From contig NZ_CP023318.1 of NCBI RefSeq assembly GCF_009497655.1, forward strand, positions 62,001 to 126,000: a stretch of 64,000 nucleotides of DNA, read 5' to 3'. The position numbers and the translations under genes are program-made. Origin of the DNA: Priestia megaterium (lineage in GTDB: Bacteria; Bacillota; Bacilli; Bacillales; Bacillaceae_H). The notes below the pieces were generated by a model that made no database searches, had not been told where the DNA came from, and was given only the letters and a program-made list of their open reading frames with translations. This document shows positions 1 to 64,000 of this stretch, piece by piece. Each line of letters begins with the position of its first letter. The first letter of the stretch is position 1.

Positions 1-15
1 CAGTGTTTTAAGGGC

Positions 16-99
16 GGACTTGGCAGGATTTGAACCTGCAAGACACCAAAGTTGTATAGTGTAATACGACTGGCTGCTCTGCCATTGAGCTACAAGTCC
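16..99 (-). tRNA. tRNA-like gene with enlarged anticodon loop
   Basis: Read on the minus strand, a 7-bp acceptor stem (GGACTTG with CAAGTCC), a 4-bp D stem (GCTC/GAGC), a T arm (GCAGG, loop TTCAAAT, CCTGC) and a 5-nt variable region are all present. The only anticodon stem that fits the normal spacing is GCCAG/TTGGT with two G-T pairs, which encloses a 20-nt loop instead of 7. That loop can fold on itself. No CCA is encoded and the base after the acceptor is G. The total is 84 nt. The anticodon cannot be assigned. It may be a decayed plasmid tRNA or a tRNA with a 13-nt insertion; a functional class II tRNA is less likely because the extra length is not in the variable arm. Confidence 0.6.
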
Positions 100-199
100 A
101 CACTACAAGTATGCACATAGTCTTTGTTTATATGTACGACAGAAGAAAATGTAAAAAGTGAAGAAATCCCTTAGAAGCTAAATTATTATTAGGATATGT

Positions 200-224
200 T
201 TATTTAGAACACTGTTCTAAATAA
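200..224. promoter_or_regulatory. 25-bp palindrome upstream of the OB/ParB-like gene
   Basis: Two perfect 11-nt arms (TTATTTAGAAC and GTTCTAAATAA) flank a 3-nt centre, 36 bases before the start codon at 260. The core GAAC-N3-GTTC resembles a LexA box but has a 3-nt spacer rather than 4, so it is not called one. It is best read as an operator for the gene at 260. Confidence 0.5.
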
Positions 225-259
225 TAAATAAATCTATATCTACGCAGGAGGAGCACATT

Positions 260-1039
260 ATGCCACATAAAATTACGTTAACTGGATCAGCCACAGGACC
301 ACTACGAGAATACGATCGCTATGTTGCCTTTGATATGCGTGAAAAAGGGTCACCATCTGCGCCTAAAGGCTTGAAGAAGAGTACGTTTATTTCGTACACG
401 GTATTTGTTGCAAAGAAGGCTTTTAACAAAACAGGTCTCACGAAAAAAAGTATTATGCATGAAAAAATCTTAATTCAAGGCGAACCAACTTTAGACATTC
501 CGATTGATGAATGCCCTGGTGAAGTAGGTGTAATCTGCTTCCAGATTACCGTTCTCCCGAATAAGAAAGACAAAGAAGACAATGAACCAAACGATAAAAA
601 AGAGGCCAAACAAGAGGCTTCTGCAGCGCAACAAGAAGTTGCTGCTACCAAACAGGAAGAAAAACCGGCACCTACTTCTCAACCTGCAGCAAATGAAGAG
701 AAGAAAGCTGAAAAAGTACAGACAGAAGTGAAGGAGACACCTGTTCAAGAGAAAAAGGTGGAGCCACAAAAGAAACAAATAACAAATCAGCCAAAAGGGA
801 CACAAGATCTTCTGAGTTTCGACGAAATCATCGTACCTGAAGAGTTCTTAAAGACACGTCCAAACCCTCAAAAAACACAAAAGGTCATTGATTTTGTGAA
901 ACGTACAGGGCGCCTGGATGAGCCATTAACGATCGAAAAAGGATCGAATATCTTGAAAGATGGTTACCGTCGTTATATTGTGGCCAAAACCCTTAAAATG
1001 GATAAAGTTCCAGTTATGTACGAATACCAGAAGTCATAA
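260..1039 (+). CDS. OB-fold-like plus ParB-like domain protein
   Basis: A 259-residue protein with an AGGAGG ribosome site. Residues 1-100 look like a compact beta-rich domain, possibly an OB fold of the single-strand-binding type. Residues about 100-180 are a Lys/Glu/Gln/Ala-rich charged linker. The C-terminal about 75 residues resemble a ParB/Srx-like domain: an IIVPEEFL-type opening, then GSNILKDGYRRYIVAKTL, where the DGYRR element matches the DG(N/H)RR box of ParB N-terminal domains. No HTH follows, so this is not a full ParB. A role in plasmid DNA binding or maintenance is inferred. The palindrome at 200-224 may control it. The exact function is unknown. Confidence 0.7.
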   Translation: MPHKITLTGSATGPLREYDRYVAFDMREKGSPSAPKGLKKSTFISYTVFVAKKAFNKTGLTKKSIMHEKILIQGEPTLDIPIDECPGEVGVICFQITVLPNKKDKEDNEPNDKKEAKQEASAAQQEVAATKQEEKPAPTSQPAANEEKKAEKVQTEVKETPVQEKKVEPQKKQITNQPKGTQDLLSFDEIIVPEEFLKTRPNPQKTQKVIDFVKRTGRLDEPLTIEKGSNILKDGYRRYIVAKTLKMDKVPVMYEYQKS

Positions 1040-1082
1040 TGTATTTCCTTGAAGATGACCCATTGCAAGGAGAGCGATAACA

Positions 1083-1577
1083 GTGACGATTGTGAAGGAA
1101 AGCATCATTTATCCATTACCACAGGATCAAGACATTGCAGAAATAGAAGGTTCTTTTCGCGTCCAACTGCCTAACGATTATAAAGAATTCTTGAAACAAT
1201 ATAACGGATGTACAGTAATAGATTCTACACCACTAACAATCATCAATAAGAGGTGTCAAATTGAACGTTTTTTGGGCATTATTAAAAACTTCAATGAGCA
1301 TCCTTATGGTGTGTATGATATTGGTTGCTGCGAAACCTCTTTAGGAGAACAAGGCCGGAATTTTTATGATGAAGATCTCATTGGATCTGAATTAATTCCA
1401 ATTGCGAAGCTAGCATGGGGAGATTATTTATGTTTGAACTTTCACTACGATAAGAACAATCCGTCTGTTGATTTCCTAGACTACGAAGAATCATATGAAT
1501 GTGATCCAGCTACATCAAAGATTGCTGATACCTTTCAAGATTTTTTGAGTATGTTATTATCTAAGGATACAAAATAG
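1083..1577 (+). CDS. SMI1/KNR4 (SUKH) family protein
   Basis: A GTG-started protein of 164 residues behind an AAGGAGAG site. The N-terminal pattern (a short helix, then LPNDYKEFLKQYNG) and the later IPIAKLAWGDYLCLNF strand followed by a C-terminal FQDFLSMLL helix are typical of SUKH-1 proteins. Members of this family are usually immunity proteins against polymorphic nuclease or deaminase toxins. No toxin gene is visible next to it, so it is an orphan immunity gene here or protects against toxins of neighbouring cells. The family call is firm; the role is inferred. Confidence 0.75.
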   Translation: MTIVKESIIYPLPQDQDIAEIEGSFRVQLPNDYKEFLKQYNGCTVIDSTPLTIINKRCQIERFLGIIKNFNEHPYGVYDIGCCETSLGEQGRNFYDEDLIGSELIPIAKLAWGDYLCLNFHYDKNNPSVDFLDYEESYECDPATSKIADTFQDFLSMLLSKDTK

Positions 1578-1648
1578 CAGAAAATGCTATTTCGTAATGA
1601 GATTATCTACTCATTTTGATTTTCAATCATAAAAGAGGAAGTGTCGAC

Positions 1649-2068
1649 ATGAAAAAGTGGCTTTGGATCATGTTATCCGTTGGAGTTATTACTCTCGTGT
1701 TTATGATAAATTACTTTATAGACAAAAGTCAGCAACAACAAAGCATGATACACAGCGTCTCACTTACAACCAGCACATCTCCTGAGCAACAAAACATTGT
1801 AGAAGTAAAAAAAATGTACAAACAAACCACTGATTACTTTGATTATGAGCAAAAACAAAAGGCTGATTCTCTTAGGATGTACTACGGACAACCGGGAAGC
1901 ACTCTTAACCAATATAAAGAGCTTCAAGGCATTCAACCTTCTATGATTCATGATGTGAATGTGCATTGGAAAAGTGAGCAACATGTCATCATCAACATTA
2001 TGAAAACGAATCACCAACACAAAAACAAGGTATACAAACGATTTAACTATAACCTTAGCGAAATGTAG
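1649..2068 (+). CDS. Small membrane-anchored protein, unknown function
   Basis: The ATG at 1649 is chosen over an upstream TTG at 1616 because AGAGGAAG lies at good distance before it. The 139-residue product starts MKKWLWIMLSV, has one membrane segment near residues 4-20, a Gln-rich stretch, and a soluble polar remainder outside the membrane. No family was recognised. It sits 5 bases before the RDD fragment at 2073 and may have formed an operon with the gene that fragment came from. Confidence 0.6.
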   Translation: MKKWLWIMLSVGVITLVFMINYFIDKSQQQQSMIHSVSLTTSTSPEQQNIVEVKKMYKQTTDYFDYEQKQKADSLRMYYGQPGSTLNQYKELQGIQPSMIHDVNVHWKSEQHVIINIMKTNHQHKNKVYKRFNYNLSEM

Positions 2069-2072
2069 ATCT

Positions 2073-2252
2073 ATGGTTTTACGTGTCTTCATCGCGAGTC
2101 TTATGTGTGGTCTTACAATAACAATAGTTGTTATCATTAGCCTTTTTATGGTGGTTTACCGCCAGCATAAGCGAAGTTTACACGATTCGATGGCAGCTAC
2201 CTATGTGAAACGTGTAGATCCTACCACAGTAGACAGCTCTGAACTTATTTAA
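2073..2252 (+). pseudogene. RDD-family fragment (C-terminal part only)
   Basis: A 59-residue reading frame matches the C-terminal third of the intact RDD protein at 2868-3314: compare FMVVYRQHKRSLHDSMAATY with FMVVFRKDKRSLHDMMAGTY. The first two membrane helices of the RDD fold are missing. It is probably a truncated paralogue left by duplication and deletion; translation is possible since an ATG is present, but a functional RDD protein is not. Confidence 0.7.
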
Positions 2253-2334
2253 AGCTTTTTTTTAAAGAGCAATGTTATATATTCAATAACCCTATTATTT
2301 CTACTCTTTTACATTTCAAAAAGGAGAAACTTAT

Positions 2335-2682
2335 ATGAAAAAGTCAACACCTTGTCCAGGGTGTCAAAAACCTATTACAATTGAGCATTTCGAAGATTTT
2401 TCAAGTCCTTTTACAATGAAATGTCCGCATTGTCGAGAAAAACTGAAGGAAACCAAAATGACCCCGTGGTTACTGTTATTAGCTGTTATTATCATTCCTT
2501 TATTGGTTTATCTAGGAATTACGGTTAAAAGTTTCTTGGCCGGCCATTTTCCTGTTGTTGAAAAGGTACCAACTATGATTGTATTTATGGCTTTTTGTTA
2601 CCCTGTGTATGCCTTATATGAAGCTTATAATGCCGTTATTATCTTTAATAAGGGAAATTTACAACTAAAAAAAACTAATTAA
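2335..2682 (+). CDS. Zinc-ribbon membrane protein
   Basis: A 115-residue protein behind AAAGGAGAAAC. Two CxxC knuckles (CPGC at about 7-10 and CPHC at about 31-34) form a short N-terminal zinc ribbon on the likely cytoplasmic side. Two hydrophobic helices follow, about 44-66 and 80-105. It lies between the RDD fragment and the intact RDD gene. Nothing in the sequence gives a more specific role. Confidence 0.65.
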   Translation: MKKSTPCPGCQKPITIEHFEDFSSPFTMKCPHCREKLKETKMTPWLLLLAVIIIPLLVYLGITVKSFLAGHFPVVEKVPTMIVFMAFCYPVYALYEAYNAVIIFNKGNLQLKKTN

Positions 2683-2867
2683 TCTTTTATCTCTCTTCTA
2701 TAAATATGTCTTTAACAATATCAATACTAGAGACATGTATTTTATTTTTAGTGGATAAATTTAAAATATTTTATATTTTTTACCTTCCTCTTCAATCATG
2801 TTATCATCATCTGAGGAGCTATTTAGATAGATAAAGTGTTAATTTACAAGAAGGGGAGAAATATAAA

Positions 2868-3314
2868 GTGGATCAAGTAACAAAACCAGCAGGATTTTGG
2901 ATACGCCTATTAGGAAATCTGTTAGATGGCATTATTGTAAGTATTCCTTTGGGGCTTATTGGCTTTCTTATTACAGGAGACTTTGATCGTGAAGATCCCA
3001 TTACATCACTCATAGGTTTTATCTATGCAGTTGCTGTACCTATTTTATGGTATGGATATACTATAGGGAAACGAATTGTTGGAGTGAGAATTGTCAAAGT
3101 CAATGGAAAGAAACTTGGAATTGGAGCAATGCTATTAAGAGTTCTTGTAGCCGGCATTGTTTATGGTATTACATTAGGTATTGCGTTAATTGTAAGTGTG
3201 TTCATGGTGGTTTTCCGTAAGGATAAAAGAAGTCTTCATGACATGATGGCAGGCACTTACGTTACATATTCAAAACCAGGTGAAATAGAGGATAAACAGG
3301 CATTTGTAGATTAA
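2868..3314 (+). CDS. RDD family membrane protein
   Basis: A GTG start follows AAGGGGAGAAATATAAA. The 148-residue protein shows the RDD pattern: FWIRLLGNLLDGIIV, with Arg and Asp in the first helix, YGYTIGKRIVGVRIV between helices two and three, and FRKDKRSLHDMMAGTYV at the end. RDD proteins are three-helix membrane proteins; some have been linked to ion transport, most are uncharacterised. It has a terminator downstream at 3504. A truncated paralogue lies at 2073. Confidence 0.85.
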   Translation: MDQVTKPAGFWIRLLGNLLDGIIVSIPLGLIGFLITGDFDREDPITSLIGFIYAVAVPILWYGYTIGKRIVGVRIVKVNGKKLGIGAMLLRVLVAGIVYGITLGIALIVSVFMVVFRKDKRSLHDMMAGTYVTYSKPGEIEDKQAFVD

Positions 3315-3614
3315 TACTTAATCTACAATAGGGTAACTTGTGATTTATTACCTTTTGTTATTCCAGATACAGATAGCAAATTGAGAAGGTTGCCATATTC
3401 AATAGTAAAGATACTTTTGATAGAATAACATGGAAAGTTAAACTTTCATTTCATATGCATTACCGAATATCCTTTATTTCTAATCTACTATTTGAGACTA
3501 TTTAAAACTCCTACACCTTAATGGGTAGGAGTTTTTTCTGTGTATTACCTATAGAGTATAAGCAGATAGCTACACATTTGAAAATTTCTTGAGGTGTGAA
3601 GGGTTAACTATAGA
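3315..3614. other. Intergenic stretch, 300 bases
   Basis: AT-rich sequence between convergent genes. It holds the terminator at 3504-3537; nothing else stands out. Confidence 0.6.
3504..3537 (+). terminator. Rho-independent terminator after the RDD gene
   Basis: The arms AAAACTCCTAC and GTAGGAGTTTT form an 11-bp stem followed by a T run. Confidence 0.75.
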
Positions 3615-3746
3615 TTATTGAATAAACTCATTATTTTCTTGTTCCACTATCCATACAAGTAACTCTTTTTCTTTGCTATTTAAATGTCGACCTAAACGTT
3701 TTTCAAAATCAAAAACTAATTCGTCGAAACGAGGGCTATTTTTCAT
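3615..3746 (-). CDS. Small soluble protein, 43 residues
   Basis: A 43-residue frame starts at an ATG preceded by AGGAGGAATATAG. The product is charged and helical (KRLGRHLNSKEKELLVWIVEQE) with no membrane segment. The strong ribosome site and compositional bias support translation. No family was recognised. Confidence 0.55.
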   Translation of the reverse strand: MKNSPRFDELVFDFEKRLGRHLNSKEKELLVWIVEQENNEFIQ

Positions 3747-3872
3747 CTATATTCCTCCTGTGCCATCTGCAGTATAAGGTATAAAAGATATATTTAATAT
3801 AAATCTTTATCCTTGTTTCTTGTTACTGAAACTTTGCTCACTTTTAAGATGTTTTCAATCATATTTAGAACA

Positions 3873-3910
3873 AAGACCGCCCATTATGTCTCATTATATA
3901 AGGCGGTCTT
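3873..3910. terminator. Hairpin between convergent genes
   Basis: AAGACCGCC and GGCGGTCTT are perfect 9-bp arms around a 20-nt loop. The right arm ends in TT on the plus strand and the minus-strand reading ends in CTTTGTT, so it can serve genes reading leftward from 3968. Confidence 0.5.
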
Positions 3911-3967
3911 AACTGTATTCATGCTATATGTTTATGCCCAAAATATCGACACTATTCTAAAAAGACG

Positions 3968-4342
3968 TCAGGTAAAAAAGCCAATGGCTAAAATCAATGC
4001 CACACAAGCCAAATAGATATTCCCACTCCAATCTCTCTTTTCCCTTTCATGCACTGCATAACTGTTATAAGAACCTTCAATCGGCTCTATTTTAAGTTTT
4101 CGTTGGACTTCTTTATCTAAGATCAAGTCTAATTCCTCCATTGTTTGATAATTGTAAGGTAGGAATCGCCCTTGTACGTCTCTCGATCGGTTGCTGACGT
4201 CTCGTAATTCTTTCTGTCTTTTCATGGCTAGAGGACTGTTGGTTGAATTCAAGAGTTTTTCCAGAGAACGATTGGCCGTCTGTTGATGTTCCAAGTAACG
4301 CAGAAGTTCTTGTAGACGTTCTTTTTCTCTCACCGTCATCAT
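3968..4342 (-). CDS. Helical protein with C-terminal membrane helix
   Basis: The ATG at 4342 has GGAGGAGGAGAAA just upstream, so it is preferred to the longer frame that begins at 4438. The 124-residue product opens with a charged helix (REKERLQELLRYLEHQQ), then a polar middle, and ends with one hydrophobic helix (NIYLACVALILAIGFF), so it is probably a tail-anchored membrane protein. It overlaps the neighbouring frame 4113-4634 by about 230 bases in another phase. Function unknown. Confidence 0.6.
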   Translation of the reverse strand: MMTVREKERLQELLRYLEHQQTANRSLEKLLNSTNSPLAMKRQKELRDVSNRSRDVQGRFLPYNYQTMEELDLILDKEVQRKLKIEPIEGSYNSYAVHEREKRDWSGNIYLACVALILAIGFFT

Positions 4343-4634
4343 TTTCTCCTCCTCCTTTCTCTTCGATGTTGGGTTCTTGTTCCATCCATAACGGGTGGGA
4401 AGCAGACTGCCATGGAGAGGAGGGGAGAGGGACGTCACTCATTTTATACTGATTCATTAGCGCTAAAAAAACAGGGTTGTGCGCTGCTGTAAAAAGCGCA
4501 CATCTTATAATTTGATTTCGGTCTAACTCGGTAGCCTGAAACAGACTATCTACATATGTACGATAAATAGAATGATACCGCACAGTTGGTCGATAGGTGT
4601 CTACATGATTTTTCGGATTCTTATTTTTCTTCAT
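4113..4634 (-). CDS. Unknown protein; 3' part overlaps the next gene out of phase
   Basis: A 173-residue frame whose first about 95 residues look like real coding sequence (YHSIYRTYVDSLFQATELD, RNQIIRCALFTAAHN). The remainder, reading through 4342-4113, is Ser/Thr/Arg-rich low-complexity sequence typical of an out-of-frame translation, while the gene at 3968-4342 occupies another phase of the same bases. The ancestral stop may have been lost by a frameshift. The start overlaps the end of the 38-residue gene at 4621 by 14 bases, which suggests coupled translation. Confidence 0.5.
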   Translation of the reverse strand: MKKNKNPKNHVDTYRPTVRYHSIYRTYVDSLFQATELDRNQIIRCALFTAAHNPVFLALMNQYKMSDVPLPSSPWQSASHPLWMEQEPNIEEKGGGENDDGERKRTSTRTSALLGTSTDGQSFSGKTLEFNQQSSSHEKTERITRRQQPIERRTRAIPTLQLSNNGGIRLDLR

Positions 4635-4737
4635 ATGCGCTTTTCTCTTTCAAAATGACCTCTAACATCTGCTTACCTTCTAACGTTAAATAGACGTCTT
4701 TTCGACTCAATAACGTGATTGCTAATTCTTTTGTCAT
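4621..4737 (-). CDS. Small protein, 38 residues, first of a three-gene cluster
   Basis: A 38-residue frame (MTKELAITLLSRKDVYLTLE...) preceded by TGGAGCG. It ends inside the start of the frame at 4634, so three minus-strand genes form one compact unit, divergent from the XRE regulator at 4891. The product is soluble and acidic-basic mixed. No family recognised. Confidence 0.45.
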   Translation of the reverse strand: MTKELAITLLSRKDVYLTLEGKQMLEVILKEKSAYEEK

Positions 4738-4819
4738 TTCAATCGCTCCATTCTTGGTAGCATAAGGTGACGTCTCTTTCTGACGTCTTACTCTATGATA
4801 TGAGCCAATGCTTGTCCTA

Positions 4820-4857
4820 TATGTAACTTTTTTTCTTATGATTAAAAAAGTTACATA
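4820..4857. promoter_or_regulatory. 14-bp inverted repeat in the divergent promoter region
   Basis: TATGTAACTTTTTT and AAAAAAGTTACATA are perfect arms around a 10-nt centre, between the leftward small-gene cluster and the XRE gene at 4891. It is a good candidate operator for the XRE protein controlling both directions. Confidence 0.5.
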
Positions 4858-4890
4858 ATGTCCATACTTCTTGATAAAGGAGATGGATGT

Positions 4891-5121
4891 ATGATTCTAG
4901 GCTTAGGAAAGAAGCGAACAAGGTTTGGAAGGTGGTTGGATAAGCAAGAAGATATCAATCAATTAGAACTCGAAAATGCCACAAAGTTAAGTCGTCCAAC
5001 CATATCGAGGCTTTGTAATGATAAAAACTACATACCTAAATACTCCACAATTTATAGAATAAATGCAGGGTTACGAAAGTTAAAGAAGGATGTAAAAGTA
5101 GAAGATTTTCTACAGTTGTAA
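4891..5121 (+). CDS. XRE-like helix-turn-helix regulator
   Basis: The ATG at 4891 with AAAGGAGATGGATGT is preferred to the ATG at 4858, which lies in the inverted repeat. The 76-residue protein is little more than a DNA-binding domain: NQLELENATKLSRPTISRLC forms the HTH, followed by YSTIYRINAGLRKLKKDVKVEDFL. Small Cro/CI-like proteins of this kind regulate neighbouring genes on phages and plasmids. The likely targets are its own promoter and the divergent cluster ending at 3968. Confidence 0.75.
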   Translation: MILGLGKKRTRFGRWLDKQEDINQLELENATKLSRPTISRLCNDKNYIPKYSTIYRINAGLRKLKKDVKVEDFLQL

Positions 5122-5552
5122 ATAGGTAATGCACTTAAGGCTTGTAAATGGAGTTATTAATACTAATAATTTAGCTAAATTAAATCTTGATAAAAAATGA
5201 TTATATGAAAAATTTCAGGAATTAGATATAAGTTCTATTTCATAGGTATTTTATGCAGAAGTTCACAAAAATGGTCAGCTTTTCATTTCTCTCTGTTAAG
5301 CTTTCATAAACTAAATTGCTAATCACATATTCCTATAAAAAACCTAGATTCAGTATAGGTTCAACCTATTGGATTTTTAAAAAAGGTGTTGCACTGTTAG
5401 AGCGAACATCCAATACTTTAATATAGCTAAAAAAGAATAGTTGAATATATAAAAGGACGTTATCTATAAAGATAATGTCCTTTTATATGGATGTAATATT
5501 ACATAGGGTACGGTAAATCGTGTACCCTGGGAATCCGGCAAGCAACTTAAAT
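5122..5552. other. Intergenic stretch, about 430 bases
   Basis: AT-rich with no coding signal. It includes a short dyad near 5341-5370 (AACCTA...TAGGTT repeated) and the terminator at 5451. Confidence 0.5.
5451..5484. terminator. Terminator after the DUF3243 gene
   Basis: AAAAGGACGTTATCT and AGATAATGTCCTTTT form a 15-bp stem (one G-T) with a 4-nt loop; it is symmetric enough to act in both directions. Confidence 0.65.
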
Positions 5553-5870
5553 CTATTCTTTAACTAATTTAACAAGCATATGAGCAAGGTGATGTTGCTC
5601 TTCTTCATTTCCAACTTTCCATAGTTCATGCAATAAATATTGTTCTTCATTTTGTGGTTCCTCATGTTTTGCCAAATAATCAGCTATTTTTTTAGCTGCC
5701 AAAGTTAATTGATCATCATTTAAGCCTAATTTCTCACCTTTTGTGACTTTATCTCCTAAGTATGTTTTAAAATCGTTAAAACTAGAAAGAATATTGTCTT
5801 TCTTCTCTTGACTCATCTCATTTAATTTATTCTCTACTTTATTTTCAACAGTTCCTGTATTATTGTTCAT
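5553..5870 (-). CDS. DUF3243 family protein (YmfJ-like)
   Basis: The start at 5870 is preceded by GAGGAGAATGGAAA; a longer frame to 5888 begins inside that ribosome site. The 105-residue product matches the DUF3243 pattern, including ILSSFNDFKTYLGDKV, LNDDQLTLAAKKIADYLAKHEEP and EQYLLHELWKVGNEEEQHHLAHMLVKLV. The family is common in Bacillus (YmfJ of B. subtilis, about 85 residues) and small, soluble and helical, without a defined function. This copy has an Asn-rich N-terminal extension. Confidence 0.8.
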   Translation of the reverse strand: MNNNTGTVENKVENKLNEMSQEKKDNILSSFNDFKTYLGDKVTKGEKLGLNDDQLTLAAKKIADYLAKHEEPQNEEQYLLHELWKVGNEEEQHHLAHMLVKLVKE

Positions 5871-6188
5871 TTTCCATTCTCCTCTCAATTAAATGTTGAT
5901 GTTCTTACAAGGTAAGTCCCCCAATTAAAGTTATATAAACATTTAATTCCATTTCAATGTGCTGCAATCGTTTAGTCAATAGGTCTTACTCAAGAAGAAA
6001 TGAAGAAGGTATAGTATTGAAAGCAAAGAAGGTTTTCGGAGCTTTTGTTATATTTTTATACACTATTCTTAAGGTTAAGGTATAGAGATGGACGGTCAAA
6101 ATTCTTTTTTCTTTACTTAAAATACAACCAGCTTGTTTGGACTAAAAAGCTCTGCACTTTATATTTCCTTTTTCTAATCGTATAAAAA

Positions 6189-6214
6189 AAGGTGGTCTAA
6201 AATTAGACCACCTT
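6189..6214. terminator. Strong hairpin, bidirectional terminator
   Basis: AAGGTGGTCTA and TAGACCACCTT are perfect 11-bp arms around AAAT, with A residues on the left that give a T run on the minus strand. Confidence 0.65.
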
Positions 6215-6312
6215 CAAATGATTTTATTCTACCAAATAAATTGTGCACTCAATAAGTTGTTCTCAGCCTATCATTCATTGAAAAGGGTTACAAATTTTTC
6301 ATTTTACTTCTT

Positions 6313-6376
6313 TTTTATTTACAGTTATTACTTTTATTATGATCTAAAACTCATTTGAATTTAACTGTAAATAAAA
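6313..6376. repeat. 15-bp inverted repeat
   Basis: TTTTATTTACAGTTA (6313-6327) and TAACTGTAAATAAAA (6362-6376) are perfect arms 34 bases apart. The right arm touches the stop codon of the gene at 6377. There is no U run after it in the minus-strand reading, so it is not an obvious terminator. Confidence 0.5.
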
Positions 6377-6721
6377 TTAGAGAACCAATTTGGGGGATTT
6401 TTTTGTATTGAGTTGCTTAGAGAAATGTTTAAGGTGGTCAAAATCGTCTTGAGAAATAGTTGAATGCAGATCTAGTGCATTTTGTATATCTGATATTATA
6501 CACAAGTCATGTAACTCATGATCTGTGAAGATACCTCTAAGAGGAGTTAATCTAAAGAACAGAGGAATGTTATCATAAAGGCGAGTTCCGCCCTCGACGA
6601 AAAAGATTTGTCGCCATAAATGCCCATAACATGTAGTCATTTCTTTTTCTATTATACTAACAAGTGATATTTCAATATCAAATAGCAAGACATAGGATTC
6701 AAATAAGAGTTCTTTCTTCAT
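6377..6721 (-). CDS. Unknown protein, 114 residues
   Basis: An ATG behind GGGGGGCATGTGA. The product has a hydrophobic amphipathic N-terminal half (LLFESYVLLFDIEISLVSIIE) and a polar C-terminal half (SDIQNALDLHSTISQDDFDHLKHFSKQL), without a clear signal peptide. No family recognised. It stands alone between long non-coding stretches. Confidence 0.5.
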   Translation of the reverse strand: MKKELLFESYVLLFDIEISLVSIIEKEMTTCYGHLWRQIFFVEGGTRLYDNIPLFFRLTPLRGIFTDHELHDLCIISDIQNALDLHSTISQDDFDHLKHFSKQLNTKKSPKLVL

Positions 6722-7193
6722 TCACATGCCCCCCTTTATAAGATTTTAAAAACAGTCAAACTACAGTTACCACCGAGCTCAAGCTAAATTGGATTATGTA
6801 GTATAGAAACACCTTTCACAACAAATACTTTGTTGCTTATCTTCTATATCCATCACTTTTTAGTTGTTTGCCTGTGACATAATATCTGAAAACACCTCTC
6901 TTTCAAGCTAATTGTCCATATTGGGAATTTAGAATTAACTATATGTAGTAGCTTGATCATAAGGTCCACTTCTCCTAAAATGTCAATATCACCTAATTCT
7001 TAAAATAGCACATTTCATTACTATTTACCTCCATTTTGTTACTTATCTTCACATATAACATGACTTTTTTCACCTTTATAAGTAAAAATATTCAAATTTA
7101 TTTGTATTAACAAATGGTTTCATGTAGTAAAATTAATTTTGCTATAAATGAAGGATACAAATAAAAATACATTTATTAAAAGGGGATAAAACA
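6722..7193. other. Intergenic stretch, about 470 bases
   Basis: AT-rich, with no gene seen on either strand. The last 100 bases should hold the promoter of the gene at 7194. Confidence 0.5.
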
Positions 7194-8042
7194 ATGAAGA
7201 GTCGTGTTATCAAGATTGTTTCTTCGCTCGCTATAGGAATAGGGATTGCTGCAGCTCCAGCTTCATCCTACGCAGCAACACCTAAGACTATGAAAGTACA
7301 TTATATTGATGTCGGTCAGGGAGATAGCATTTATATTAAAGCTCCTAATGGTGAAGATATTGTTATTGACGGTGGAAACAAGGGAAAAGGAAATGAGGTT
7401 GTAAATTATTTAAAGAAACAAAAAGTTGATGATATAGAAGTATTAATTTCTACTCACCCTGATGCTGATCATATTGGTGGGTTAGATGAAGTTATTAATG
7501 CATTTAAAGTAGAAAATGTTTATGCACCGAAAGTAAGTAATAACACTCAAGCTTACAAAGACTTTTTGAATGCTGTTAAAAAGAAAAAATTAAAGATTCA
7601 AACAGCACAAGCAGGCGTAAAGTTACCTGTTAAAGATGTAAATGCTCAAATTGTAGGGCCTACCAAAACATATGCCAACAGTGATTTAAATGACTGGAGT
7701 GCTGTTGTACATATGACTTATAAGAAGAATACATTTTTATTTACAGGCGATGCTGAAACAAAAGCAGAAACAGACATGATTAAGGCAAAGAAGACACTAC
7801 GTGCAGATGTGCTTAAAGTGGGGCACCATGGTGCCAAAACGTCTACGAGTAAGAATTTCTTAGATGCCGTAAAGCCTAAGTATGCGGTTATTAGCGTTGG
7901 TAAAAATAGCTATGGACACCCCACTTCTCAAGTTGTGAACCTGCTAAAGAACTCTAAAGCAAGTATTCTGCGAACAGACCAAAGTGGTACTATTATAATT
8001 ACAGGTGATGGATTATCTTATTCTGTTAAAAAATCGAGGTAA
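7194..8042 (+). CDS. Secreted ComEC/Rec2-like metallo-beta-lactamase-fold hydrolase
   Basis: A 282-residue protein behind AAAAGGGGATAAAACA. Residues 1-27 are a signal peptide ending SSYAA. The mature part carries the MBL-fold motifs: HYIDVGQGDSI, VIDGG, STHPDADHIGG (the HxDxDH metal site with the first position as His in THPDADH), FTGDAE and KVGHHGAKTSTS. The late GKNSYGHPTSQVVNLL is typical of the extracellular domain of ComEC. Free-standing ComEC-like enzymes of this size are presumed extracellular nucleases or phosphodiesterases. It is followed after 2 bases by a DUF3006 gene, the usual pairing. Confidence 0.88.
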   Translation: MKSRVIKIVSSLAIGIGIAAAPASSYAATPKTMKVHYIDVGQGDSIYIKAPNGEDIVIDGGNKGKGNEVVNYLKKQKVDDIEVLISTHPDADHIGGLDEVINAFKVENVYAPKVSNNTQAYKDFLNAVKKKKLKIQTAQAGVKLPVKDVNAQIVGPTKTYANSDLNDWSAVVHMTYKKNTFLFTGDAETKAETDMIKAKKTLRADVLKVGHHGAKTSTSKNFLDAVKPKYAVISVGKNSYGHPTSQVVNLLKNSKASILRTDQSGTIIITGDGLSYSVKKSR

Positions 8043-8044
8043 TT

Positions 8045-8266
8045 ATGAAAAAGATAAAAGGTATTATTGATCGATTTGAAGAGGAATTTGCTGTTGTTGA
8101 AATTGAAGGAAAGACAAAAGATTTTCCTAAAGATATCTTTCCCAAGAATACACACGTTGGAGATGTCGTTTATATTACGGGAGATAAAGTTGAGATTGAT
8201 GAAAGTGAAACGAAAAAGCTGGCAAAAGAAATTGAAGATTTAATGAATGAAGTTTGGGAAGATTAA
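8045..8266 (+). CDS. DUF3006 family protein
   Basis: A 73-residue acidic protein: IKGIIDRFEEEFAVVEIEGK and LPKDIFPKNTHVGDVV-like strands followed by an acidic helix, the standard DUF3006 layout. It is predicted to be a small beta-barrel. It is translated directly after the ComEC-like hydrolase and probably works with it, though the family's job is not known. A terminator at 8314 closes the operon. Confidence 0.85.
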   Translation: MKKIKGIIDRFEEEFAVVEIEGKTKDFPKDIFPKNTHVGDVVYITGDKVEIDESETKKLAKEIEDLMNEVWED

Positions 8267-8313
8267 ACTCCCTTGCTAATTGTATACACAGTTATATAGA
8301 TACCATGTGATTC

Positions 8314-8346
8314 AAAAAGCCGAGAGTTACCTTTTCGGCTTTTTTG
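8314..8346 (+). terminator. Terminator of the ComEC-like/DUF3006 operon
   Basis: AAAAAGCCGA and TCGGCTTTTT arms followed by T residues. Confidence 0.8.
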
Positions 8347-8533
8347 TTATGGCGTGTTATCCTCTACAAATCTTTTGAAGGTGCTCTATTCACCGTAGTT
8401 GGAATTGCTATAAAGCTTATGTGATATAGATAATACCAACATATATGAATAATAAGAATGATTGGTTTCCCCTTGAATGAAATGGGGATTAGTAAAAGGA
8501 AAGTCTTAACAATCTTAAATAGGAGGGAAGAAG

Positions 8534-8719
8534 ATGTTTAATGATTGGAAAGAAGAAATTCAAGCTCATTTAATCAAAGAAGGTTATAGCGTTGGAGAAT
8601 TTTTAGGTGAATCTCGAAGGTGGTATTACTTTAGGGTCAATAGTATTTGGAACGGTGACCATATAGTTAAAGTCCAAAATGGATTTTTAGGTTATTTAAA
8701 AGAAAGGGTTAGTGGATAG
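8534..8719 (+). CDS. Unknown small protein, 61 residues
   Basis: An ATG behind AGGAGGGAAGAAG. The product is soluble and aromatic-rich (ESRRWYYFRVNSIWNGDHIVK), which suggests a small compact beta-rich domain. No family recognised. A second, very basic frame begins 8 bases after its stop. Confidence 0.55.
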   Translation: MFNDWKEEIQAHLIKEGYSVGEFLGESRRWYYFRVNSIWNGDHIVKVQNGFLGYLKERVSG

Positions 8720-8727
8720 GGAATAAA

Positions 8728-8856
8728 TTGTTTAAACAACACGAGCATAAAGTATTTAAGGAAAAAGACAAACCGAGAGTAAAACATATTTTTCTACGTA
8801 GAACTAAAAAGTTAAGCTTTAAAATAAAAAAGAGACTCTATAAAGAACCTTTTTAA
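8728..8856 (+). CDS. Possible very basic peptide, 42 residues
   Basis: A TTG-started frame after the weak site GGATAGGG. The peptide is rich in Lys and Arg (PRVKHIFLRRTKKLSFKIKK). It could be the second gene of a small operon with 8534, or a chance frame; the start codon and site are weak. Confidence 0.3.
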   Translation: MFKQHEHKVFKEKDKPRVKHIFLRRTKKLSFKIKKRLYKEPF

Positions 8857-8944
8857 AAATTCTTTAGTGGTATCAAAATCCTGTTGAATTAAAGTTGTGC
8901 TTATATATTTATAGCTAGTTATTTGTTATTAACAGGTTAAAGAG

Positions 8945-8988
8945 ATCACAGAAAACATTTGCCTATTAAAAGAAATGTCTTCTGTGAT
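8945..8988. repeat. 16-bp imperfect inverted repeat
   Basis: ATCACAGAAAACATTT and AAATGTCTTCTGTGAT pair with one mismatch around a 12-nt centre. Confidence 0.5.
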
Positions 8989-9077
8989 GAGCTCTATATA
9001 AGGATTTAATAAAACAATTTACCATAATATGTAATCAAACGCTAATTTGAATGTGTTGCTACGCATACAAAATAAAA

Positions 9078-9109
9078 GAGGAACCTCGGCAGTGGACGTG
9101 AGGTTCCTC
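9078..9109. terminator. Hairpin GAGGAACCTC / GAGGTTCCTC
   Basis: Perfect 10-bp arms with a 12-nt loop, flanked by A-rich sequence on both sides. It is likely a terminator on one strand. Confidence 0.5.
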
Positions 9110-9210
9110 AAAAATAGAGTTACGTTGAAATTTGTAAAAAATAGTATGACTTCTAATATATCATACTTGTATACAGAATCAACTATTTGAAAAGAAGGAT
9201 GTATATTATA

Positions 9211-9241
9211 AAAAATAAAGCTAGTTAACTTTATTTTTTTT
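9211..9241 (+). terminator. Hairpin with T run
   Basis: AAAAATAAAG and CTTTATTTTT arms flank an 8-nt loop and run into T residues; weak, all A-T stem. Confidence 0.4.
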
Positions 9242-9282
9242 ATCGAGCTTTTTTGATAAATAAAAACTCCTTTATAGACTTC

Positions 9283-9310
9283 ACCCTCTAGAGAAGATTA
9301 TATGTTAACC
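9283..9310 (+). repeat. Candidate dif-like (pdif) site A
   Basis: Arm ACCCTCTAGAG, spacer AAGATT, arm ATATGTTAACC. The right arm fits the XerD-side consensus TTATGTTAACT moderately; the left arm is weak. It lies 29 bases before site K. Confidence 0.4.
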
Positions 9311-9339
9311 ATAACAGACATATCCTCCGACAAGGACCT

Positions 9340-9367
9340 TTTTCCTTTAATTGGTTTTATATTAACT
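9340..9367 (+). repeat. Candidate dif-like (pdif) site K
   Basis: Arm TTTTCCTTTAA, spacer TTGGTT, arm TTATATTAACT. The arms match the TTCCT..AA and TTATRTTAACT elements shared by the other sites. It lies downstream of the DinB-like gene. Confidence 0.5.
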
Positions 9368-9388
9368 ACAAAAGTCTACTTTTACGAA

Positions 9389-9437
9389 TCTCACAAAGAG
9401 CACATACGTTATTTCAAAAACATTGCTCTTTGTGAGA
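9389..9437 (-). terminator. Terminator after the DinB-like gene
   Basis: TCTCACAAAGAGCA and TGCTCTTTGTGAGA are perfect 14-bp arms with a 21-nt loop, just past the stop of the minus-strand gene. Confidence 0.6.
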
Positions 9438-9452
9438 AGGTTTCTTAATTTA

Positions 9453-9956
9453 TTATTTGGAAGGTTCTTTTTCAGGTAACCCCAATATGTCCGTATTTTT
9501 AGGTGTATGCCCTAATAGGCGTAACATAACTACAATTTGTCCTTTATGATGTGATTCGTGAGTAATTGAATGGGTAAGCAATTGACGAGGTGTCTTTCTT
9601 ACAAAACCACTGTTTGCTCTCCAAGCAAGTTCTTTTTCGATAGACTCATCAAATTTATCTGTGAATTGCTCCAATACTTTTTCTACATATCTATCAGCCT
9701 GTTGAAAATAATGCTGAATATCGTCTATTTTCATAGTATTAATTACTTCTTTTGTGAATAGTGGTGATGATGTTTCTGAAAGCACAAAAGAACCTAACCA
9801 AGCATGGTAGCAACCTGCCACATGAACTAGAGAATCTCTAATATTTTGAAAACCAAATGCAAACTCTTTCGTCAAGTCACCTTCACTCAATTCTCTACAC
9901 TGCTCTAATAAAGTTTGTCGTGCTTGTTTTACCCATTCATATTCTAGCTTTTCCAT
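9453..9956 (-). CDS. DinB/YfiT-fold protein
   Basis: A 167-residue four-helix protein behind AGAGGTGGGATTGTT. The metal-binding pattern of the DinB fold is visible: His in LVHVAGCYHAW near residue 45 and the HESHHKGQIVVML motif near residue 135. The family includes thiol-transferases such as BshA-pathway enzymes and many unassigned proteins; this member is 'DinB family, unknown substrate'. It is unrelated to the DinB polymerase. A terminator follows at 9389. Confidence 0.85.
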   Translation of the reverse strand: MEKLEYEWVKQARQTLLEQCRELSEGDLTKEFAFGFQNIRDSLVHVAGCYHAWLGSFVLSETSSPLFTKEVINTMKIDDIQHYFQQADRYVEKVLEQFTDKFDESIEKELAWRANSGFVRKTPRQLLTHSITHESHHKGQIVVMLRLLGHTPKNTDILGLPEKEPSK

Positions 9957-10238
9957 AACAATCCCACCTCTCAGACATATAATGAAAATTATTTTTTACT
10001 ATACACTATTCGAAATTGTTATTACACCAATTTTTTCATTAATTAGCTTAGTAAATAGTAAAGTCCTTCGTGTATTATTGGCAAATAGATCATTTTCTAA
10101 AAAGAATATAAAATACATACCAAATATGGCTTAGTAACAGGGTAAGAATGTTTTGTTTGAAAGGAATTTATAACTTTTTAATAGAATGATTATGAAAATG
10201 AACAGATAATAAAATATCACATATAAGGAGATAAAACT

Positions 10239-10709
10239 ATGGAAAAAAACAACCTACTAAGAATGGACAATATCAGTATCGTTGTAGAATCCCTTGATGA
10301 TGCAATCTCTTTTTTTGAGGAGATTGGCTTGAGTCTTGAAGGGCGAGCCACCGTCGAAGGTCAATGGGGTGGACGTGTAACAGGATTGGGTTCTCAGCAC
10401 GTAGAGATTGCGATGCTGGTTACCCCGGATGGCCACAGCAGAATTGAACTTTCGCGATTTCTCAGCCCACCTACTATATCAGATCACCGGACTGCTCCTG
10501 TAAACGCTCTCGGCTATCTGCGCGTCATGTTTACTGTTGAAGACATTGACGAAATGGTGTCCAGACTCACTAGGTACGGCGCTCAGCTCGTTGGCGAAGT
10601 GGTTCAATACGAGGATTCGTATCGGCTCTGCTACATCCGTGGAGTAGAAGGAATCTTAATCGGTTTATCAGAGCAAATCGGTAACAAACAAGTAAGTGAC
10701 GTTTTATAA
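10239..10709 (+). CDS. VOC family (glyoxalase/bleomycin resistance fold) protein
   Basis: A 156-residue protein behind AAGGAGATAAAACT. Two beta-alpha-beta modules are seen: MDNISIVVESLDDAISFFEEIGL with VEIAMLV, and LGYLRVMFTVEDIDEMVSRL with YRLCYIRGVEGILIGLSEQ. Family members are metal-dependent lyases, dioxygenases or drug-binding resistance proteins; the substrate here is not evident. The coding region is clearly richer in G and C than its neighbours, which suggests recent transfer from a higher-GC donor. Confidence 0.85.
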   Translation: MEKNNLLRMDNISIVVESLDDAISFFEEIGLSLEGRATVEGQWGGRVTGLGSQHVEIAMLVTPDGHSRIELSRFLSPPTISDHRTAPVNALGYLRVMFTVEDIDEMVSRLTRYGAQLVGEVVQYEDSYRLCYIRGVEGILIGLSEQIGNKQVSDVL

Positions 10710-10900
10710 GAGTCTTTACTGAAATGTATGTTTAAGCTACCTGAATTTTCAATAGATCGAGATTATTTTCAGGTTTTTTTCAAACCTTTCTCTTGCTTTT
10801 TCTCACCTCACCCAATTTTTCTTAATTATGGTATTTTTGTTTTAATATTCAAAAAAAAGGGTAGTTGTTCTAAGAATCAACTAAAATAGGAGGAGATCAA

Positions 10901-11374
10901 ATGAGAAGAGCGAAACAAGCTGTTGTAGCTTCTGCCGTAGGTTTAGCTATGTTAGCGACGCCATTAACTCTACCGAATTTAGGAGGTTCTGCTGGCTCCG
11001 CAGAAGCTGCAGAAGTTGGAGGAGACGTAGCAATTGATCCAGTAGCAATTGGGCAAGCGATTGCAGATGCAGCTAAAACGGCTGATAATCGAAGTGGTTT
11101 TGTCAAAGGAGCAATGGAAAAGGCGTTTTTTGAATCGGGTCAACAATATAATGTAATGGTCATGAATTTGAGTCAAAGTTATAATTCAGATCAATTACAA
11201 GGTGTTCAGTATTTTGATACCGTAGATTATGATGGTATTACGTATGGAGTCTGGATATTTGAAGAAGGAACATTTATTAATGAAGGTGACGGAGGTTATG
11301 ATAACTGGGCCTTCAGAGGCTGGTTTGAACGAACGGGAGATGACGAAAAAACGGTCAACTTTCATAGACCTTAA
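10901..11374 (+). CDS. Secreted protein of unknown function
   Basis: An ATG behind AGGAGGAGATCAA. Residues 1-37 form a long signal peptide ending AEAAE, so the protein is exported. The mature part, about 120 residues, is acidic and Gly/Asp/Phe-rich (VQYFDTVDYDGITYGVWIFEEG, YDNWAFRGWFERTGDD) and looks like a beta-rich extracellular domain, with no Cys or catalytic motif seen. It could be a secreted stress or antagonism factor; no family was recognised. A good terminator follows. Confidence 0.65.
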   Translation: MRRAKQAVVASAVGLAMLATPLTLPNLGGSAGSAEAAEVGGDVAIDPVAIGQAIADAAKTADNRSGFVKGAMEKAFFESGQQYNVMVMNLSQSYNSDQLQGVQYFDTVDYDGITYGVWIFEEGTFINEGDGGYDNWAFRGWFERTGDDEKTVNFHRP

Positions 11375-11381
11375 TCTATAT

Positions 11382-11428
11382 AAAAAGAATTCATTTTGAA
11401 TAATTATTTTCGAAATGAATTCTTTTTT
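11382..11428 (+). terminator. Terminator after the secreted protein
   Basis: AAAAAGAATTCATTT and AAATGAATTCTTTTT arms, then T residues. Confidence 0.75.
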
Positions 11429-11460
11429 ATATTCAAAATTCTCAAAGCGAAAAAGTGTAG

Positions 11461-11497
11461 CAGGGCTCTATATTGTATGATACAATATAGAGCCCTG
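11461..11497. repeat. Perfect 17-bp inverted repeat
   Basis: Two 17-nt arms starting CAGGGCTCTATATTGTA and ending in its complement enclose TGA. There is no T run on either side, so it may be an operator, recombination site or RNA element rather than a terminator. Confidence 0.65.
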
Positions 11498-11529
11498 TAA
11501 ATAATTTGAACAATATACAAAACTTTAGA

Positions 11530-11563
11530 AGAGCCCTGAGTCTTGAATGATACAGGGTCTTTT
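11530..11563 (+). terminator. Weaker hairpin sharing the AGAGCCCTG motif
   Basis: AGAGCCCTG and CAGGGTCT arms followed by TTTT. It reuses the sequence of the palindrome at 11461 (also GAATGATAC in both), so the two may be related copies. Confidence 0.4.
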
Positions 11564-11899
11564 CTAATTGCTAATTTTCTACCATTTGAACATCTTGCCA
11601 TTCCACTGTCGCTTTCTTTACCCTGTCTAGTTTCATAATTTACCTAGTAAATCTTAAACATAGTTAGTTTACTCACATGTTTTTGGTGCGGGTAACATAC
11701 GCACCTCTTGTTGATTTTATTCTTATTTGTCGTCATTAAGTATAAATGGTGAAAGGTTAATAATATATAAAATACTTTAGTATTTATTTAAAAGATAAAA
11801 GAACTTAAATAAGGTTATTTACTAAAAAAAGAATCAATCACAATATTTATTTTTAAAGTTAACTATTAAAAATAAAAGCTTAAAATTACGACGCTAAAT

Positions 11900-11915
11900 A
11901 AGTAAACGTTTACTT
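11900..11915. promoter_or_regulatory. 16-bp palindrome, LacI/GalR-like operator
   Basis: AAGTAAACGTTTACTT is perfectly symmetric with a central CG, as in operators of LacI/GalR regulators including relaxed cre-like sites. It is about 340 bases before the gene at 12254; its target is uncertain. Confidence 0.35.
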
Positions 11916-12253
11916 CATGTTTTTTGGTGGTGTTATTCATAGTTTTAACTGCTATAAAAGGCGTAAAAGGGAACTAATAAATTAACTATTCTAATGAATT
12001 ATTAATTTATTTTTCATAGATACTTAAGAGTATTCCCATACAATTATCTTAACTTTAAAAACATATTGGATATGAGGTGTTCTTTGAAAAAATTAATTTC
12101 AACAAAAACAAATAATAGTAAATGACTAATGGAGTAAATTGATATAGATTGCACTCGTTTTTTGAATTCTAAAATGCACGGCAATAATATAGAAAAATCA
12201 GTTTGTTCTTTTAAAAAAGTTGTGGGAAACCACTGCAAAGAAGGGGAATGTGT

Positions 12254-13456
12254 ATGCAAGAGAACCAAAATAAATTGGGTATTGCACTTAACAAAGTGCC
12301 AGAAGTCACAATTTTCTTCTGGATAATCAAAGTTTTGTGCACAACTGTAGGTGAAACATTTGCTGATTTTCTAAATTTCAACCTTGGATTTGGGTTAACT
12401 GTCACTACTATAATTATGGGAATAGCATTTTTTATTTTATTATACCTTCAATTTAAAGCAACTAAATATGCCCCAGGGATTTATTGGACAACGGTGGTGC
12501 TTATAAGCGTATTTGGAACATTAGTAACTGATAATTTGACAGATGCAATGGGAGTACCTCTTGAAGTTAGTACAACTGTTTTTTCCGTTCTACTTGGCTT
12601 AACTTTTCTTTTCTGGTATCTTAGTGAAAAAACACTCTCTATACACTCAATTTATACAAGAAGAAGAGAAGTTTTCTATTGGCTTACTATTCTCTTTACA
12701 TTTGCACTTGGAACAGCAGTAGGTGATTTATACTCTGAACAACTAGGCTTTGGCTACCTTAAAACGGGAGTAACAGTCATCATTATCATAGGCTGTATCT
12801 TTTTGGCATACAAATCAAAACTTAATGGGATTTTAGCATTTTGGATTGCCTATATTCTTACTCGTCCACTGGGAGCATCATTAGGAGATTACCTATCACA
12901 AACAAAAGTTAATGGTGGATTAGGTTTGGGAACAACTGTTACTAGTGTTATTTTTCTTATAGCTATTTTAGCAATAATTGTTTTTCTCGCCATTACAAAA
13001 ATTGATATAACTTCAAAAAATGAAATGGTGGATACAAATCCAACACGTGCAAGTAAGAGAAATGTTTTGACACAAACCATTGTAGTGCTCTGTATTTTCT
13101 TAGTTCTAAGTATAGGTGGTTATATCTGGCGCAGTAATGATTTAGTATCACAATCCACTGCTTCACAAGCTTCATTATCTGGGCAATTAAAGGATTTTAT
13201 TAAAATTGAAAATGATATGCTCAAGGATGTAAATTCAAAAAATTTTACTGCAACGAAAAAAGGAGCAGACGATTTAGAACATAAGTGGGACTCATCAGAA
13301 GCTAAACTTAGAAAAATAGACGGTTCTAAATGGACCAAGATCGATGGAACTATTGATGTTGTATTAGCAGCAGCTCGTTCATCCAACCCTGATGTCAATA
13401 AGTGCAAATCAGCACTTGATAATTCACTGACTGCACTAAACGCAGCTAATAAATAA
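12254..13456 (+). CDS. COG4705-type polytopic membrane protein
   Basis: The ATG at 12254 has AAGGGG at 7 bases and is preferred to the ATG at 12248. The 400-residue protein contains four related two-helix units, each with a PEVTIFFWIIKVLCTTVGETFAD-like or TALGTAVGD-like pattern (conserved Gly, Asp in-membrane), giving about eight helices in residues 10-240. A further helix near 275-295 leads to a soluble, Lys-rich C-terminal domain of about 100 residues outside the membrane. COG4705 proteins are uncharacterised; conserved in-membrane Glu/Asp suggest a transporter. The added C-terminal domain is unusual. Confidence 0.75.
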   Translation: MQENQNKLGIALNKVPEVTIFFWIIKVLCTTVGETFADFLNFNLGFGLTVTTIIMGIAFFILLYLQFKATKYAPGIYWTTVVLISVFGTLVTDNLTDAMGVPLEVSTTVFSVLLGLTFLFWYLSEKTLSIHSIYTRRREVFYWLTILFTFALGTAVGDLYSEQLGFGYLKTGVTVIIIIGCIFLAYKSKLNGILAFWIAYILTRPLGASLGDYLSQTKVNGGLGLGTTVTSVIFLIAILAIIVFLAITKIDITSKNEMVDTNPTRASKRNVLTQTIVVLCIFLVLSIGGYIWRSNDLVSQSTASQASLSGQLKDFIKIENDMLKDVNSKNFTATKKGADDLEHKWDSSEAKLRKIDGSKWTKIDGTIDVVLAAARSSNPDVNKCKSALDNSLTALNAANK

Positions 13457-13487
13457 AAAAGAGGTCGCAGACTGCAACCTCTTTTTT
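13455..13487 (+). terminator. Terminator of the COG4705 gene
   Basis: AAAAAAGAGGT and ACCTCTTTTTT arms, immediately at the stop codon. Confidence 0.8.
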
Positions 13488-13837
13488 ATTACAAATATGG
13501 GATTTTATTATCATATTTAAATGCGAAATCAGGTGTAAATTGGAAGTTTGCCTAAAATTGATACTTTTTATTTTCATAACATATGACTAAAATACGAATT
13601 CTACAGCAAAAGTCAGATAGTTAGTGCTTAGAGAGCCTAACTATTATGTATTTCTCATTCCTATTATAAACCTTTTTACTTTCTATAAAGAAAGATACTC
13701 GCAGACGAATTAAATAGAAAGGTAAGCTCCTAGTCCTAGTTAAAATATATAAATAAGCTCCTAGTTAACATAAAACGTATTATCGGTAATAAATTAAGAG
13801 TCTTTTTCTAATGAAGAATTTTAAAGGTTTTAATTTA
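13488..13837. other. Intergenic stretch, about 350 bases
   Basis: No gene. A short direct repeat (TAAGCTCCTAGT) occurs near 13724 and again near 13755, the second copy running into dif-like site B. Confidence 0.5.
13763..13790 (-). repeat. Candidate dif-like (pdif) site B
   Basis: On the minus strand: arm ATTACCGATAA, spacer TACGTT, arm TTATGTTAACT. The left arm shares TTACCGATAA with site J at 38947, 25 kb away. Confidence 0.6.
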
Positions 13838-14119
13838 TCAAAAGGAAACTAAAGTTCTTAAAATGGAAATCGAAACCCATAATACAGCTAAAATTATGGG
13901 CAAGAAAGTAACAATAAGACCCCATTTTACAGTTTTTTTGATAAATAATAAGACTGATCCTAAAACCCATACGGGAATCACTAGTAACATTTTTGGATCG
14001 GTAAATCTGTCTCCAGAAAAGTTTTCGCCTAATCCTCCTTCAGCAAGGAACCAAGCGAATGGGAGAATAATAATACCTGTTATTAAAAGATGGACAACTC
14101 GATATATATTGAAAAACAT
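13838..14119 (-). CDS. Small polytopic membrane protein, 93 residues
   Basis: An ATG behind AGGGGATTAGT. Three hydrophobic helices are predicted: about 7-26, 43-60 and 66-88. The loop between the first two carries GGLGENFSGDRFTDPK. No family recognised. It is the only gene between candidate dif-like sites B and C. Confidence 0.6.
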   Translation of the reverse strand: MFFNIYRVVHLLITGIIILPFAWFLAEGGLGENFSGDRFTDPKMLLVIPVWVLGSVLLFIKKTVKWGLIVTFLPIILAVLWVSISILRTLVSF

Positions 14120-14201
14120 ACTAATCCCCTAACTGAATTACCTTTTTGTACCATTTTATCAATAATATAAATTTAAATCACTATATATATTTTATACCTT
14201 T

Positions 14202-14229
14202 AGTTAACGTAATCCATATTATAGGAAAT
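14202..14229 (-). repeat. Candidate dif-like (pdif) site C
   Basis: On the minus strand: arm ATTTCCTATAA, spacer TATGGA, arm TTACGTTAACT. This is one of the closest matches to the Bacillus dif arms as recalled (ACTTCCTAGAA and TTATGTAAACT). Confidence 0.7.
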
Positions 14230-14256
14230 TATCAATCTGGTACTTTTTGACACAGA

Positions 14257-14302
14257 CCTCCAATTCGATTATTATCTAATTAGATAATAATCGAATTGGA
14301 GG
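14257..14302. promoter_or_regulatory. 46-bp perfect palindrome, operator of the ArsR-type gene
   Basis: Two 23-nt arms without a loop, centred on TCTAATTAGA; the left arm begins CCTCCAATTCGATT. Its right end supplies part of the GGAGG ribosome site of the gene at 14319, so an RNA hairpin would hide that site. It is the likely autoregulatory operator of the ArsR-family protein. Confidence 0.75.
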
Positions 14303-14318
14303 AGGAAGGTATTAAATT

Positions 14319-14900
14319 ATGCAATTAGATAAATTAGTCAATTACCATAAGGCAGTTGGAGACCCCACAAGAATTAGAATTATTTCCTTATTAAAAAAAG
14401 GCCCTCTTCATGGCCAAGCAATCGCTTATAAACTTGGGTTACAACCGCCAACCATTACTCACCATATTTCAAAATTGAGAGATGTAGGGTTAGTTTATCA
14501 AAGAAGACAAGGGAACATTATTTATTTTTACCTCGATAGTGAAAGGCTAGAATATAATTCAAAAGCTATCTTAAATATTGGGGAGGAGTCTATGGAGAAC
14601 CAAGATAGTAAAATCAATAATCAAGATAAGTTATCTATTGTTAAAAATTTTATAAATAGCGACGGGACATTGAAACAAATTCCGAGTCAAAGAAAGAAAA
14701 AGAACGTTATATTAGCGTATTTAATACGTGATTTACATCAAGGAAAAACGTATAAAGAAAGGGATCTTAATGAATATATAAAAAACTATCATGAAGATTA
14801 TGCGACTATTCGTAGAGAATTAATTATGCAACACTTCATGTATAGGCAAAATGGAGAATATGAATTAAATCCAAAAGAGATGTGGCCTGTTACCTTTTAA
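14319..14900 (+). CDS. ArsR-family regulator with DUF2087 domain
   Basis: A 193-residue protein behind GGAGGAGGAAGG. Residues 1-85 are an ArsR-type winged helix (AVGDPTRIRIISLLKKGPLHG, then LQPPTITHHISKLRDVGLV and a wing RRQGNIIYFYL). Residues about 110-190 are a DUF2087 domain (KKKNVILAYLIRDL, KTYKERDLNEYIKNYHEDYATIRRELI). No ArsR-type Cys metal site (ELCVCDL) is present, so metal sensing is doubtful. It sits between the 46-bp palindrome and a second, degenerate copy before the MFS gene at 14993, so it probably represses itself and that transporter. Confidence 0.88.
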   Translation: MQLDKLVNYHKAVGDPTRIRIISLLKKGPLHGQAIAYKLGLQPPTITHHISKLRDVGLVYQRRQGNIIYFYLDSERLEYNSKAILNIGEESMENQDSKINNQDKLSIVKNFINSDGTLKQIPSQRKKKNVILAYLIRDLHQGKTYKERDLNEYIKNYHEDYATIRRELIMQHFMYRQNGEYELNPKEMWPVTF

Positions 14901-14925
14901 AATGAACGTTTCTTCGTTCATTTTT
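14899..14925 (+). terminator. Terminator after the ArsR-type gene
   Basis: AAAATGAACG and CGTTCATTTT arms with a 6-nt loop and T residues. Confidence 0.75.
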
Positions 14926-14935
14926 CAATCCAACT

Positions 14936-14959
14936 AATTCGATATCTATCTAATTAGAT
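14936..14959. promoter_or_regulatory. Second, degenerate operator before the MFS gene
   Basis: AATTCGAT, TATCTAATTAGAT: the same left arm and centre as the 46-bp palindrome at 14257, located 34 bases before the MFS start. It supports joint control by the ArsR-type protein. Confidence 0.6.
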
Positions 14960-14992
14960 TACTGTTATTTTTAATAAGAATGAGGTGTAAAT

Positions 14993-16219
14993 GTGATTCC
15001 AATAACTAAAGAGGCTAAAGTACAAACAGGTATTTGGAAAGGAAAGTTTATTTATCTATGGGTAGCAAGTATATTTTCAAGCCTTTCTATTTCAATGTAT
15101 TTAACTATTGAGCAGTGGTATGTAGTCAATTACCTAAACTTGAAGAGCTCTTTAGGAATTATTTTAATGGCGACTACGATTCCTAGAGTATTATTAATGG
15201 TCATAGGAGGCGTTGTATCAGATAAATACAGACGATCTAGAGTTATATTCTTTTCATTACTAACTAGGTGTTTTATGCTACTTCTGATGGCTTTATTCTA
15301 TACAAATAATTTATTATCTCTTTCTGCCTTACTTATATTTGCTTTATTATTTGGGGCATCAGATGCATTTTTTTGGTCAGCTAGAGATGCAATTGTTCCA
15401 GGGATTATTCATAAAGAACAACTAGTCAGAGCGAATTCAGTAATACAAACAACGAATCAGCTTTCTGTCATGTTTGGCCCTGTCTTAGGTGCTACTCTCC
15501 TTTCACTTTTCTCATATTCAACCATCTTTCTGATAATTGGCTTTACACTTTTGATAAGCATAATCTTGTTACAATTCATCAAAGAAAAGAAGACATTAAG
15601 GCCCAAGAAAACATCTATCTTAAGGGATTTAGCTGAAGGAATTAATTATGTTAAAGATTCCTCGTTTCTTCTGACAGTCATGGTGACATTTATTATTGTC
15701 AACTTATTCTTTATTGGACCTCTCATGTTAAGCATCCCTATCCTTGCAGAGGATCATTTTAAAGGAAATGCTTTTTACTTAAGTATTTTACAAAGTTCGT
15801 TTGCTAGTGGCATGTTGTTAGGAGCTATAATCATGGGCTGGTTGAACATAAAAAGGAATAGAGGAAAACTTGCAATTTCTTTCATATTCTTGGAAGGGTC
15901 ATTACTTATGATATTTAGCCAAGGAATTAATCTCTGGCTTGCTGCTGCTATTTTGTTAGCTATTGGATGTTGTGTATCAAGTATTAATATTCCCATAGTT
16001 AGTTTAATACAGGAGAAAACACCCTCAACCATAGTAGGTCGAGTTATGAGTGTAAATACAATGGTTTCCATGGGACTTATTCCAGTTTCTTATGGATTAG
16101 TTTCCACTCTTCTTAGCATTAATGTCGATATTAAATTTATTCTCTTATGTGCTGGTATCGTGATTGTATTATTTAGTGTACTACTTCTTTTAAAGGCTTC
16201 AGATCTTAAAAATACATGA
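14993..16219 (+). CDS. MFS efflux transporter (DHA3/EntS-like)
   Basis: A GTG start behind GAGGTGTAAAT. The 408-residue protein has about 12 membrane helices. The loop-2 motif GGVVSDKYRRSR (the MFS motif A, G-x3-D-x2-R-R-x-R) is intact. The layout matches the MFS_3 group, which includes enterobactin and macrolide exporters; a drug or siderophore substrate is plausible. It lies downstream of the ArsR-DUF2087 gene and a shared operator, so expression should respond to that regulator's ligand. Both genes are enclosed by dif-like sites C and D. Confidence 0.88.
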   Translation: MIPITKEAKVQTGIWKGKFIYLWVASIFSSLSISMYLTIEQWYVVNYLNLKSSLGIILMATTIPRVLLMVIGGVVSDKYRRSRVIFFSLLTRCFMLLLMALFYTNNLLSLSALLIFALLFGASDAFFWSARDAIVPGIIHKEQLVRANSVIQTTNQLSVMFGPVLGATLLSLFSYSTIFLIIGFTLLISIILLQFIKEKKTLRPKKTSILRDLAEGINYVKDSSFLLTVMVTFIIVNLFFIGPLMLSIPILAEDHFKGNAFYLSILQSSFASGMLLGAIIMGWLNIKRNRGKLAISFIFLEGSLLMIFSQGINLWLAAAILLAIGCCVSSINIPIVSLIQEKTPSTIVGRVMSVNTMVSMGLIPVSYGLVSTLLSINVDIKFILLCAGIVIVLFSVLLLLKASDLKNT

Positions 16220-16248
16220 GGTATCTATAATAAAATCAGGCCTTATTT

Positions 16249-16276
16249 AGTCACTATAATCCACATTCTAGGCACC
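16249..16276 (-). repeat. Candidate dif-like (pdif) site D
   Basis: On the minus strand: arm GGTGCCTAGAA, spacer TGTGGA, arm TTATAGTGACT. The left arm has the CCTAGAA core; the right arm differs at three positions from TTATGTTAACT. Confidence 0.55.
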
Positions 16277-16277
16277 A

Positions 16278-16308
16278 AAAGAAGCATCTAGCTATTAGAT
16301 GCTTCTTG
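16278..16308. terminator. Hairpin between the MFS gene and the 30-residue peptide
   Basis: AAGAAGCATCTA and TTAGATGCTTCTT arms. It overlaps the edge of site D and can serve both converging genes. Confidence 0.6.
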
Positions 16309-16335
16309 CCTCTTATCAAATAGTTTTACTAGAAT

Positions 16336-16428
16336 TCAATCTATACTAGTCATGACAACTTGAGCTCCAATATAGAGTAATATTAAGGCCATTATAATTC
16401 CAATGAGTATCTTCTTAAAACTGCTCAT
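16336..16428 (-). CDS. Single-helix membrane peptide, 30 residues
   Basis: An ATG preceded by AAGGAGAT at a slightly long distance (11 bases). The peptide MSSFKKILIGIIMALILLYI... is one membrane helix with a positive N-terminus and a short polar tail. Too short for a database-type family call. It is the only possible gene between dif-like sites D and E. Confidence 0.45.
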   Translation of the reverse strand: MSSFKKILIGIIMALILLYIGAQVVMTSID

Positions 16429-16506
16429 TTAATATCCATATCTCCTTCTTAGTACTTATAAACGTATAATCTAAATAATAACATTTATGGATAAATAAAG
16501 TCTTTT

Positions 16507-16534
16507 AATTAACATAATGTTTGTTCTAGGAACT
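16507..16534 (-). repeat. Candidate dif-like (pdif) site E
   Basis: On the minus strand: arm AGTTCCTAGAA, spacer CAAACA, arm TTATGTTAATT. This is the best match of the set: the left arm differs from the recalled B. subtilis dif arm at only two positions. Confidence 0.75.
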
Positions 16535-16612
16535 TCCAAATAAAATGTAGCTCTTATTGTAGCATTTACCTTATACTTAAAAATGATATGGATATATTTG
16601 GAGGTTTTTTAT

Positions 16613-17356
16613 ATGAAAGAAGTCACTAAATTAGGAAAGATGCAAGATATTGGTGGTATTAAACTTTATTACGAATTTTTCGAAAGACAAAATGAAAATA
16701 TGACAATTATATTTGAATCTGGATATGGCTGCACTTCTGATTACTGGAACCCAATCAAAGAGGAAATTTCAAAATTTGCACAGTTTTTTATCTACAATAG
16801 ACCAGGCTTAGGAGAAAGTGAACAAGACGATAGACCAAAAGACAGTAAGCAGTCCGTTGAGAATTTACATACTCTTTTACGAAATGCCAATATTAAACCA
16901 CCATATGTACTTGTAGGTCATTCAATTGGAGGAGCTAATGTAAGGTTATATGCTAGCAAATATCCTGAAGAAATAGCAGGAATTATTCTTTTAGATTCCT
17001 GTCATGAAGATCAAAACAAAATTATGCCCCCATTATTCACTGAAGAAATGAGGTCTATTTATTTTAACCAGTTTTCAATCGAAGGTTCTATAGATGACAT
17101 TGAAAAAAGCTTTGAACAAATAAGTGAAGTTAAATCATTAGGAGACGTACCTCTTACAGTTGTGAGCGCTGGCCTACAGTCTTATCACACAACGGAATCT
17201 TTTGCTGCATGGAATCTATTTCAACGTGATTTAACACGTTTATCAACGAAGAGTAAACATATTATTGTTAAAGATGCAGGACATCTACTGCACGTTGATC
17301 AACCTCAGATTATCATAGATATTATTAAAGATGCATTGAAAGAAGTAAAAAAATAA
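16613..17356 (+). CDS. Alpha/beta hydrolase
   Basis: The ATG at 16613 with TTGGAGG is preferred to the upstream ATG at 16583. The 247-residue protein has the alpha/beta-hydrolase signature: oxyanion region IIFESGYGCTSDYW, nucleophile elbow VLVGHSIGGANV (Ser near 101), acid in LLDSCHEDQ or the later strand, and His in VKDAGHLLHVDQP near 227. Substrate unknown; candidates are esters, lactones or antibiotics. It is bracketed by dif-like sites E and F. Confidence 0.88.
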   Translation: MKEVTKLGKMQDIGGIKLYYEFFERQNENMTIIFESGYGCTSDYWNPIKEEISKFAQFFIYNRPGLGESEQDDRPKDSKQSVENLHTLLRNANIKPPYVLVGHSIGGANVRLYASKYPEEIAGIILLDSCHEDQNKIMPPLFTEEMRSIYFNQFSIEGSIDDIEKSFEQISEVKSLGDVPLTVVSAGLQSYHTTESFAAWNLFQRDLTRLSTKSKHIIVKDAGHLLHVDQPQIIIDIIKDALKEVKK

Positions 17357-17413
17357 GTCTGGTACAATACTGTGTTTAATTGAATTATGTTAATGAATAT
17401 CATATACAATCAT

Positions 17414-17441
17414 AGTTAACATAATCACTCTTAACGGAACC
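17414..17441 (-). repeat. Candidate dif-like (pdif) site F
   Basis: On the minus strand: arm GGTTCCGTTAA, spacer GAGTGA, arm TTATGTTAACT. The right arm is a full consensus match. Confidence 0.65.
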
Positions 17442-17678
17442 CACGCAAAAAGAGAACCCTTATGGGAATAGGGGTTCGAAAGAGGTCTCATTTATGAGTT
17501 ATGCAGCTTTTTATACATCGTTGATTTGTTAGGCTTTTCATCAGGAGGACCAACATATTCGATGCATAAAAAGCGCACCTTTTATTCATATGCAAAATAA
17601 GAAATATATAGTCTTTATGGAAAAATTATGATATTATGTGCTTGCTGTACTATGCATTCTTCAACGAGTGTGAACCAC

Positions 17679-17725
17679 AAAAAGCAACCTCTCTCCAATG
17701 CCATGGGATATGAGGTTGCTTTTTA
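17679..17725 (-). terminator. Terminator of the CNNM/CorC-type gene
   Basis: AAAAAGCAACCTC and GAGGTTGCTTTTT are perfect 13-bp arms. Confidence 0.8.
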
Positions 17726-17729
17726 TTTA

Positions 17730-19049
17730 CTATTTAGCTAAGCTCAGAGAATGCTGTTTATTTGCTACCTCGATGGTTTGAATATTTCGCCCATCAAGTT
17801 CTCTCACAATAAACTCAAAATCATTATACACAAGGACTTCATTTAACTTAACGTCTATTTTCTGAGATAAGATCCATCCACCTATCGTATCGACCTCATT
17901 AGTTTCAATGTTCGTTCCCATTAGTGTATTTACGTCTCTTACTAATACTTTCCCATTAAAAACATAGTGATGTTCACCAATTTTTTGCCTATCGAGCACT
18001 TCATCAGAATCAAATTCGTCATGGATTTCTCCTACGATTTCTTCTAAAATATCTTCAACGGTTACTAAACCAGCTGTCCCTCCATATTCATCAAGTAAGA
18101 TTGCTATGTGGATACGTTCCTTTTGCATCTTTCTTAATAGCCTATTGATAGAGTACGATTCAATGACTTGAATCACGGGTTTAACGTAACAGCTAATGAG
18201 TTGGTTTCGTAAGGTGTCATCAAATGCAACATCGCTTAAGATTTCTTTTATATTTACCATCCCTATGATTTGATCTTTATCTCCATCGGTTGTTACTGGG
18301 TAACGAGTATACTGCTCCAATGCAGCCATTTCTAAAAATGCACCAATCGTGTCATGTTCAGAGATTGTTATCATCTCAGTTCGTGGAATCATGATTTCTT
18401 TCGCCAGACGTTCATCAAATTCAAAAATATTGTTTACGTACTTTAGCTCACTATGATTAATAGCACCACTCTTATAGCTCTCAGCTAACAGGAGACGAAG
18501 TTCCTCTTCTGAATGGGCCAATTCGTGCTCTGAAGCAGGTTTTAACCCAAACATTCCAACCAGTATTCGTGCAGAACCATTTAAAATCCAGATAAACGGA
18601 TACATGATTTTATAAAACCAGATGATGGGCGCTGAAAATAACAACGTGACAGCTTCTGCTTTCTGTATTGAAAATGTCTTAGGTGCTAATTCACCTACCA
18701 CAACATGAAGATAGGTCATCACAATAAAGGCGATACCAAACGATAAAAGGTGTGTAATGGACTCATTTAAGTCAAACTTCATAAAAATGGGACTTAGCAT
18801 CCTTTCTACCGTAGGTTCACCAAGAACACCTAGCCCCATCGCTGTTACTGTAATACCTAGTTGACAAGCAGATAAATATTCGTCTAAGTGCGTAATGACC
18901 TTTTTCGCAGACACAGCACCCTTTTTACCTTCAGCTACAAGTTGATCAATCTTAGAGCTTCGTACTTTTACAATCGCAAATTCTGTGGCTACAAAGAAAC
19001 CAGTCAATCCAATTAATACTGCTACCAATAACAAGTTAATTATGTCCAA
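17730..19049 (-). CDS. Hemolysin/CorC-family (CNNM) membrane protein
   Basis: A 439-residue protein of the UPF0053/TlyC type. Residues 1-190 are a DUF21 (CNNM) membrane domain with [21 protein letters not shown] and about three or four helices. Residues about 205-330 are a CBS pair ([58 protein letters not shown]). Residues about 350-430 are the CorC/HlyC C-terminal domain. Relatives such as YhdP and MpfA act in magnesium efflux. The start is TTG, with GGAGGTG 30 bases upstream and a small hairpin in between (see findings). It precedes no other gene in its direction and lies between dif-like sites F and G. Confidence 0.9.
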
Positions 19050-19127
19050 TTAGTTATCTTACCTAAGTAAGATTTACACCTCCAATAGATTTAATGACAA
19101 ATACATTATGTAGAAACATCTAGCTAT

Positions 19128-19358
19128 CTATGCTTCTTTTAAAATGACTCGTTGTAAAGGAACACCACCCATGCTTATCGTCTTTTCAGATAACGTATAT
19201 TTCTGATGATCAACTAATAAGGTATGAGTATCAATAACTTCACAGGTCGTTCCTTTGTTTTGAAAATGTTTTACGACAGCTTTTTTTAAATCAGTTAGGT
19301 TGTAGTATCTCTCTTCAAAATCAATGACAATTTTCTTTTTTCCAAATAAACCAAACAT
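19128..19358 (-). CDS. Small soluble protein, 76 residues
   Basis: An ATG behind AGGAGGGAATTTGG. The product starts MFGLFGKKKIVIDFEERYYNLTDLKKAVVKHF and has alternating strand and helix segments. It is read in the same direction as, and 78 bases before, the CNNM-type gene, so the two may be co-transcribed. No family recognised. Confidence 0.6.
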   Translation of the reverse strand: MFGLFGKKKIVIDFEERYYNLTDLKKAVVKHFQNKGTTCEVIDTHTLLVDHQKYTLSEKTISMGGVPLQRVILKEA

Positions 19359-19441
19359 CCAAATTCCCTCCTATATGCTTATACGATTCACATGTATAAA
19401 AGTTCCATATATTTTCATATATTCCAATTATATAACATCAA

Positions 19442-19469
19442 GGTTAACATAAGGGATATTCTGGATGAC
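19442..19469 (-). repeat. Candidate dif-like (pdif) site G
   Basis: On the minus strand: arm GTCATCCAGAA, spacer TATCCC, arm TTATGTTAACC. Confidence 0.55.
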
Positions 19470-19530
19470 TTTTATGATTTATTGTTAATTTCGGTATACT
19501 TTTAGAGGAGTACATAAATGGAGGCAAAAA

Positions 19531-19722
19531 ATGAATTTGCTAATAGTAGGTGCCATTATTATTTTGACAGTCATTTTCGACTATTTCATTTTTGATTACA
19601 ACGATAAGAGGTGGGGATGGATAAAAAGTTGCTCTAAACCTGTAAGAGTAGGAGTTATTCGTTGCTACTTACTTATGTCATTTATTATTTATTTTGCTTT
19701 AAGCCTTAAATATATCTCTTAA
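19531..19722 (+). CDS. Small membrane protein, 63 residues
   Basis: An ATG behind GGAGGCAAAAA. Two hydrophobic helices, about 2-21 and 44-60, flank a basic loop (YNDKRWGWIKSCSKPVRVG). The stop lies inside a hairpin (GCCTTAAA/TTTAAAGGC type) with a T run that probably terminates it. Unknown function. Confidence 0.55.
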   Translation: MNLLIVGAIIILTVIFDYFIFDYNDKRWGWIKSCSKPVRVGVIRCYLLMSFIIYFALSLKYIS

Positions 19723-19789
19723 GGTTTAAAGCCTTTTTTATGTATCATTATCCGAATTAATTTACCAGGTTTTTCGTATTAAAAAAAGC

Positions 19790-19914
19790 AAAGTTCGTAA
19801 AAGTATACCTTTACGAACGTATGAAAAATTATCAGAACCAATTGTTTTATATATCCGTAAAAGTTAAAAAACACTTTATGAACGTTCATTGTTTAACATG
19901 TACTTTTGCGAACC
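19790..19914. repeat. Cluster of GTTCGTAAAAGTA-type repeats
   Basis: Near 19793 a 26-bp palindrome with one mismatch joins GTTCGTAAAAGTA to TACCTTTACGAAC. Further copies follow: CCGTAAAAGTT with CACTTTATGAACG near 19856-19886, and TACTTTTGCGAACC near 19900. A related ATTCGTAAAAGTAGA is at about 9375 (minus strand). The cluster sits at the 3' end of the gene at 19919. Confidence 0.55.
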
Positions 19915-19918
19915 TTTT

Positions 19919-20188
19919 TTAAAAACGGATATAAAAATCAGTTAATTGATGATTGGTATTACGATTACTATTAACCATATTAATCATGGATTCAAGACGT
20001 TTGTTTTCCATAACATCAAGCCCCAACATATAATCAATAAAAGCGATTTTTGATAGGGTAGCAACCATCAATGTTTCCAAATCATGCTGATCCATTATTT
20101 CATTAACGAGCTTATAAAGGTCATCTTTTCTATGTCTCATTACTTTTTCCTCTACAACAACAGACCTGTCTATTTTAAAAATGCTCAT
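19919..20188 (-). CDS. Unknown helical protein, 89 residues
   Basis: An ATG behind AAGGTGAAATGAAAG. A soluble, mostly helical product with RHRKDDLYKLVNEIMDQHD and NKRLESMINMVNSN, possibly a small DNA- or protein-binding factor. It stands alone with the repeat cluster at its 3' side. No family recognised. Confidence 0.5.
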   Translation of the reverse strand: MSIFKIDRSVVVEEKVMRHRKDDLYKLVNEIMDQHDLETLMVATLSKIAFIDYMLGLDVMENKRLESMINMVNSNRNTNHQLTDFYIRF

Positions 20189-20332
20189 TCTTTCATTTCA
20201 CCTTCTCACACATAATTAGTTATATTAGTATGCTCTTTTTACTGGTAATATATATGTTAGGTTTCTGTATAAGAAGAAAAATACAAATAAGACAATAGTA
20301 GATAACTGAATGGTTATTTTGAGGGGACTATT

Positions 20333-21133
20333 ATGATAACTGATGATTTATTGCACTTTTTTCAATATGGCTTAAGTGCCCGAAGATTAATCTTTAGGTA
20401 TATGAAACTTTATATTTTTATAACTATTGTTTTTATAGGCGCATATTTCATTTTTTGTTTTTACGCTAAAGAACATAATTTAAAGTATAGTATCATAGGA
20501 TTCTTTCCTGGTAGTGGTGTAGTCCTCTTGTTAGGTGCATTATTTATTAATTACCAAGCAACAAGAGTGCTAAGAAATAAGTATAAATTTAAGGTGAAGC
20601 ACAGAATTTTCTCAATGTACAGTAAGGATTGGGAATTATTTCAATTAATGATTTTGAAAGTTTATCTTGAAAGAAAACGTATTAATACTAAAGAAGCTAT
20701 TGAACAACTAAAAGAAGATTTGAAAGAAAGAGCTGAATTTAAAATTAAAACCCAAGTTCCGTTTTATATAGGTTCTTTCATGATATTATTTATTCCTGTT
20801 TGGTCTGCAACAAATAATTCAGTATTTAAATCTGCGGGCAACCTAAAAGAATCCTATATTTATTTAATATTTATTGTGTTGGTTATAGTTTTTATTAATT
20901 TAACAGTTGGCAGTTTCAAGCAAATTGCTAAAATAGTATTTTTAAACCATCTGGTTAAAACTGAAGAATTGAATTATTTTCTAACGGCTTTAGCATACGA
21001 ATATTATTTGGTCGAAAATGATTTAAGAGAAAATAATCTGCATATCCCTTATCATTCTAGAGGAACTATCAAGTTTAAATTAATTAAAAATGTATTAGAT
21101 GATTATTATGAAAGATACCCAGAGCGAATATAA
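20333..21133 (+). CDS. Polytopic membrane protein, 266 residues, unknown
   Basis: An ATG behind GAGGGGACTATT. Two helices (about 25-47, 55-75) are followed by a charged cytoplasmic stretch of about 65 residues (RKRINTKEAIEQLKEDLKERAEFKI), then two more helices (about 142-160, 178-197) and a soluble tail. The layout resembles small ion-channel-like or SLATT-like membrane proteins but no signature was found. A terminator follows at 21153. Confidence 0.6.
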   Translation: MITDDLLHFFQYGLSARRLIFRYMKLYIFITIVFIGAYFIFCFYAKEHNLKYSIIGFFPGSGVVLLLGALFINYQATRVLRNKYKFKVKHRIFSMYSKDWELFQLMILKVYLERKRINTKEAIEQLKEDLKERAEFKIKTQVPFYIGSFMILFIPVWSATNNSVFKSAGNLKESYIYLIFIVLVIVFINLTVGSFKQIAKIVFLNHLVKTEELNYFLTALAYEYYLVENDLRENNLHIPYHSRGTIKFKLIKNVLDDYYERYPERI

Positions 21134-21152
21134 AATATATGATGAAAAGATT

Positions 21153-21187
21153 AAAAAAGGCAGCCAAATATTTTTGGCTGCCTTTTT
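21153..21187. terminator. Terminator after the 266-residue membrane protein
   Basis: AAAAAAGGCAGCCAAA and TTTGGCTGCCTTTTT arms, strong in both directions. Confidence 0.8.
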
Positions 21188-21208
21188 AGCAAAATTACAC
21201 AACTAGAA

Positions 21209-21364
21209 TTATATTTTATCATCTTGAATTACTAATTGCATTTGAAATATATCTGATTCTGTAATTCCTGCCTTATTTAACTCATCTTTAAGGGTCATTC
21301 CCTCTTCGATCTTTATTTTCCTTTTAGTGCCGTATCTTAATGTAAAAATTCTCATTTGATACAT
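21209..21364 (-). CDS. Small protein, paralogue of the one at 26796
   Basis: The start at 21364 is set by AAAGGGAAATTTGTTA and by similarity to the 49-residue protein at 26796-26945: MYQMRIFTLRYGTKRK compares with MYNFRVYTLRDGSKRI, and FQMQLV is shared near the end. 51 residues, soluble, strand-strand-helix. Two copies on one plasmid argue that it is a real gene. Function unknown. Confidence 0.7.
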   Translation of the reverse strand: MYQMRIFTLRYGTKRKIKIEEGMTLKDELNKAGITESDIFQMQLVIQDDKI

Positions 21365-21509
21365 TAACAAATTTCCCTTTCTAACACACATTTAAATTTT
21401 TTTAAAAATCTTCTTAGTTTTAAAGAGTTTGCTTCTCTACTACAACTGGGAGGATAAAAAGTCTTGTTTCCTACCTCTTCCTAAAATATTAACAAAAAGA
21501 GGTGATTTT

Positions 21510-21626
21510 ATGAATTTACTTTTACTTAGTTCTGTTATTGGTGTTACTGGCAATGCTCTTTATCATGTGATTCGAATTTATTTTCTTATAAAAAAAGAAA
21601 GACAAAACATAAGAGTAAAAGGCTAA
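21510..21626 (+). CDS. Small membrane peptide upstream of uvrX
   Basis: An ATG behind AGAGGTGATTTT. A 38-residue peptide with one helix (LLLLSSVIGVTGNALYHVIRIYF) and a basic tail. It precedes the SOS boxes by about 65 bases and is probably not part of the uvrX unit. Confidence 0.5.
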   Translation: MNLLLLSSVIGVTGNALYHVIRIYFLIKKERQNIRVKG

Positions 21627-21681
21627 TCTGCATTCCATTTCTGATAGGGTAGCAATAATCGGGAAAACTTTAGAGTTTTTG

Positions 21682-21711
21682 TTGAAAGAAGAACATTCGT
21701 TCGTATATAAT
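21682..21711 (+). promoter_or_regulatory. uvrX promoter
   Basis: TTGAAA at 21682 and TATAAT at 21706 are 18 bases apart. The first LexA box lies between them. Confidence 0.7.
21691..21702 (+). promoter_or_regulatory. SOS (LexA) box 1
   Basis: GAACATTCGTTC fits GAAC-N4-GTTC, the Bacillus LexA/DinR core, and lies inside the promoter. Confidence 0.85.
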
Positions 21712-21716
21712 ATAGA

Positions 21717-21728
21717 GAACAAATGTTC
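21717..21728 (+). promoter_or_regulatory. SOS (LexA) box 2
   Basis: GAACAAATGTTC fits the same core and overlaps the likely transcription start of uvrX. Confidence 0.85.
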
Positions 21729-21750
21729 TTTAATTTAAGGAGTTCTTTCA

Positions 21751-23016
21751 ATGGATGGTGGGCAGCTACCAAACAGAGTGATTATTTGTATCGACATGAA
21801 ATCGTTTTTCGCTTCGGTTTCCTCTGTTATACGGGGGTTAGATCCGTTGAAAACAAGACTTGCGGTGATAGGAGATATCAAAAGGTCAGGATCGGTTGTG
21901 CTAGCAGCCACACCTTTATTAAAAAAAGAAGGGATCAAAACAGGAAGCCGTCTTTTTGACATTCCTAAAAGGAAAGATATCCATGTGGTGAATCCATCTA
22001 TGGAGAGATATATCAAGGCTTCGAACTATATTTCGAGTTTGGTGTTACAGTATGTGGCTCCTGAAGACTTTCATGCGTATAGCATTGATGAGTTATTTAT
22101 TGATGCGACAGCTTCTTTGCATTTATTTGCTCAAACACCAGAAGAACTGGCCCATAAAATCATCAACGAGATTTATCGCAAGACACGGCTGACAGCTACC
22201 GCAGGTATCGGTCCGAATCTCTTACTGGCGAAGGTGAGCTTAGATCATGAAGCCAAGAACAGCCCAACAGGAGTTGCCTATTGGCGATATGAGGATATTC
22301 CCTTTAAGTTGTGGTCCATTCATCCGATGAAGGATTTCTGGGGGATTTCGTCTGCTACGGAAAGACGCTTAAATCGTTTGGGCATTCACTCCATCAAAGA
22401 ACTCGCTCTTTCTTCAAAAGAGATGTTACAAAAGGAATTTGGCATACTAGGCGAAGAGTTGCACCAACATGCGAATGGGATTGATTACAGTCGCATTTCT
22501 GATGTGTACATTCCTAGCTCTCGTTCCTTTGGAAAGAGTCAGGTTCTATTCCGTGATTATACAAACCGAAAAGAAGTGGAGTTATTGCTGTTGGAGCTAT
22601 TGGACGATGTCTGTTTTCGCTTACGCATGCACCAAGTGGTGGCTCAAACGATCCATTTATCCATTGGCTACAGCAAACAAACAGGTGGCGGCTTCTCCAT
22701 ACAAAAGAAAATGGGGAGAGCTTCGAACTTAAGCCAAGATATCTTTCCATACTGTTTAACGATTTTACATACGCATGATAGTGGCATGCCGATTCGCTCC
22801 ATCGGTATTTCCTTATCAAACACTAGCATTCAAGAAGAAGAGCAAATGAGCTTATTTGAGGACATCGATCAGCGTGAAAGAGCCTATGCTCTTGCCAAAA
22901 CGGTTGATGACATTCGGCTGCGTTATGGAAAGAATAGTGTACTACGTGCGTCTAGTCACCTTCCTTATTCAACAGCTCGTTATCGAAACGGCCTTATGGG
23001 TGGCCATAAAGCTTAA
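21751..23016 (+). CDS. uvrX: Y-family DNA polymerase (UvrX/UmuC-like)
   Basis: A 421-residue translesion polymerase behind AAGGAG. The palm residues are visible: CIDMKSFFASV near 13-23 (first metal Asp, steric-gate region) and YSIDELFIDAT near 107-117 (the SIDE catalytic motif). FWGISSATERRLNRLGI is the helix-hairpin-helix thumb, and the little-finger domain follows. A late QMSLFED resembles a beta-clamp binding motif. Two SOS boxes and a consensus promoter precede it, so DNA damage should induce it. UvrX genes of SP-beta type commonly have a YolD-like partner; here a YolD-like gene is 3.4 kb downstream instead. Confidence 0.93.
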   Translation: MDGGQLPNRVIICIDMKSFFASVSSVIRGLDPLKTRLAVIGDIKRSGSVVLAATPLLKKEGIKTGSRLFDIPKRKDIHVVNPSMERYIKASNYISSLVLQYVAPEDFHAYSIDELFIDATASLHLFAQTPEELAHKIINEIYRKTRLTATAGIGPNLLLAKVSLDHEAKNSPTGVAYWRYEDIPFKLWSIHPMKDFWGISSATERRLNRLGIHSIKELALSSKEMLQKEFGILGEELHQHANGIDYSRISDVYIPSSRSFGKSQVLFRDYTNRKEVELLLLELLDDVCFRLRMHQVVAQTIHLSIGYSKQTGGGFSIQKKMGRASNLSQDIFPYCLTILHTHDSGMPIRSIGISLSNTSIQEEEQMSLFEDIDQRERAYALAKTVDDIRLRYGKNSVLRASSHLPYSTARYRNGLMGGHKA

Positions 23017-23029
23017 GGAGGAAAAAGCG

Positions 23030-23125
23030 ATGGAACATAGAGGAATGAAAGAAACAATAGCATATTATAAGGATGAATATAAAGTATACAAAGATTGTTA
23101 TTCATCTAGTATCGTTTCTTTGTAA
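23030..23125 (+). CDS. Short peptide downstream of uvrX, 31 residues
   Basis: An ATG behind AAGGAGGAAAAAGCG, 13 bases after the uvrX stop. The peptide MEHRGMKETIAYYKDEYKVY... starts like some YolD-type partners but ends after 31 residues, so it may be a truncated remnant or an unrelated short gene in the SOS operon. Confidence 0.5.
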   Translation: MEHRGMKETIAYYKDEYKVYKDCYSSSIVSL

Positions 23126-23207
23126 GATAGATAACAATATTAAAAATATGCAGTATCTATAGTATTCACAGAAATAAATATTAGGAGGTGGAGTTAAAGG
23201 TTAAAGT

Positions 23208-23255
23208 AAGGAAAAACCCAACCTTACCATTACAGAAGATTGGGTTTCCTTCTAT
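23208..23255. terminator. Bidirectional terminator
   Basis: AAGGAAAAACCCAA and TTGGGTTTCCTT arms between convergent uvrX and the aldo/keto reductase gene. Confidence 0.7.
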
Positions 23256-23270
23256 TTATCAGCAAAACAT

Positions 23271-24251
23271 TTAGTTATGACCAACTATTGGATGTGGTAC
23301 ATATGGCTCTTCAAGAAACGCAATTTCTTCAGGTGTTAGCTTAACCGATAAAGAACCTACTGCATTTTCAAGATGTGATGTTTTCGTAGCACCAATTATA
23401 GGAGCTGTTACTGGTTCTTTCTGTAGTAACCAGGCAAGTGCAATGTGTGTACGAGGAATACCATGTTTTTCTGCAATAGATGCTACTCGTTCTACAACCA
23501 ATCGATCTGCATCCGCAGTCGCATCGTATTTAGATTTTTGGACTTGATCTGTCTCGGAACGATGTGTTGTTACTGACCAGTCACGTGTTAATCTTCCTGA
23601 TGCAAGAGGGCTATATGGAGTGATACCAATTTTCTCTTCCTTACAAAGAGGTAACATTTCTCGTTCCTCTTCACGGTATATTAGATTTAAATGGTTCTGC
23701 ATGGACACAAACTTAGTCCAACCATTTTTTTCAGCCACGTGTAATGCCTTTTGGAACTGCCAAGCGTACATGGCAGAAGCACCAATGTATCTTGCTTTTC
23801 CAGCTTTCACTACGTCATGTAATGCTTCCATCGTTTCCTCAATAGGGGTATCATAATCCCACCGATGGATGATATAAAGATCTACATAATCAGTTTCTAG
23901 TCTCTTAAGACTTTTATCGATTTCACTCATTATTGCTTTTCGGGAAAGACCAGAGCCGTTTGGACCTTTATGCATTTGTCCGTGTACTTTAGTTGCTATG
24001 ACAACTTCATCACGATTAGCATAATCCTTAAGAGCTCGTCCAAGATATTTCTCACTTGTACCCAGTGAGTATACATTTGCTGTATCAAAAAAATTAATCC
24101 CTAAGTCCAGGGCTTTTTTTATAACAAGGCGGGAGTCCTCTTCATTAAGTACCCATTGGTGAAGCCATTTGTTGGCGTCTCCAAAACCCATACATCCAAG
24201 ACAAAGTCGAGATACATCTAAGCCTGTATTACCAAGTTTTACATACTTCAT
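23271..24251 (-). CDS. Aldo/keto reductase
   Basis: A 326-residue NADPH-dependent oxidoreductase behind AGGGGGAAATTAA. The catalytic tetrad is visible: Asp and Tyr in FFDTANVYSLG, Lys in VIATKVHG, His in YIIHRWD. The cofactor-binding LASGRL and GATKTSHLENAVGSL elements are also present. It clusters with a carboxymuconolactone decarboxylase gene in the same direction and a divergent AraC regulator, a common Bacillus arrangement thought to handle reactive carbonyls or quinones. Confidence 0.92.
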   Translation of the reverse strand: MKYVKLGNTGLDVSRLCLGCMGFGDANKWLHQWVLNEEDSRLVIKKALDLGINFFDTANVYSLGTSEKYLGRALKDYANRDEVVIATKVHGQMHKGPNGSGLSRKAIMSEIDKSLKRLETDYVDLYIIHRWDYDTPIEETMEALHDVVKAGKARYIGASAMYAWQFQKALHVAEKNGWTKFVSMQNHLNLIYREEEREMLPLCKEEKIGITPYSPLASGRLTRDWSVTTHRSETDQVQKSKYDATADADRLVVERVASIAEKHGIPRTHIALAWLLQKEPVTAPIIGATKTSHLENAVGSLSVKLTPEEIAFLEEPYVPHPIVGHN

Positions 24252-24333
24252 TTAATTTCCCCCTACTTTTCTAATGAGTCATACACTTTTTTTAAAAAAC
24301 CTTAACGGTAAGAATTTTTTTCAGAAAGATTTC

Positions 24334-25089
24334 TTAATTTTCAGAAATAATTTCATTGATACATGCTAATGTGTTAAGTGTTCTCGGAAAGCCCACATAT
24401 GGTAGACAGTGAGTGATAGCAGTGATTAATGTTTCCTTATCATTGCCCACATTTATGTTACCCTGCACATGTGCTTTCACTTGACCTTCAGCACCGCCTA
24501 ACGCACTTATAATACAGAGCGTTAATAGCTCTCGTGTTTTCAAATCGAGTCCGTCACGAGTATAGAAATCTCCAAAGCAAAAAGCAGAAAGATATTCCTG
24601 CATATGCTTTTGATTTGATGGAGCACTCTCCTGCATTTTTTTTATGACATCTCCAAAAATCTCTACTTGAGTTGCAAGACCCTTTTGAAAGCGATTATCT
24701 TCATCTACCGTCTTTTGGCTTTCCATCGGTAAAGCGATATTCTTTGCTTTGAATACCTCATTAACTTCATTGATAGCATTTAACGTTTTCGGAAATCCAA
24801 TATACGGAGCACATTGGTAAACCGCCTCTTTGATTTCTACAGGTGTTAGCCCAACATTCAATGCTGCACTAACATGTGCTTTTAATTGAGGTAACGTCTG
24901 GTTAGTAGCAAGAACCACCAAGGTGATTAACTCACGCTGTTTGTCATCCAGATTACCTTGATAAAAAACTTCACCAAAAATAAAATGGCTCAGAATGTCC
25001 TGGAAATCAGGATCAGTGGCATGTGTACTAGGTACTCCTTCACCAAATAGCTGTTTGAATTTTTCTTTGCTCTTTTCGATACGATTCAT
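24334..25089 (-). CDS. Carboxymuconolactone decarboxylase family protein, two domains
   Basis: The start at 25089 has AGGAGGCTTGTTT; a longer frame to 25119 lacks a site. The 251-residue product has two CMD repeats: ELITLVVLATNQTLPQLKAHVSAALNVGLTPVEI then YIGFPKTLNAI, and again ELLTLCIISALGGAEGQVKAHVQGNINVGNDKETL then YVGFPRTLNTL. The CxxC of AhpD-type peroxidases is not present in the usual place, so decarboxylase- or dehalogenase-like chemistry is more likely. Same operon direction as the aldo/keto reductase. Confidence 0.9.
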   Translation of the reverse strand: MNRIEKSKEKFKQLFGEGVPSTHATDPDFQDILSHFIFGEVFYQGNLDDKQRELITLVVLATNQTLPQLKAHVSAALNVGLTPVEIKEAVYQCAPYIGFPKTLNAINEVNEVFKAKNIALPMESQKTVDEDNRFQKGLATQVEIFGDVIKKMQESAPSNQKHMQEYLSAFCFGDFYTRDGLDLKTRELLTLCIISALGGAEGQVKAHVQGNINVGNDKETLITAITHCLPYVGFPRTLNTLACINEIISEN

Positions 25090-25333
25090 AAACAAGCCTC
25101 CTGATAGAAAAATTTGCATAAGCTCACATTTATATTAGCTACTTTTATTACAATTGATTGGTCGTGAACTTCTTTTAAATCGTTTTTTTCTTAACGTTTT
25201 TAATTATGTCATAAATATCAAAAAAGCCTTAACCTATTATTATCAAGTTCTTGCCTAATCCTCTCAAACTCCCTTACTAAATCTATAACTATCAGGTATA
25301 ATGAACCGAAAATAAAGAAAAGGAGAATAAGTT

Positions 25334-26236
25334 ATGTCTAACAAACCCTATAAACAGCAACATGAACTTGCTAAACTCATTGAACGCCTTTCGAAGCAGG
25401 ACGGTGTTCACCCTACCATTATTCCATCTTTATTTCTCATCCGTGAATCCATTATTACTGAACCCATTTCTAGAGTTAACGAGCCATCTTTTTGCATTAT
25501 CCTCCAAGGAGAGAAGGAGGTATTATTGGGAGAGGAACGCTTTTTATACGGTCCTGGTCATTATATTGTGGCATCAGTTGACTTACCAGTTACAGGTCAA
25601 GTCATCAAAGCCTCAGCCGAGTCCCCATATTTAGCCTTCAAACTTGAATTTACCTCTAGCCAGGTTTTAGAGGTTTTAAATAGCACAGATATTAAAACTG
25701 GGCAGGGAAAGAACGCAAAACGAGCTATGTATGTTAGCAAAATAGAGCCATCTTTGTTGGACGCAGTAGTAAGGTTAGCATCTTTGCTAGACACTCCAAA
25801 ACATATCCCTGTTCTTGCTCCATTATTTAAAAAAGAAATTCTTTATTGGATTTTGCAAGGTCCACATGGCGAAGCGCTTGAACAAATGGCATTAGAAGGT
25901 AGCAATGCCTCTAGAATAAGAGAGGTTATAGATCATATCATCAATAATTATGAAGAGTCTTTTCGTATTGAAGAGCTTGCTGAAATAGCGAATATGAGTG
26001 TTTCATCGCTACACCGACATTTTAAAGAGGTAACGGCAATGAGTCCCATTCAGTTTCAAAAACAACTGAGATTGCAGGAAGCGAGGCGCTTGTTATTAGC
26101 AGAGTCAACAGATATAGCTCATGTCGCATTCAAGGTGGGATACGAAAGTCAATCGCAATTCAGTCGAGAATATTCCCGAATGTTTGGCTTTCCACCCAGA
26201 GTAGATATAAACCGAATGAGAGAAAACTACGTTTAA
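25334..26236 (+). CDS. AraC-family transcriptional regulator
   Basis: A 300-residue regulator behind AAAAGGAGAATAAGTT. Residues about 20-170 are the AraC_N cupin-like domain (SFCIILQGEKEVLLGEERFLYGPGHYIVASVDLPV). Residues about 195-295 hold two HTH motifs (FRIEELAEIANMSVSSLHRHFKEVTAMSPIQFQKQ, DIAHVAFKVGYESQSQFSREYSRMFGFPP). It is divergent from the CMD/aldo-keto reductase genes and most likely activates them. Confidence 0.92.
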   Translation: MSNKPYKQQHELAKLIERLSKQDGVHPTIIPSLFLIRESIITEPISRVNEPSFCIILQGEKEVLLGEERFLYGPGHYIVASVDLPVTGQVIKASAESPYLAFKLEFTSSQVLEVLNSTDIKTGQGKNAKRAMYVSKIEPSLLDAVVRLASLLDTPKHIPVLAPLFKKEILYWILQGPHGEALEQMALEGSNASRIREVIDHIINNYEESFRIEELAEIANMSVSSLHRHFKEVTAMSPIQFQKQLRLQEARRLLLAESTDIAHVAFKVGYESQSQFSREYSRMFGFPPRVDINRMRENYV

Positions 26237-26387
26237 ATGAAGAAGGATTTTAGGTTGTGAAAGGTTGTACCTAAAGTAAAAGGTGCTTTAGTTCAGTAAG
26301 AAATAGTAATCGTAAGATTTTCAACAATCTGGTGCTTTAATGGAGTAAGGATTACAAAAAACGATTATCGATATAGACATAGCTACA

Positions 26388-26744
26388 TTGATAAAAACCA
26401 TTAAAACAAAAGCTTTTTTAAAAGCATGTATTGATAAAATGAAAAAATGGCGTCCATTCGCCACTATGCCAGAGCAATACATAGGATTAAAGGAAATGAT
26501 AAATAAGCAAGCAGAAGTAACTCAACCAGTTTTAATGGAACAGATGAATTTCACTTTAATTGAAGCCTTACATACAAATAAACAAGTGCACCTTACCTAT
26601 TATAAGAAAGGACAATGCATAACAGAAACAGGATTCATTCAGTTTGTTGATTCTCTGGGGGATTTATTTATTTTCATTGATGACGTATTTGAGTTGAAGA
26701 ATAAAATGAGGTTAAGCGAGCTCATCGATGTTCGCTTTGCGTAG
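26388..26744 (+). CDS. YolD-like protein
   Basis: The frame opens at TTG 26388; an internal ATG at 26436 is possible. The product has the YolD pattern: KKWRPFATMPEQYIGLKEM near the N-terminus, then NFTLIEALHTNKQVHLTYYKKGQCITETGFIQFVDSL and a C-terminal strand-rich part ending RLSELIDVRF. YolD-like proteins usually accompany UvrX-type polymerases; here the pair has been separated by the reductase cluster. A fragment of a second copy is at 27741. Confidence 0.8.
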   Translation: MIKTIKTKAFLKACIDKMKKWRPFATMPEQYIGLKEMINKQAEVTQPVLMEQMNFTLIEALHTNKQVHLTYYKKGQCITETGFIQFVDSLGDLFIFIDDVFELKNKMRLSELIDVRFA

Positions 26745-26795
26745 TTCCTAAAGAAATCGTGTACAAGAATCATTTATTTGGGTGGAGGTACATTC

Positions 26796-26945
26796 ATGTA
26801 CAATTTTAGAGTCTACACGTTACGTGACGGTTCAAAGAGAATCATTAAATTAAAAGAAGGTGAATCATTTAAAGAGGAACTCCAAAGAGCAGGTATTCAA
26901 GAAACACAAATTTTTCAGATGCAACTAGTGGAAAAACCAGAGTAA
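26796..26945 (+). CDS. Small protein, paralogue of the one at 21364
   Basis: A 49-residue frame behind GGTGGAGGTACATTC. It is clearly related to the minus-strand gene at 21209-21364 (MYxxRxYTLRxGxKR at the start, FQMQLV at the end). Both copies lie near the uvrX and yolD-like genes, so they may belong to the same SOS-linked module. Function unknown. Confidence 0.7.
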   Translation: MYNFRVYTLRDGSKRIIKLKEGESFKEELQRAGIQETQIFQMQLVEKPE

Positions 26946-27009
26946 TTTTAACATACACCTCTTACATAGGTCTAATTGTGGTAGTCTAATAAAAGCCAAA
27001 TAGAAAAGA

Positions 27010-27195
27010 GTGATCAACCTGGAAGAAATAAAGGAGCAAGAAATCGATTTTGATAAAGTGTATGACTATGCTGCATTTCCGGATAAAATTAGTGGCCGAT
27101 GTGATAATTGCAATTCAGCTTACTTCAAAAGTTCCGTAAAAGGTGGCGTTTTCTTACGTGAATGTCGCCAGTGTGGGATGAAGAAGAGTATCTAA
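27010..27195 (+). CDS. Small zinc-binding protein, 61 residues
   Basis: A GTG-started frame with a weak site. Two Cys pairs (CDNCNS near 31-34 and CRQCG near 54-57) suggest a zinc ribbon. The first half is acidic (LEEIKEQEIDFDKVYDY). No family recognised. It is read in the same direction as the next gene, 27 bases on. Confidence 0.5.
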   Translation: MINLEEIKEQEIDFDKVYDYAAFPDKISGRCDNCNSAYFKSSVKGGVFLRECRQCGMKKSI

Positions 27196-27222
27196 TCATA
27201 AAGAGCTATAAGGAGTATGAGT

Positions 27223-27705
27223 ATGGAACACATAGTTGATATATTAGAAACTAAAAAAAGCTCTCTAAGCAATGAAAATCAAGAGCTGTTAAAGAAATTG
27301 ATACGAAAAATAAAATCATTTGCTACTACCCCACTCAATCGCAAACATTGTTTACGTATGGCACCATTTGCTGATTCTAAAGAGATAACAGAAGTTGTGA
27401 TTAATACTATACAACCGTACGAGCTGAAGTTGCTTGGCGACAGTTGCTTTCGTGCCTACGATAGCATTGGTTATCACTATTGCATCGCATTACTTGCTTG
27501 CAGAGTTGCATTAAACGAGGTAGATGAATTAGATGTTGTGGCAGTGCTTGAACATGAAGTGGAGAAAGAATTGAAAGAACATCAACTGGTAGCCTCTAGA
27601 GGTGGAGAAAATTATCATGTAATGCTTCGTATTTTTAAGTGTTTTAAAAAAGATACAGATAGACTCAACCATTTGCTGATACGCCTACAAAATCACAGGG
27701 ATTGA
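27223..27705 (+). CDS. Unknown helical protein, 160 residues
   Basis: The ATG at 27223 sits 7 bases after AAGGAG; an ATG at 27217 is too close. A soluble protein with heptad-like helices (ENQELLKKLIRKIKSFATTPLNRKH) and several Cys residues. Unknown family. Follows the zinc-binding frame closely and may be co-transcribed. Confidence 0.6.
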   Translation: MEHIVDILETKKSSLSNENQELLKKLIRKIKSFATTPLNRKHCLRMAPFADSKEITEVVINTIQPYELKLLGDSCFRAYDSIGYHYCIALLACRVALNEVDELDVVAVLEHEVEKELKEHQLVASRGGENYHVMLRIFKCFKKDTDRLNHLLIRLQNHRD

Positions 27706-27740
27706 GATGCAAAATCATGTCATTCACAAACAACTAGAAG

Positions 27741-27842
27741 TACGTCAACCTCTTTTTAACAGAAGAGCAAATGAAACAAATCAATTTCACCTTAATTGAA
27801 TCTTTGCATACAAATAAAAAAATATACCGCGCATATATGTAA
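27741..27842 (+). pseudogene. YolD-like gene fragment
   Basis: In one frame, EEQMKQINFTLIESLHTNKK matches the YolD-like protein at 26388 (EQMNFTLIEALHTNKQ), then meets a stop. No start codon region or C-terminal half remains. A decayed second copy produced by duplication. Confidence 0.75.
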
Positions 27843-27963
27843 AAAAACGAGATGCAAACGATTATGCATCCCGTTATGTGAAGAAGAAAAAACTAGCTTT
27901 TAATGCATTATATGATCTTTAAGGAACACCTCATTTAAGCATACATAATTGAAAGTAATCACA

Positions 27964-27993
27964 AAAAGGACTGCTGTACGGGAGTCTTTTTTT
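27964..27993 (+). terminator. Terminator-like hairpin
   Basis: AAAGGACT and AGTCTTTTTTT arms with a 10-nt loop. Confidence 0.55.
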
Positions 27994-28043
27994 ATATTCT
28001 TCCCGTGATTTACCTTCTATTAAAAGAAATAGATGGAGAAGAA

Positions 28044-28087
28044 GCAGCATTCTTATGCGTGAATGGCATGAGAATGCTGCCTTTTTC
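28044..28087 (+). terminator. Hairpin GCAGCATTCT / AGAATGCTGC with T run
   Basis: Perfect 10-bp arms, an inner smaller dyad, and CTTTTT after the right arm. No obvious gene ends here now, so it may be left over from a lost gene. Confidence 0.6.
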
Positions 28088-28183
28088 TGTAGATATAGGT
28101 GTGCACCTATACATTTTCTTTTACAATCCCCCCTTTAACCCTTATTATGGTAATAAACTCAAAATAAGGTGGGGGATGAATTT

Positions 28184-28396
28184 ATGAGAGCAAAGATTGA
28201 GAAAGCGAACCATGTAGTGATGTTTCAAACAGCTGGTGAGTTTTATGCACACGAAGTGACTCAAGGTCCTAAAGTGGGTTTCTTTGCTTGTCCCTCTTGT
28301 GGAGTGAAAGTTTATCATAAACAAGACCATTTCTTTTCACGTGAGCATGCGCGTACGTGTACTTACGTACAAGAGCAACCTAAGACAAAGTTCTAA
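28184..28396 (+). CDS. Small zinc-finger-like protein, 70 residues
   Basis: The ATG at 28184 follows GGTGGGGGATGAATTT. The product has CPSCGVKVYHKQDHFFSREHARTC, a CxxC-x(n)-H/C arrangement that fits a zinc finger. The N-terminal half is beta-rich. It may bind DNA or a protein partner. No specific family recognised. Confidence 0.6.
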   Translation: MRAKIEKANHVVMFQTAGEFYAHEVTQGPKVGFFACPSCGVKVYHKQDHFFSREHARTCTYVQEQPKTKF

Positions 28397-28427
28397 AAAT
28401 GTATTCTCCTAGTTTGTAAATTTATCA

Positions 28428-28456
28428 TTGGTCAATTTATACATTTATAGTATAAT
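28428..28456 (+). promoter_or_regulatory. Promoter of the AbrB-like gene
   Basis: TTGGTC and TATAAT spaced by 17 bases, about 40 bases before the start codon. Confidence 0.6.
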
Positions 28457-28496
28457 ATGAAAGTTGTACTTATGAGCATATAAAAGGAGAGTCAGC

Positions 28497-28781
28497 ATGA
28501 AGGGACTAAGTACGTTGAGAAAGATAGATGCAGTGGGTCGTATAGTAATTCCCATTGAACTAAGAAAAGAACTGAATATAGGTAAAGACGATTCTGTAGA
28601 AATTTTATTGGAAGATGATCATATAGAAATAAAAAAATATAAAGAATATGATAAATGTGTGGTTACGGGTGAGGTAACACCTGAGAACCGTAGGTATGCA
28701 AATAACATGGTTATCAGTCCGTTAGGCGCAAAAATTTTATTTAACGAAATAAAAGACAAGCAAAAAACCTTTGAATCGTAA
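28497..28781 (+). CDS. AbrB-family transition-state-type regulator
   Basis: A 94-residue protein behind AAAGGAGAGTCAGC. It is a close AbrB homologue: STLRKIDAVGRIVIPIELRKELNI forms the swapped-hairpin DNA-binding domain and VEILLEDDHIEIKKY completes it; CVVTGEV and a C-terminal multimerisation region follow. AbrB represses many stationary-phase genes; a plasmid copy could influence host sporulation or plasmid genes. A terminator overlaps its stop. Confidence 0.92.
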   Translation: MKGLSTLRKIDAVGRIVIPIELRKELNIGKDDSVEILLEDDHIEIKKYKEYDKCVVTGEVTPENRRYANNMVISPLGAKILFNEIKDKQKTFES

Positions 28782-28797
28782 ATTCAAAGGTTTTTTA
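28763..28797 (+). terminator. Terminator of the AbrB-like gene
   Basis: AAAAAACCTTTGAAT and ATTCAAAGGTTTTTT arms; the left arm covers the last codons. Confidence 0.85.
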
Positions 28798-28804
28798 AGT
28801 CGAC

Positions 28805-29449
28805 CTATTTTTTATTCTGTATACTTTCTAACCAGTTTTGTACAGAAGACCCTAAGCTAGTTGCTCCTACTTTTAATTCATCCATAATATAAGAAATTAA
28901 ATTGTGTAAACTGTACTCTTCTTTATAAGGGTTATTTTTATTGATGAATTTTAACACCTCTTTTAACTCCTTTACTCTTCCCTGATCCAATTCTTCTTCT
29001 AAATGCCGAGTCATGTATTCATCAACAAAATCAGAGTTCCTTATACTCGCTTCAATTAAGAAAGATGCTGCTAATGCTGGAGAGCAATCTAAAGCATAAG
29101 CTAAGCGTTTTAGAATATCATACGTTTCTCCATGTCCATCTTTTAAGCGCGTAGAGACACGCTCCTTCTCAATATTCTTGTATAGATGTCTAATTGGCTC
29201 TTTGGACATATCTCCCATATATACAGTGCTGCCAAAGCTAAATCCTCTTCTAAAATAATTTGATAGGTAGTCCATTACTTTTGAAGAAGCAAGGCCTGAT
29301 ATACAAATTGATTCAATTACATTTTTTACAGGTGTATTTGTAATATAAGACAATCGATAAACACATTCTTTAAGATCAATTGGAAGTGATGGTTTTACAT
29401 CTCGTTTTTTGTCACTTCGAATTTTTCTTTTCTTCTCTTCTACTCTCAC
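28805..29449 (-). CDS. Unknown plasmid protein, 214 residues
   Basis: The GTG at 29449 with TTAGGAGTGATTAT is the likely start; the longer frame to 29638 encodes an implausible hydrophobic leader and overlaps another gene. The product has a basic N-terminus (EEKKRKIRSDKKRDVKPSLPIDL), a predicted DNA-binding-like helical core (YRLSYITNTPVKNVIESICISG) and an acidic C-terminal half. A role in plasmid copy control or maintenance is possible but not shown. Family not recognised. Confidence 0.6.
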   Translation of the reverse strand: MRVEEKKRKIRSDKKRDVKPSLPIDLKECVYRLSYITNTPVKNVIESICISGLASSKVMDYLSNYFRRGFSFGSTVYMGDMSKEPIRHLYKNIEKERVSTRLKDGHGETYDILKRLAYALDCSPALAASFLIEASIRNSDFVDEYMTRHLEEELDQGRVKELKEVLKFINKNNPYKEEYSLHNLISYIMDELKVGATSLGSSVQNWLESIQNKK

Positions 29450-29601
29450 ATAATCACTCCTAAAATCTAAAATTATCTCTAGGACAATGACTTTTTGTAC
29501 ATACCTAAAACATGTATATGGCAGGGGAGGGAGGAGCATGTATATTTTTTTGAGATAGTGGAAAAAACTTATAATAGTAGAACATGAGAGGAGTCTTTTG
29601 T

Positions 29602-29709
29602 ATGAAAATGACGAAAGAAGAAGCACAAGAAATCGCAAAAAAAATAAAAGAAAACTCCAACAAGTACGGATTACCTGTGAAAAAAAAGAAAAATGCTAGT
29701 GCAACTTAA
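29602..29709 (+). CDS. Small basic protein, 35 residues
   Basis: An ATG preceded by GAGAGGAG. The peptide MKMTKEEAQEIAKKIKENSN... is a charged helix with a Lys-rich tail. Divergent from the gene at 28805. Plausible small gene, function unknown. Confidence 0.5.
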   Translation: MKMTKEEAQEIAKKIKENSNKYGLPVKKKKNASAT

Positions 29710-29867
29710 AAGGGGATATATAAGAAAAGGTCTTCAATTTAATAAAAAATATAAGACTTATATTTTCCTACTATAGTACGCAATAACATTTAGTACGCTG
29801 CATAATAAAGATAAGCTAACTCAATTACAAAAAACTTTAAATTAGATGTACTGATAATAAGGAAGTT

Positions 29868-29915
29868 AAAAAAGGGACTGCCTAACAAATTAATTTGTTA
29901 GGCAGTCCCTTTTTT
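29868..29915. terminator. 48-bp perfect palindromic terminator
   Basis: Two 24-nt arms with six A at one end and six T at the other (AAAAAAGGGACTGCCTAACA is the first part), so it terminates equally in both directions. Confidence 0.85.
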
Positions 29916-29923
29916 AATTATGA

Positions 29924-30352
29924 TTATTGGTGACGTAATTTATCAATTTCTTCTGGTGTAAGGTGTGTAAATTCAGCGATTGTTTGGGTATCTAAACCCT
30001 TTTGAATCATACTTAAGGCCACCTTTAGGATACCTTTCTTTTCGCCTATTTCTTCACCTATTTGTTTTCCTTTTTCTTCTCCAAGTTTCTCAGCTCGTTT
30101 TAAAGCTGACTTTTCATCTAATAATGCTTTTCTTCGTGCTTCATATGCTAGTAGCACTTCTGGATCTTGGCTAACACGTTCCCACTCTTCCATCGCTTTC
30201 TTTAATACTTGATCTTCTTGCATCGCAATCTCCTCCAATACCTGAGTGATTTCTTCATCTTCGGATGCTTCAAGTAATAATAACCATCGCACAAGTTGAT
30301 CTTCCCGTGGATCTACCTCTCTGTTACGCCATTTAATGAGATCAAGATAGAC
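29924..30352 (-). pseudogene. Rpn/PD-(D/E)XK transposase-like gene, 5' truncated
   Basis: The frame up to about 30352 reads VYLDLIKWRNREV, then LVRWLLLLEASEDEEITQVLEEIAMQED and a coiled C-terminal region with IAEFTHLTPEEIDKL. This matches the C-terminal half of the intact Rpn-family protein at 34265 (WILLLPAHEDEHLTQTLEEIAMNQD; IAKFTGLNIEEIKRV). The nuclease domain is missing. The break is next to the HU terminator, so a deletion joined them. Confidence 0.8.
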
Positions 30353-30359
30353 ATCATGT

Positions 30360-30390
30360 AAAGCCTCCAGAATGGATTTCTGGAGGCTTT
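30360..30390 (-). terminator. Terminator of the HU gene
   Basis: AAAGCCTCCAGAA and TTCTGGAGGCTTT arms with a 4-nt loop. Confidence 0.8.
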
Positions 30391-30403
30391 ATATAAATGC
30401 TCT

Positions 30404-30676
30404 TTATTTAACAGCTTCTTTAAACTCTTTTCCTGCTTTGAAACCTGGAACCTTTGTTGCTGCGATTGTCATTTCTTCTCCAGTTTGAGGATTACGTCCT
30501 GTACGCTGTGAACGTTCACGTACTTCGAATGTTCCCAGTCCTACTAGTTGAACTTTTTCGCCTTTTGCAAGCGTTGTAGAAATCGTTTCAAATAACGCGT
30601 CTACAGCTTTTTTTGCATCTTGTTTTGTTAACTCTGACTTTGAAGCAACTGCCTCAATGAATTCAGCTTTTTTCAT
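30404..30676 (-). CDS. HU family DNA-binding protein
   Basis: A 90-residue histone-like protein, full family length. The signature [21 protein letters not shown] is present, followed by [20 protein letters not shown]. It bends and compacts DNA as a dimer. The copy is very close to chromosomal HBsu-type proteins and could help plasmid replication, recombination or silencing of the transferred DNA. Confidence 0.95.
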
Positions 30677-30794
30677 ATGTAACTACCTCATCTCTTTTTA
30701 TAGGGTATGTCGATTAAGAATATATCATATATTTTGAGAAAAGGTCAAACGTATGTTCTTTTTAGATGGAAGTATAGGCAAATACATAACAATA

Positions 30795-30826
30795 AAAAAA
30801 GAAGAAATGGAAACCCATTTCTTCCT
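30795..30826 (-). terminator. Terminator of the SASP gene
   Basis: GAAGAAATGG and CCATTTCTTC type arms with a T run in the minus-strand reading. Confidence 0.7.
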
Positions 30827-30855
30827 TACATACACGTTTAGCTAGAACGATTACA

Positions 30856-31068
30856 TTATCGGATGTTACTACCACCAAGTTGTTGTTCCGCCATTTGTAC
30901 AAGACGTTTTGTAATCTCGCCACCTACTGATCCGTTTGCACGTGCAGTTGTATCAGGACCAAGGTTTACTCCAAATTCACTAGCGATTTCATATTTCATT
31001 TGGTCGATTGCTTGTTGAGCACCATATACCAATAGTTCATTTGTGTTGTTATTTTTATTGTTTGCCAT
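30856..31068 (-). CDS. Alpha/beta-type small acid-soluble spore protein
   Basis: The start at 31068 is 9 bases after AAGGAG. The 70-residue product has both SASP signatures: [13 protein letters not shown], which contains the GPR protease cleavage site, and [17 protein letters not shown]. These proteins saturate spore DNA and protect it from UV and heat; they are degraded at germination. Expression is expected only in the forespore (sigma G). It is strong evidence for an endospore-forming host. Confidence 0.95.
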
Positions 31069-31339
31069 TTTATACAACTCCTTTACAGTTTGTATCGTTA
31101 AGATGTGTAAAAAAAGAATGATTTATTCATAAGGTAAGAAATTATTTTTAAAAAGTCGTGAAGTTGACCAATTTGTAATAAAAAGAGGGAAAGAACTAAA
31201 AGAGGCTGTAAAATAGAAAGTAAAAAAGATGTTTTAGAGTATATATAGGTGGTAAACAAATAGTACAGAGTCAATGTAAGAATTTTATAGGCTACTGTAA
31301 AAGGTTAAATACTTAACTTGATGAAGGGACTGGTTCGGT

Positions 31340-31460
31340 TTTGAAAGACGTAACGGCGACTTCAACAAATGTATTACCCGAATTGAAAAGTAGGTATTGT
31401 GATTTAACGAACGGTACTCTCGTTATGAATCGATATACGTAACGAAAGGGCCTCACAAGG
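31340..31460. repeat. Candidate parC centromere
   Basis: Short TAACG-type elements recur: GACGTAACGG, TTAACGAACGG, CTCGTTATG (inverted) and TACGTAACGAAAGG, within 100 bases. The location upstream of parMR and the repetition fit a ParR-binding centromere, but the repeats are short and irregular. Confidence 0.4.
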
Positions 31461-31496
31461 GCAAATGAACATGATAATTATTTTGTTGTAAGAGAG

Positions 31497-31532
31497 GAGA
31501 GCCTGCATCATTTTTTGATGCGGGCTCTTTTT
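31497..31532 (+). terminator. Terminator-like hairpin without an upstream gene
   Basis: GAGAGCCTGCATC and GATGCGGGCTCTTTTT arms (one mismatch) with a T run. It could end a small RNA transcribed from the region at 31340. Confidence 0.55.
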
Positions 31533-31655
31533 AAGTTGAAGCTATAAAATAAGGTACATAAGGTATTAAATCTAAATATTGTTGATAGATGTAAGGTTTT
31601 GTAGATAATTAAGTTGCTCCCACATATTGAATATTTATCCTACATCAAGTACAAT

Positions 31656-31677
31656 AAGTTGAATATAAGTTCAACTT
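31656..31677. promoter_or_regulatory. Inverted repeat before parM
   Basis: AAGTTGAA and TTCAACTT, perfect 8-bp arms around 6 bases, 20 bases before the parM start; likely in the promoter and an operator for ParR. Confidence 0.5.
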
Positions 31678-31697
31678 AAAAAATGAGGTGTTTAAGA

Positions 31698-32882
31698 ATG
31701 AAAATTTCACGTTTTAATAAAGATTGCGGGAACTCTGTTGATATGAACATTATGGATGGGTATCTATTTGATTTCCCAACGAATGTAGTTGAACTTCAAA
31801 AAGAAGCTGCAGATTCTTTTTTTACAGATGCTGTTACGGCTCCAGAAGAATTTAAGAAGCGTATTTTACTTTCTACAACCATTAAGGGTGAAGAGAAAGA
31901 GCGTTATTTCTTAGTAGGTGACATTGCCGCAAGTCAATTGCTTGCTAACAATCACATTAATAAATTACATAATAAAATTACAAGTCATATTCCATACATC
32001 ACCTTTTTAGCTGCAATTGCGTACTACCATGCTTTACATGCGAAAGATAAAAAGGACAACACAATTGAAATTGACTATTTTTCTACGATGTTACCAATCT
32101 GGCTCCTTAAGAAAGAGAGCACATTTGGGGCGGCTCAAAAAGCTATGGCTAATCGCTTCTTAGGCGACCATACGTTTACCGTGCACACGCCTGGTTTTGA
32201 AAATACGTTAAAGGTAGTAGTAGAAGAAAGTGCGTGCTTGAAAGAGGGAGAAAGCGCACGTTTTGCGTTAAAAAAAGACTTAACCCTTGAAAATCGTGAA
32301 GATGCAAATGAGTATGCAGAATGTGAAACAGTGATGGTAGACATTGGTGGCGGATCTATTGATGTCGTTATTCTACCGGAAGGGCTGAAAGCTGCGAATA
32401 GCCGTGAATCGTTCCAGAGCATTGAAGGCATTCCGTATTTAGCCCATATTGATAAATTGCGCAAAGAGAAGTTCTTAGAATTATTTACAGACTTACGTGC
32501 CTTTGATCAATTTATTCTTGATAACTACAGCAAGCAAAAGTTTGTATTGAAAAACGAGAATACAGGTGAATCTATTGATTTAACAAGCATAATCAAATCT
32601 TCACTACGAGACTATGTGGAAATCTTATTGGCTAAATTAAATGATGTCGCACCACCACCAGCAAATAAACTGCGTAAGTATGTATACTGCGGTGGGGTAG
32701 CTCCTACTTTAGAAGTCCCTATCATGAATAGTATGCGTGAAAAAATTGGAGAAGAACGTACAGAGAAGTATCATAAGGTTCCACAAGATAGCCGCCATTT
32801 AAATTTATTTGGCTTAGAGATTCGTAGTATTGGTTACGTTCAAAAGAAGCAAGCAGCAGAGAAGAAAGCCGTTAAATCCTAA
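31698..32882 (+). CDS. ParM-like actin-fold segregation ATPase
   Basis: The ATG at 31698 with ATGAGGTGTTTAAGA is preferred to the ATG at 31683 that overlaps the site. The 394-residue protein has the actin/ParM nucleotide motifs: phosphate-1 NKDCGNSVDM at the N-terminus, phosphate-2 MVDIGGGSIDVVIL near 216, and adenosine motif YVYCGGVAPTL near 330. Such proteins polymerise into filaments that push plasmid copies apart. It is followed after 17 bases by a ribbon-helix-helix adaptor gene, the normal type II partition layout. Confidence 0.9.
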   Translation: MKISRFNKDCGNSVDMNIMDGYLFDFPTNVVELQKEAADSFFTDAVTAPEEFKKRILLSTTIKGEEKERYFLVGDIAASQLLANNHINKLHNKITSHIPYITFLAAIAYYHALHAKDKKDNTIEIDYFSTMLPIWLLKKESTFGAAQKAMANRFLGDHTFTVHTPGFENTLKVVVEESACLKEGESARFALKKDLTLENREDANEYAECETVMVDIGGGSIDVVILPEGLKAANSRESFQSIEGIPYLAHIDKLRKEKFLELFTDLRAFDQFILDNYSKQKFVLKNENTGESIDLTSIIKSSLRDYVEILLAKLNDVAPPPANKLRKYVYCGGVAPTLEVPIMNSMREKIGEERTEKYHKVPQDSRHLNLFGLEIRSIGYVQKKQAAEKKAVKS

Positions 32883-32899
32883 CAACGTAGGTGATAGGA

Positions 32900-33277
32900 A
32901 TGTCAGAGCGTCAAAATGCGTTTACGATTAAGACAAATCGATTGAGTGATGAAGTTTATAATCAACTAGCTACATATGCTAAATCGCGTAAGTTAGGGGA
33001 TTATATTTCATCTTTAATTCTTCGTGATCTAGAAGATTCATCTACTGAAAGCAAAGCAATGGAAGACACAAAAACCTACGAAATGCTTGAACATATTAAG
33101 AGTGAATTAGCTGATTTAAAAACATTAGCAAAAACAACAGGTTTTGTAGGAAACGATTCCTTCAAAGAAGAAGAGCCTTCAGAGGTTCCCCAACTCAAAG
33201 AAGGAAAGATTGCAGATTTAGCAAATATATCTGGCTCATTAGACGATGACGACTTAGAAGAATATAACGATTTTTAA
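32900..33277 (+). CDS. ParR-like ribbon-helix-helix adaptor
   Basis: The ATG at 32900 follows GTAGGTGATAGGA. The 125-residue protein opens with a ribbon-helix-helix pattern (AFTIKTNRLSDEVYNQLATYAKSRKLGDYISSLIL), then a helical stretch and an acidic C-terminus ending LDDDDLEEYNDF, the part expected to contact the filament. It would bind parC and couple plasmid DNA to ParM and repress the operon. Confidence 0.82.
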   Translation: MSERQNAFTIKTNRLSDEVYNQLATYAKSRKLGDYISSLILRDLEDSSTESKAMEDTKTYEMLEHIKSELADLKTLAKTTGFVGNDSFKEEEPSEVPQLKEGKIADLANISGSLDDDDLEEYNDF

Positions 33278-33282
33278 ACAGG

Positions 33283-33325
33283 AAACCACTAGAATTGAAC
33301 TGCACCCCAATTCTAGTGGTTTTTC
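33283..33325. terminator. Terminator of the parMR operon
   Basis: AAACCACTAGAATT and AATTCTAGTGGTTTTT arms with T residues. Confidence 0.85.
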
Positions 33326-33420
33326 TATAAAGTAAAATTGACTGTATTTAGATATACTTTATTGAATTAATGTACCCTTTAGTCCAATAAAATATTTGAT
33401 CTAGTTGAACAATTAAATTT

Positions 33421-33846
33421 TCATCTATCAATTTGTGTTGAAATTTGCCAAGTAATACCGAATTTGTCTGTTAATTGGCCATATGATGGACTCCAAAAAG
33501 TTTCTTGAAGTGGCATTTCTATTTGCCCACCTTCTTGTAGTTTTTGGAATACTTCTTTTGATTTTTCTACGCTGTCTATAGTAATAGCTACCGTCACTTG
33601 TGATCCAATTTGGTATGGTTGACCTGGGAATGTATCAGAAAGCATTAAATCCGTATTACCAACTTTTAAATGTGCATTCATTACACGATCTACTGCTTCT
33701 ATAGGAGTGGGGAATTCTGGATTGCTGGGCATTTCTCCGAAAGTTTGAACACCAATAACTTTTGCATCCAGTGCCTTCTCGTAAAATTTGACAGCTTCTT
33801 GCCCATTACCGTTCATAATTAAATAAGGATAAATTCCTAAAACCAT
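33421..33846 (-). CDS. PhnB-like VOC family protein
   Basis: The start at 33846 follows AGAGGTGTTTTTC. The 141-residue product has the PhnB/glyoxalase-like pattern: YPYLIMNGNGQEAVKFYEKAL, FGEMPSN, VMNAHLKVGNTDLMLSDTFPG and GSQVTVAITIDSVEKSKEVFQKL, ending WSPSYGQLTDKFGITWQI. Members are commonly annotated as 3-demethylubiquinone methyltransferase-like but the true substrate is unknown. Confidence 0.88.
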   Translation of the reverse strand: MVLGIYPYLIMNGNGQEAVKFYEKALDAKVIGVQTFGEMPSNPEFPTPIEAVDRVMNAHLKVGNTDLMLSDTFPGQPYQIGSQVTVAITIDSVEKSKEVFQKLQEGGQIEMPLQETFWSPSYGQLTDKFGITWQISTQIDR

Positions 33847-34264
33847 GAAAAACACCTCTTTTAAAATTTTATTTAGATTTCAATAAATTATAGCTAATCA
33901 AGTTGAAGAACGTAAGTTCGATTTGGTCATAACACTTACTACGTATTTATACAACAAATTTATTATGTTATCCTGCACGGTTAGTTTGAGAAGAAAAAAT
34001 TGTTTTAGAAAGATATGTAATAAAGGGTTTAATAAAAAGCGACCATGAACGTTGCTTTCTATTAACGTTCATGGGTAAGCCAGGGTTAACGCTGTACCTT
34101 GTTTATCATGAATACCATAGCAACCTTTGAGATTATATCAATCCAAAATAACTTTTAGTGTGATAATCATGAAAACAGGTTAGTTTTCTTTTCAACATTT
34201 GCAAACACATCCTTCTATCTTATAAAATAAGAGTAAGAAATAAGAAAGATAGGAAGAGAAATTC
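33847..34264. other. Intergenic stretch, about 420 bases
   Basis: Contains an inverted repeat at 34043-34074 (CCATGAACGTT/AACGTTCATGG); otherwise nothing recognised. Confidence 0.5.
34043..34074. repeat. 11-bp perfect inverted repeat
   Basis: CCATGAACGTT and AACGTTCATGG around a 10-nt centre; no T run, so not a clear terminator. Confidence 0.5.
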
Positions 34265-35131
34265 ATGTCCACAAAATTAGTAAATTTACGAATTGATTTT
34301 GCTTTTAAACAATTATTTGGTACAAAAGGCAGCGAGGATATCTTAGCAGGCTTTTTAAACGCTGTTTTAGAAAAGTCTCTAGAAGCACCTATTACATCTC
34401 TTCAATTGGAAGACCCACATCTTCACAAGGCTTACGAAGATGACAAGTTATCTATTCTAGATTTATTAGCTACATTGAACAACGGAACACAAGTGAATAT
34501 AGAAATCCAACTTCGTAATACGCATGATATGGTTAAACGCTCTTTATATTATTGGAGTAAATTATATACGTCCCAAATGCAAGAGGGGATGCCTTACCGC
34601 GCCTTACGAAAAACCATCACCATTAATTTGTTGGATTTTATTTTATTCTCTTCAGATGAAGAATTTCAAACGACAGGGCAGCTGTGGGACACAACAAAGC
34701 AACGTGTTTTAAGTGATGATATTGAAATTCATTTTGTGGAAATTCCAAAGCTTGTGAAACAATGGAGGCAAGAAAAGGTTAACCCGTGGGAAAATGCATT
34801 CGTTCGTTGGATATTATTGTTACCAGCTCATGAAGATGAACATTTAACTCAAACGTTGGAGGAGATTGCGATGAATCAAGATCCAATTTTACAAAAAGCG
34901 ATGGATAAATGGGAAAATATGAGTCACGATTCTTCTTTCCGAAGCGCATACGAAGCGCGTGAAAAACTATTACTTGATGAGCAAGCTAAATTAGCACATG
35001 CCCGTGAAGAAGGATTAGAAGAAGGGAAAATTCGATTGATTCGCAGCATGCATGAGAATGGTATGCCTTTAGACGACATTGCAAAGTTTACTGGGTTAAA
35101 TATAGAAGAAATAAAAAGAGTAATCCGATAA
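34265..35131 (+). CDS. Rpn family PD-(D/E)XK nuclease (transposase_31-like)
   Basis: A 288-residue protein behind GATAGGAAGAGAAATTC. The N-terminal DFAFKQLFGTKGSEDILAGFLNAVL is the family hallmark; LSILDLLATLNNGTQVNIEIQL supplies the D...ExQ catalytic motif near 65-80. A flexible acidic middle and a C-terminal EGKIRLIRSMHENGMPLDDIAKFTGLNIEEI complete it. Rpn proteins are DNA nucleases that promote recombination; some act in anti-phage defence. A truncated paralogue lies at 29924. Confidence 0.9.
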   Translation: MSTKLVNLRIDFAFKQLFGTKGSEDILAGFLNAVLEKSLEAPITSLQLEDPHLHKAYEDDKLSILDLLATLNNGTQVNIEIQLRNTHDMVKRSLYYWSKLYTSQMQEGMPYRALRKTITINLLDFILFSSDEEFQTTGQLWDTTKQRVLSDDIEIHFVEIPKLVKQWRQEKVNPWENAFVRWILLLPAHEDEHLTQTLEEIAMNQDPILQKAMDKWENMSHDSSFRSAYEAREKLLLDEQAKLAHAREEGLEEGKIRLIRSMHENGMPLDDIAKFTGLNIEEIKRVIR

Positions 35132-35144
35132 CATAGAGGATGAC

Positions 35145-35178
35145 AAAAGCTTTGCGAAAGATTTCGTAAAGCTTTTTT
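35145..35178 (+). terminator. Terminator of the Rpn gene
   Basis: AAAAGCTTTGCGAAA and TTTCGTAAAGCTTTT arms followed by T residues (one G-T pair). Confidence 0.8.
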
Positions 35179-35356
35179 ATTTTACAATTATTTAATTTTT
35201 TTTGGAGTTATTATGCACAATAGGAAAACGAATAAAACAGCTATTTTTTAAAGTGAAACTTATAATCTATAATTAATTATGAATGGTTTCTAGAACTAAG
35301 GTGCTCCTCTAAAATATAAGGGAACCTCTTTTTGTAAATAGGAAGAAAAAAGTTGA

Positions 35357-35384
35357 CCTCCTAATAAATCATATTATGTTAATT
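35357..35384 (+). repeat. Candidate dif-like (pdif) site H
   Basis: Arm CCTCCTAATAA, spacer ATCATA, arm TTATGTTAATT, followed by AGAGGTGT, which recurs after site I. It is left of the LysE-type gene. Confidence 0.65.
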
Positions 35385-35441
35385 AGAGGTGTGTAGAGCA
35401 CACACTTTATATCCTCTACTAATAGTTGAAATTAGAACTAT

Positions 35442-36065
35442 TTATGTACGAGCTTTTTCCAGAGCGAGTTTTATACCAAATCCTATTAATATAGTACCTG
35501 TTATTCCCTCAATAACCTTTTGTGTCTTAGGCTTCTTCATAAACGCACTAATCTGGTTAAGTAAATAGATATAAAATAAATACCACACGACAGTTAATAC
35601 AATATAAGTTATCCCAAGTATAAGAAATGGCATAAAAGTATGTCTTTCAGGATTCACAAACTGTGGTAGAAAGGTTAAGAAAAAAACAGCTATTTTTGGA
35701 TTTAGTAGATTGGTAAGGAAACCTTGTTTAAAAGAAGACTTATTCTTATACTTACTTTCGACAACCGTTTCAGTTGTTTCTTGATTTCTTAATGTCCATA
35801 ATGACTTGATACCTAAATAAATTAAGTACACCGCACCAATATATTTAAAGATAGAAAATAACAGAGCTGATTTCGCAATAATTGCCGAAAGTCCTGCAAT
35901 AGCAGTTAGTGTGTGAATAGATAGCGCACAACAAATCCCAAGCATTGTCTTAAACCCTCCCTGTTTGCCACCAGTAAGAGTGTTTTTTGTCATGATAGCA
36001 GTATCTGGACCAGGTAAAATAATTAGAAATATGCATGTAATCACGAACAAATAAAAGTTTTCCAT
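35442..36065 (-). CDS. LysE/RhtB-family amino-acid exporter
   Basis: A 207-residue membrane protein behind GAGGGGCGATAATAAG, with six helices. The family motif LPGPDTAIMTKNTLTGGKQGGFKTMLGICCA is present near 17-47 (cut here into LPGPDTAIMTKN and GGKQGGFKTMLGI), as is TNLLNPKIAVFFLTFLPQFV. It exports amino acids or related small molecules. It is the only gene between dif-like sites H and I. Confidence 0.9.
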   Translation of the reverse strand: MENFYLFVITCIFLIILPGPDTAIMTKNTLTGGKQGGFKTMLGICCALSIHTLTAIAGLSAIIAKSALLFSIFKYIGAVYLIYLGIKSLWTLRNQETTETVVESKYKNKSSFKQGFLTNLLNPKIAVFFLTFLPQFVNPERHTFMPFLILGITYIVLTVVWYLFYIYLLNQISAFMKKPKTQKVIEGITGTILIGFGIKLALEKART

Positions 36066-36202
36066 CTTATTATCGCCCCTCGATTAAAATAGTTCTGTAT
36101 CTACAATTCTTACATTGTATTATAGGTTAATCATTTTATTAATTGAAGATAAATCCTATAATACTTCTTCTTTGTTTTTTTAAAACTAATGGATTCTTTT
36201 TT

Positions 36203-36230
36203 ATGAATTCAAAAAAATATTATGTTAACT
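36203..36230 (+). repeat. Candidate dif-like (pdif) site I
   Basis: Arm ATGAATTCAAA (poor), spacer AAAATA, arm TTATGTTAACT (perfect), followed by AAAGGTGT as after site H. The repeat with site H brackets the LysE gene. Confidence 0.45.
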
Positions 36231-36314
36231 AAAGGTGTATATCGTATATAGCTTAAAAACAGAAAAAAACTACTGACTTATCAGCGATCAATAGTTTTTC
36301 CTGTGAGTGCTCAA

Positions 36315-37166
36315 TTAAATTTTATGAAAAATATTAAATTTATCCCATAGTTGTTCAAGGGACTCTAGTTTATCTTGGAAATTTTCTTCTTTTTCTTTTC
36401 CTACAGATATAATTAGTGCATTTATGAGACTAAGTGGAGCTACGAATGAATCAATAAAAGTCGGCATTTGACTAGATGCTGTTAATGGGATATCTGCATA
36501 AGGTATTAGAGGCGATAATAGATTATCTGTTATTGCAACAGTTGTTGCTTCTTTTTCTTTTGCATACGAAAAAACTTTTATTGTACTTTCCGTATATCTT
36601 GCAAAACTGATTCCAATTACTACATCATCTTCATTTAAATCATATATACGTTCTGATACATTCTCAATTGAATGAATAAGCTCGACTTGTTCTAAAAGAA
36701 ATTGCAAATAGTACTGTAAAAATACACCTAAAGCTGTAGCACTTCTATTTGCCACAATATATACCCTTTTAGCTTTAAGTAGGCTCTCTACCGCATTTTT
36801 AAAAACCTCAATATCTAGTCCATCTAAAGTGGATCTAATGTTTGAAATATCGTCTAAAAAGATATCGTATACGCTTTGATCCTGATCTTTATATACTTCT
36901 TTGGATATTTTTAACCTCTCAGTTGTTGTCAACTGTCGTTGGGCAGAACTTTGCATATATTGTTGAAGTTCTGGATAACCGGAACATCCTAAAAAAGTAG
37001 CAAAACGTACAACAGTCGCAGGACTAACCCCTGTAATCTTGGCTAACTTATCCCCCGTTAAAAAAGGAACTGTATTAGGATTTTCTAAAATGTATTTAGC
37101 TATCCTCAAATTTGATTTACTCATAGTAGGCATCTGTTCTGCAATATGTTTATAAACATTCTTCAT
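36315..37166 (-). CDS. MurR/RpiR-family transcriptional regulator
   Basis: A 283-residue regulator behind AAGGAGATTATTAA. Residues 1-77 are the RpiR HTH (KLAKITGVSPATVVRFATFLGCSGYPELQQY). Residues about 125-260 are a SIS phosphosugar-type domain (AKRVYIVANRSATALGVFLQYYL, DDVVIGISFARYTESTIKVFSYAKEKEATTVAITD). The next gene in its direction set, an aminotransferase, has a 16-bp repeat operator, probably its target. The effector may be the aminotransferase substrate rather than a sugar. Confidence 0.9.
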   Translation of the reverse strand: MKNVYKHIAEQMPTMSKSNLRIAKYILENPNTVPFLTGDKLAKITGVSPATVVRFATFLGCSGYPELQQYMQSSAQRQLTTTERLKISKEVYKDQDQSVYDIFLDDISNIRSTLDGLDIEVFKNAVESLLKAKRVYIVANRSATALGVFLQYYLQFLLEQVELIHSIENVSERIYDLNEDDVVIGISFARYTESTIKVFSYAKEKEATTVAITDNLLSPLIPYADIPLTASSQMPTFIDSFVAPLSLINALIISVGKEKEENFQDKLESLEQLWDKFNIFHKI

Positions 37167-37384
37167 TTAATAATCTCCTTCATTCTAATCAAGTTATGTG
37201 TAATAAAAAATTATTTTCAATTATATATCCATCATTATAAACTAAAATGCCCTTCAAAAAATTGATCAGTTTTAGAATACCCCTCTAGTTTATACCTTTA
37301 AGATTTTGAAAATATCACCAATAACAATTAGTCTATTCTTTTCCGAAAACATTCACATATTACATTGAAGCATGTAATAAAAAT

Positions 37385-37429
37385 AAGAGCTATAACAAAT
37401 TATGCATGTGCATAGTCGTTATAGCTCTT
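37385..37429 (-). terminator. Terminator of the aminotransferase gene
   Basis: AAGAGCTATAAC and GTTATAGCTCTT perfect arms with a 21-nt loop. Confidence 0.65.
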
Positions 37430-37443
37430 AGTAAATTGATACT

Positions 37444-38820
37444 TTATTTAGTGATTACACGCTGAATTGCTTGGTCATGTGCTGCTACTGTACGCTGAAT
37501 ATCTTCTTTTGTATGAACAACAGACATAGAATAACGATTAAGAGGTTTTGTATAAACACCTAGTTTTAATAACTCATAATCAATTTTTTCGCGTAGTTTT
37601 GTATCTGCTTTATTCATATCGCGATAATTTTTGATATTACCTTCACCAAGAATAATATTAAAAATACTACCCATACCAACTGTTTGCATAGTCAACCCGT
37701 GGGATTTATATATTTCTTCTAATTGATCCCTTAACAATCGAGTATTTGCAAATAATTGGTCCATTGTACCTTTCTGCTCCAATACATTAATTGTAGCTAA
37801 ACCTGCCGCAAGTATAGTTGGATGACCATTGTATGTTCCACTATGGTATAGAGGATCTTGTTTATTCTTATTCTCTGCTCCAGCTGTTAAAATATCGCGC
37901 CCATCCCTGGCAGAACTAATCATCATAATTTCTTTTTTACCACCAATAGCTCCCACAGGAAAACCTCCGCCAAGTACTTTTCCTAAAGCAGTAATATCTG
38001 GTTTAACTCCATAGACTTTTTGTGCTCCACCAAGGGAAATTCTAAAACCTGTCTTTACTTCATCAAAAATCAACACAATATTAAGTTCCTCTGTAATCTT
38101 GCGGAGACCCGTCATAAAATCTTGATCAGCTGGAATAAATCCACCTTGGATAGGTTCTAAAATTACACCTGCCAATTCATGAGCATGAGCTTTTAAGATC
38201 TTTTCTGTTGCTTCTAGATCATTAAATGGAAGAATCACAGTATTTTCAAGATAATAGTCTGGCAGTCCTCTTGATTCTCCTACTGCTTTAGGGGTTGTTG
38301 CCTCCCCTGCTTGATCTATATCAGGATTCACACTGACTAAAACTTGATCATATCCTCCATGATAGTGACCTTCAAATTTCGCAATTTTTTCTTTACCTGT
38401 ATAGGCAACTGCTGTACGAATAGCTAAAAGTGTAGCTTCTAATCCAGAATTTGTATAGCGAACCATTTCAATACCAGGATACAATTCAACCAATTTTTCT
38501 GCCATCGTCGTTTCCATTTTATGTGGTGTACCGAAAATAGTTGTACCTGACTCCATCATTTGCTTCGTTACAGCCTCAAATACTTGCTGATGTCCATGAC
38601 CTAAGATGAGAGCACCATAACATAGGAGATAATCAATATATTCGTTTCCATCCACATCCAAAAGCTTACTTCCTTTCCCTTTCTCCATCATTAATGGATG
38701 AGGATTAAAGTATTTAATGTTTGCTGTAACTCCTCCTGGAATTACCTCGCATGCTTTGTTAAATAAACTCGCAGACTTTTTAGTCTTTTCAGAAAGTAAT
38801 GTTTCTTCTTGAATTTTCAT
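37444..38820 (-). CDS. Class III PLP aminotransferase (GSA aminotransferase-like)
   Basis: The start at 38820 follows CAGGGGGATTTTTTT. The 458-residue enzyme has the class III fold: YIDYLLCYGALILGHGHQQV, KFEGHYHGGYDQVLVS, EPIQGGFIPAD, LIFDEVKTGFR and the PLP lysine in DITALGKVLGGGFPVGA near 275. Relatives convert glutamate-1-semialdehyde or transaminate omega-amino acids; because heme synthesis genes are absent here a catabolic transaminase is more likely. It is likely controlled by the adjacent RpiR regulator, and the pair lies between dif-like sites I and J, next to the LysE exporter module. Confidence 0.88.
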   Translation of the reverse strand: MKIQEETLLSEKTKKSASLFNKACEVIPGGVTANIKYFNPHPLMMEKGKGSKLLDVDGNEYIDYLLCYGALILGHGHQQVFEAVTKQMMESGTTIFGTPHKMETTMAEKLVELYPGIEMVRYTNSGLEATLLAIRTAVAYTGKEKIAKFEGHYHGGYDQVLVSVNPDIDQAGEATTPKAVGESRGLPDYYLENTVILPFNDLEATEKILKAHAHELAGVILEPIQGGFIPADQDFMTGLRKITEELNIVLIFDEVKTGFRISLGGAQKVYGVKPDITALGKVLGGGFPVGAIGGKKEIMMISSARDGRDILTAGAENKNKQDPLYHSGTYNGHPTILAAGLATINVLEQKGTMDQLFANTRLLRDQLEEIYKSHGLTMQTVGMGSIFNIILGEGNIKNYRDMNKADTKLREKIDYELLKLGVYTKPLNRYSMSVVHTKEDIQRTVAAHDQAIQRVITK

Positions 38821-38847
38821 AAAAAAATCCCCCTGTACCATCAAAAA

Positions 38848-38896
38848 TTGAAATTATTATTTCACATATAATTATAACACGAAATAATAATTTCAA
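38848..38896 (-). promoter_or_regulatory. Twin operator of the RpiR/aminotransferase unit
   Basis: TTGAAATTATTATTTC and GAAATAATAATTTCAA are perfect 16-nt inverted arms 17 bases apart. Each arm is itself a near-palindrome of the GAAA...TTTC type bound by RpiR regulators. A TATAAT in the minus-strand reading (38871-38876) lies between the arms, so binding would block transcription. Confidence 0.7.
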
Positions 38897-38946
38897 TATA
38901 GGGAGAATTTCTTTATTTATAGAAAAAGAAATTAAATAACTGACCT

Positions 38947-38974
38947 TTTACCGATAACATCTGTTATGGTAACT
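38947..38974 (+). repeat. Candidate dif-like (pdif) site J
   Basis: Arm TTTACCGATAA, spacer CATCTG, arm TTATGGTAACT. The left arm is nearly the same as that of site B. Confidence 0.6.
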
Positions 38975-38990
38975 ACAAATGCATAGGAAG

Positions 38991-39023
38991 AACCAACCTG
39001 TGAGCTCTAGAGGTTGGTTTTTC
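38991..39023. terminator. Hairpin after site J
   Basis: AACCAACCT and AGGTTGGTT arms with TTTTC after the right arm. Confidence 0.55.
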
Positions 39024-39532
39024 TGTTCTTGTAAACGGAGTATAGTAGAATTACTTATGTGATACCTCACGGTGTCTTGGATAGTTTGCTCATAGCAAAG
39101 TACTTTCATTCAAAGAACGAGCCAATTCATAATATAGGCAGTCATTTATATAAGTTTTTTTTGCTTTGCTATACGCATAGAAATGTATCTATAGAGATGG
39201 GCAAGATTAGCTTAGATAGAAAATAGTAAGAGGATAACCTAAATAACTCCACCGATTAGGAAAAGCAGGTACTTAAGTGAATTTTTCATAGTTTATTTAT
39301 TTCTTTCTAAAAAACACCTTGGAGAAAAGATGTTTTTTCTCTTTTTATGCTCTTCAATTTACAAAGAAGAGCATTACTAAATAGAAGGTATTAGATAAAG
39401 CTACTTACTTTACTCTACCTTTAGTAAACAGTATAAATCTGTGTTTATAGGAAAAAATAAACGTAATATATTGTTTGTTGATGAATGGAAACGTATTTAC
39501 ATCACGTAATAAAGAAAAGGTAGGAAAAAATT

Positions 39533-39748
39533 ATGGTTCTTTCTGTTTTATTACTTGGAACTATAGGCGTAATTTCAGAGAAACATCTTTTTAAAGCAGG
39601 CAGTTCAAAGAAGGAGCGTTTAATTTTCTTGCTTTTCTTGTGCTTCTCCTTGATTCTATCCAGTTTAGATGTACTACACATACAGGTTCCTAATATTTTA
39701 AATGGCTTAACCACAGTCTTTCATTATCCAAATAAACTTTTACCTTAA
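39533..39748 (+). CDS. Small two-helix membrane protein, germination D-subunit-like
   Basis: A 71-residue protein with two hydrophobic helices (about 2-14 and 28-48) and a charged loop (KHLFKAGSSKKERLI). It is followed after 25 bases by a GerAB-type permease gene. Small two-helix proteins of this size are encoded in many Bacillus germinant receptor operons ('D subunits'), so this is likely one. The start codon ATG has a weak site (GGTAGGAAAAAATT). Confidence 0.65.
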   Translation: MVLSVLLLGTIGVISEKHLFKAGSSKKERLIFLLFLCFSLILSSLDVLHIQVPNILNGLTTVFHYPNKLLP

Positions 39749-39773
39749 AGATTCTTAGAAGGTGCAAACACAT

Positions 39774-40880
39774 ATGAAGAGTGATACATATCAAATGAAT
39801 ACCATTCATATTAGTTCAAAACAGTTTTTTATTATTACGATTCTATTTATCGTAGGGGATGCCGTTTTGTATGTCCCAGCGCTTATTATAAAAGAAGCAG
39901 GTCACAGTATGTGGATTGTTGGATTACTCAGCTTATGTGAAGGGATGTTACTGGCCTTTTTGTATGCTAAACTGGGAAATCAGCTTAAAACAAATAGCCT
40001 TATGGAGTTTTTAGAAAGGGTTAGTGGCAAATGGTTAGGAAAAATACTTGGGGGTTCTTTTTTATTTTATATATTTGTTGACCTTCTCTTAATGATTTAT
40101 GAGATGGGATCTTTTATGGTGACGATTATTATCACGGAAACACCCATTGAGTATGTTATTATCGCTTTCCTACTAGTTGTTATTATCGGGGTTAGGTTAG
40201 GACTAGAAACCATCGTACGTTCTGCTCAAATCCTTTTTCCATGGTTTATAGGCCTGTACCTCTTGCTTATCTTTTCAAACGTATCTAACGCTACATTTGA
40301 GAATCTCCAACCCTTGTTTGAGAAAGGGACCTACCTAATCATAAAAGGGAATTTTTCAATCATATCCTATACGCTAGAAACGGTTATTCTTCTTTTTCTT
40401 TTTCCCTATGTAACAAAGAAAGAAAAGGCTACCCAAGCTTATATAGAAGGGGTTACGGCAGGCCTCTTTTTATTAATTGTTATCTCTATATTTGCATTAG
40501 CTGTTTCGGGTTTTGCTGTTTTGAAAATGCAGCTTTATCCAAGCTATATGTTAGGGCAGACTTTGCAACTTAGCTTTTTTAATCATATTGAGGTTGTTAT
40601 AGCTATTATTTGGTTTATCAGTTTGTTTTTTAAAGTAGCCATTTGCTTTTTTGTATTAACTCAAGCCTTATCTGAAATATTAAAGGTCCAAGAATATAAG
40701 ATTCTAACGTTTCCACTTGGTATGCTCATATTTGTTTGTTCCATTCTTTTTATTTCTAATAACACATACCTAGGTAATTTTATATCTTCTACGTGGATAT
40801 CGTATTCAATTACGTATGGCGTTTTGTTTCCTTTGTGTTTGTTGATATTAAGTTGGATAAGGAGTAAATTACGCAATTAA
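39774..40880 (+). CDS. GerAB-type spore germination permease
   Basis: The ATG at 39774 lies 9 bases after AGAAGGTG; a GTG at 39762 is less likely. The 368-residue protein has about ten membrane helices and fits GerAB/ArcD-type permeases: ISSKQFFIITILFIVGDAVLYVPALI at the start and YPSYMLGQTL with FFNHIEVVIAIIWFISLFFK later. B subunits bind the germinant in the inner spore membrane. No A or C subunit gene is nearby, so it is an orphan B subunit that may swap into chromosomal receptors, as known for plasmid-borne GerVB in P. megaterium. Confidence 0.85.
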   Translation: MKSDTYQMNTIHISSKQFFIITILFIVGDAVLYVPALIIKEAGHSMWIVGLLSLCEGMLLAFLYAKLGNQLKTNSLMEFLERVSGKWLGKILGGSFLFYIFVDLLLMIYEMGSFMVTIIITETPIEYVIIAFLLVVIIGVRLGLETIVRSAQILFPWFIGLYLLLIFSNVSNATFENLQPLFEKGTYLIIKGNFSIISYTLETVILLFLFPYVTKKEKATQAYIEGVTAGLFLLIVISIFALAVSGFAVLKMQLYPSYMLGQTLQLSFFNHIEVVIAIIWFISLFFKVAICFFVLTQALSEILKVQEYKILTFPLGMLIFVCSILFISNNTYLGNFISSTWISYSITYGVLFPLCLLILSWIRSKLRN

Positions 40881-40926
40881 GCTATGGTAGGTATTACTTA
40901 TATACTTGTAGTGTCTTTTTATGAAC

Positions 40927-40958
40927 AAAAAAAGAGCTTTATCGTAAAAGCTCTTTTT
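40927..40958 (+). terminator. Terminator of the germination genes
   Basis: AAAAAAAGAGCTTT and AAAGCTCTTTTT type arms with a short loop. Confidence 0.75.
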
Positions 40959-41075
40959 CATTATATTTATGGGTAAAAAAACTTATAGTTCTCTTATATT
41001 ACAGAATCTATAGATTTACTCATTGTTGTATTATTTGTATTACTTTAAGCTTACTTTAATCTATGCTCATATTAT

Positions 41076-41906
41076 TTAAGCTATTGTATTGAGAGCATTT
41101 GTGTAAGCTACAGCTTGATGTAAGCTTGCAAAAGTTTTAACATGGTCAACTTTAATTCCTAGGCCTACCATCGTTTGAGCAATTTCTGAACGTATACCAC
41201 TAAGCACAACTTTTACCCCTATAAGTCCCAAACCATCTATAACTTTAAATAATTGATCTGCTACCATGGTATCAATAATAGGAACAGCAGATAAATCCAT
41301 AATGAGCCAAGCTAAATGGTATTCACTACTTTTTGTTAATGCGTTTTCTATCAAGATTTGAGCTCGTTTTGTATCCAAATCACCTACTAAAGGCAGAATA
41401 CCAACTGTTTCAGTCATACGAACAATCGGTACAGAGAGCTCATCAATGGCATACTGAGCATATCTAATGTTTTGCTTATAATCGTTAAGATAAGTCTTAC
41501 TAATATACTGTGTAGCACAATCAATAATTGAATTAAAGTGGGAGATAATAGAGTAAAACTCTTTAATGGAAACCTCTTGCTTATCCAATTCTTCTAGTAT
41601 CATATCTCCAATGATGTCCCGGTAGTAACTAATTTCTTCTAAAGCAAGGTTTAAAGGAAGGTCACGTTCTACTAGTACATTGGCCATTTTCCCCGCCCAA
41701 TTTTTAATGAGAATAGCAGCCGTCTCTTTATCTGAAATAATTGATTGGGCGTAAATCGTTAATAGATCAAGGCGAAAAGGTGTTAGTTCTGTATGAATAT
41801 CATGGAACTCCGCAAGGTCTTGTTTCTTCCTATCTGCAAGTTCCTCTTTTTGTTGAATAATTTTATCTTTAACCGTTTGTAATCGTTGGACATTTAGTAA
41901 TTTCAC
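41076..41906 (-). CDS. RsbR-family stressosome protein with STAS domain
   Basis: A GTG start with GAGGAGAAGTGCCTT. The 276-residue protein has an N-terminal helical non-heme globin-like sensor domain and a C-terminal STAS domain (about 155-270). The two phosphorylatable Thr positions of RsbR paralogues are conserved: GDLDTKRAQ and VPIIDTMVADQLF. RsbR proteins form the stressosome that controls sigma B. A plasmid paralogue could add a new sensory input. Confidence 0.88.
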   Translation of the reverse strand: MKLLNVQRLQTVKDKIIQQKEELADRKKQDLAEFHDIHTELTPFRLDLLTIYAQSIISDKETAAILIKNWAGKMANVLVERDLPLNLALEEISYYRDIIGDMILEELDKQEVSIKEFYSIISHFNSIIDCATQYISKTYLNDYKQNIRYAQYAIDELSVPIVRMTETVGILPLVGDLDTKRAQILIENALTKSSEYHLAWLIMDLSAVPIIDTMVADQLFKVIDGLGLIGVKVVLSGIRSEIAQTMVGLGIKVDHVKTFASLHQAVAYTNALNTIA

Positions 41907-42118
41907 AAGGCACTTCTCCTCATAGTTATAATATATAAGGTATAAATAAGCCGTCTACCTTTTAAAGGGAAGAAGGTTTGCTTTTCATTGTACCACACGT
42001 TATTACCTTTTAATGACTTATAACTAGTTGAGGAAGTAATTACCTGTCGTTTGAAGTATCTGTCATGAATAGATTCCATAATCCTTGTAAGTCTAAATAG
42101 AATACTCTACATTTCAAA

Positions 42119-42163
42119 GCTAAAAAAAGAAAAGCTCTTGACAATTCAGGAGTTTTTCTTTTT
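42119..42163 (-). terminator. Terminator after the CBO0543-type gene
   Basis: AAAAAGAAAAGCTC and GAGTTTTTCTTTTT type arms with a loop of 12; symmetric T/A runs. Confidence 0.6.
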
Positions 42164-42186
42164 TATATTAAAGTGGCGTTTTCCTA

Positions 42187-42660
42187 TTACTTACATTCTA
42201 ATAGGTTATTTTCAAGCTTACGTATCCACTTATAGCACCCTAGCATAATTAAGAGGAGAAAAGGATCAATAATAGCTGAGTAACCTAAATTCCACCAGCC
42301 ATAATGAAAGTACCCCCAGGGTTCAGGAAGTAATGTAAGGAGTTCATAAAGTAAAATACCTACTAACCAAAAGATAAAGTAGCAAATTTTTTTCTTAATA
42401 GGTCTTTTAAAAGGGTACCAATTAAGAAAAATCATGTTGACAGGTGGAAGCAGTACAGTATGGACAAGGATTCCTTTCCAATCAGCTTGTTTTGTAAAAT
42501 ACCAGTAGGCGTGATATTTTAAATCGATAAAAACATCAAACATATGTTGAAAAGCAATAGTAAATGTCCAAATATGAAAAATCTGATTCCCTGTTAATTT
42601 TTTATTTGTGGTAAATGCAAATAAGTTAAATACGATAATAGCAATAACAAGTCCAATCAT
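42187..42660 (-). CDS. CBO0543 family membrane protein
   Basis: A 157-residue protein with four or five helices. The family features are visible: HIWTFTIAFQHMFDVFIDLKYHAYWYF, KGILVHTVLLPPVNMIFLNWYPF and LPEPWGYFHYGWWNLGYSAIIDPFLL. These proteins are frequent in spore-formers and of unknown function. Confidence 0.8.
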   Translation of the reverse strand: MIGLVIAIIVFNLFAFTTNKKLTGNQIFHIWTFTIAFQHMFDVFIDLKYHAYWYFTKQADWKGILVHTVLLPPVNMIFLNWYPFKRPIKKKICYFIFWLVGILLYELLTLLPEPWGYFHYGWWNLGYSAIIDPFLLLIMLGCYKWIRKLENNLLECK

Positions 42661-42994
42661 ATCTTCTAGGGTCCTTTTCAGCCTAAAATAATTATATTAT
42701 TGAATATAAATTCTCTTTAGGCTGGTTTTTATTATGAAAAATATTGCAATTCAACTGTAGAATCTATTGCACGACATATGAAAAAGAAAGCGTAGTCTCT
42801 CCTCAAAAGAGGTAATTTTTTAGTGATAATGATTTTTTATAATTTCTCCATAAAATATAATTTGATTCAAATAAAGAAAAGGTATCCTCTAACTAAATCC
42901 TCTTTGCTACAAAAGTAAAAGGGAGTGTTTTAAGAATACTTACAGAGTGATTTCACATACTAAAGGCAAATTATATTTGCAAGGAGATAAGTAC
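42661..42994. other. Intergenic stretch, about 330 bases
   Basis: Divergent promoter region between the CBO0543- and DUF3231-type genes; a GCCTAAA dyad at 42681-42726 is the only feature seen. Confidence 0.45.
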
Positions 42995-44002
42995 ATGGGA
43001 ACCGAACATAATGTTAAATTGAGTGCTGCAGAAATTGCACAACTGTGGTCATCTTACATGAATAGCAGCATGTGTCACTGTTTATTCACCCATTTCTTGA
43101 AAGTTGTGGAAGACAACCAAGTACAAACTATTCTAGATAAAGGTTTAGAATTAACACAAATTCATTTACAGAAATTAACTACTATTTTTCATAAAGAGAA
43201 ATTTCCTTTACCACAAGGGTTTGTTGTAAAAGAAGACGTAAATACTGCTGCTCCAAAATTGTTCTCGGATAGCTTCATGTTATATTTCAGCTCTAGTATG
43301 GGGGCCATGGCTCTTAATTTTTACGCTGTTGCGAAGGCAGCATCTGTACGATCGGATGTAGACACATATTTTTCTGAGTGTATTCGTGAACTTAGTGAAT
43401 TTGATAGTTTAACTAAAAATTTATTATTGTCAAAAGGGTTATTCATCCGTTCACCGTACCTGAGCCCTCCTCAAGAAGTAAGGTTTGTTGAGGATCAAAC
43501 GTTTATGTCTGGTTGGTTCGGTCACAAAAGACCTTTATCAGCAATTGAAATTACAAATCTTTTCTTAAACTTACAAAAGAACGCTATGGGGAAAGCTGTA
43601 ATGATAGGATTTAGTCAAGTCGCTCAGTCAAAGGAAGTAGGAAGGTTTATGGTACGTGGAAAAGAAATTGCGTCTAAACATACAGAGATATTTGGTTCTG
43701 TATTAAAAGACGATGACTTGCCAGTACCTATGACTTGGGATAACGAAATAACCGATTCAAAAATCCCTCCTTTTTCCGATAAAATGATGATGTTTATGAC
43801 AACAGCTTTGATTGGTCTCAGTATAGGGCTATATGGCGCATCGATGGCAACCAGTATAAGAAAGGATCTATCTGTCGATTATGTCCGGTTGGCTGCAGAA
43901 ATTGCTAAATATGCAGAAGATGGTGCAAAGATGATGATAAATAATGGTTGGCTGGAGGAACCACCACTTTCGGAAGATCGTGACAAATTAGCTAATACGT
44001 AA
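42995..44002 (+). CDS. DUF3231 family protein, two repeats
   Basis: The ATG at 42995 follows AAGGAGATAAGTAC; the longer frame from 42947 lacks a site. The 335-residue product has two similar halves, each about 165 residues: LSAAEIAQLWSSYMNSSMCHCLFTHFL and LSAIEITNLFLNLQKNAMGKAVMIGFS, then KLFSDSFMLYFSSSMGAMALNFY and PFSDKMMMFMTTALIGLSIGLYG. DUF3231 proteins are ferritin-like helical bundles found in spore-formers. Function unknown, possibly linked to the spore coat. Confidence 0.88.
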   Translation: MGTEHNVKLSAAEIAQLWSSYMNSSMCHCLFTHFLKVVEDNQVQTILDKGLELTQIHLQKLTTIFHKEKFPLPQGFVVKEDVNTAAPKLFSDSFMLYFSSSMGAMALNFYAVAKAASVRSDVDTYFSECIRELSEFDSLTKNLLLSKGLFIRSPYLSPPQEVRFVEDQTFMSGWFGHKRPLSAIEITNLFLNLQKNAMGKAVMIGFSQVAQSKEVGRFMVRGKEIASKHTEIFGSVLKDDDLPVPMTWDNEITDSKIPPFSDKMMMFMTTALIGLSIGLYGASMATSIRKDLSVDYVRLAAEIAKYAEDGAKMMINNGWLEEPPLSEDRDKLANT

Positions 44003-44098
44003 ACTATAAGCCATAAAGGTAATACTCCGAAGTAAACTATATCAATAAAGGCTCTCATCCTAACTTGAGAAAAGATATATTATATATGAATGAATATA

Positions 44099-44140
44099 GT
44101 AAAAACTACCAACTTGTGAAAGAAGGTAGTTTTTACTTTT
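44099..44140 (+). terminator. Terminator of the DUF3231 gene
   Basis: AGTAAAAACTACC and GGTAGTTTTTACT arms with a 14-nt loop. Confidence 0.8.
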
Positions 44141-44192
44141 CGACTTTATCCAATGATGCCTCACGGCTTCTTAAGTATTTTACGCACTTAAG

Positions 44193-44241
44193 ATATAAGC
44201 TATTCACATAGATAGTTCAGCATATACGAATAGCTTATATT
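44193..44241. repeat. 13-bp inverted repeat
   Basis: ATATAAGCTATTC and GAATAGCTTATAT around a 23-nt centre, next to the stop of the gene at 44255; a possible weak terminator. Confidence 0.45.
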
Positions 44242-44254
44242 GATTATCTGTATT

Positions 44255-45235
44255 TTATAATTTTTGTACAGCATATAGTAACAATTCTTCAATATTTCTT
44301 TTACCTAGCTCTTTCGCTTTTTGTTGCAATTCTTCTTTCAAATCGCTTGATAGCTTTACACGTACCACTTCCAAATCGCTATCAATATAAATGCCACGGC
44401 TACGTTTATTAATCTTTCCTGAGACAAGAACCGACTCTAATAATTCAATGATTTCTTGAGCTGATTCTGTCAACAGTACAGGTTTGATTTCAACTATAAA
44501 TTGTTCTTTCTCTTCTTGTGGCGTAATTCTCATGTTAGTTGGACTTAGGTACTGATAAAATAAATCCATAAGCTTATAAAGTTGTGATTTTGCATAAGCT
44601 GTTTGCTTAAAAGCAAATGTTGCATAGCCTTCTTTCGTAATCGGTTTTTTTGATTCAATTTTATAGGCTGCTTCATAGCCTCGATCAAGTAATTCTTCTA
44701 CTGTTATCTCTTCATGTTGCTCTGTAACAGCCATAATTGGATCTTCTACCGAGATGATACGTGCAAACTGCTCTTTTTCTTCACCTTTTTTTACAAAAAG
44801 CTGAAATAAAGCCACATTTTGTTCAGCATGATAGAAATGACGCTTACTCGGTTTGCGCCCAACTTCATGTGTACGCTTAAATTCTTCTAAATCTTCTTCA
44901 TTGACAAAATAACAATTAATTCCTCGATATTCTTCTTGGAATGCTGGTAACAGCTCTTGCTTAATATATTTATTGACCGTTGTAACCGAGATATCAAGTT
45001 GCTGGGCTACCTCTTTTGTCGTAAGTCCAGGCTTCTTTAATTCTTCTTGCAAACGAACGACATCTTCGATATCAAATTCATAGCGTCCTTCGATATGCCA
45101 GTCATCTTTATTAATAGGATTTAATTTTCCTTGCTGAATATATGTATAAATCGTTTTCTTTGATGAAATAGATAACATCTCCATCACATCTTCAATAGTA
45201 ATAATTTTAGTAGGATTATCAATCATAACATACAC
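44255..45235 (-). CDS. Two-HTH DNA-binding protein, candidate replication or control protein
   Basis: A 326-residue protein behind TAGGAGTGT. Two MerR/excisionase-like HTH units occupy the N-terminal third: IITIEDVMEMLSISSKKTIYTYIQQGKLNPI and LTTKEVAQQLDISVTTVNKYIKQELLPAFQEE. The middle is acidic, and the C-terminal 60 residues (VVRVKLSSDLKEELQQKAKELGKRNIEELLLYAVQKL) resemble a ribbon-helix-helix domain. Multiple DNA-binding units and the long AT-rich region upstream are what a plasmid initiator or master regulator would show, but no replication family was recognised. Confidence 0.6.
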   Translation of the reverse strand: MYVMIDNPTKIITIEDVMEMLSISSKKTIYTYIQQGKLNPINKDDWHIEGRYEFDIEDVVRLQEELKKPGLTTKEVAQQLDISVTTVNKYIKQELLPAFQEEYRGINCYFVNEEDLEEFKRTHEVGRKPSKRHFYHAEQNVALFQLFVKKGEEKEQFARIISVEDPIMAVTEQHEEITVEELLDRGYEAAYKIESKKPITKEGYATFAFKQTAYAKSQLYKLMDLFYQYLSPTNMRITPQEEKEQFIVEIKPVLLTESAQEIIELLESVLVSGKINKRSRGIYIDSDLEVVRVKLSSDLKEELQQKAKELGKRNIEELLLYAVQKL

Positions 45236-45705
45236 TCCTATTCTTTTTTCTTCATCTAATAATTAATTATATCATATATACATATAGTTAGAGTTTAAAA
45301 GTTTTTATAATCAATATGTAAATGTTATAACTAACTTATAAATATTTATGTTTTATTATTTACTCTAAGTGATGACAAATAGGAGATTTTTCTACAAATC
45401 ATATAAACAGTAAACTATTTTTATAAAAAGTAAGTTTACACTTTTACTTTTAAATAAGTTACAATTGATAAGTAATAAACATAATAAATAACTTTAAGTA
45501 GTTATTTAATTATAAAAACATTAAATATATATTTAAGATAATAAGTAGTTTAGATTTTGTTAGTAACGCTATTAGTACGTTTTTAAGGGTATTTGTTATT
45601 TGTATACATATAATTGGAAACTTGATCCTCGGATAGAGAAGAAACTATTTCAACACAAGGAAGACCTATAAATAAGAAGACATGTTTTACGAAAGGAGAG
45701 GTTTT
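45236..45705. other. Very AT-rich intergenic region, about 470 bases
   Basis: Between the two-HTH gene and the divergent recombinase. It has stacked short repeats (ATAAGT, TTATAA) and a dyad AAATAACT/AGTTATTT at 45486-45507. Candidate replication origin or recombination region; no gene. Confidence 0.45.
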
Positions 45706-46854
45706 ATGCAAGATTTCTCGTTAGTACACATAGGAACAGAAGTAAGGGAAAGAAAAGGAGGTTTCAATGAAATTGTTTCATTGATGCTAGATAATAAATA
45801 TTATGATGCCTTAGAAGAAAGAAATGAGCATCACCAGCGAAAAAGCGAAGATATGTTCAGTGATTTTACGGATGAAGAAATGATGTACTATTATGTCCAT
45901 CAGCGAAAGCATATTCGAAAGGACCGAGAACGAAAAGAAAATACAAAAACCGAATACCTACGGATTCTGCTGCAGTTTTATCAGTATGCGGTAAAAAGTG
46001 AGTCGTTCTTGCGCCAAGATGTTGACTATTATATAGAAGAAACTATTTTTAAAAACCTACGTCCTTGGCATATTCGAAACTATCAGGCGTATTTAAGCAC
46101 CGCGTTCTTAGGTAAGGGGGGGAAACCTTATTCACCCGCAACTTTAGACGCTAAGATGACGATTTTAAAAAGTTTTATGAAATGGCTACATGAAACGAAG
46201 TATATTCAGCATCCATTACACAAAGAAATCTTAAGCACATCACTATCTGAGCAAGAAATTCCAAATCGAGATTTGTATTACCATGAAGTCAAACAGCTCC
46301 TGGATTACTACAAAGAACATCCCATTAATTATGGATTGTTAACGATGTTGGCCATGACAGGATTGCGTATACAGGAAATAGCTAAAGCTTCGTGGGGAGA
46401 TGTATATCTAGACAGTTTAAGTGGTCATTATCGACTAAGAGGAGTAGGAAAGGGTGGAAAGAAATTTGATAAGTTACTTCATCCATCGCTACATGAACGC
46501 ATTCTTGCTTTTCGAGAACGACGTCATGTCAGTACAGCATTAAATTCAAGTGATCAAGGTCCATTATTTCCAACTAAAGATGGAGGGTTTTATCAATATA
46601 AAAACCTAAGTAATTATATTGTGCGTATCATTGAACGAACGGAATTACCTTTTAGAAAAGAACGGAATGATAGGATTACGCCTCATTACTTTCGTCATTT
46701 TTATGCGATTTATAGTAGGCAGCAAGGAGCCGATATTTTCTTAATTCAAAAGGAGCTTGGCCATAGTGACCGTAAAACAACAGAACGTTATCTGGAGAAG
46801 GTCTTGCAGCGAGAAAAAGAAGTTGGATTGTTGTGGAAGGAACAAGATTTTTAA
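45706..46854 (+). CDS. Tyrosine recombinase / integrase
   Basis: The ATG at 45706 follows AAAGGAGAGGTTTT. The 382-residue protein has an N-terminal SAM-like core-binding domain (about 85-190) and a catalytic domain with all conserved residues: Arg in MTGLRIQEIAKASW, Lys in GVGKGGKKFD, His-x-x-Arg in PHYFRHFYAI, His in ELGHSDRKTT and Tyr in ERYLEKVL. It could resolve plasmid multimers or act on the dif-like sites of this plasmid. It is longer than XerC/XerD (about 300 residues). Confidence 0.9.
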   Translation: MQDFSLVHIGTEVRERKGGFNEIVSLMLDNKYYDALEERNEHHQRKSEDMFSDFTDEEMMYYYVHQRKHIRKDRERKENTKTEYLRILLQFYQYAVKSESFLRQDVDYYIEETIFKNLRPWHIRNYQAYLSTAFLGKGGKPYSPATLDAKMTILKSFMKWLHETKYIQHPLHKEILSTSLSEQEIPNRDLYYHEVKQLLDYYKEHPINYGLLTMLAMTGLRIQEIAKASWGDVYLDSLSGHYRLRGVGKGGKKFDKLLHPSLHERILAFRERRHVSTALNSSDQGPLFPTKDGGFYQYKNLSNYIVRIIERTELPFRKERNDRITPHYFRHFYAIYSRQQGADIFLIQKELGHSDRKTTERYLEKVLQREKEVGLLWKEQDF

Positions 46855-47475
46855 TGGTAGATGTTAAAATAGAATGCTAACAGAAATGTTTCCTTTCATT
46901 TAAGGTTCGTGGGTTTTAGGTATTGTTATATTATAAGGTCATTTATCCCACTTCACTACTACATATTGTTATCATCAATACTAGAACACAATTTAAAGCC
47001 CGAATTAAGATTTATACAAATAGGGGATAGTTGTTGGAAAACTAAAGTTTCATATTTTTGATACAGAGAATTTGGAAAAAGAGAGATTGATTATTCATTA
47101 AGAGAATTAAGAAAAAGGGCAAATAATATTGAGTTTGAGACTAAAGTGTTGTCAGAATTAAACTACTCAGCTGATAAACAAGAAATTTCACCTAAGTATT
47201 TATTCTGTGAATAAATACTTAGGTGAAATTAAAAAACGTTAACTTAAGTATACTAAGGTGAAATCTAAGTCTATGTGAGATTGGAACAAATATGACTCCA
47301 AATTGTTACAAAAACAAACAGTCTTTAACTCTCATTTATATATCTATGTAAAGGTTAAAATCCAATCTATATAAGAAAAAATATATAAAAAAGTGATTTT
47401 TTCACTCAGTTTCCAACTGTGAATGTATATAATGAATAATGCATAGATAATATTTTGTTAGAAAAGAGTGAATTA
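46855..47475. other. Intergenic stretch, about 620 bases, with a gene remnant
   Basis: From about 47064 to 47214 one frame reads YREFGKREIDYSLRELRKRA and on to KYLFCE without a start codon, which looks like the tail of a lost gene ending in the hairpin at 47184. Confidence 0.4.
47184..47230. repeat. Perfect 22-bp inverted repeat with 3-nt loop
   Basis: Left arm begins AATTTCACCTAAGTATTTAT; the loop is TGT. A partial copy (AAGTATACTAAGGTGAAAT) follows at about 47245-47265. No T run, so operator, recombination or RNA structure. Confidence 0.65.
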
Positions 47476-48099
47476 ATGGGAACAAACGGAAAAATATTCG
47501 CGGAAGAACTTTTGAAAAAAAAGTCAATTAATCAAAAAGAATGTATTATAGAAACAGAGGTGTCGAATAAAGCTAGTGAAACTATTTTTAAAATTAAAGG
47601 AACATCAAGAGTAATATTGCGTGGAGATAGTAAAAACACAAATAGTATCGTAACTGCTGCACACGAGATTGGACATGTTATAAATAACAAGGAGAACATC
47701 AAAAAATATCTACGGTTTAAATACACCTCGTATATACTATCACTTATTATGATTTTGTCTTTGATTTTAGTAATAATCGATAAATTCTATCATGACATAC
47801 CTCTCGGGGTTCTCCTTATATTCTTCTTCTTTAGCTTCTCACTATCTTTTTATAGTGGATATGTTAAAGTAGTCGACGAATACGGGGCAAACAAAGAAGC
47901 ATTAAAGTTGTTATATAAATATTCTGATGCGATTTTTTTAAATCACAACGATCCTAGAAATTGGAAAAACATTCGAGATGAAGCTAAAAGTCAACTAAAA
48001 AGAGGAATAAAAAGATATAAAGAATCCAACTTTATTATAACCATTTTTAGTTTAGTTCCCGTCCTAACTTATGTAATTATCCATATATTCTCTTTATAA
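47476..48099 (+). CDS. Membrane zinc metallopeptidase (YugP-like, short)
   Basis: A frame is open from TTG 47455; the ATG at 47476 has AAAGAG nearby. The 207-residue product has TNGKIFAEELLKKKSI at the N-terminus (as TGxExAxxLL in YugP proteins), the HExxH zinc motif in TAAHEIGHVIN near 60-70, two membrane helices (about 85-125), a conserved EYGANKEAL segment with a possible third ligand and a last C-terminal helix. Likely a membrane-embedded or cytoplasmic protease. It may belong to the defence island to its right, but nothing proves it. Confidence 0.75.
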   Translation: MGTNGKIFAEELLKKKSINQKECIIETEVSNKASETIFKIKGTSRVILRGDSKNTNSIVTAAHEIGHVINNKENIKKYLRFKYTSYILSLIMILSLILVIIDKFYHDIPLGVLLIFFFFSFSLSFYSGYVKVVDEYGANKEALKLLYKYSDAIFLNHNDPRNWKNIRDEAKSQLKRGIKRYKESNFIITIFSLVPVLTYVIIHIFSL

Positions 48100-48113
48100 C
48101 TTAGATTATAACT

Positions 48114-48147
48114 AGATAAAAAGAGCTGATATCAGCTCTTTTTATCT
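48114..48147. terminator. 34-bp palindromic terminator
   Basis: Perfectly symmetric, AGATAAAAAGAGCTGAT and its complement, so it works in both directions. Confidence 0.8.
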
Positions 48148-48277
48148 ACTATACTCATTTAGGTATTTTCACTTTAAACGATTTAAATTTGACTGGTTTT
48201 AAAGAACCATATATAAAATAGAGGACACCCCAGAAATATAGCTTCCATATACAGAGAAGAATCCCTGTAGCGTGGCA

Positions 48278-48871
48278 CTATATGTTTTTAGATAACAATT
48301 CTATTTTAATGTTATTTTTCACAATTAATTTAGGACAATCCGTGGCATTCTCTTTTTTACGTTGTAGCAAATCAATTTTAAACTCATTTAAAATTTTATT
48401 AGGCAATAAGCCTAATAAAGCAAGATTTTCTGTTACTAAAGCAGGAAAATCTTTTATATAACAGCCATTCCTGTCCCATACTATAGTTTTTAGTTTTTCT
48501 ATAAAGTGTTCAAATGTGTATAATCTTTTCCCATAACCATAGAAAGTACTATCAATCATACTAATAGGTTTCGTATGAAAAAAAGATAACCCCATCATTT
48601 TAACAAGCTCCTCCTTATAGTTATCGATGTGATTTAAAATTAATTCAAGTGCATCATCGTGTCCAACTTCAACACCTTTTAAAAAAGTACCCGGCTTTGG
48701 ATATAACCCTATACCTCTCTCTTTAAATTTAGCATTGAGGTGTTGTAGTGTTTCTACAAATTTACAATAAGCTTGAAGTTTAGCCTTAAACTCTTTATTC
48801 CTAGAGCACTCATCAATTTTCTTCAACGCATTTAGCATTGTAAGCGTTCTTCTCTCAGCATAAGTGGCCAT
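48278..48871 (-). CDS. Unknown protein, 197 residues
   Basis: The start at 48871 follows CGGAGGAATTGT. A mostly helical, charged protein with no membrane segment (RRTLTMLNALKKIDECSRNKEFKAKL; ALELILNHIDNYKEELVKMM). No family recognised. It sits at the left edge of the defence island, next to an IS6 remnant. Confidence 0.55.
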   Translation of the reverse strand: MATYAERRTLTMLNALKKIDECSRNKEFKAKLQAYCKFVETLQHLNAKFKERGIGLYPKPGTFLKGVEVGHDDALELILNHIDNYKEELVKMMGLSFFHTKPISMIDSTFYGYGKRLYTFEHFIEKLKTIVWDRNGCYIKDFPALVTENLALLGLLPNKILNEFKIDLLQRKKENATDCPKLIVKNNIKIELLSKNI

Positions 48872-49477
48872 ACAATTCCTCCGTAGAAAATGACATAAGG
48901 ACATAATTACATAGTAAACACCCTTCTATATTTATCGGAAAAATCCTTCTCAACAATGTTGTGGAACAGGATTATCGTTTTATAAAAAACGAATTTTTTC
49001 AGATTTAGAAGCTATGCACATGATTAAAAAAGGAAAGATCACTCAACGAGAGCAGTCTGCCCAAAATCAATTCATTCATCAACTGCTTGGAATAGGTGAA
49101 TAATTTAAGAAATTATTGAAAACTTTTGCTCTTTTATCTTGATCAAGTAATTTCACTAAAACCATATATAGTATTTTATATCTACAAATTTGATGATTTA
49201 AGGAGGAATTTATACCTAATAATGTAGAATTATAATAAAGATAATGAATGCATAAAGGTGGTAGATTCATTATCTTCATTATAAATAATTCTCAAATGAA
49301 ACCACCTCAGTTATATACAGGAGAAGAGGTGATTCTACGAAAGTTATACAAATGTCTGAGAAATAAGTAGACCACAATATAATATAATGTAAACCTTTCT
49401 TAAAGATATATCACTAATTATTATATATTTAAACTTGGAAAGATGGGAGCTGAAAGCAGCAGAGTTATAAGAGCCTC
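48872..49477. other. Intergenic stretch with an IS remnant
   Basis: Besides the transposase fragment at 48952 the stretch holds a few short dyads; no intact gene is seen. Confidence 0.5.
48952..49103 (+). pseudogene. IS6-family transposase, 3' fragment
   Basis: NNVVEQDYRFIKN, then after a frameshift and deletion EAMHMIKKGKITQREQSAQN and FIHQLLGI: the C-terminal end of IS240/IS431-type transposases. The rest of the element is gone. It marks a past insertion at the left edge of the defence region. Confidence 0.8.
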
Positions 49478-49615
49478 ATGAGTTCAATGTATCGACTTCC
49501 TTTAGTAAAACGATTTATCTTAAAATTAAAAATGGGAAATTATTCATTTAATAAAGAATTTGATTTTGATTTAGACAATTTTATAAGGAAGAGGAGATTA
49601 TTTGATAAAAGCTAA
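49478..49615 (+). CDS. Possible small basic leader protein, 45 residues
   Basis: A frame MSSMYRLPLVKRFILKLKMG... ends 14 bases inside the next gene. The ribosome site is weak. It could be a translationally coupled partner of the GHKL gene, or chance. Confidence 0.25.
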   Translation: MSSMYRLPLVKRFILKLKMGNYSFNKEFDFDLDNFIRKRRLFDKS

Positions 49616-51824
49616 TGTTGGTGTTCATAATAGGGAAAAATTTGAGTTGGATAGTGGTAAACGTAATATAGGGTTTAAATTTTCAGAGGCAATAATGGAG
49701 TCAACTGATGATTCATTCGATGCTTCAATTTCACCTTCAAACTTAGGTGCTCCTACAATTATAGAAATATATGTGAGTGAAGAAGAATATGAAGAATATA
49801 CAGAAGATGGAAATGTGAATAAATCTAAAAGGTACTCTTATTCAATTTTGGATAATGGTCCAGGAGTATGTGTGGACAATGTATTTGAATTTGGACAAAA
49901 TAAAAATGATAGATTTACTGATTTAAACGCACTTAATACTTTAAATGGATTATACCACTACGGCTTGTCTTCACATCTAAATGTAGGAACAAAGCTATAT
50001 TTTTATTCTAGAGAGACAGATAGGGATTGGAGTCTTAATTGTTTAGAGGCTAGCGATATTACAGATGAAGTATATACTTATAAGAAAGAAGCAAAACCTA
50101 ATATTGAAGTAGACAATCAGCAACTAGATTTAGATGATTTCGATTTTTTTGTCAGAACTGTTGTTCAAGTCAAAGGTGTACGGAAGTCTGAGGTAGAAGA
50201 AAAGAATTTAGAGGAACTTGTTAAAAATCTAATAAAACAATTCGGAGTAACTTACAAACACTATATTCAAAGAGGAAATAAAATTTTTATTAACGGTACT
50301 GAAGTAAGAGGTATCGATCCGTTTTTATGTGAGAAGGAATACAAAGAGAGAGGTATCAGTTCAGATTTATTTCATAAATTTAATATAACTCTAAGAGAGT
50401 TACTAGAGCAAGAAGATGCTATAGTAAAACAGAAAATATTAAATAATTATGGTAAATTATTTAATAGTAATGAAGAGCTATTAAATGAATCAATAAACGT
50501 AAGTATGTATGAATTATGCTCTGATTTTCTAGATCGTAGTTTTAAAAGTAAGATAGCTGAAGAAATGTCACACTGCCTATTACCCTCAATTATGGATTCA
50601 GGTTTTTATATTAAAAGAAACCATCGATATATAGGTAGAGCTGCGAAAATATTGGATATTTGCAAAAACCATAACTCTTACAACTACTTTAGAGCAGAAA
50701 TATCTTTCTCACCTATATTTGATATGTTTTTTGGAATTCAAATAAACAAGAATAAATATGATATTAAAAGCTCTTTAGCTTCACTGATGATAAAAAAAAT
50801 AAATCTAGAGACAAAAGGAAAAAATATACCTAATTACTTAAAAACTCGCGAAAAGGATTCGATTAAACAAAATTCTTTAACATTATTATCCAAATTAATA
50901 GTAAAAGCTCACGAGCTTGAAAAATATATTTATCAATTAGATATCGTTCGCGCTGAAGCTCGTGAAAGAGGTATAGATTCAGATTTAATATTGGAAGCAA
51001 GAGAATTTATGGAAAGCTCAGAAAAATTTAATCAATATCTTACTGGATTAACAAATGAATATGATGACCTTTTAAAATTGAATGAAGTTGAAACTAATAT
51101 AGTTCAGGATGCTCTCAATGAAGCAAAAAAACTATTCCAAAATGCTACAGAAATTATAATGAGAATAAAAAATGCCATTTCATTGAGAGATGAACAATTA
51201 ATAGAACCTGCAAATTTATTAAAAAATCGTGTACGTGTTGCTGCTAATACTAATCGTAGGTTAATAGGAAATGAAGACTTCGATTATTTGAATGCATTTA
51301 AAGGCTTTATACTCGAACCCTTAAATGAAGTTCAAACTTATGGTGTATTGTATAATATACTACATCACTTTCCCAACGAATTTGAATTTATACTATTAGA
51401 TTACAGTGAGGATAAAGGAATTGATTGTGTAGTAAAGATAAGAGACGCTGAACTATATAATAATTTAAACCTAAAGGCTCGCTTTGAAAATCAATGGGAA
51501 CTTGATTGGGATGAATACCTTAATAATAATAAAGGAGCATTTTCTTTTGTTGAGCTAAAGTATAAGCTAGGCGCTAAAGAGGATTTGGGACATTCATTAA
51601 CCCTAGTTTCACACTTAATATGCTGGGATTTTCATGAAAACAACCTTGATGAGTTCAAAGCTGTAGATGGAAAATATAAGCTCTCTAATGACAAGCGTTA
51701 CTTGTTCCACAAAGACAAAATGAAAAAAGTCAAAGTGATTTGCTTGAGAGAAATGGTTGAAAGGCTGATTGGAGAAGAATTTTATGCATCAAAGGATTAT
51801 TTTAATAGTTATTTGAGTCGATGA
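49602..51824 (+). CDS. GHKL ATPase with C-terminal PD-(D/E)XK-like domain
   Basis: A TTG start behind AAGAGGAGATTAT. The 740-residue protein has a Bergerat-fold ATPase at the N-terminus: FSEAIMESTDDSFDA near 28-42 (the ExxDNxxDA box), ILDNGPGV near 82-89 (DxGxG) and YHYGLSSHLNVG near 121-132. A helical middle follows. The last about 140 residues contain LLDYSEDKGIDCVVKI near 605-620 and FSFVELKYKLG near 650, a D...ExK arrangement of PD-(D/E)XK nucleases. The combination suggests an ATP-gated nuclease in anti-phage or anti-plasmid defence. A long hairpin terminator follows at 51907. Confidence 0.75.
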   Translation: MIKANVGVHNREKFELDSGKRNIGFKFSEAIMESTDDSFDASISPSNLGAPTIIEIYVSEEEYEEYTEDGNVNKSKRYSYSILDNGPGVCVDNVFEFGQNKNDRFTDLNALNTLNGLYHYGLSSHLNVGTKLYFYSRETDRDWSLNCLEASDITDEVYTYKKEAKPNIEVDNQQLDLDDFDFFVRTVVQVKGVRKSEVEEKNLEELVKNLIKQFGVTYKHYIQRGNKIFINGTEVRGIDPFLCEKEYKERGISSDLFHKFNITLRELLEQEDAIVKQKILNNYGKLFNSNEELLNESINVSMYELCSDFLDRSFKSKIAEEMSHCLLPSIMDSGFYIKRNHRYIGRAAKILDICKNHNSYNYFRAEISFSPIFDMFFGIQINKNKYDIKSSLASLMIKKINLETKGKNIPNYLKTREKDSIKQNSLTLLSKLIVKAHELEKYIYQLDIVRAEARERGIDSDLILEAREFMESSEKFNQYLTGLTNEYDDLLKLNEVETNIVQDALNEAKKLFQNATEIIMRIKNAISLRDEQLIEPANLLKNRVRVAANTNRRLIGNEDFDYLNAFKGFILEPLNEVQTYGVLYNILHHFPNEFEFILLDYSEDKGIDCVVKIRDAELYNNLNLKARFENQWELDWDEYLNNNKGAFSFVELKYKLGAKEDLGHSLTLVSHLICWDFHENNLDEFKAVDGKYKLSNDKRYLFHKDKMKKVKVICLREMVERLIGEEFYASKDYFNSYLSR

Positions 51825-51906
51825 AGTAATTTACTATTAAAGAGGAGTGGTTTGTAGAAAATAACCAATAAAAAATGGTCGTAATAACTAAGGAAGATAA
51901 CTCATA

Positions 51907-51965
51907 ACAATAAAATGTTAAAAGGCCTGCATTATCTTTATGCAGGTTTTTTAACATTTTATTGT
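51907..51965 (+). terminator. Very long terminator hairpin
   Basis: 26-nt arms starting ACAATAAAATGTTAAAA pair with only two G-U positions around a 7-nt loop. Confidence 0.8.
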
Positions 51966-52090
51966 CTTAATAAAGTAGTATCAAGCAAGTGAAGTTTTCA
52001 TAGGAATATTGTTTAATTTATAATATAACTGGCCATTTGTTTGAAATAGTATAAGCAGGAATAAGTTAACTGTTAATTACGGAGGACAAC

Positions 52091-53216
52091 ATGAGATTTG
52101 AATATGAGGAATTACATTCTGCCCCTCTTCTCATAAATTCAATTTATGAGGGGGGGAGAAAAAAGAATACTGCCGCAGAGGATCCTTTAACAAAATTGTT
52201 CAAAGTAAAAGGATTTATTAAAAGTGTAGGCAATAGAGGTGGATTTAGAAAATCCAGAAAAAAATGGTAAAGTTACTAATGAAATAGCATATAGTGTTAT
52301 TTTTTCATCAAAAAAATGAAAGAATGGCCAAACACATATGACAAATCGACGGATACGTTTATATATTATGGAGACAATAGGGAGCCAGAAAACAATTATT
52401 TAAATACTAAACAAAAAGGAAACGCATGGCTAAAAAATATTTTTGAAAAGGCCTATGGAACCCTTGAAACTAGAAAAACAATTCCCACTATGTTTGTTTT
52501 TGAATCTACAGGTATTGGATTAAATGTAGAATTTTTAGGAGTTGCTGTACCTGGTGCAGAGGGGAAAACAATTAATCAATCGTTGAAGCTTGAAACACAT
52601 GGTGAATCTCAAAATCAGTTTCAGAATTATAAAGCTCAGCTTACAGTAATAGACATTGAACCTGAGGGTATAAGTAGAGATTGGTTAGCCCAGTTAAAAG
52701 ATATTAATGGAGATACACTAAAATATGCCCCTAAAGAATGGGTGAGTTTTATAAAAAAGGGTCCTGATGGCGCTAAGGCAATAAAACCTGAAAATGTAGT
52801 AACTATTGATGATACTATAGAAGTAGTATTCGAAAGTGAAAAGCAATATCTTCAAAAAGTTAGAACCACTCAAGCGAAATTTCGTGAGTGTCTTTTGAAG
52901 GAAGCAATAACTTGTAAAGTGTGCGGAATGAATATTCAAAAATTATTAGTAGCAAGCCATATTAAACCGTGGAAGGATTCAAATGATATTGAGCGAGTAG
53001 AATTTCTTTAATGGGTTCTTATTGTGCCCTTCCCATAATGCAATTTTTGATGCTAGGTATATATCTTTTAATAATAAAGGGGATATAATACTCTCCGACC
53101 TTTTAAACAACGAACATAAGGATTTACTTCACCTTAATAAAACCGTAAAAATAAGACTTAATCCTAGGCACATTCCTTACATGAATTGGCATAGGGAAAA
53201 AGTTTTTAAGAAATAA
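52091..53216 (+). pseudogene. HNH endonuclease-like restriction gene, frameshifted
   Basis: Starts well (GGAGGACAAC, then MRFEYEELHSAPLL) but needs three frame changes: near 52240, at the A7 run near 52312, and near 53010. Joined, the product has a domain reading NEIAYSVIFSSKKMKEWPNT and ends with an HNH domain: CKVCGMNIQKLLVASHIKPW, then after the last shift GFLLCPSHNAIFDARYI. Intact relatives are HNH restriction enzymes. Either a decayed defence gene or sequencing errors at homopolymers. Confidence 0.75.
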
Positions 53217-53249
53217 AAAAATCAAAGAGATAAACATCTTTGATTTTTA
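53215..53249 (+). terminator. Terminator of the HNH-like gene
   Basis: AAAAAATCAAAGA and TCTTTGATTTTT arms. Confidence 0.7.
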
Positions 53250-53529
53250 GATATTTTGATTAGATAATAAATTAGATTAAAACGTTAGTGACTTACTAAG
53301 AAGTATTAATAGCGTACTATTTTAATACAGATAATATGGATTTTACTATTTATCTTAAGGTTAAAGCCTTATTAAAATTCTTATAAATAAAATCCTTATT
53401 CAAAATGAAACAAGTTTCTCTTGTATCTTGAAGAAACGGCTTATATCCCCCGGACCCTTACCTTTTGAAAAGGTAATAAGATTAAGTCTAAGACTATTCT
53501 TTTTACTTAGGGCCGCAGTAAGAAACTTA

Positions 53530-53670
53530 CTAATGTTGTTTGTTTCAATAACTTCTTTTATCATATGGTTTAATCATGTACGGACCCATAGGACAACTTA
53601 TTATATGAATCCAATTGAATATAGAATGAGGTACCTTAAAGAACTGTCTAGTTTAGTGTTGACATACTAA
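53530..53670 (+). pseudogene. IS3-family transposase, C-terminal fragment
   Basis: IIWFNHVRTHRTTYYMNPIE followed by YRMRYLKEL resembles the C-terminal end of IS3/IS150-type OrfB transposases (YNxxRxHxxL...PxEYR). The rest of the element is missing; upstream codons in the same frame look non-coding. It sits between the HNH remnant and the TIR operon. Confidence 0.65.
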
Positions 53671-53677
53671 ATCATCA

Positions 53678-54700
53678 TTAAACTATAATGTATTCTTTGA
53701 CCTTACCTTCTATAAATTCACTTATTTTCCTAGGGGTATATTCGTTTGCACTAATATATCCTGTTGTAGATTTAATCCCTGGAATTTCAGTTTCATCTAA
53801 ACGAATGGGTAATATATACTCTGCTTTTTCTTCAAAGGCTCTGGCTTGGGCACTTTCTCTTTCATGATTTGTCCAAACTTTTTTTTTGTAATTTTTCGAC
53901 AGAAACATTACACAATACATTGATTTATTTCTATAAATATCATCTAAATGTGAATATAAATCCTTTCCCCACAAAGAAACAACCTCATATTTATCATAAA
54001 AAACTTTGATACCACTGCTTTTTAAAGTATCAGCTATTTCATAAACATACTTTCTATCTTCTCCCGCAAATGATAAAACAACATCATATTCCCAAGCTTT
54101 CATGTTGGTTCTTTCCATTTTCTCATGATTCTCAAAAAAAGTACTCTTATCAAATGGTATTTTAAAATATGTATTTCTTCCGTTTTCAGAGACCTTAATC
54201 TTAATACGTTCATTTTGCTGGATCCCTAAATGAAGATTATTACTATTATTGTCATCAAGGCATAGAATTAATATATACTCTTGACAAACTTGCTGTAACC
54301 ATTGGTCTCCACCTACAATATAAGAATGTACGTTAAGTGAAACCGACTCTTCATTTTGTTCAAAATAATCAAACTTGTTTAATTCTGCAATAAGTTCGTT
54401 AAGTAAACCTAACTCTTCAACCCTATAAAATTCATCTCCAATTTCCTCGTTATAAAAAAAGAAATCGTTGATATTTAAGCTTTTATTTCTAAACTGTCCT
54501 GAAGCTGTAAAAAATCCACAATTGATATGTATACAAGAATCATATTTGTCTATAATGCTTAATTCATACCCCCAATATTGACCTTGTGTAAAGGGTATTT
54601 CTTCATAGTATTGAAGTTTATTAAAAAAGTTATTCTCTGTAATCTCTTTTAATTTTTTTTTAAGTCCTTCCAATGCAACTTTAAATTCAGCTTGCGTCAT
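53678..54700 (-). CDS. TIR-domain protein with novel N-terminal domain
   Basis: A 340-residue protein behind GGAGGGGTTTTT. Residues 1-200 form an acidic, aromatic-rich domain not recognised. Residues about 205-335 are a TIR domain: YDVVLSFAGEDRKYVYEIADTL, GIKVFYDKYEVVSLWGKDL, MFLSKNYKKKVWTNHERESA with the likely catalytic Glu in NHERESA, and ILPIRLDETEIPGI. Bacterial TIR domains cleave NAD+ or make signalling ADP-ribose derivatives. It is the last gene of a three-gene minus-strand operon with a second TIR-like protein and a membrane protein. Confidence 0.88.
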   Translation of the reverse strand: MTQAEFKVALEGLKKKLKEITENNFFNKLQYYEEIPFTQGQYWGYELSIIDKYDSCIHINCGFFTASGQFRNKSLNINDFFFYNEEIGDEFYRVEELGLLNELIAELNKFDYFEQNEESVSLNVHSYIVGGDQWLQQVCQEYILILCLDDNNSNNLHLGIQQNERIKIKVSENGRNTYFKIPFDKSTFFENHEKMERTNMKAWEYDVVLSFAGEDRKYVYEIADTLKSSGIKVFYDKYEVVSLWGKDLYSHLDDIYRNKSMYCVMFLSKNYKKKVWTNHERESAQARAFEEKAEYILPIRLDETEIPGIKSTTGYISANEYTPRKISEFIEGKVKEYIIV

Positions 54701-54777
54701 TAAAAACCCCTCCTACATTTTCGAAAATCACTATTAAAAGGACAACTCCAGAGACCTTATCTTTAATTCTAGTTTAA

Positions 54778-55590
54778 TTATCTGTTCCTTATTTTAAAAA
54801 CCTCATTATATAAAACTCCACAAATATCATATAAAATATCCAGAGGATGTAGAGTAACTCTTTGAGGGCGGTTTTTAAATGATAATTGCACGATTTGTAA
54901 CCATTTCTCAAGATCAGTTTGACTTATTTTTTTAAGATGATCCATTCGAACATCATATGTAATAGTTAAACTTTTATATTCTTGACCTTCTTCAAATTTC
55001 CCTTTCTTTAGGATTTTATGATGTCGCTCTGGTGGAATTCTTCTGAGTGTTTGGCTCAAAGCTAGCTCTGTATATATCCAGGGGGACATAGTTTGATTTA
55101 TTACTTCTGTAGTAATTAGAGACTTAGGAGTATTTAAAAATACCATACATTCAGTCTTATCAATCATATTTATTAAAGCTGTAGTAAGCATTGCATGAAC
55201 ATGACTAGTAGAATAATTCCTCTTCTCGTATATGTAAGCTGTTTTATTATCGTTTTGACAATATTCATCATCAATCTGTTTTAAAAGATTATTAGCAAAT
55301 CCCCAAACACACGAGTCAATAAATACGTTTAATCCAAATTCTTGATGGAGGAAACCTGCCAATCCTATAGCCTTATCTCTATCTGCATGGGAATGGGACA
55401 AAAAGATATCAGCTTCTACTTCTGGAAACCAATTATTTTGCATTCTTGTACCGTTTATACTTCCATCTTCTGATATAAATTCTTCAAATCCTCTTCTAAT
55501 ATCTTGTTTGTTTTTTTTAAAGATGTTTTCACCAATATTCTTGTAACCTACAAACATTGTAGACGTTTCTAAATTAAATCCTGTAAACAT
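54778..55590 (-). CDS. TIR-like protein, 270 residues
   Basis: An ATG behind GGGGGAGAATT. The core EADIFLSHSHADRDKAIGLAGFLHQEFGLNVFIDS begins near 59, and SPWIYTELALSQTLRR near 168 carries the expected Glu. The sequence between them is longer than usual (an insertion of about 50 residues), and a C-terminal helical extension of about 90 residues follows. It resembles TIR proteins that produce or sense nucleotide signals. It is 77 bases before the second TIR gene. Confidence 0.85.
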   Translation of the reverse strand: MFTGFNLETSTMFVGYKNIGENIFKKNKQDIRRGFEEFISEDGSINGTRMQNNWFPEVEADIFLSHSHADRDKAIGLAGFLHQEFGLNVFIDSCVWGFANNLLKQIDDEYCQNDNKTAYIYEKRNYSTSHVHAMLTTALINMIDKTECMVFLNTPKSLITTEVINQTMSPWIYTELALSQTLRRIPPERHHKILKKGKFEEGQEYKSLTITYDVRMDHLKKISQTDLEKWLQIVQLSFKNRPQRVTLHPLDILYDICGVLYNEVFKIRNR

Positions 55591-55922
55591 AATTCTCCCC
55601 CTATATTAACCTTCAATAATAATATTAACATGTAAAATACGGATATTTATACAATATTTTATATTTTTGAATCTTTTATAAAATTTAAATTCATTACTTA
55701 TATATAATTTTAGGGTACTAATATCAGGGAGAAAAACAAGTACTTTTACATAGGTCTACAAGTAAATAAACTTTGAGTTGACCGGCAGTTCCTCTCCTAA
55801 GGCTTATGCCAAATCAAATACAAAAAAACACGAACCATTTAAGGAACATGTTTTTTCTTTAAAATAAAACAAATAATTAAATTGAGCACTTAAGCAAAGG
55901 CCCTAAAAGAAAAATTTTGAAC

Positions 55923-56330
55923 TTAACTAGGGAAAATTAACATAGCTAATAAGATAACTACTAGGAGGGGAATGTAAAATAAACTTAGTGTTGTAGAAAA
56001 CGTAACCTTAAGCCATGATTTAACCTCATCTTTACAGACATAAGCATTCATATTATAATCAATTGCTTCTTCTTCTCTGCCTCTAACCCTATCGTAGAGT
56101 TTTCTATATAACTTTTCTTGCCATAGAAAAAAACCATCTAAAAACCAGAAAAAAACTACTGGAATATAGGCCACTATTAAGTACCGTGAATCCATTTCAG
56201 AGACGTTTGCAAAAGCAAAAATACCAACTAAAATAGTGACGGACCACCCTTTTAAAAAAAAGGAATTTTGAGCCATTCTTGTTATAACGGCTTGAATAAA
56301 TTCTAGATGTTTAATTTTATTTTCATTCAT
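55923..56330 (-). CDS. Small polytopic membrane protein, likely effector of the TIR operon
   Basis: A 135-residue protein behind GGGGAGAAAAGAT. Helices at about 27-41, 48-68 and 107-132 surround a charged cytoplasmic loop (WQEKLYRKLYDRVRGREEEAID). The N-terminal KHLEFIQAVITRMAQNSFFLKGWSVTI is characteristic of small conserved membrane proteins often seen near TIR genes. As first gene of this cluster it could be the pore-forming effector or the phage sensor. The gap to the next gene is about 330 bases, so separate promoters are possible. Confidence 0.75.
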   Translation of the reverse strand: MNENKIKHLEFIQAVITRMAQNSFFLKGWSVTILVGIFAFANVSEMDSRYLIVAYIPVVFFWFLDGFFLWQEKLYRKLYDRVRGREEEAIDYNMNAYVCKDEVKSWLKVTFSTTLSLFYIPLLVVILLAMLIFPS

Positions 56331-56755
56331 ATCTTTTCTCCCCTATACATTAAAAAAATAAGACAAAATATTTAACCATTCTTCAAGAGTCAAGAACTTA
56401 CCTTTCTAATCCTAAACAAATGAACTAGGAATGTCATCCAGCATACTCAGTACCTTCATAATATGTATTTAATATCTGTTTGTAAAAAAGGTAATACATC
56501 GACAGCTATTAAAATGGCCTAATTCTCAAGGCATCCATTTAAAATTGATATAGTTATCTATAACAGTGAAAACTAAGCACTCATACTGCTCCATTCGACT
56601 TCTTGAGCTCTCAGCAGTTTACTTATTAACATATGATTTATCTAGTTCTTTGCCATCTATTCAATCTCTATATACAGTATACCCTAACTCCAACATAGTA
56701 AAAACAAAAGACAAAGCAGCTAATATTAAGTTTGAAGCTTTGCCTTTAACTATAA
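56331..56755. other. Intergenic stretch, about 420 bases
   Basis: Between the TIR unit's promoter side and the methyltransferase 3' end. An open frame at 56566-56784 has no site and overlaps the methyltransferase; no gene is called. Confidence 0.5.
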
Positions 56756-58015
56756 CTACTTTGGAATCTCTTGAGCTTCCATAGCATATATCTGGTTAAT
56801 TTTATTACCCATTTTCTCTACTAAACCGACTACTAAGGCATTCCCCATGCAAAAATACCTGACTCTATCTGTTAATCCCTCCGTCCAATCTGGAGGAAAG
56901 TCATTTAATAATTCACATTCAACAGGTGTTAAAACACGCAAACGCTTAGTGTCCAAATCTTTAACTACATGGGTACTACGGTTCTTTGTGGCTTCACTGG
57001 TAAGCATAGTTCTTCCAGAGATATCTAAATCATCGGGAAATTTCATTCCGCCCTCAGAATAAGTATAAACATGACCGGAACTTGAAGTTCTTTCAATACG
57101 TTTAGGTCCTTTAAGGTAAGTAAAATGTTCCAATGTTGTTTTCCCATTCTTTCCTATTTCATCACCATCAACGTAATATTTTTCATCTACTACTTGATAA
57201 TCTCTAGCTTTGATTAAAACGTCTCTTAGCGTAATTGGTGAGACTGATTGAGGGACAACTTCTTCAGTGTGAAATTTACCATTTCTCATTATACCTGCAT
57301 TCCTAAAGGTTGCTGTGAAAGTATCTGATACTTCTACAATATCTTTAGGTAACACAGTATTTGTTACGGAATGCTTTAAAGAAGTTCCAGTTATCGGAAA
57401 TTCACTGCTGAAAAATCCATTTTCCTGAATACTTTCTTGCAAAGAATAATTCAACTGCGTTTTCGCATAGTTAGTATTGTTTCTGTATGCAAAAATAAAA
57501 ATTCTTCGTCTTCTTTGTGCAAATCCGTAATCAGCAGCGTTGATAACTCTCCATTCCACAAAATAACCTGCATCTCTAAAGCTTGCTAGCATAACAGCAA
57601 AGTCTCTTCCACGCAACTTAGAAGGTGATTTTAATAATCGATCAACGTTTTCTAGCAATACAAACTTGGGTTTATGATGATTTACTATCCTCATGATTTC
57701 CCAAAATAGTACACCCTTCTTTCCTTGTATTCCTGATTCTCCACTTAACGAACGTGCAACAGAGTAATCTTGACAAGGGAATCCTCCTACTAGTAAATCA
57801 TGTTTAGGTATATCTTTTTCCTCATCTACTGTAGCGATATCCTCATTGCTGTGAATTCCTTTATCTTCAAATCTTTTACTATAGACTTCAAACGCATGCT
57901 GTACTTTTTTTGAGGGTTCCCACTGATTGCCCCATACTATATTAAAACCGCCTTGACGCTCCAATCCAACTCTGAACCCCCCAACGCCTGCGAATAATTC
58001 TACTACATCTATCAT
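56756..58015 (-). CDS. C5-cytosine DNA methyltransferase, Sau3AI-type
   Basis: The start at 58015 (MIDVVELFAGVGGF) has GGAAAGGA 11 bases before; a start at 58027 would overlap that site. The 419-residue enzyme has all C5 motifs: I (ELFAGVGGFRVGL), IV (GGFPCQDYSVARS, catalytic Cys), VI (LLENVDRLL), VIII (FAQRRRRIFIF) and X (FCMGNALVVGLVEKM). The wording WGNQWEPSKKVQHAFEVY and RLLKSPSKLRGRDF is that of M.Sau3AI relatives, which methylate GATC. It protects host DNA from the linked restriction functions. Confidence 0.92.
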   Translation of the reverse strand: MIDVVELFAGVGGFRVGLERQGGFNIVWGNQWEPSKKVQHAFEVYSKRFEDKGIHSNEDIATVDEEKDIPKHDLLVGGFPCQDYSVARSLSGESGIQGKKGVLFWEIMRIVNHHKPKFVLLENVDRLLKSPSKLRGRDFAVMLASFRDAGYFVEWRVINAADYGFAQRRRRIFIFAYRNNTNYAKTQLNYSLQESIQENGFFSSEFPITGTSLKHSVTNTVLPKDIVEVSDTFTATFRNAGIMRNGKFHTEEVVPQSVSPITLRDVLIKARDYQVVDEKYYVDGDEIGKNGKTTLEHFTYLKGPKRIERTSSSGHVYTYSEGGMKFPDDLDISGRTMLTSEATKNRSTHVVKDLDTKRLRVLTPVECELLNDFPPDWTEGLTDRVRYFCMGNALVVGLVEKMGNKINQIYAMEAQEIPK

Positions 58016-58448
58016 AAATACGAACATCCTTTCCTATTAACACGTATTCTCATTATAAATGGTTTCAATTGAATAATGAACAAGAATTAATTTTCGAAAT
58101 TATTAGGATATTCGCTAATAATAATTATCATCTATAATAAAAAAGCCAAACATTATTAATGCAACATTCAAGAGAAAGAAGAGTATTTATGTAATTGAGC
58201 ATAACTTTGTTAAGTAACAGATACGGTTGTTTGCTCATTTTATGATAAAATAGAACTAGTTATAGACTATTATTTGTAGTTGATATCTAAGTAAATATGA
58301 AACTCTAAAAGTATAGTTTAACTAGATAAAAGTGTATCCTATAATTATTTTGGACAAAGTGATTAGTTGAGGGAAAATAAACATCACCCAGGAGAAATAA
58401 ATAAGTGATACATTGATAAATAGAGTGTGTATGGGGAGATATATTAAA
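58016..58448. other. Divergent promoter region, about 430 bases
   Basis: AT-rich spacer between the methyltransferase and the ParB-like gene that should hold both promoters. No clear dyad operator was found. Confidence 0.5.
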
Positions 58449-59732
58449 ATGACGATTAAATTAAATGAATTAATAGGATCTAAAATTACGATGACGGATT
58501 CAACACGTAAATTGACAATTAAAGGTGAAACAAAACCATATAAGGTAGCTAGAATTCCATTGGATTTATGTCACTACAACAATCAAAATGGACGTATTGC
58601 AACTCATATCAGTGAATATATTTCAAATGGGAACACGCTTAATAAATCAGATTTGAATGAATATAATAACGTTTTAGAGAAATTCATTTACAAGGCAAAT
58701 CCTAAAGCTTTAGATGACACTATGAATAATATTGATAAGTTTGATCAGAGAGTAGCAGGGGTTGTGTTAAACGATGGGCGAATTATAGATGGGAATAGAC
58801 GTTTTACAGCCTTACGTAAATTAAAACGTGATAAAGGAAAAGATTTATACTTTGAAGCAGTTATTCTGAATCAAGAAGAAGGAATAGACCAGCGTGATAT
58901 TAAACTTTTAGAATTGAATTTACAACATGCTGAGGAGAAGCCTGTAGATTATGATCCAATTGATAATTTAGTTGATGTATATCGAGACTTAATTGAAAAC
59001 AAACTATTCACTGAGGTTGAATATGTGCGAAATACGAATAAAAAGCCGGCTGAAGTAGCTTTAATGATGAAGAAAGCAGAGTTAATGGTTCAATTTTTAG
59101 ATTATATAAACGCCGAAGGAAAGTACTATATCGCACGTGATTTGGCTCTTGATGGGCCGTTACAAGAAATGGTACGTATTTTAGAGAGTCAATTTAAAGG
59201 GATAGACGTCCGTACTATCTTATCCGCGAGCCATAAAGACAAAGGTGAGCAAGCTGGATATCTTCGAGTAAGAAATGCATTATTTACAGCAATCTTTTCT
59301 AAGCGTAAGTTGAATGAATCAGATAACAAAGGTGATGTGACTCGAGATATTCGTGATATGGGAAAATTCATCATCAATGCAAGCAATCGGGAAGAGTTTT
59401 TAGATGAATTTGATGATATTGTAGAGGAAGTCTATGAGAATTTCCAAGATTTGGATGAAGTTGATAGCTCTTCAGTAAAAGAAGTTGGTCAAGAATTAGC
59501 AGATGTGCGTAAGGAAGCTCAAAAAGTTATTGATAAGCATATAGAGGATTCTCGCTTAGTAATGGCTAAAACTAAGCCCGTTGATTTAATAAATAAAGCA
59601 TTTGATGATTTAAAACGTATTGAAGTCGAACAGGTAAAACGAATGGATTCTTCTACAGAGCAGGAGTTTTTAACAGTATTTGAGGAAGTACAGAAAAAAT
59701 TAAATGAATTTAGAGAGGCTCTAAATGTTTGA
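58449..59732 (+). CDS. ParB/Srx-like domain protein of a restriction-like locus
   Basis: The ATG at 58449 follows GGGGAGATATATTAAA; the frame opens earlier at 58413 without a site. The 427-residue protein has a ParB-type nuclease-like core: VLNDGRIIDGNRRFTALRKL near 105-125, with the DGNRR box. The second half is a long charged helical region (VRKEAQKVIDKHIEDSRLV; FDDLKRIEVEQVKRM). It overlaps the next gene by 8 bases, so the two proteins likely act together, possibly as the sensing or DNA-handling subunit. Confidence 0.8.
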   Translation: MTIKLNELIGSKITMTDSTRKLTIKGETKPYKVARIPLDLCHYNNQNGRIATHISEYISNGNTLNKSDLNEYNNVLEKFIYKANPKALDDTMNNIDKFDQRVAGVVLNDGRIIDGNRRFTALRKLKRDKGKDLYFEAVILNQEEGIDQRDIKLLELNLQHAEEKPVDYDPIDNLVDVYRDLIENKLFTEVEYVRNTNKKPAEVALMMKKAELMVQFLDYINAEGKYYIARDLALDGPLQEMVRILESQFKGIDVRTILSASHKDKGEQAGYLRVRNALFTAIFSKRKLNESDNKGDVTRDIRDMGKFIINASNREEFLDEFDDIVEEVYENFQDLDEVDSSSVKEVGQELADVRKEAQKVIDKHIEDSRLVMAKTKPVDLINKAFDDLKRIEVEQVKRMDSSTEQEFLTVFEEVQKKLNEFREALNV

Positions 59733-62280
59733 TCAACTTACTTTGCATCCTTCATATTATACAAATACTTCAGATATAGTAGAAGAATTTTACAATCCAG
59801 TTTTATCTGTAGCGAAAGTATATGATCGTGTAAGCGCATATTTCAGCTCGAAAGCTCTGGCAGCCTATGCCAAAGGGCTTTCGGGCTTAATTAATAATGG
59901 AGGGAAAATGCGGCTTATTGTTTCGACAGAAATTAGTGAAGATGATTTTGAGTCTATCAAGAAAGGTTATGCATTACGTGAAGAACTAAAAAATAAAATC
60001 ACAATTAGTTTAGAGGATAAACTGACAATTGAAGAAGAAATGAACTATTGTAATTTGGCGCATTTAATAGCAAACGGCCACGTAGATGTAAAAATTGGCT
60101 TTACTACAACAGGTATTTTTCATTCTAAATTCGGCTTGTGTAAAGACGGTAATGGCAATGTAATTTATTTTACGGGCTCTAATAATGAAACAGAAGCTGC
60201 AATTAAAGCGAATTATGAGGCATTTGATATTACGGCATCTTGGTTATGTTCAGATTTCGATATTCATAAATTACATAGGGCAGAAAGTGAGTTTGAAAAA
60301 CTATGGAGTTCTACAGACAGTGGCCCTATAGTGTATGTAAAAGAGATTAATGAAGTAGTACGAAAAAAGATTATACAGTTTGACAAGGGGCGAGTAATTT
60401 TGAATACAGAAACTTTAACCGATGATGCGTTAATTTTAGCTTATGAGAACGATAAAATCGTTTTATATGATAACTTAAAATCTTATAAAATTTCATCTAA
60501 AGATATGGCAATTTCCCAAAAATTATTGCCTTATTATGACGGAAGCTATCCAGATTTCTCGCCTGACTTAACCTATATCGAAATGAACGAAGTAATTAAA
60601 ATATTAGAAAAATACTCTAAAAGAAAAAAGTTTAATTTTATTGTTAGCCAGTCTTTAAAAGAATACTTATCAACAGTTGCCTATTTTATAAAGGAACGCG
60701 CGGATTATGGGAAAACTATTAAATATTATGAAAATGAGCTAGATCCAATTATCGCTGAACGCTTCAAAAAATTCGAAAACATTGTTAAAAATGAATTAGA
60801 TAGAACTTTGCGCCCTAAACAAATGTGGAGTGCATTTTATATGTATGAAATGAAAAATGCAGCAAATTTTTCTGTACCAGGAGCAGGGAAAACATCAATG
60901 ATTTATGGAGTGTTTGCATTCCTAAATTCACCAGAAGTTGATAAAATTGATAAGATTGTTATGATTGGCCCTAAAAACTCATTCTTATCTTGGAAAGATG
61001 AATTTAAGTCAAATTTTGCCGACAAAAAAACACTAAAATTTTTAGATGTGCAGCTAAATAAATTAAATGAATTTGAGTTTCGTCTTGAAAGTGGAGATCG
61101 TAATTTGGTTTTAGTAAACTACGAATCACTACCTAAATATGAGTCAGTATTATCAGATATTATAGATTCTCGTACAATGTTGGTATTTGATGAAGTACAT
61201 AAAATCAAAGGACTAACGAGTGTAAGAGCGCAAGCTGCCAAACGTATCTCTGCTAGAGCTGGCTATAAATACGTGTTAACGGGTACCCCTATACCAAATA
61301 CCTATCAAGATGTTTATAATTTATTAAATATTTTGTATGGCGATGAATATAAAATATTTTTCAACTTTAATAAGAATGATTTAAAAGAACCTAGTCCTAT
61401 TATGGTAGAAAAAATTAATGATAAACTATACCCTTTCTTTTGGAGAACTAATAAAAAAGAACTAGGAGTGCCATCAGCTAATGAAGATGATCTCGTCCAT
61501 GTGCTTGCATCCAATCAAGAGCAAGAAATCATTAATTTACTTTATCGTAAATATGGAAGAAGTGCTTTTCATTTATATATTCGTCTTATTCAGGCTTCTA
61601 CTAATCCGGATTTATTATTAAAATCCTTAGATTATATTGAAATGTATGGAGAAGAAAACAATCCCTTAAAAGATATGAATCAAGATGCTATAGTATTTAC
61701 TGAAGAAGAAATTGAGCTCATCAGACAAGTTCCTAAAACATCAAAATATTATGCTGCCCTAGATATGGCGGAGGATTTGTATGTTCAAGGTAAGCAATCC
61801 ATCATCTGGTGTATGTTTGTAGATACCATTAATAAATTATATCAGGACCTACGTCTTAAAGGGATTAAAGCAGGGATTATATATGGAGGTACTCCTCAAG
61901 ATGAACGTGATAAAATGATTAAAGCATTCTTAAATAAAGAAATTGATGTACTAGTAACAAACCCTCATACTTTAGCAGAATCTGTTTCCTTACATCATAC
62001 TTGTCACGATGCAATTTACTTAGAGTATTCGTTCAACCTTACACATATGCTTCAATCTCGGGATCGTATACATCGATTAGGCCTAAAAGACACTGATTAT
62101 ACCCAATATTATTATTTTATGTTGCAAGGTAATGAAGGAGAGCGAAATACAATTGATGAGCGAATTTACTACAGATTAAAAGAAAAAGAGAAAAGAATGT
62201 TAGATGCTATTGAAAGAGGCATTCTTGAACCTGAACCAGAAGTAGATTTAGAAGAGATTTTATCTTTATTTAATAACTAA
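59725..62280 (+). CDS. Phospholipase-D nuclease / SNF2-type helicase
   Basis: An 851-residue fusion. The N-terminal PLD-like domain has HSKFGLCK near 131-138 with GSNNETEAA near 150 (the HxK...GSxN catalytic pattern). The SF2/SNF2 motor follows: Walker A VPGAGKTS near 387, DEVHK near 489 (motif II), TGTPIPN near 518 and QSRDRIHRLG near 778. PLD-helicase fusions are restriction effectors (for example NgoAVII- and CglI-like systems). With the ParB-like partner, the methyltransferase and the MutH-like protein it forms a composite restriction-like locus. Confidence 0.9.
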   Translation: MFDQLTLHPSYYTNTSDIVEEFYNPVLSVAKVYDRVSAYFSSKALAAYAKGLSGLINNGGKMRLIVSTEISEDDFESIKKGYALREELKNKITISLEDKLTIEEEMNYCNLAHLIANGHVDVKIGFTTTGIFHSKFGLCKDGNGNVIYFTGSNNETEAAIKANYEAFDITASWLCSDFDIHKLHRAESEFEKLWSSTDSGPIVYVKEINEVVRKKIIQFDKGRVILNTETLTDDALILAYENDKIVLYDNLKSYKISSKDMAISQKLLPYYDGSYPDFSPDLTYIEMNEVIKILEKYSKRKKFNFIVSQSLKEYLSTVAYFIKERADYGKTIKYYENELDPIIAERFKKFENIVKNELDRTLRPKQMWSAFYMYEMKNAANFSVPGAGKTSMIYGVFAFLNSPEVDKIDKIVMIGPKNSFLSWKDEFKSNFADKKTLKFLDVQLNKLNEFEFRLESGDRNLVLVNYESLPKYESVLSDIIDSRTMLVFDEVHKIKGLTSVRAQAAKRISARAGYKYVLTGTPIPNTYQDVYNLLNILYGDEYKIFFNFNKNDLKEPSPIMVEKINDKLYPFFWRTNKKELGVPSANEDDLVHVLASNQEQEIINLLYRKYGRSAFHLYIRLIQASTNPDLLLKSLDYIEMYGEENNPLKDMNQDAIVFTEEEIELIRQVPKTSKYYAALDMAEDLYVQGKQSIIWCMFVDTINKLYQDLRLKGIKAGIIYGGTPQDERDKMIKAFLNKEIDVLVTNPHTLAESVSLHHTCHDAIYLEYSFNLTHMLQSRDRIHRLGLKDTDYTQYYYFMLQGNEGERNTIDERIYYRLKEKEKRMLDAIERGILEPEPEVDLEEILSLFNN

Positions 62281-62364
62281 AAATAACATAGCAATGGCTC
62301 TTATCTAGAGACCTCTTAATTTAAGAAATGTCATGTAGGTATTAATATAATTTGCAAAAAATAA

Positions 62365-62411
62365 ACAATGCTTAGTAAATTAAAAAAGTCTTACTAGGCA
62401 TTGTTTTTTAA
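62365..62411. terminator. Terminator between the convergent helicase and MutH-like genes
   Basis: AAACAATGCTTAGTAA and TTACTAGGCATTGTTT type arms with a T run (one mismatch). Confidence 0.75.
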
Positions 62412-62413
62412 TT

Positions 62414-63973
62414 TTATTTATGAAGATAATCTAAATAGTGATTTTTATCAATGAAAATCCGTTCCAAATCTCTTGAGTAATAAGGTTTCTTATCATATTT
62501 CAATAAAACTGTTTCTAAAGTATCATAGGATACTGATTCTAAAGAAAGCACTTCTATAACATCACGTAATTGACTTAGTTTTAACGAAGACTGTTTTTCT
62601 TGCTCCAGGATATATGTGAAGAATTGCTCACTTTTTAATTTTCGGTTCGATTTCTTGAAAAAGATTGTTCCAAATAGTCTTATCGATTTTAGATGTGGTA
62701 TTTGAATAATAAGAGACTCATAAAAAATAGAATCAAAACCAAATTCCTGAATCTCATGGGAGAAACCATCTTTTCTTAAAGAGTTATAAGTAAAATATCC
62801 TTTATTTTTAGTAGTATTAAGGACGGCTGATTGATAAGACTCTAAATTTTGTTTTTTAAGTCCTGCTGATTCCATTTTACCTTGTGTAATATAAGAAGAG
62901 TCATCTACTTTTACGATAGTCAAGGCCTTCTCTAAATTTTTAAGGTACCTTTTGAAATAGTCTGTTTGATAGATTTCTTTATTAGATAACTTAAAATAGG
63001 GTTCACTAAGTATAGTTTCATCAAAAAAATTTTTTATTTTTTTGAATTTCTCACTAAATACATAAGGGGAATGTATTTTTAACCCTATCCCTTTTAAAAA
63101 TATATCATTAATTTGAAATAAATTAAATTGTGGTAAAAGACCTTTAACAAGTTCATAGAACTCTTCTAAGGTATAAACCGGGTCTTGAATAGCTAATTTT
63201 ATTAATTCTAATTCTCTGGAAGACAATTGTGGTACAGAATTTTCAAGAGAATCTTTTACTTTTAAAGGTTGTAAATCAGATACAATTTCACCAACAAAAC
63301 TGGCATTAAACCAATAAGACTGCTTGGTAATTAATTGTTCATCTGGCAAAAGATCTTTGTCATTGCCATCAGAAGCTTTAGGACGTACGTGCATGACTTC
63401 ATTATCTGATGGAGAGGGTAGATTGTTTTCAACAATACTCTTACCTTTTTGTTGAATAGGTGTTAATGTTACACCCTCTAGAAGTCTATTACGTAAATGA
63501 GTCCAAAAGCTTTTAACTTGTGACTCAAGAATTATATCAGGCATTTTCCAAAGCTTCATATCTCTATAGTAAAGAACACCGTTTTGTAGTTGGAAAACTA
63601 TAAATAGAAAAGTTGTATTTCTAAATTTGCTTTTGATAAAGCTATTTTCCCATTTTTCTTCTACTACTTTTAGGAAATCAATTCGTTCAAAAGACATTGA
63701 TTCTTTAGGAATTCCATTTTCTTGTAAGCGTATAGTTTTTATAGAAATATTATTTTTACTAAATTTTGTTGCTAAATCCTTTAAACCTGTGTAAGCGTAC
63801 ATCTCTTTTACTAATGTAGCTGTTCCTAAATGAGGCCCCATTAAAAAAGGGTTGACGCCTATAATTTTCCCAATAGAATACACTGAGAGGTTTTTGAACT
63901 GATTAAAATACTCAGTATTAATTTTAATATCATCTTCTAAATTAACGGACACGAAATCGCTCTTTTTAAGCAT
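62414..63973 (-). CDS. MutH/Sau3AI-fold protein, catalytic Glu replaced
   Basis: A 519-residue protein behind GAGTGATAAG. Residues about 30-190 follow MutH closely: VYSIGKIIGV, then NNISIKTIRLQENGIPKE where MutH and Sau3AI have VELKTIP, WENSFIKSKFRNTTFLFIVF, and LWKMPD. The ExK motif is S77-I-K79, so the usual catalytic Glu is missing, by eye alignment. The C-terminal about 300 residues are a helical region with possible winged-helix parts, unlike the second MutH-like domain of Sau3AI. With the GATC-type methyltransferase nearby, it may recognise unmethylated GATC without cutting, leaving cleavage to the PLD helicase. Confidence 0.75.
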   Translation of the reverse strand: MLKKSDFVSVNLEDDIKINTEYFNQFKNLSVYSIGKIIGVNPFLMGPHLGTATLVKEMYAYTGLKDLATKFSKNNISIKTIRLQENGIPKESMSFERIDFLKVVEEKWENSFIKSKFRNTTFLFIVFQLQNGVLYYRDMKLWKMPDIILESQVKSFWTHLRNRLLEGVTLTPIQQKGKSIVENNLPSPSDNEVMHVRPKASDGNDKDLLPDEQLITKQSYWFNASFVGEIVSDLQPLKVKDSLENSVPQLSSRELELIKLAIQDPVYTLEEFYELVKGLLPQFNLFQINDIFLKGIGLKIHSPYVFSEKFKKIKNFFDETILSEPYFKLSNKEIYQTDYFKRYLKNLEKALTIVKVDDSSYITQGKMESAGLKKQNLESYQSAVLNTTKNKGYFTYNSLRKDGFSHEIQEFGFDSIFYESLIIQIPHLKSIRLFGTIFFKKSNRKLKSEQFFTYILEQEKQSSLKLSQLRDVIEVLSLESVSYDTLETVLLKYDKKPYYSRDLERIFIDKNHYLDYLHK

Positions 63974-64000
63974 CTTATCACTCGTTTCTTGTTATCATAA

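Follow-up and report, generated by a model that had tools for sequence, protein, structure and literature searches.

This stretch of DNA raises the question of whether the dif-like repeats scattered along it divide a plasmid into gene units that can be moved, and by which recombinase. The window, that is, the whole stretch of 64,000 nucleotides that was analysed, is part of the 139,750-bp plasmid C2 from a relative of Priestia megaterium/aryabhattai. The sequence-only reading proposed eleven sites of 28 bp, and all eleven are present at their coordinates and on the strands assigned to them (plus for 9283 and 9340, minus for 13763 to 19442, plus for 35357 to 38947); seven of them are strong, two look decayed (35357, 36203) and two are near chance (9283, 19442). 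At about half of the sites, the palindrome TGTATANNNTATACA lies 5 bp past the XerD arm, while about half have no palindrome; we use "composite site" for a XerC arm followed by the spacer, the XerD arm, 5 bp and the palindrome. The bit scores below come from a matrix that 23 plasmid records served to refine.

9340..9367, plus strand: solitary dif-like site, spacer TTGGTT (20.6 bits); homology with NZ_CP024036 begins 0 bp away
13763..13790, minus strand: dif-like site, spacer TACGTT, last in the window array (29.3 bits)
14202..14229, minus strand: dif-like site, spacer TATGGA (25.5 bits); palindrome 14182-14196, score 6.1
16249..16276, minus strand: dif-like site, spacer TGTGGA (23.0 bits)
16507..16534, minus strand: dif-like site, spacer CAAACA (27.7 bits)
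17414..17441, minus strand: dif-like site, spacer GAGTGA, first in the array, adjoins the leader (29.4 bits)
17394..17408, minus strand: palindrome TGTATATGATATTCA, 5 bp past the XerD arm of site 17414, score 12.7
35357..35384, plus strand: weak dif-like site (13.5 bits); variant palindrome 35390-35404, score 7.0
36203..36230, plus strand: half site, XerD arm intact, XerC arm degenerate (below 9 bits); palindrome 36236-36250, score 11.9
38947..38974, plus strand: dif-like site, spacer CATCTG (28.5 bits)

With the refined matrix, sites 9340, 13763, 14202, 16249, 16507, 17414 and 38947 are far above chance. Five of them form a tight array which, read on the minus strand, runs 17414, 16507, 16249, 14202, 13763, and this corrects the sequence-only reading. 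Sites 35357 and 36203 each combine a good XerD arm with a palindrome at the right distance, which suggests that their XerC arm has decayed; site 35357 recurs in NZ_CP026738 and NZ_CP083270. Taken singly, 9283 (below 9 bits, palindrome score -7.5) and 19442 (10.1 bits, palindrome score 0.3) are inseparable from chance, at a level (at least 10 bits) where C2 gives 31 matches and reversed C2 gives 3.

As a class, the sites are far more frequent than chance. At 16 bits or more, C2 contains 24 sites with the refined matrix (17 of them beyond the window) and none when its sequence is reversed, and the 23 Priestia plasmid records contain 406, against 2 when reversed. A first matrix, which was seeded without any window site, gives 23 matches on C2 at the same threshold, whereas 40 order-1 shuffles give 0.53 on average and 2 at most. 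It had been proposed beforehand that equal numbers of sites in shuffled sequence would refute the idea of an array; shuffled and reversed sequences give almost no sites, and the idea survives. The likely dif of the organism, the kind of site that a cell ordinarily needs for separating its chromosomes, is GGTTCCTAGAATATATATTATGTAAACT, and the refined module consensus retains both its arms: the module sites have the 11-6-11 layout, with XerC and XerD arms that match the host dif.

One genome has 104 matches to the pattern, chromosome included. In a scan of the order for the arm pattern, 243 of 348 genomes have a match, mostly one or two each, and most of these are taken to be the chromosomal dif. 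The composite site is matched in 24 of 150 genomes, and reversed-pattern controls give 18 single matches, so that only genomes with several composite matches count. A broad contig scan for the core says little on the distribution of the sites; many among the matches listed are taken to be the ordinary chromosomal dif of other groups.

What lies between neighbouring sites of the window is the following (domain assignments are from Pfam).

13791..14201, minus strand: cassette of 411 bp with a possible 93-aa product, without Pfam match
14230..16248, plus strand: cassette of 2019 bp, ArsR-type regulator (HTH_5 + DUF2087) and MFS transporter
16277..16506, strand not assigned: cassette of 230 bp
16535..17413, plus strand: cassette of 879 bp, alpha/beta hydrolase (ORF 16583-17356)
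35385..36202, minus strand: possible cassette, LysE-type transporter (ORF 35442-36065)
36231..38946, minus strand: possible cassette, RpiR-type regulator and class III aminotransferase

The proposal that such units are movable modules is borne out for four of them, which recur elsewhere with edges exactly at sites. The 411-bp cassette is 100% identical in NZ_CP024036, and its two edges there coincide with sites (0 bp); NZ_CP083270 has an incomplete, diverged copy (88%) that does not have sites at both ends. The 2019-bp cassette is found in five plasmids (98.2–100% identical), and nine of its ten edges there coincide with a site (0 bp); at the remaining edge, in NZ_CP151785, no site exceeds the threshold. 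The 230-bp cassette is 100% identical in NZ_CP024036 and NZ_CP064278 (4/4 edges 0 bp from sites). The hydrolase cassette is 99.9% identical on the organism's own chromosome and in NZ_CP117691, again with 4/4 edges 0 bp from sites; an incomplete copy in NZ_CP085437 (91%) has a site at just one of its ends. The XerC arm and spacer of site 16507 also occur on the same chromosome (C1:1751214). The boundaries of the possible LysE cassette are less well supported than those of the main array. The CNNM gene (17730-19049), on the contrary, was not confirmed as a module: what adjoins site 17414 there is a non-coding leader of about 290 bp.

Related plasmids had been named as a second check, and their breaks fall at sites far beyond expectation, which supports the earlier interpretation. 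Out of 1906 ends of homology between plasmids, 420 are no further than 30 bp from the centre of a site, where 24.8 are expected; for distinct ends within 20 bp of a site, the count is 286 of 1428, compared to 5 to 30 when the sites are shifted by 100–400 bp. The 21 comparison plasmids were chosen for the DNA they share with C2, and 18 of them carry rep_cluster_385 in PLSDB. The 421 sites form 380 distinct junctions: two or more partners on the right were found for 40 of 68 recurrent left ends, and two or more on the left for 50 of 71 recurrent right starts; 48 of 59 recurrent unit families occur in at least two contexts. The units are short (median 771 bp) and mostly single-gene. Neighbouring sites no more than 1.5 kb apart are in the same orientation in 221 cases and inverted in 6 (302 and 18 up to 6 kb). 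On this sequence evidence, it is very probable that arrays on plasmids and chromosomes are divided by dif-related sites into gene cassettes lying head to tail.

The remaining homology ends (1486/1906, 78%) are elsewhere than at sites, which implies that these plasmids recombine in other ways too. It could be argued from this majority, and from the T-rich terminator-like sequence and the palindrome that adjoin the XerC and XerD arms, respectively, that the repeats are mere shared terminators or operators and that exchange occurs by ordinary homologous recombination in the DNA around them. We consider this extremely unlikely: at sites, identity ends inside the 28 bp, cassette edges are exact (0 bp), and the conserved core is only about 20 bp, which is short for RecA.

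The comparison of sequences shows that the XerC arm keeps with the left-hand unit and the XerD arm with the right-hand unit, and that the changeover between them falls inside the 6-bp spacer. Many pairs have the whole spacer in common, and the two central bases differ from site to site. In non-identical pairs, which are few and partly related, a mid-spacer switch is seen in 7 of 18 and 8 of 25. Some of these pairs change over after three bases, as if a serine recombinase, whose crossover sites are also about 28 bp, cut the centre of the site, and a recombinase family protein is indeed annotated in NZ_CP085437. That such an enzyme does the exchange is nevertheless exceedingly doubtful, considering that the arms match the chromosomal dif, that the central two bases are variable and that entire spacers are so often shared.

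The arms point instead to XerC and XerD, both encoded on the chromosome (the XerD gene between what we take to be fur and drm, the XerC gene between what we take to be trmFO and hslV, names assigned from the translations). The genome has seven phage-integrase matches, XerC and XerD among them, and no IntI integrase adjoining the array was found among the seven. The sole match on C2, which falls under the Xer family cut-off, is separated from the window array by about 28 kb. A plasmid tyrosine integrase of the phage-integrase family (ORF 45682-46854), present on many Priestia plasmids (among the matches listed, most of 30 plasmid rows have a site-specific integrase annotated where the match lies), might be thought to move the modules in place of XerCD. 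We judge this very improbable and rejected it as the array recombinase: it has no ortholog in two array-rich sister-genus genomes (G014 and G015; best E values of 4.1e-11 and 7.7e-11, comparable to those of other Xer-like proteins), which nonetheless have 79 and 50 composite sites, whereas an array-poor genome (G009) has a 90% identical copy yet no composite site, and the site arms are those of the chromosomal dif.

We therefore infer that XerC and XerD are the agents acting on the module sites. In the mechanism that we propose, the site (an 11-bp XerC arm, a 6-bp spacer and an 11-bp XerD arm, related to chromosomal dif) would be bound by host XerC (CodV) and XerD (RipX), which would exchange strands within the spacer. 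Sites with the same spacer, in families such as CGCACA, TACGTT and AATCCA, would recombine conservatively, so that array tails are exchanged and circles integrated and excised. Consistent with this, C2 and NZ_CP024036 have one array tail with different heads, both joined via spacer CGCACA, and NZ_CP041067 and NZ_CP018878 differ by a single cassette, the junction being that predicted by direct-repeat recombination; only two gains or losses of a cassette were found in all. Neighbouring sites often have different spacers, and since canonical XerCD tolerates spacer mismatch poorly, this counts against the explanation; PMC11705084 reports no recombination between Acinetobacter sites that lack closely related central regions. 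It may be that differing spacers, which often show the mid-spacer changeover, are joined by a single strand exchange, which resolution of the Holliday junction, or replication, would then complete. The recombination discussed here is that of historical junctions read from sequence.

The palindrome lies at a fixed distance from the XerD arm regardless of the gene or its direction, and is absent from the chromosomal dif flanks that were checked. A DNA or RNA hairpin was considered and rejected: over seven arm pairs there is no consistent covariation, pair 2/14 being complementary more often than in shuffles (101 versus 92.3, sd 3.1), the innermost pair less often (43 versus 50.3, sd 4.7) and the other five as shuffled. 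A protein site is preferred for this reason, and we propose that the palindrome binds a dimeric protein that would assist or control recombination at module sites and not at dif. The inconsistent covariation would suit a transcription operator of the cassettes just as well, and the palindrome does stand at the start of the unit; such an operator, unrelated to recombination, is unlikely given that the spacing is fixed whether the longest ORF runs along the array direction (190 units) or against it (106), and that dif lacks the palindrome in the flanks checked.

Half of the longer arrays start with a conserved non-coding leader, whose features in the window are the following.

17442..17735, minus strand: conserved non-coding leader (alignment of 14 leaders, ordinal test)
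about 17677-17726: terminator-like hairpin
17562-17589: inverted repeat
17500-17518: direct copy of ATGTATAAAAAGCTGCATA
17447-17477: terminator-like hairpin and T run

In runs of at least three sites, the leader is first in 27 of 39 cases (7.3 expected); 18 further leaders are in runs of one or two sites. An apparent peptide had suggested that the left flank of GAG-spacer sites is the end of a recombinase gene, an idea that we abandoned as there is no shared long reading frame; the alignment indicates a conserved non-coding element. The leader stands at the start of many arrays, which its terminators probably insulate. As a general rule, a preferred insertion point at the leader is unsupported by the 61 pairs of the same cassette with different neighbours: at least one copy is leader-adjacent in 16 (15.3 expected), and both copies are in 4 (1.1 expected), three of these four being one cassette.

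Regarding known systems, the likeness to Acinetobacter Xer-dif (pdif) modules that had been pointed out holds for the principle and not for the layout. Both have 28-bp XerC-spacer-XerD sites with a variable 6-bp spacer, chromosomal Xer enzymes and a shuffling of modules that breaks at sites, one site-bounded module being found in different contexts. The Acinetobacter type is further characterised by a Rep_3/OrfX plasmid backbone that pdif sites bound. In Acinetobacter, as described in PMC13141974, C and D modules alternate between sites of inverse orientation, and pABLAC1 has four sites of alternating orientation, 0/4 with a palindrome; Priestia, on the contrary, has head-to-tail sites with extra conserved parts, a leader in many arrays and, in that one genome, its 104 matches extending to the chromosome. 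The movement of a single module is hard to explain in Acinetobacter because neighbouring sites are inverted, whereas in Priestia the sites are direct repeats, which makes excision and integration of one cassette topologically simple. The arrays resemble integrons in their head-to-tail, mostly single-gene cassettes, their shuffled order and the special non-coding element at many array starts. They differ in that the sites are dif-like and not attC-like, cassette genes face both ways, no dedicated integron integrase was identified, and moved cassettes are not generally enriched next to the leader. As at the multimer-resolution sites cer and psi, for which PMC5357621 describes accessory DNA or proteins next to an XerCD core, the Xer core has a neighbouring accessory sequence; this is about 180 bp at cer and, in Priestia, one palindrome of 15 bp beyond the XerD arm, and the Priestia sites, unlike cer and psi, bound cassettes. 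IMEX (integrative elements exploiting Xer) differ in another way. These elements, such as CTX phage, use host Xer at dif-like sites and insert at dif itself, while the Priestia arrays lie away from dif, whose spacer TATATA is outside the 40 commonest module spacers.

We call these arrays a new, integron-like form of Xer/dif modules. More tentatively, as a possibility that we consider somewhat less likely than not, Bacillaceae would have recruited a recombinase pair of chromosome segregation into an integron analogue in which XerC/XerD and a dedicated palindrome-binding partner act on the composite site, head-to-tail cassettes being built, stored and traded behind a leader on plasmids and chromosomes, and the half-spacer chimaeras reflecting a single-strand-exchange route that tolerates spacer mismatch. 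The Xer-bounded mobile modules in the literature that we found are described from Acinetobacter. The arrays suggest that in Priestia a housekeeping recombinase also moves genes between plasmid and chromosome, and the palindrome and the leader give concrete experimental handles in a genetically tractable soil bacterium. If this is confirmed, it would become directly testable how Xer recombination is controlled at sites other than dif, and Gram-positive bacteria would have a large system of cassette arrays that functions as an integron does.

We looked for dif-like sites of 28 bp (an 11-bp XerC arm, a 6-bp spacer and an 11-bp XerD arm; each site is named by its start) in the plasmid C2 (139,750 bp), of which the window covers positions 62001–126000; the chromosome C1 (5.03 Mb) and a contig C3 (76.5 kb) belong to the same genome. 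With 3 mismatches allowed, a dif-type pattern has 9 matches in this genome, and its reversed version has 0; one of the 9 is the likely chromosomal dif (C1:2395716, GGTTCCTAGAA TATATA TTATGTAAACT). A first matrix, with a free spacer, was seeded only with four chromosomal matches and the sequence that we take to be the dif of B. subtilis. On C2 it detects 23 sites that score 16 bits or more, versus 0 on the reversed plasmid; 40 order-1 shuffles yield 0.53 on average and never more than 2. The shuffled-sequence scan, which the sequence-only reading had set as a test by which its idea could fail, thus gives almost no sites. Of the eleven sites listed in that reading, seven are strong; at 35357 and 36203 the XerD half is sound and is followed by the palindrome described below, and 9283 and 19442 are unsupported.

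A refined matrix gives 406 sites (24 on C2 alone), versus 2 in the reversed sequences, in a set of 2.14 Mb made of C2, C3 and 21 PLSDB plasmids (W03, W10 and W17 are partial). The site pattern, with up to 3 mismatches, is present in all 21 PLSDB plasmids (3 to 31 each, 0 or 1 in each reversed control), which were picked for blocks in common with C2 and are therefore not a random sample. Priestia accounts for 171 of 173 plasmid records with a match to one large part of C2 and for 83 of 87 with a match to another; P. megaterium and P. aryabhattai make up most of the matches listed.

The site at C2 130402, which would be 68402 in window numbering and so falls past the window's end, shares its XerD arm with the chromosomal dif, and the first 13 bases past this arm are identical to those of the likely own dif; its role may be in resolving plasmid dimers and not in bounding a cassette. 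Two module-type sites on the chromosome, C1:2436873 and C1:2441303, are in the opposite orientation to the likely dif there, from which they are some 41 and 46 kb away.

In an all-against-all comparison of the plasmids (homology: identity ≥90%, length ≥200 bp; sites: ≥13 bits), 420 of the 1906 homology ends fall within 30 bp of a site centre, versus 24.8 expected. When each end position is counted once, 286 of 1428 are within 20 bp of a site, and 5–30 when the site positions are shifted by 100–400 bp. Related plasmids do break at the sites, as the earlier proposal had demanded; the remaining 1486 ends lie away from sites, which shows that these plasmids also change by other routes. The further idea that the units are movable, with their edges at sites, is borne out by four cassettes of the window array, which recur elsewhere.

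Recurrent cassettes of the window array (array read on the minus strand)
13791–14201: 100% identical in NZ_CP024036; both edges 0 bp from a site
14230–16248: 98.2–100% identical in five plasmids; each edge 0 bp from a site, the one exception being an end in NZ_CP151785 at which no site reaches the threshold
16277–16506: 100% identical in two plasmids; all edges 0 bp from a site
16535–17413: 99.9% identical in NZ_CP117691 and in the host's own chromosome; all edges 0 bp from a site

Diverged partial copies of 13791–14201 (NZ_CP083270, 88%) and of 16535–17413 (NZ_CP085437, 91%) have a site near one end only. The block 35357–38947 is also present, sites included, in NZ_CP083270 and NZ_CP026738; its matches in NZ_CP041064 and NZ_CP146263 do not end precisely at sites.

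The position of the switch within the site can be read from pairs of sites that share one flanking unit. When only the left unit is shared (101 deduplicated pairs), identity spans the XerC arm and decays in the spacer; when only the right unit is shared (95 pairs), it spans the XerD arm and decays in the spacer from the opposite side. If the flanks are nearly identical and the shared arm fully so, the entire spacer is common to both members in 22 of 40 left-shared pairs and in 10 of 35 right-shared ones. When the spacers are not identical, the two sequences most often part after the third base (7 of 18 and 8 of 25, respectively, many pairs being related).

There are 380 distinct junctions among 421 sites; 40 of 68 recurrent left ends have at least two right neighbours, and 50 of 71 recurrent right starts at least two left neighbours. 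For instance, an array tail with the spacers GTGGTA, TTTCGA and TCCATT stands behind different heads in C2 and NZ_CP024036, joined via CGCACA in both. The spacer CGCACA is also that of an Acinetobacter pdif site (L301 3132) and occurs repeatedly in Priestia (C2 2282, 24758). Only two cases of cassette gain or loss were found; in the one that involves a single cassette, the site left behind joins the first site's XerC arm and spacer to the second site's XerD arm.

Neighbouring sites have the same orientation in 221 of 227 pairs within 1.5 kb and in 302 of 320 within 6 kb. The median unit length is 771 bp (quartiles 447 and 1506). With a minimum ORF length of 50 aa, 161 of 319 units have a single ORF and 23 have none; the longest ORF runs along the array in 190 units and opposite to it in 106. 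By these measures the units resemble cassettes, but they probably carry promoters of their own.

Many arrays open with a non-coding leader. The motif ATGTATAAAAAGCTGCATA (up to 5 mismatches of 19) is found within the left 130 bp of 57 sites, at −77 to −75 in 50 of them (controls: right flank 4, other strand 3). The spacer starts with GAG in 50 of these 57 sites, and in 19 sites that lack the motif. In 14 aligned sequences the leader, of about 290 bp, consists of a terminator-like hairpin, an inverted repeat of the motif, its direct copy and a second terminator-like hairpin, and is followed by the XerC arm. Among the 39 leaders that lie in runs of at least three sites, 27 hold the first place (7.3 expected). 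Half of these runs, 27 of 54, open with a leader and the other half do not; 18 further leaders are in runs of one or two sites. The window leader (17442–17735) defines 17414 as the start of the array and 13763 as its end; its RNA folding z-score of −4.42 is owed largely to the hairpins and the inverted repeat. In g4, another genus of the family (loci L274–L285), a different conserved terminator-bearing element, often with TAAAAGTATACTTAAA, stands before 24 of 78 sites, with a less clear tendency to come first. The leader may be a functional counterpart of attI. No general sign of cassette entry beside it was found among cassettes with changed neighbours.

On the other side of the sites, the aligned right flanks of 286 dissimilar sites have a 15-bp palindrome at +6 to +20 past the XerD arm. 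In two-fold cross-validation, 142 of the 286 sites have their best palindrome position at precisely +6, and a score of at least 5 is reached at +6 in 50.7% of sites versus 0.36% at other positions. It is absent from the flanks of the likely chromosomal dif in L009, L026, L029 and L031 (scores −2.0 to −4.3) and from four sites of Acinetobacter pABLAC1. Compared to shuffles, covariation between the arms is higher in one of seven pairs (2.8 sd), lower in one and no different in five; this lack of consistent covariation argues for a protein site, and the palindrome is a probable binding site for an accessory protein. Of 16 genomes of the family, 14 contain the XerD arm with the palindrome at up to 3 mismatches, in up to 135 copies (2 control matches across all 16). 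The palindrome is carried by 35 of 73 sites in the sister genus g4, and it is also seen at loci of Sporosarcina globispora and Peribacillus loiseleuriae. The combination of arm and palindrome is rare across the order (24 of 150 genomes, 18 control matches). Two genomes of one genus from another family (G039 and G082) have 14 matches each, mostly of a TGAATA-type variant, TGAATANNNTATTCA, half of which, we presume, resembles an ArgR box, with a different spacing. ArgR is an accessory factor at cer.

Regarding the recombinase, two proteins of this genome are above the XerC/XerD family cut-off. From gene names read from translations, we place one between fur and drm, where B. subtilis has ripX (xerD), and the other between trmFO and hslV, where it has codV (xerC). 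A plasmid integrase near 46 kb was considered and rejected as the array recombinase, since its presence does not follow the arrays among genomes; the case for XerCD thus comes from the identity of the sites, which makes XerCD the likely agent of cassette exchange.

Other features of the plasmid were noted. The integrase near 46 kb, a tyrosine integrase, and an HTH/excisionase-like protein (44255–46854) recur on many Priestia plasmids and are not tied to arrays. An endospore germination permease is encoded at 39762–40880, and an apparent defence island (53678–63973) encodes a TIR protein, a ThsB-like TIR protein, a cytosine methylase, a protein matching PbeA and helicase models, and one with a type II restriction enzyme match.

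All 10 Priestia-genus genomes examined have pattern matches with up to 2 mismatches (1 to 104 each, 3 in all controls together); those with 1 to 4 may contain little besides dif. At 3 mismatches the richest has 174, versus 7 in its control. In other genera of the family the matches per genome are 58 and 46 (g4), 6 and 6 (g3), and 0 and 0 (g2). Arrays also exist on chromosomes (G006:C6, a 5.3-Mb contig, and G008:C1).

Among the papers listed in searches of the open-access literature, those on dif modules concern Acinetobacter, and none describes such arrays in Bacillaceae. Our comparison draws on PMC13141974, PMC12907356, PMC5357621 and PMC11705084. C/D modules of Acinetobacter alternate and crossovers occur where spacers are identical or nearly so (PMC13141974), whereas 221 of 227 close neighbours in Priestia arrays have the same orientation; recombination at Acinetobacter sites is described as intermolecular, not intramolecular (PMC11705084). 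At cer, accessory proteins take part and a cellular Holliday-junction resolvase completes the reaction (PMC5357621), which gives a precedent for the idea that a single strand exchange could underlie the mid-spacer switches.

From these sequence comparisons it is close to certain that the cassettes are bounded by sites, shuffled and arranged head-to-tail. The arrays of Priestia are a new variant of Xer/dif modules, built on an integron-like plan.
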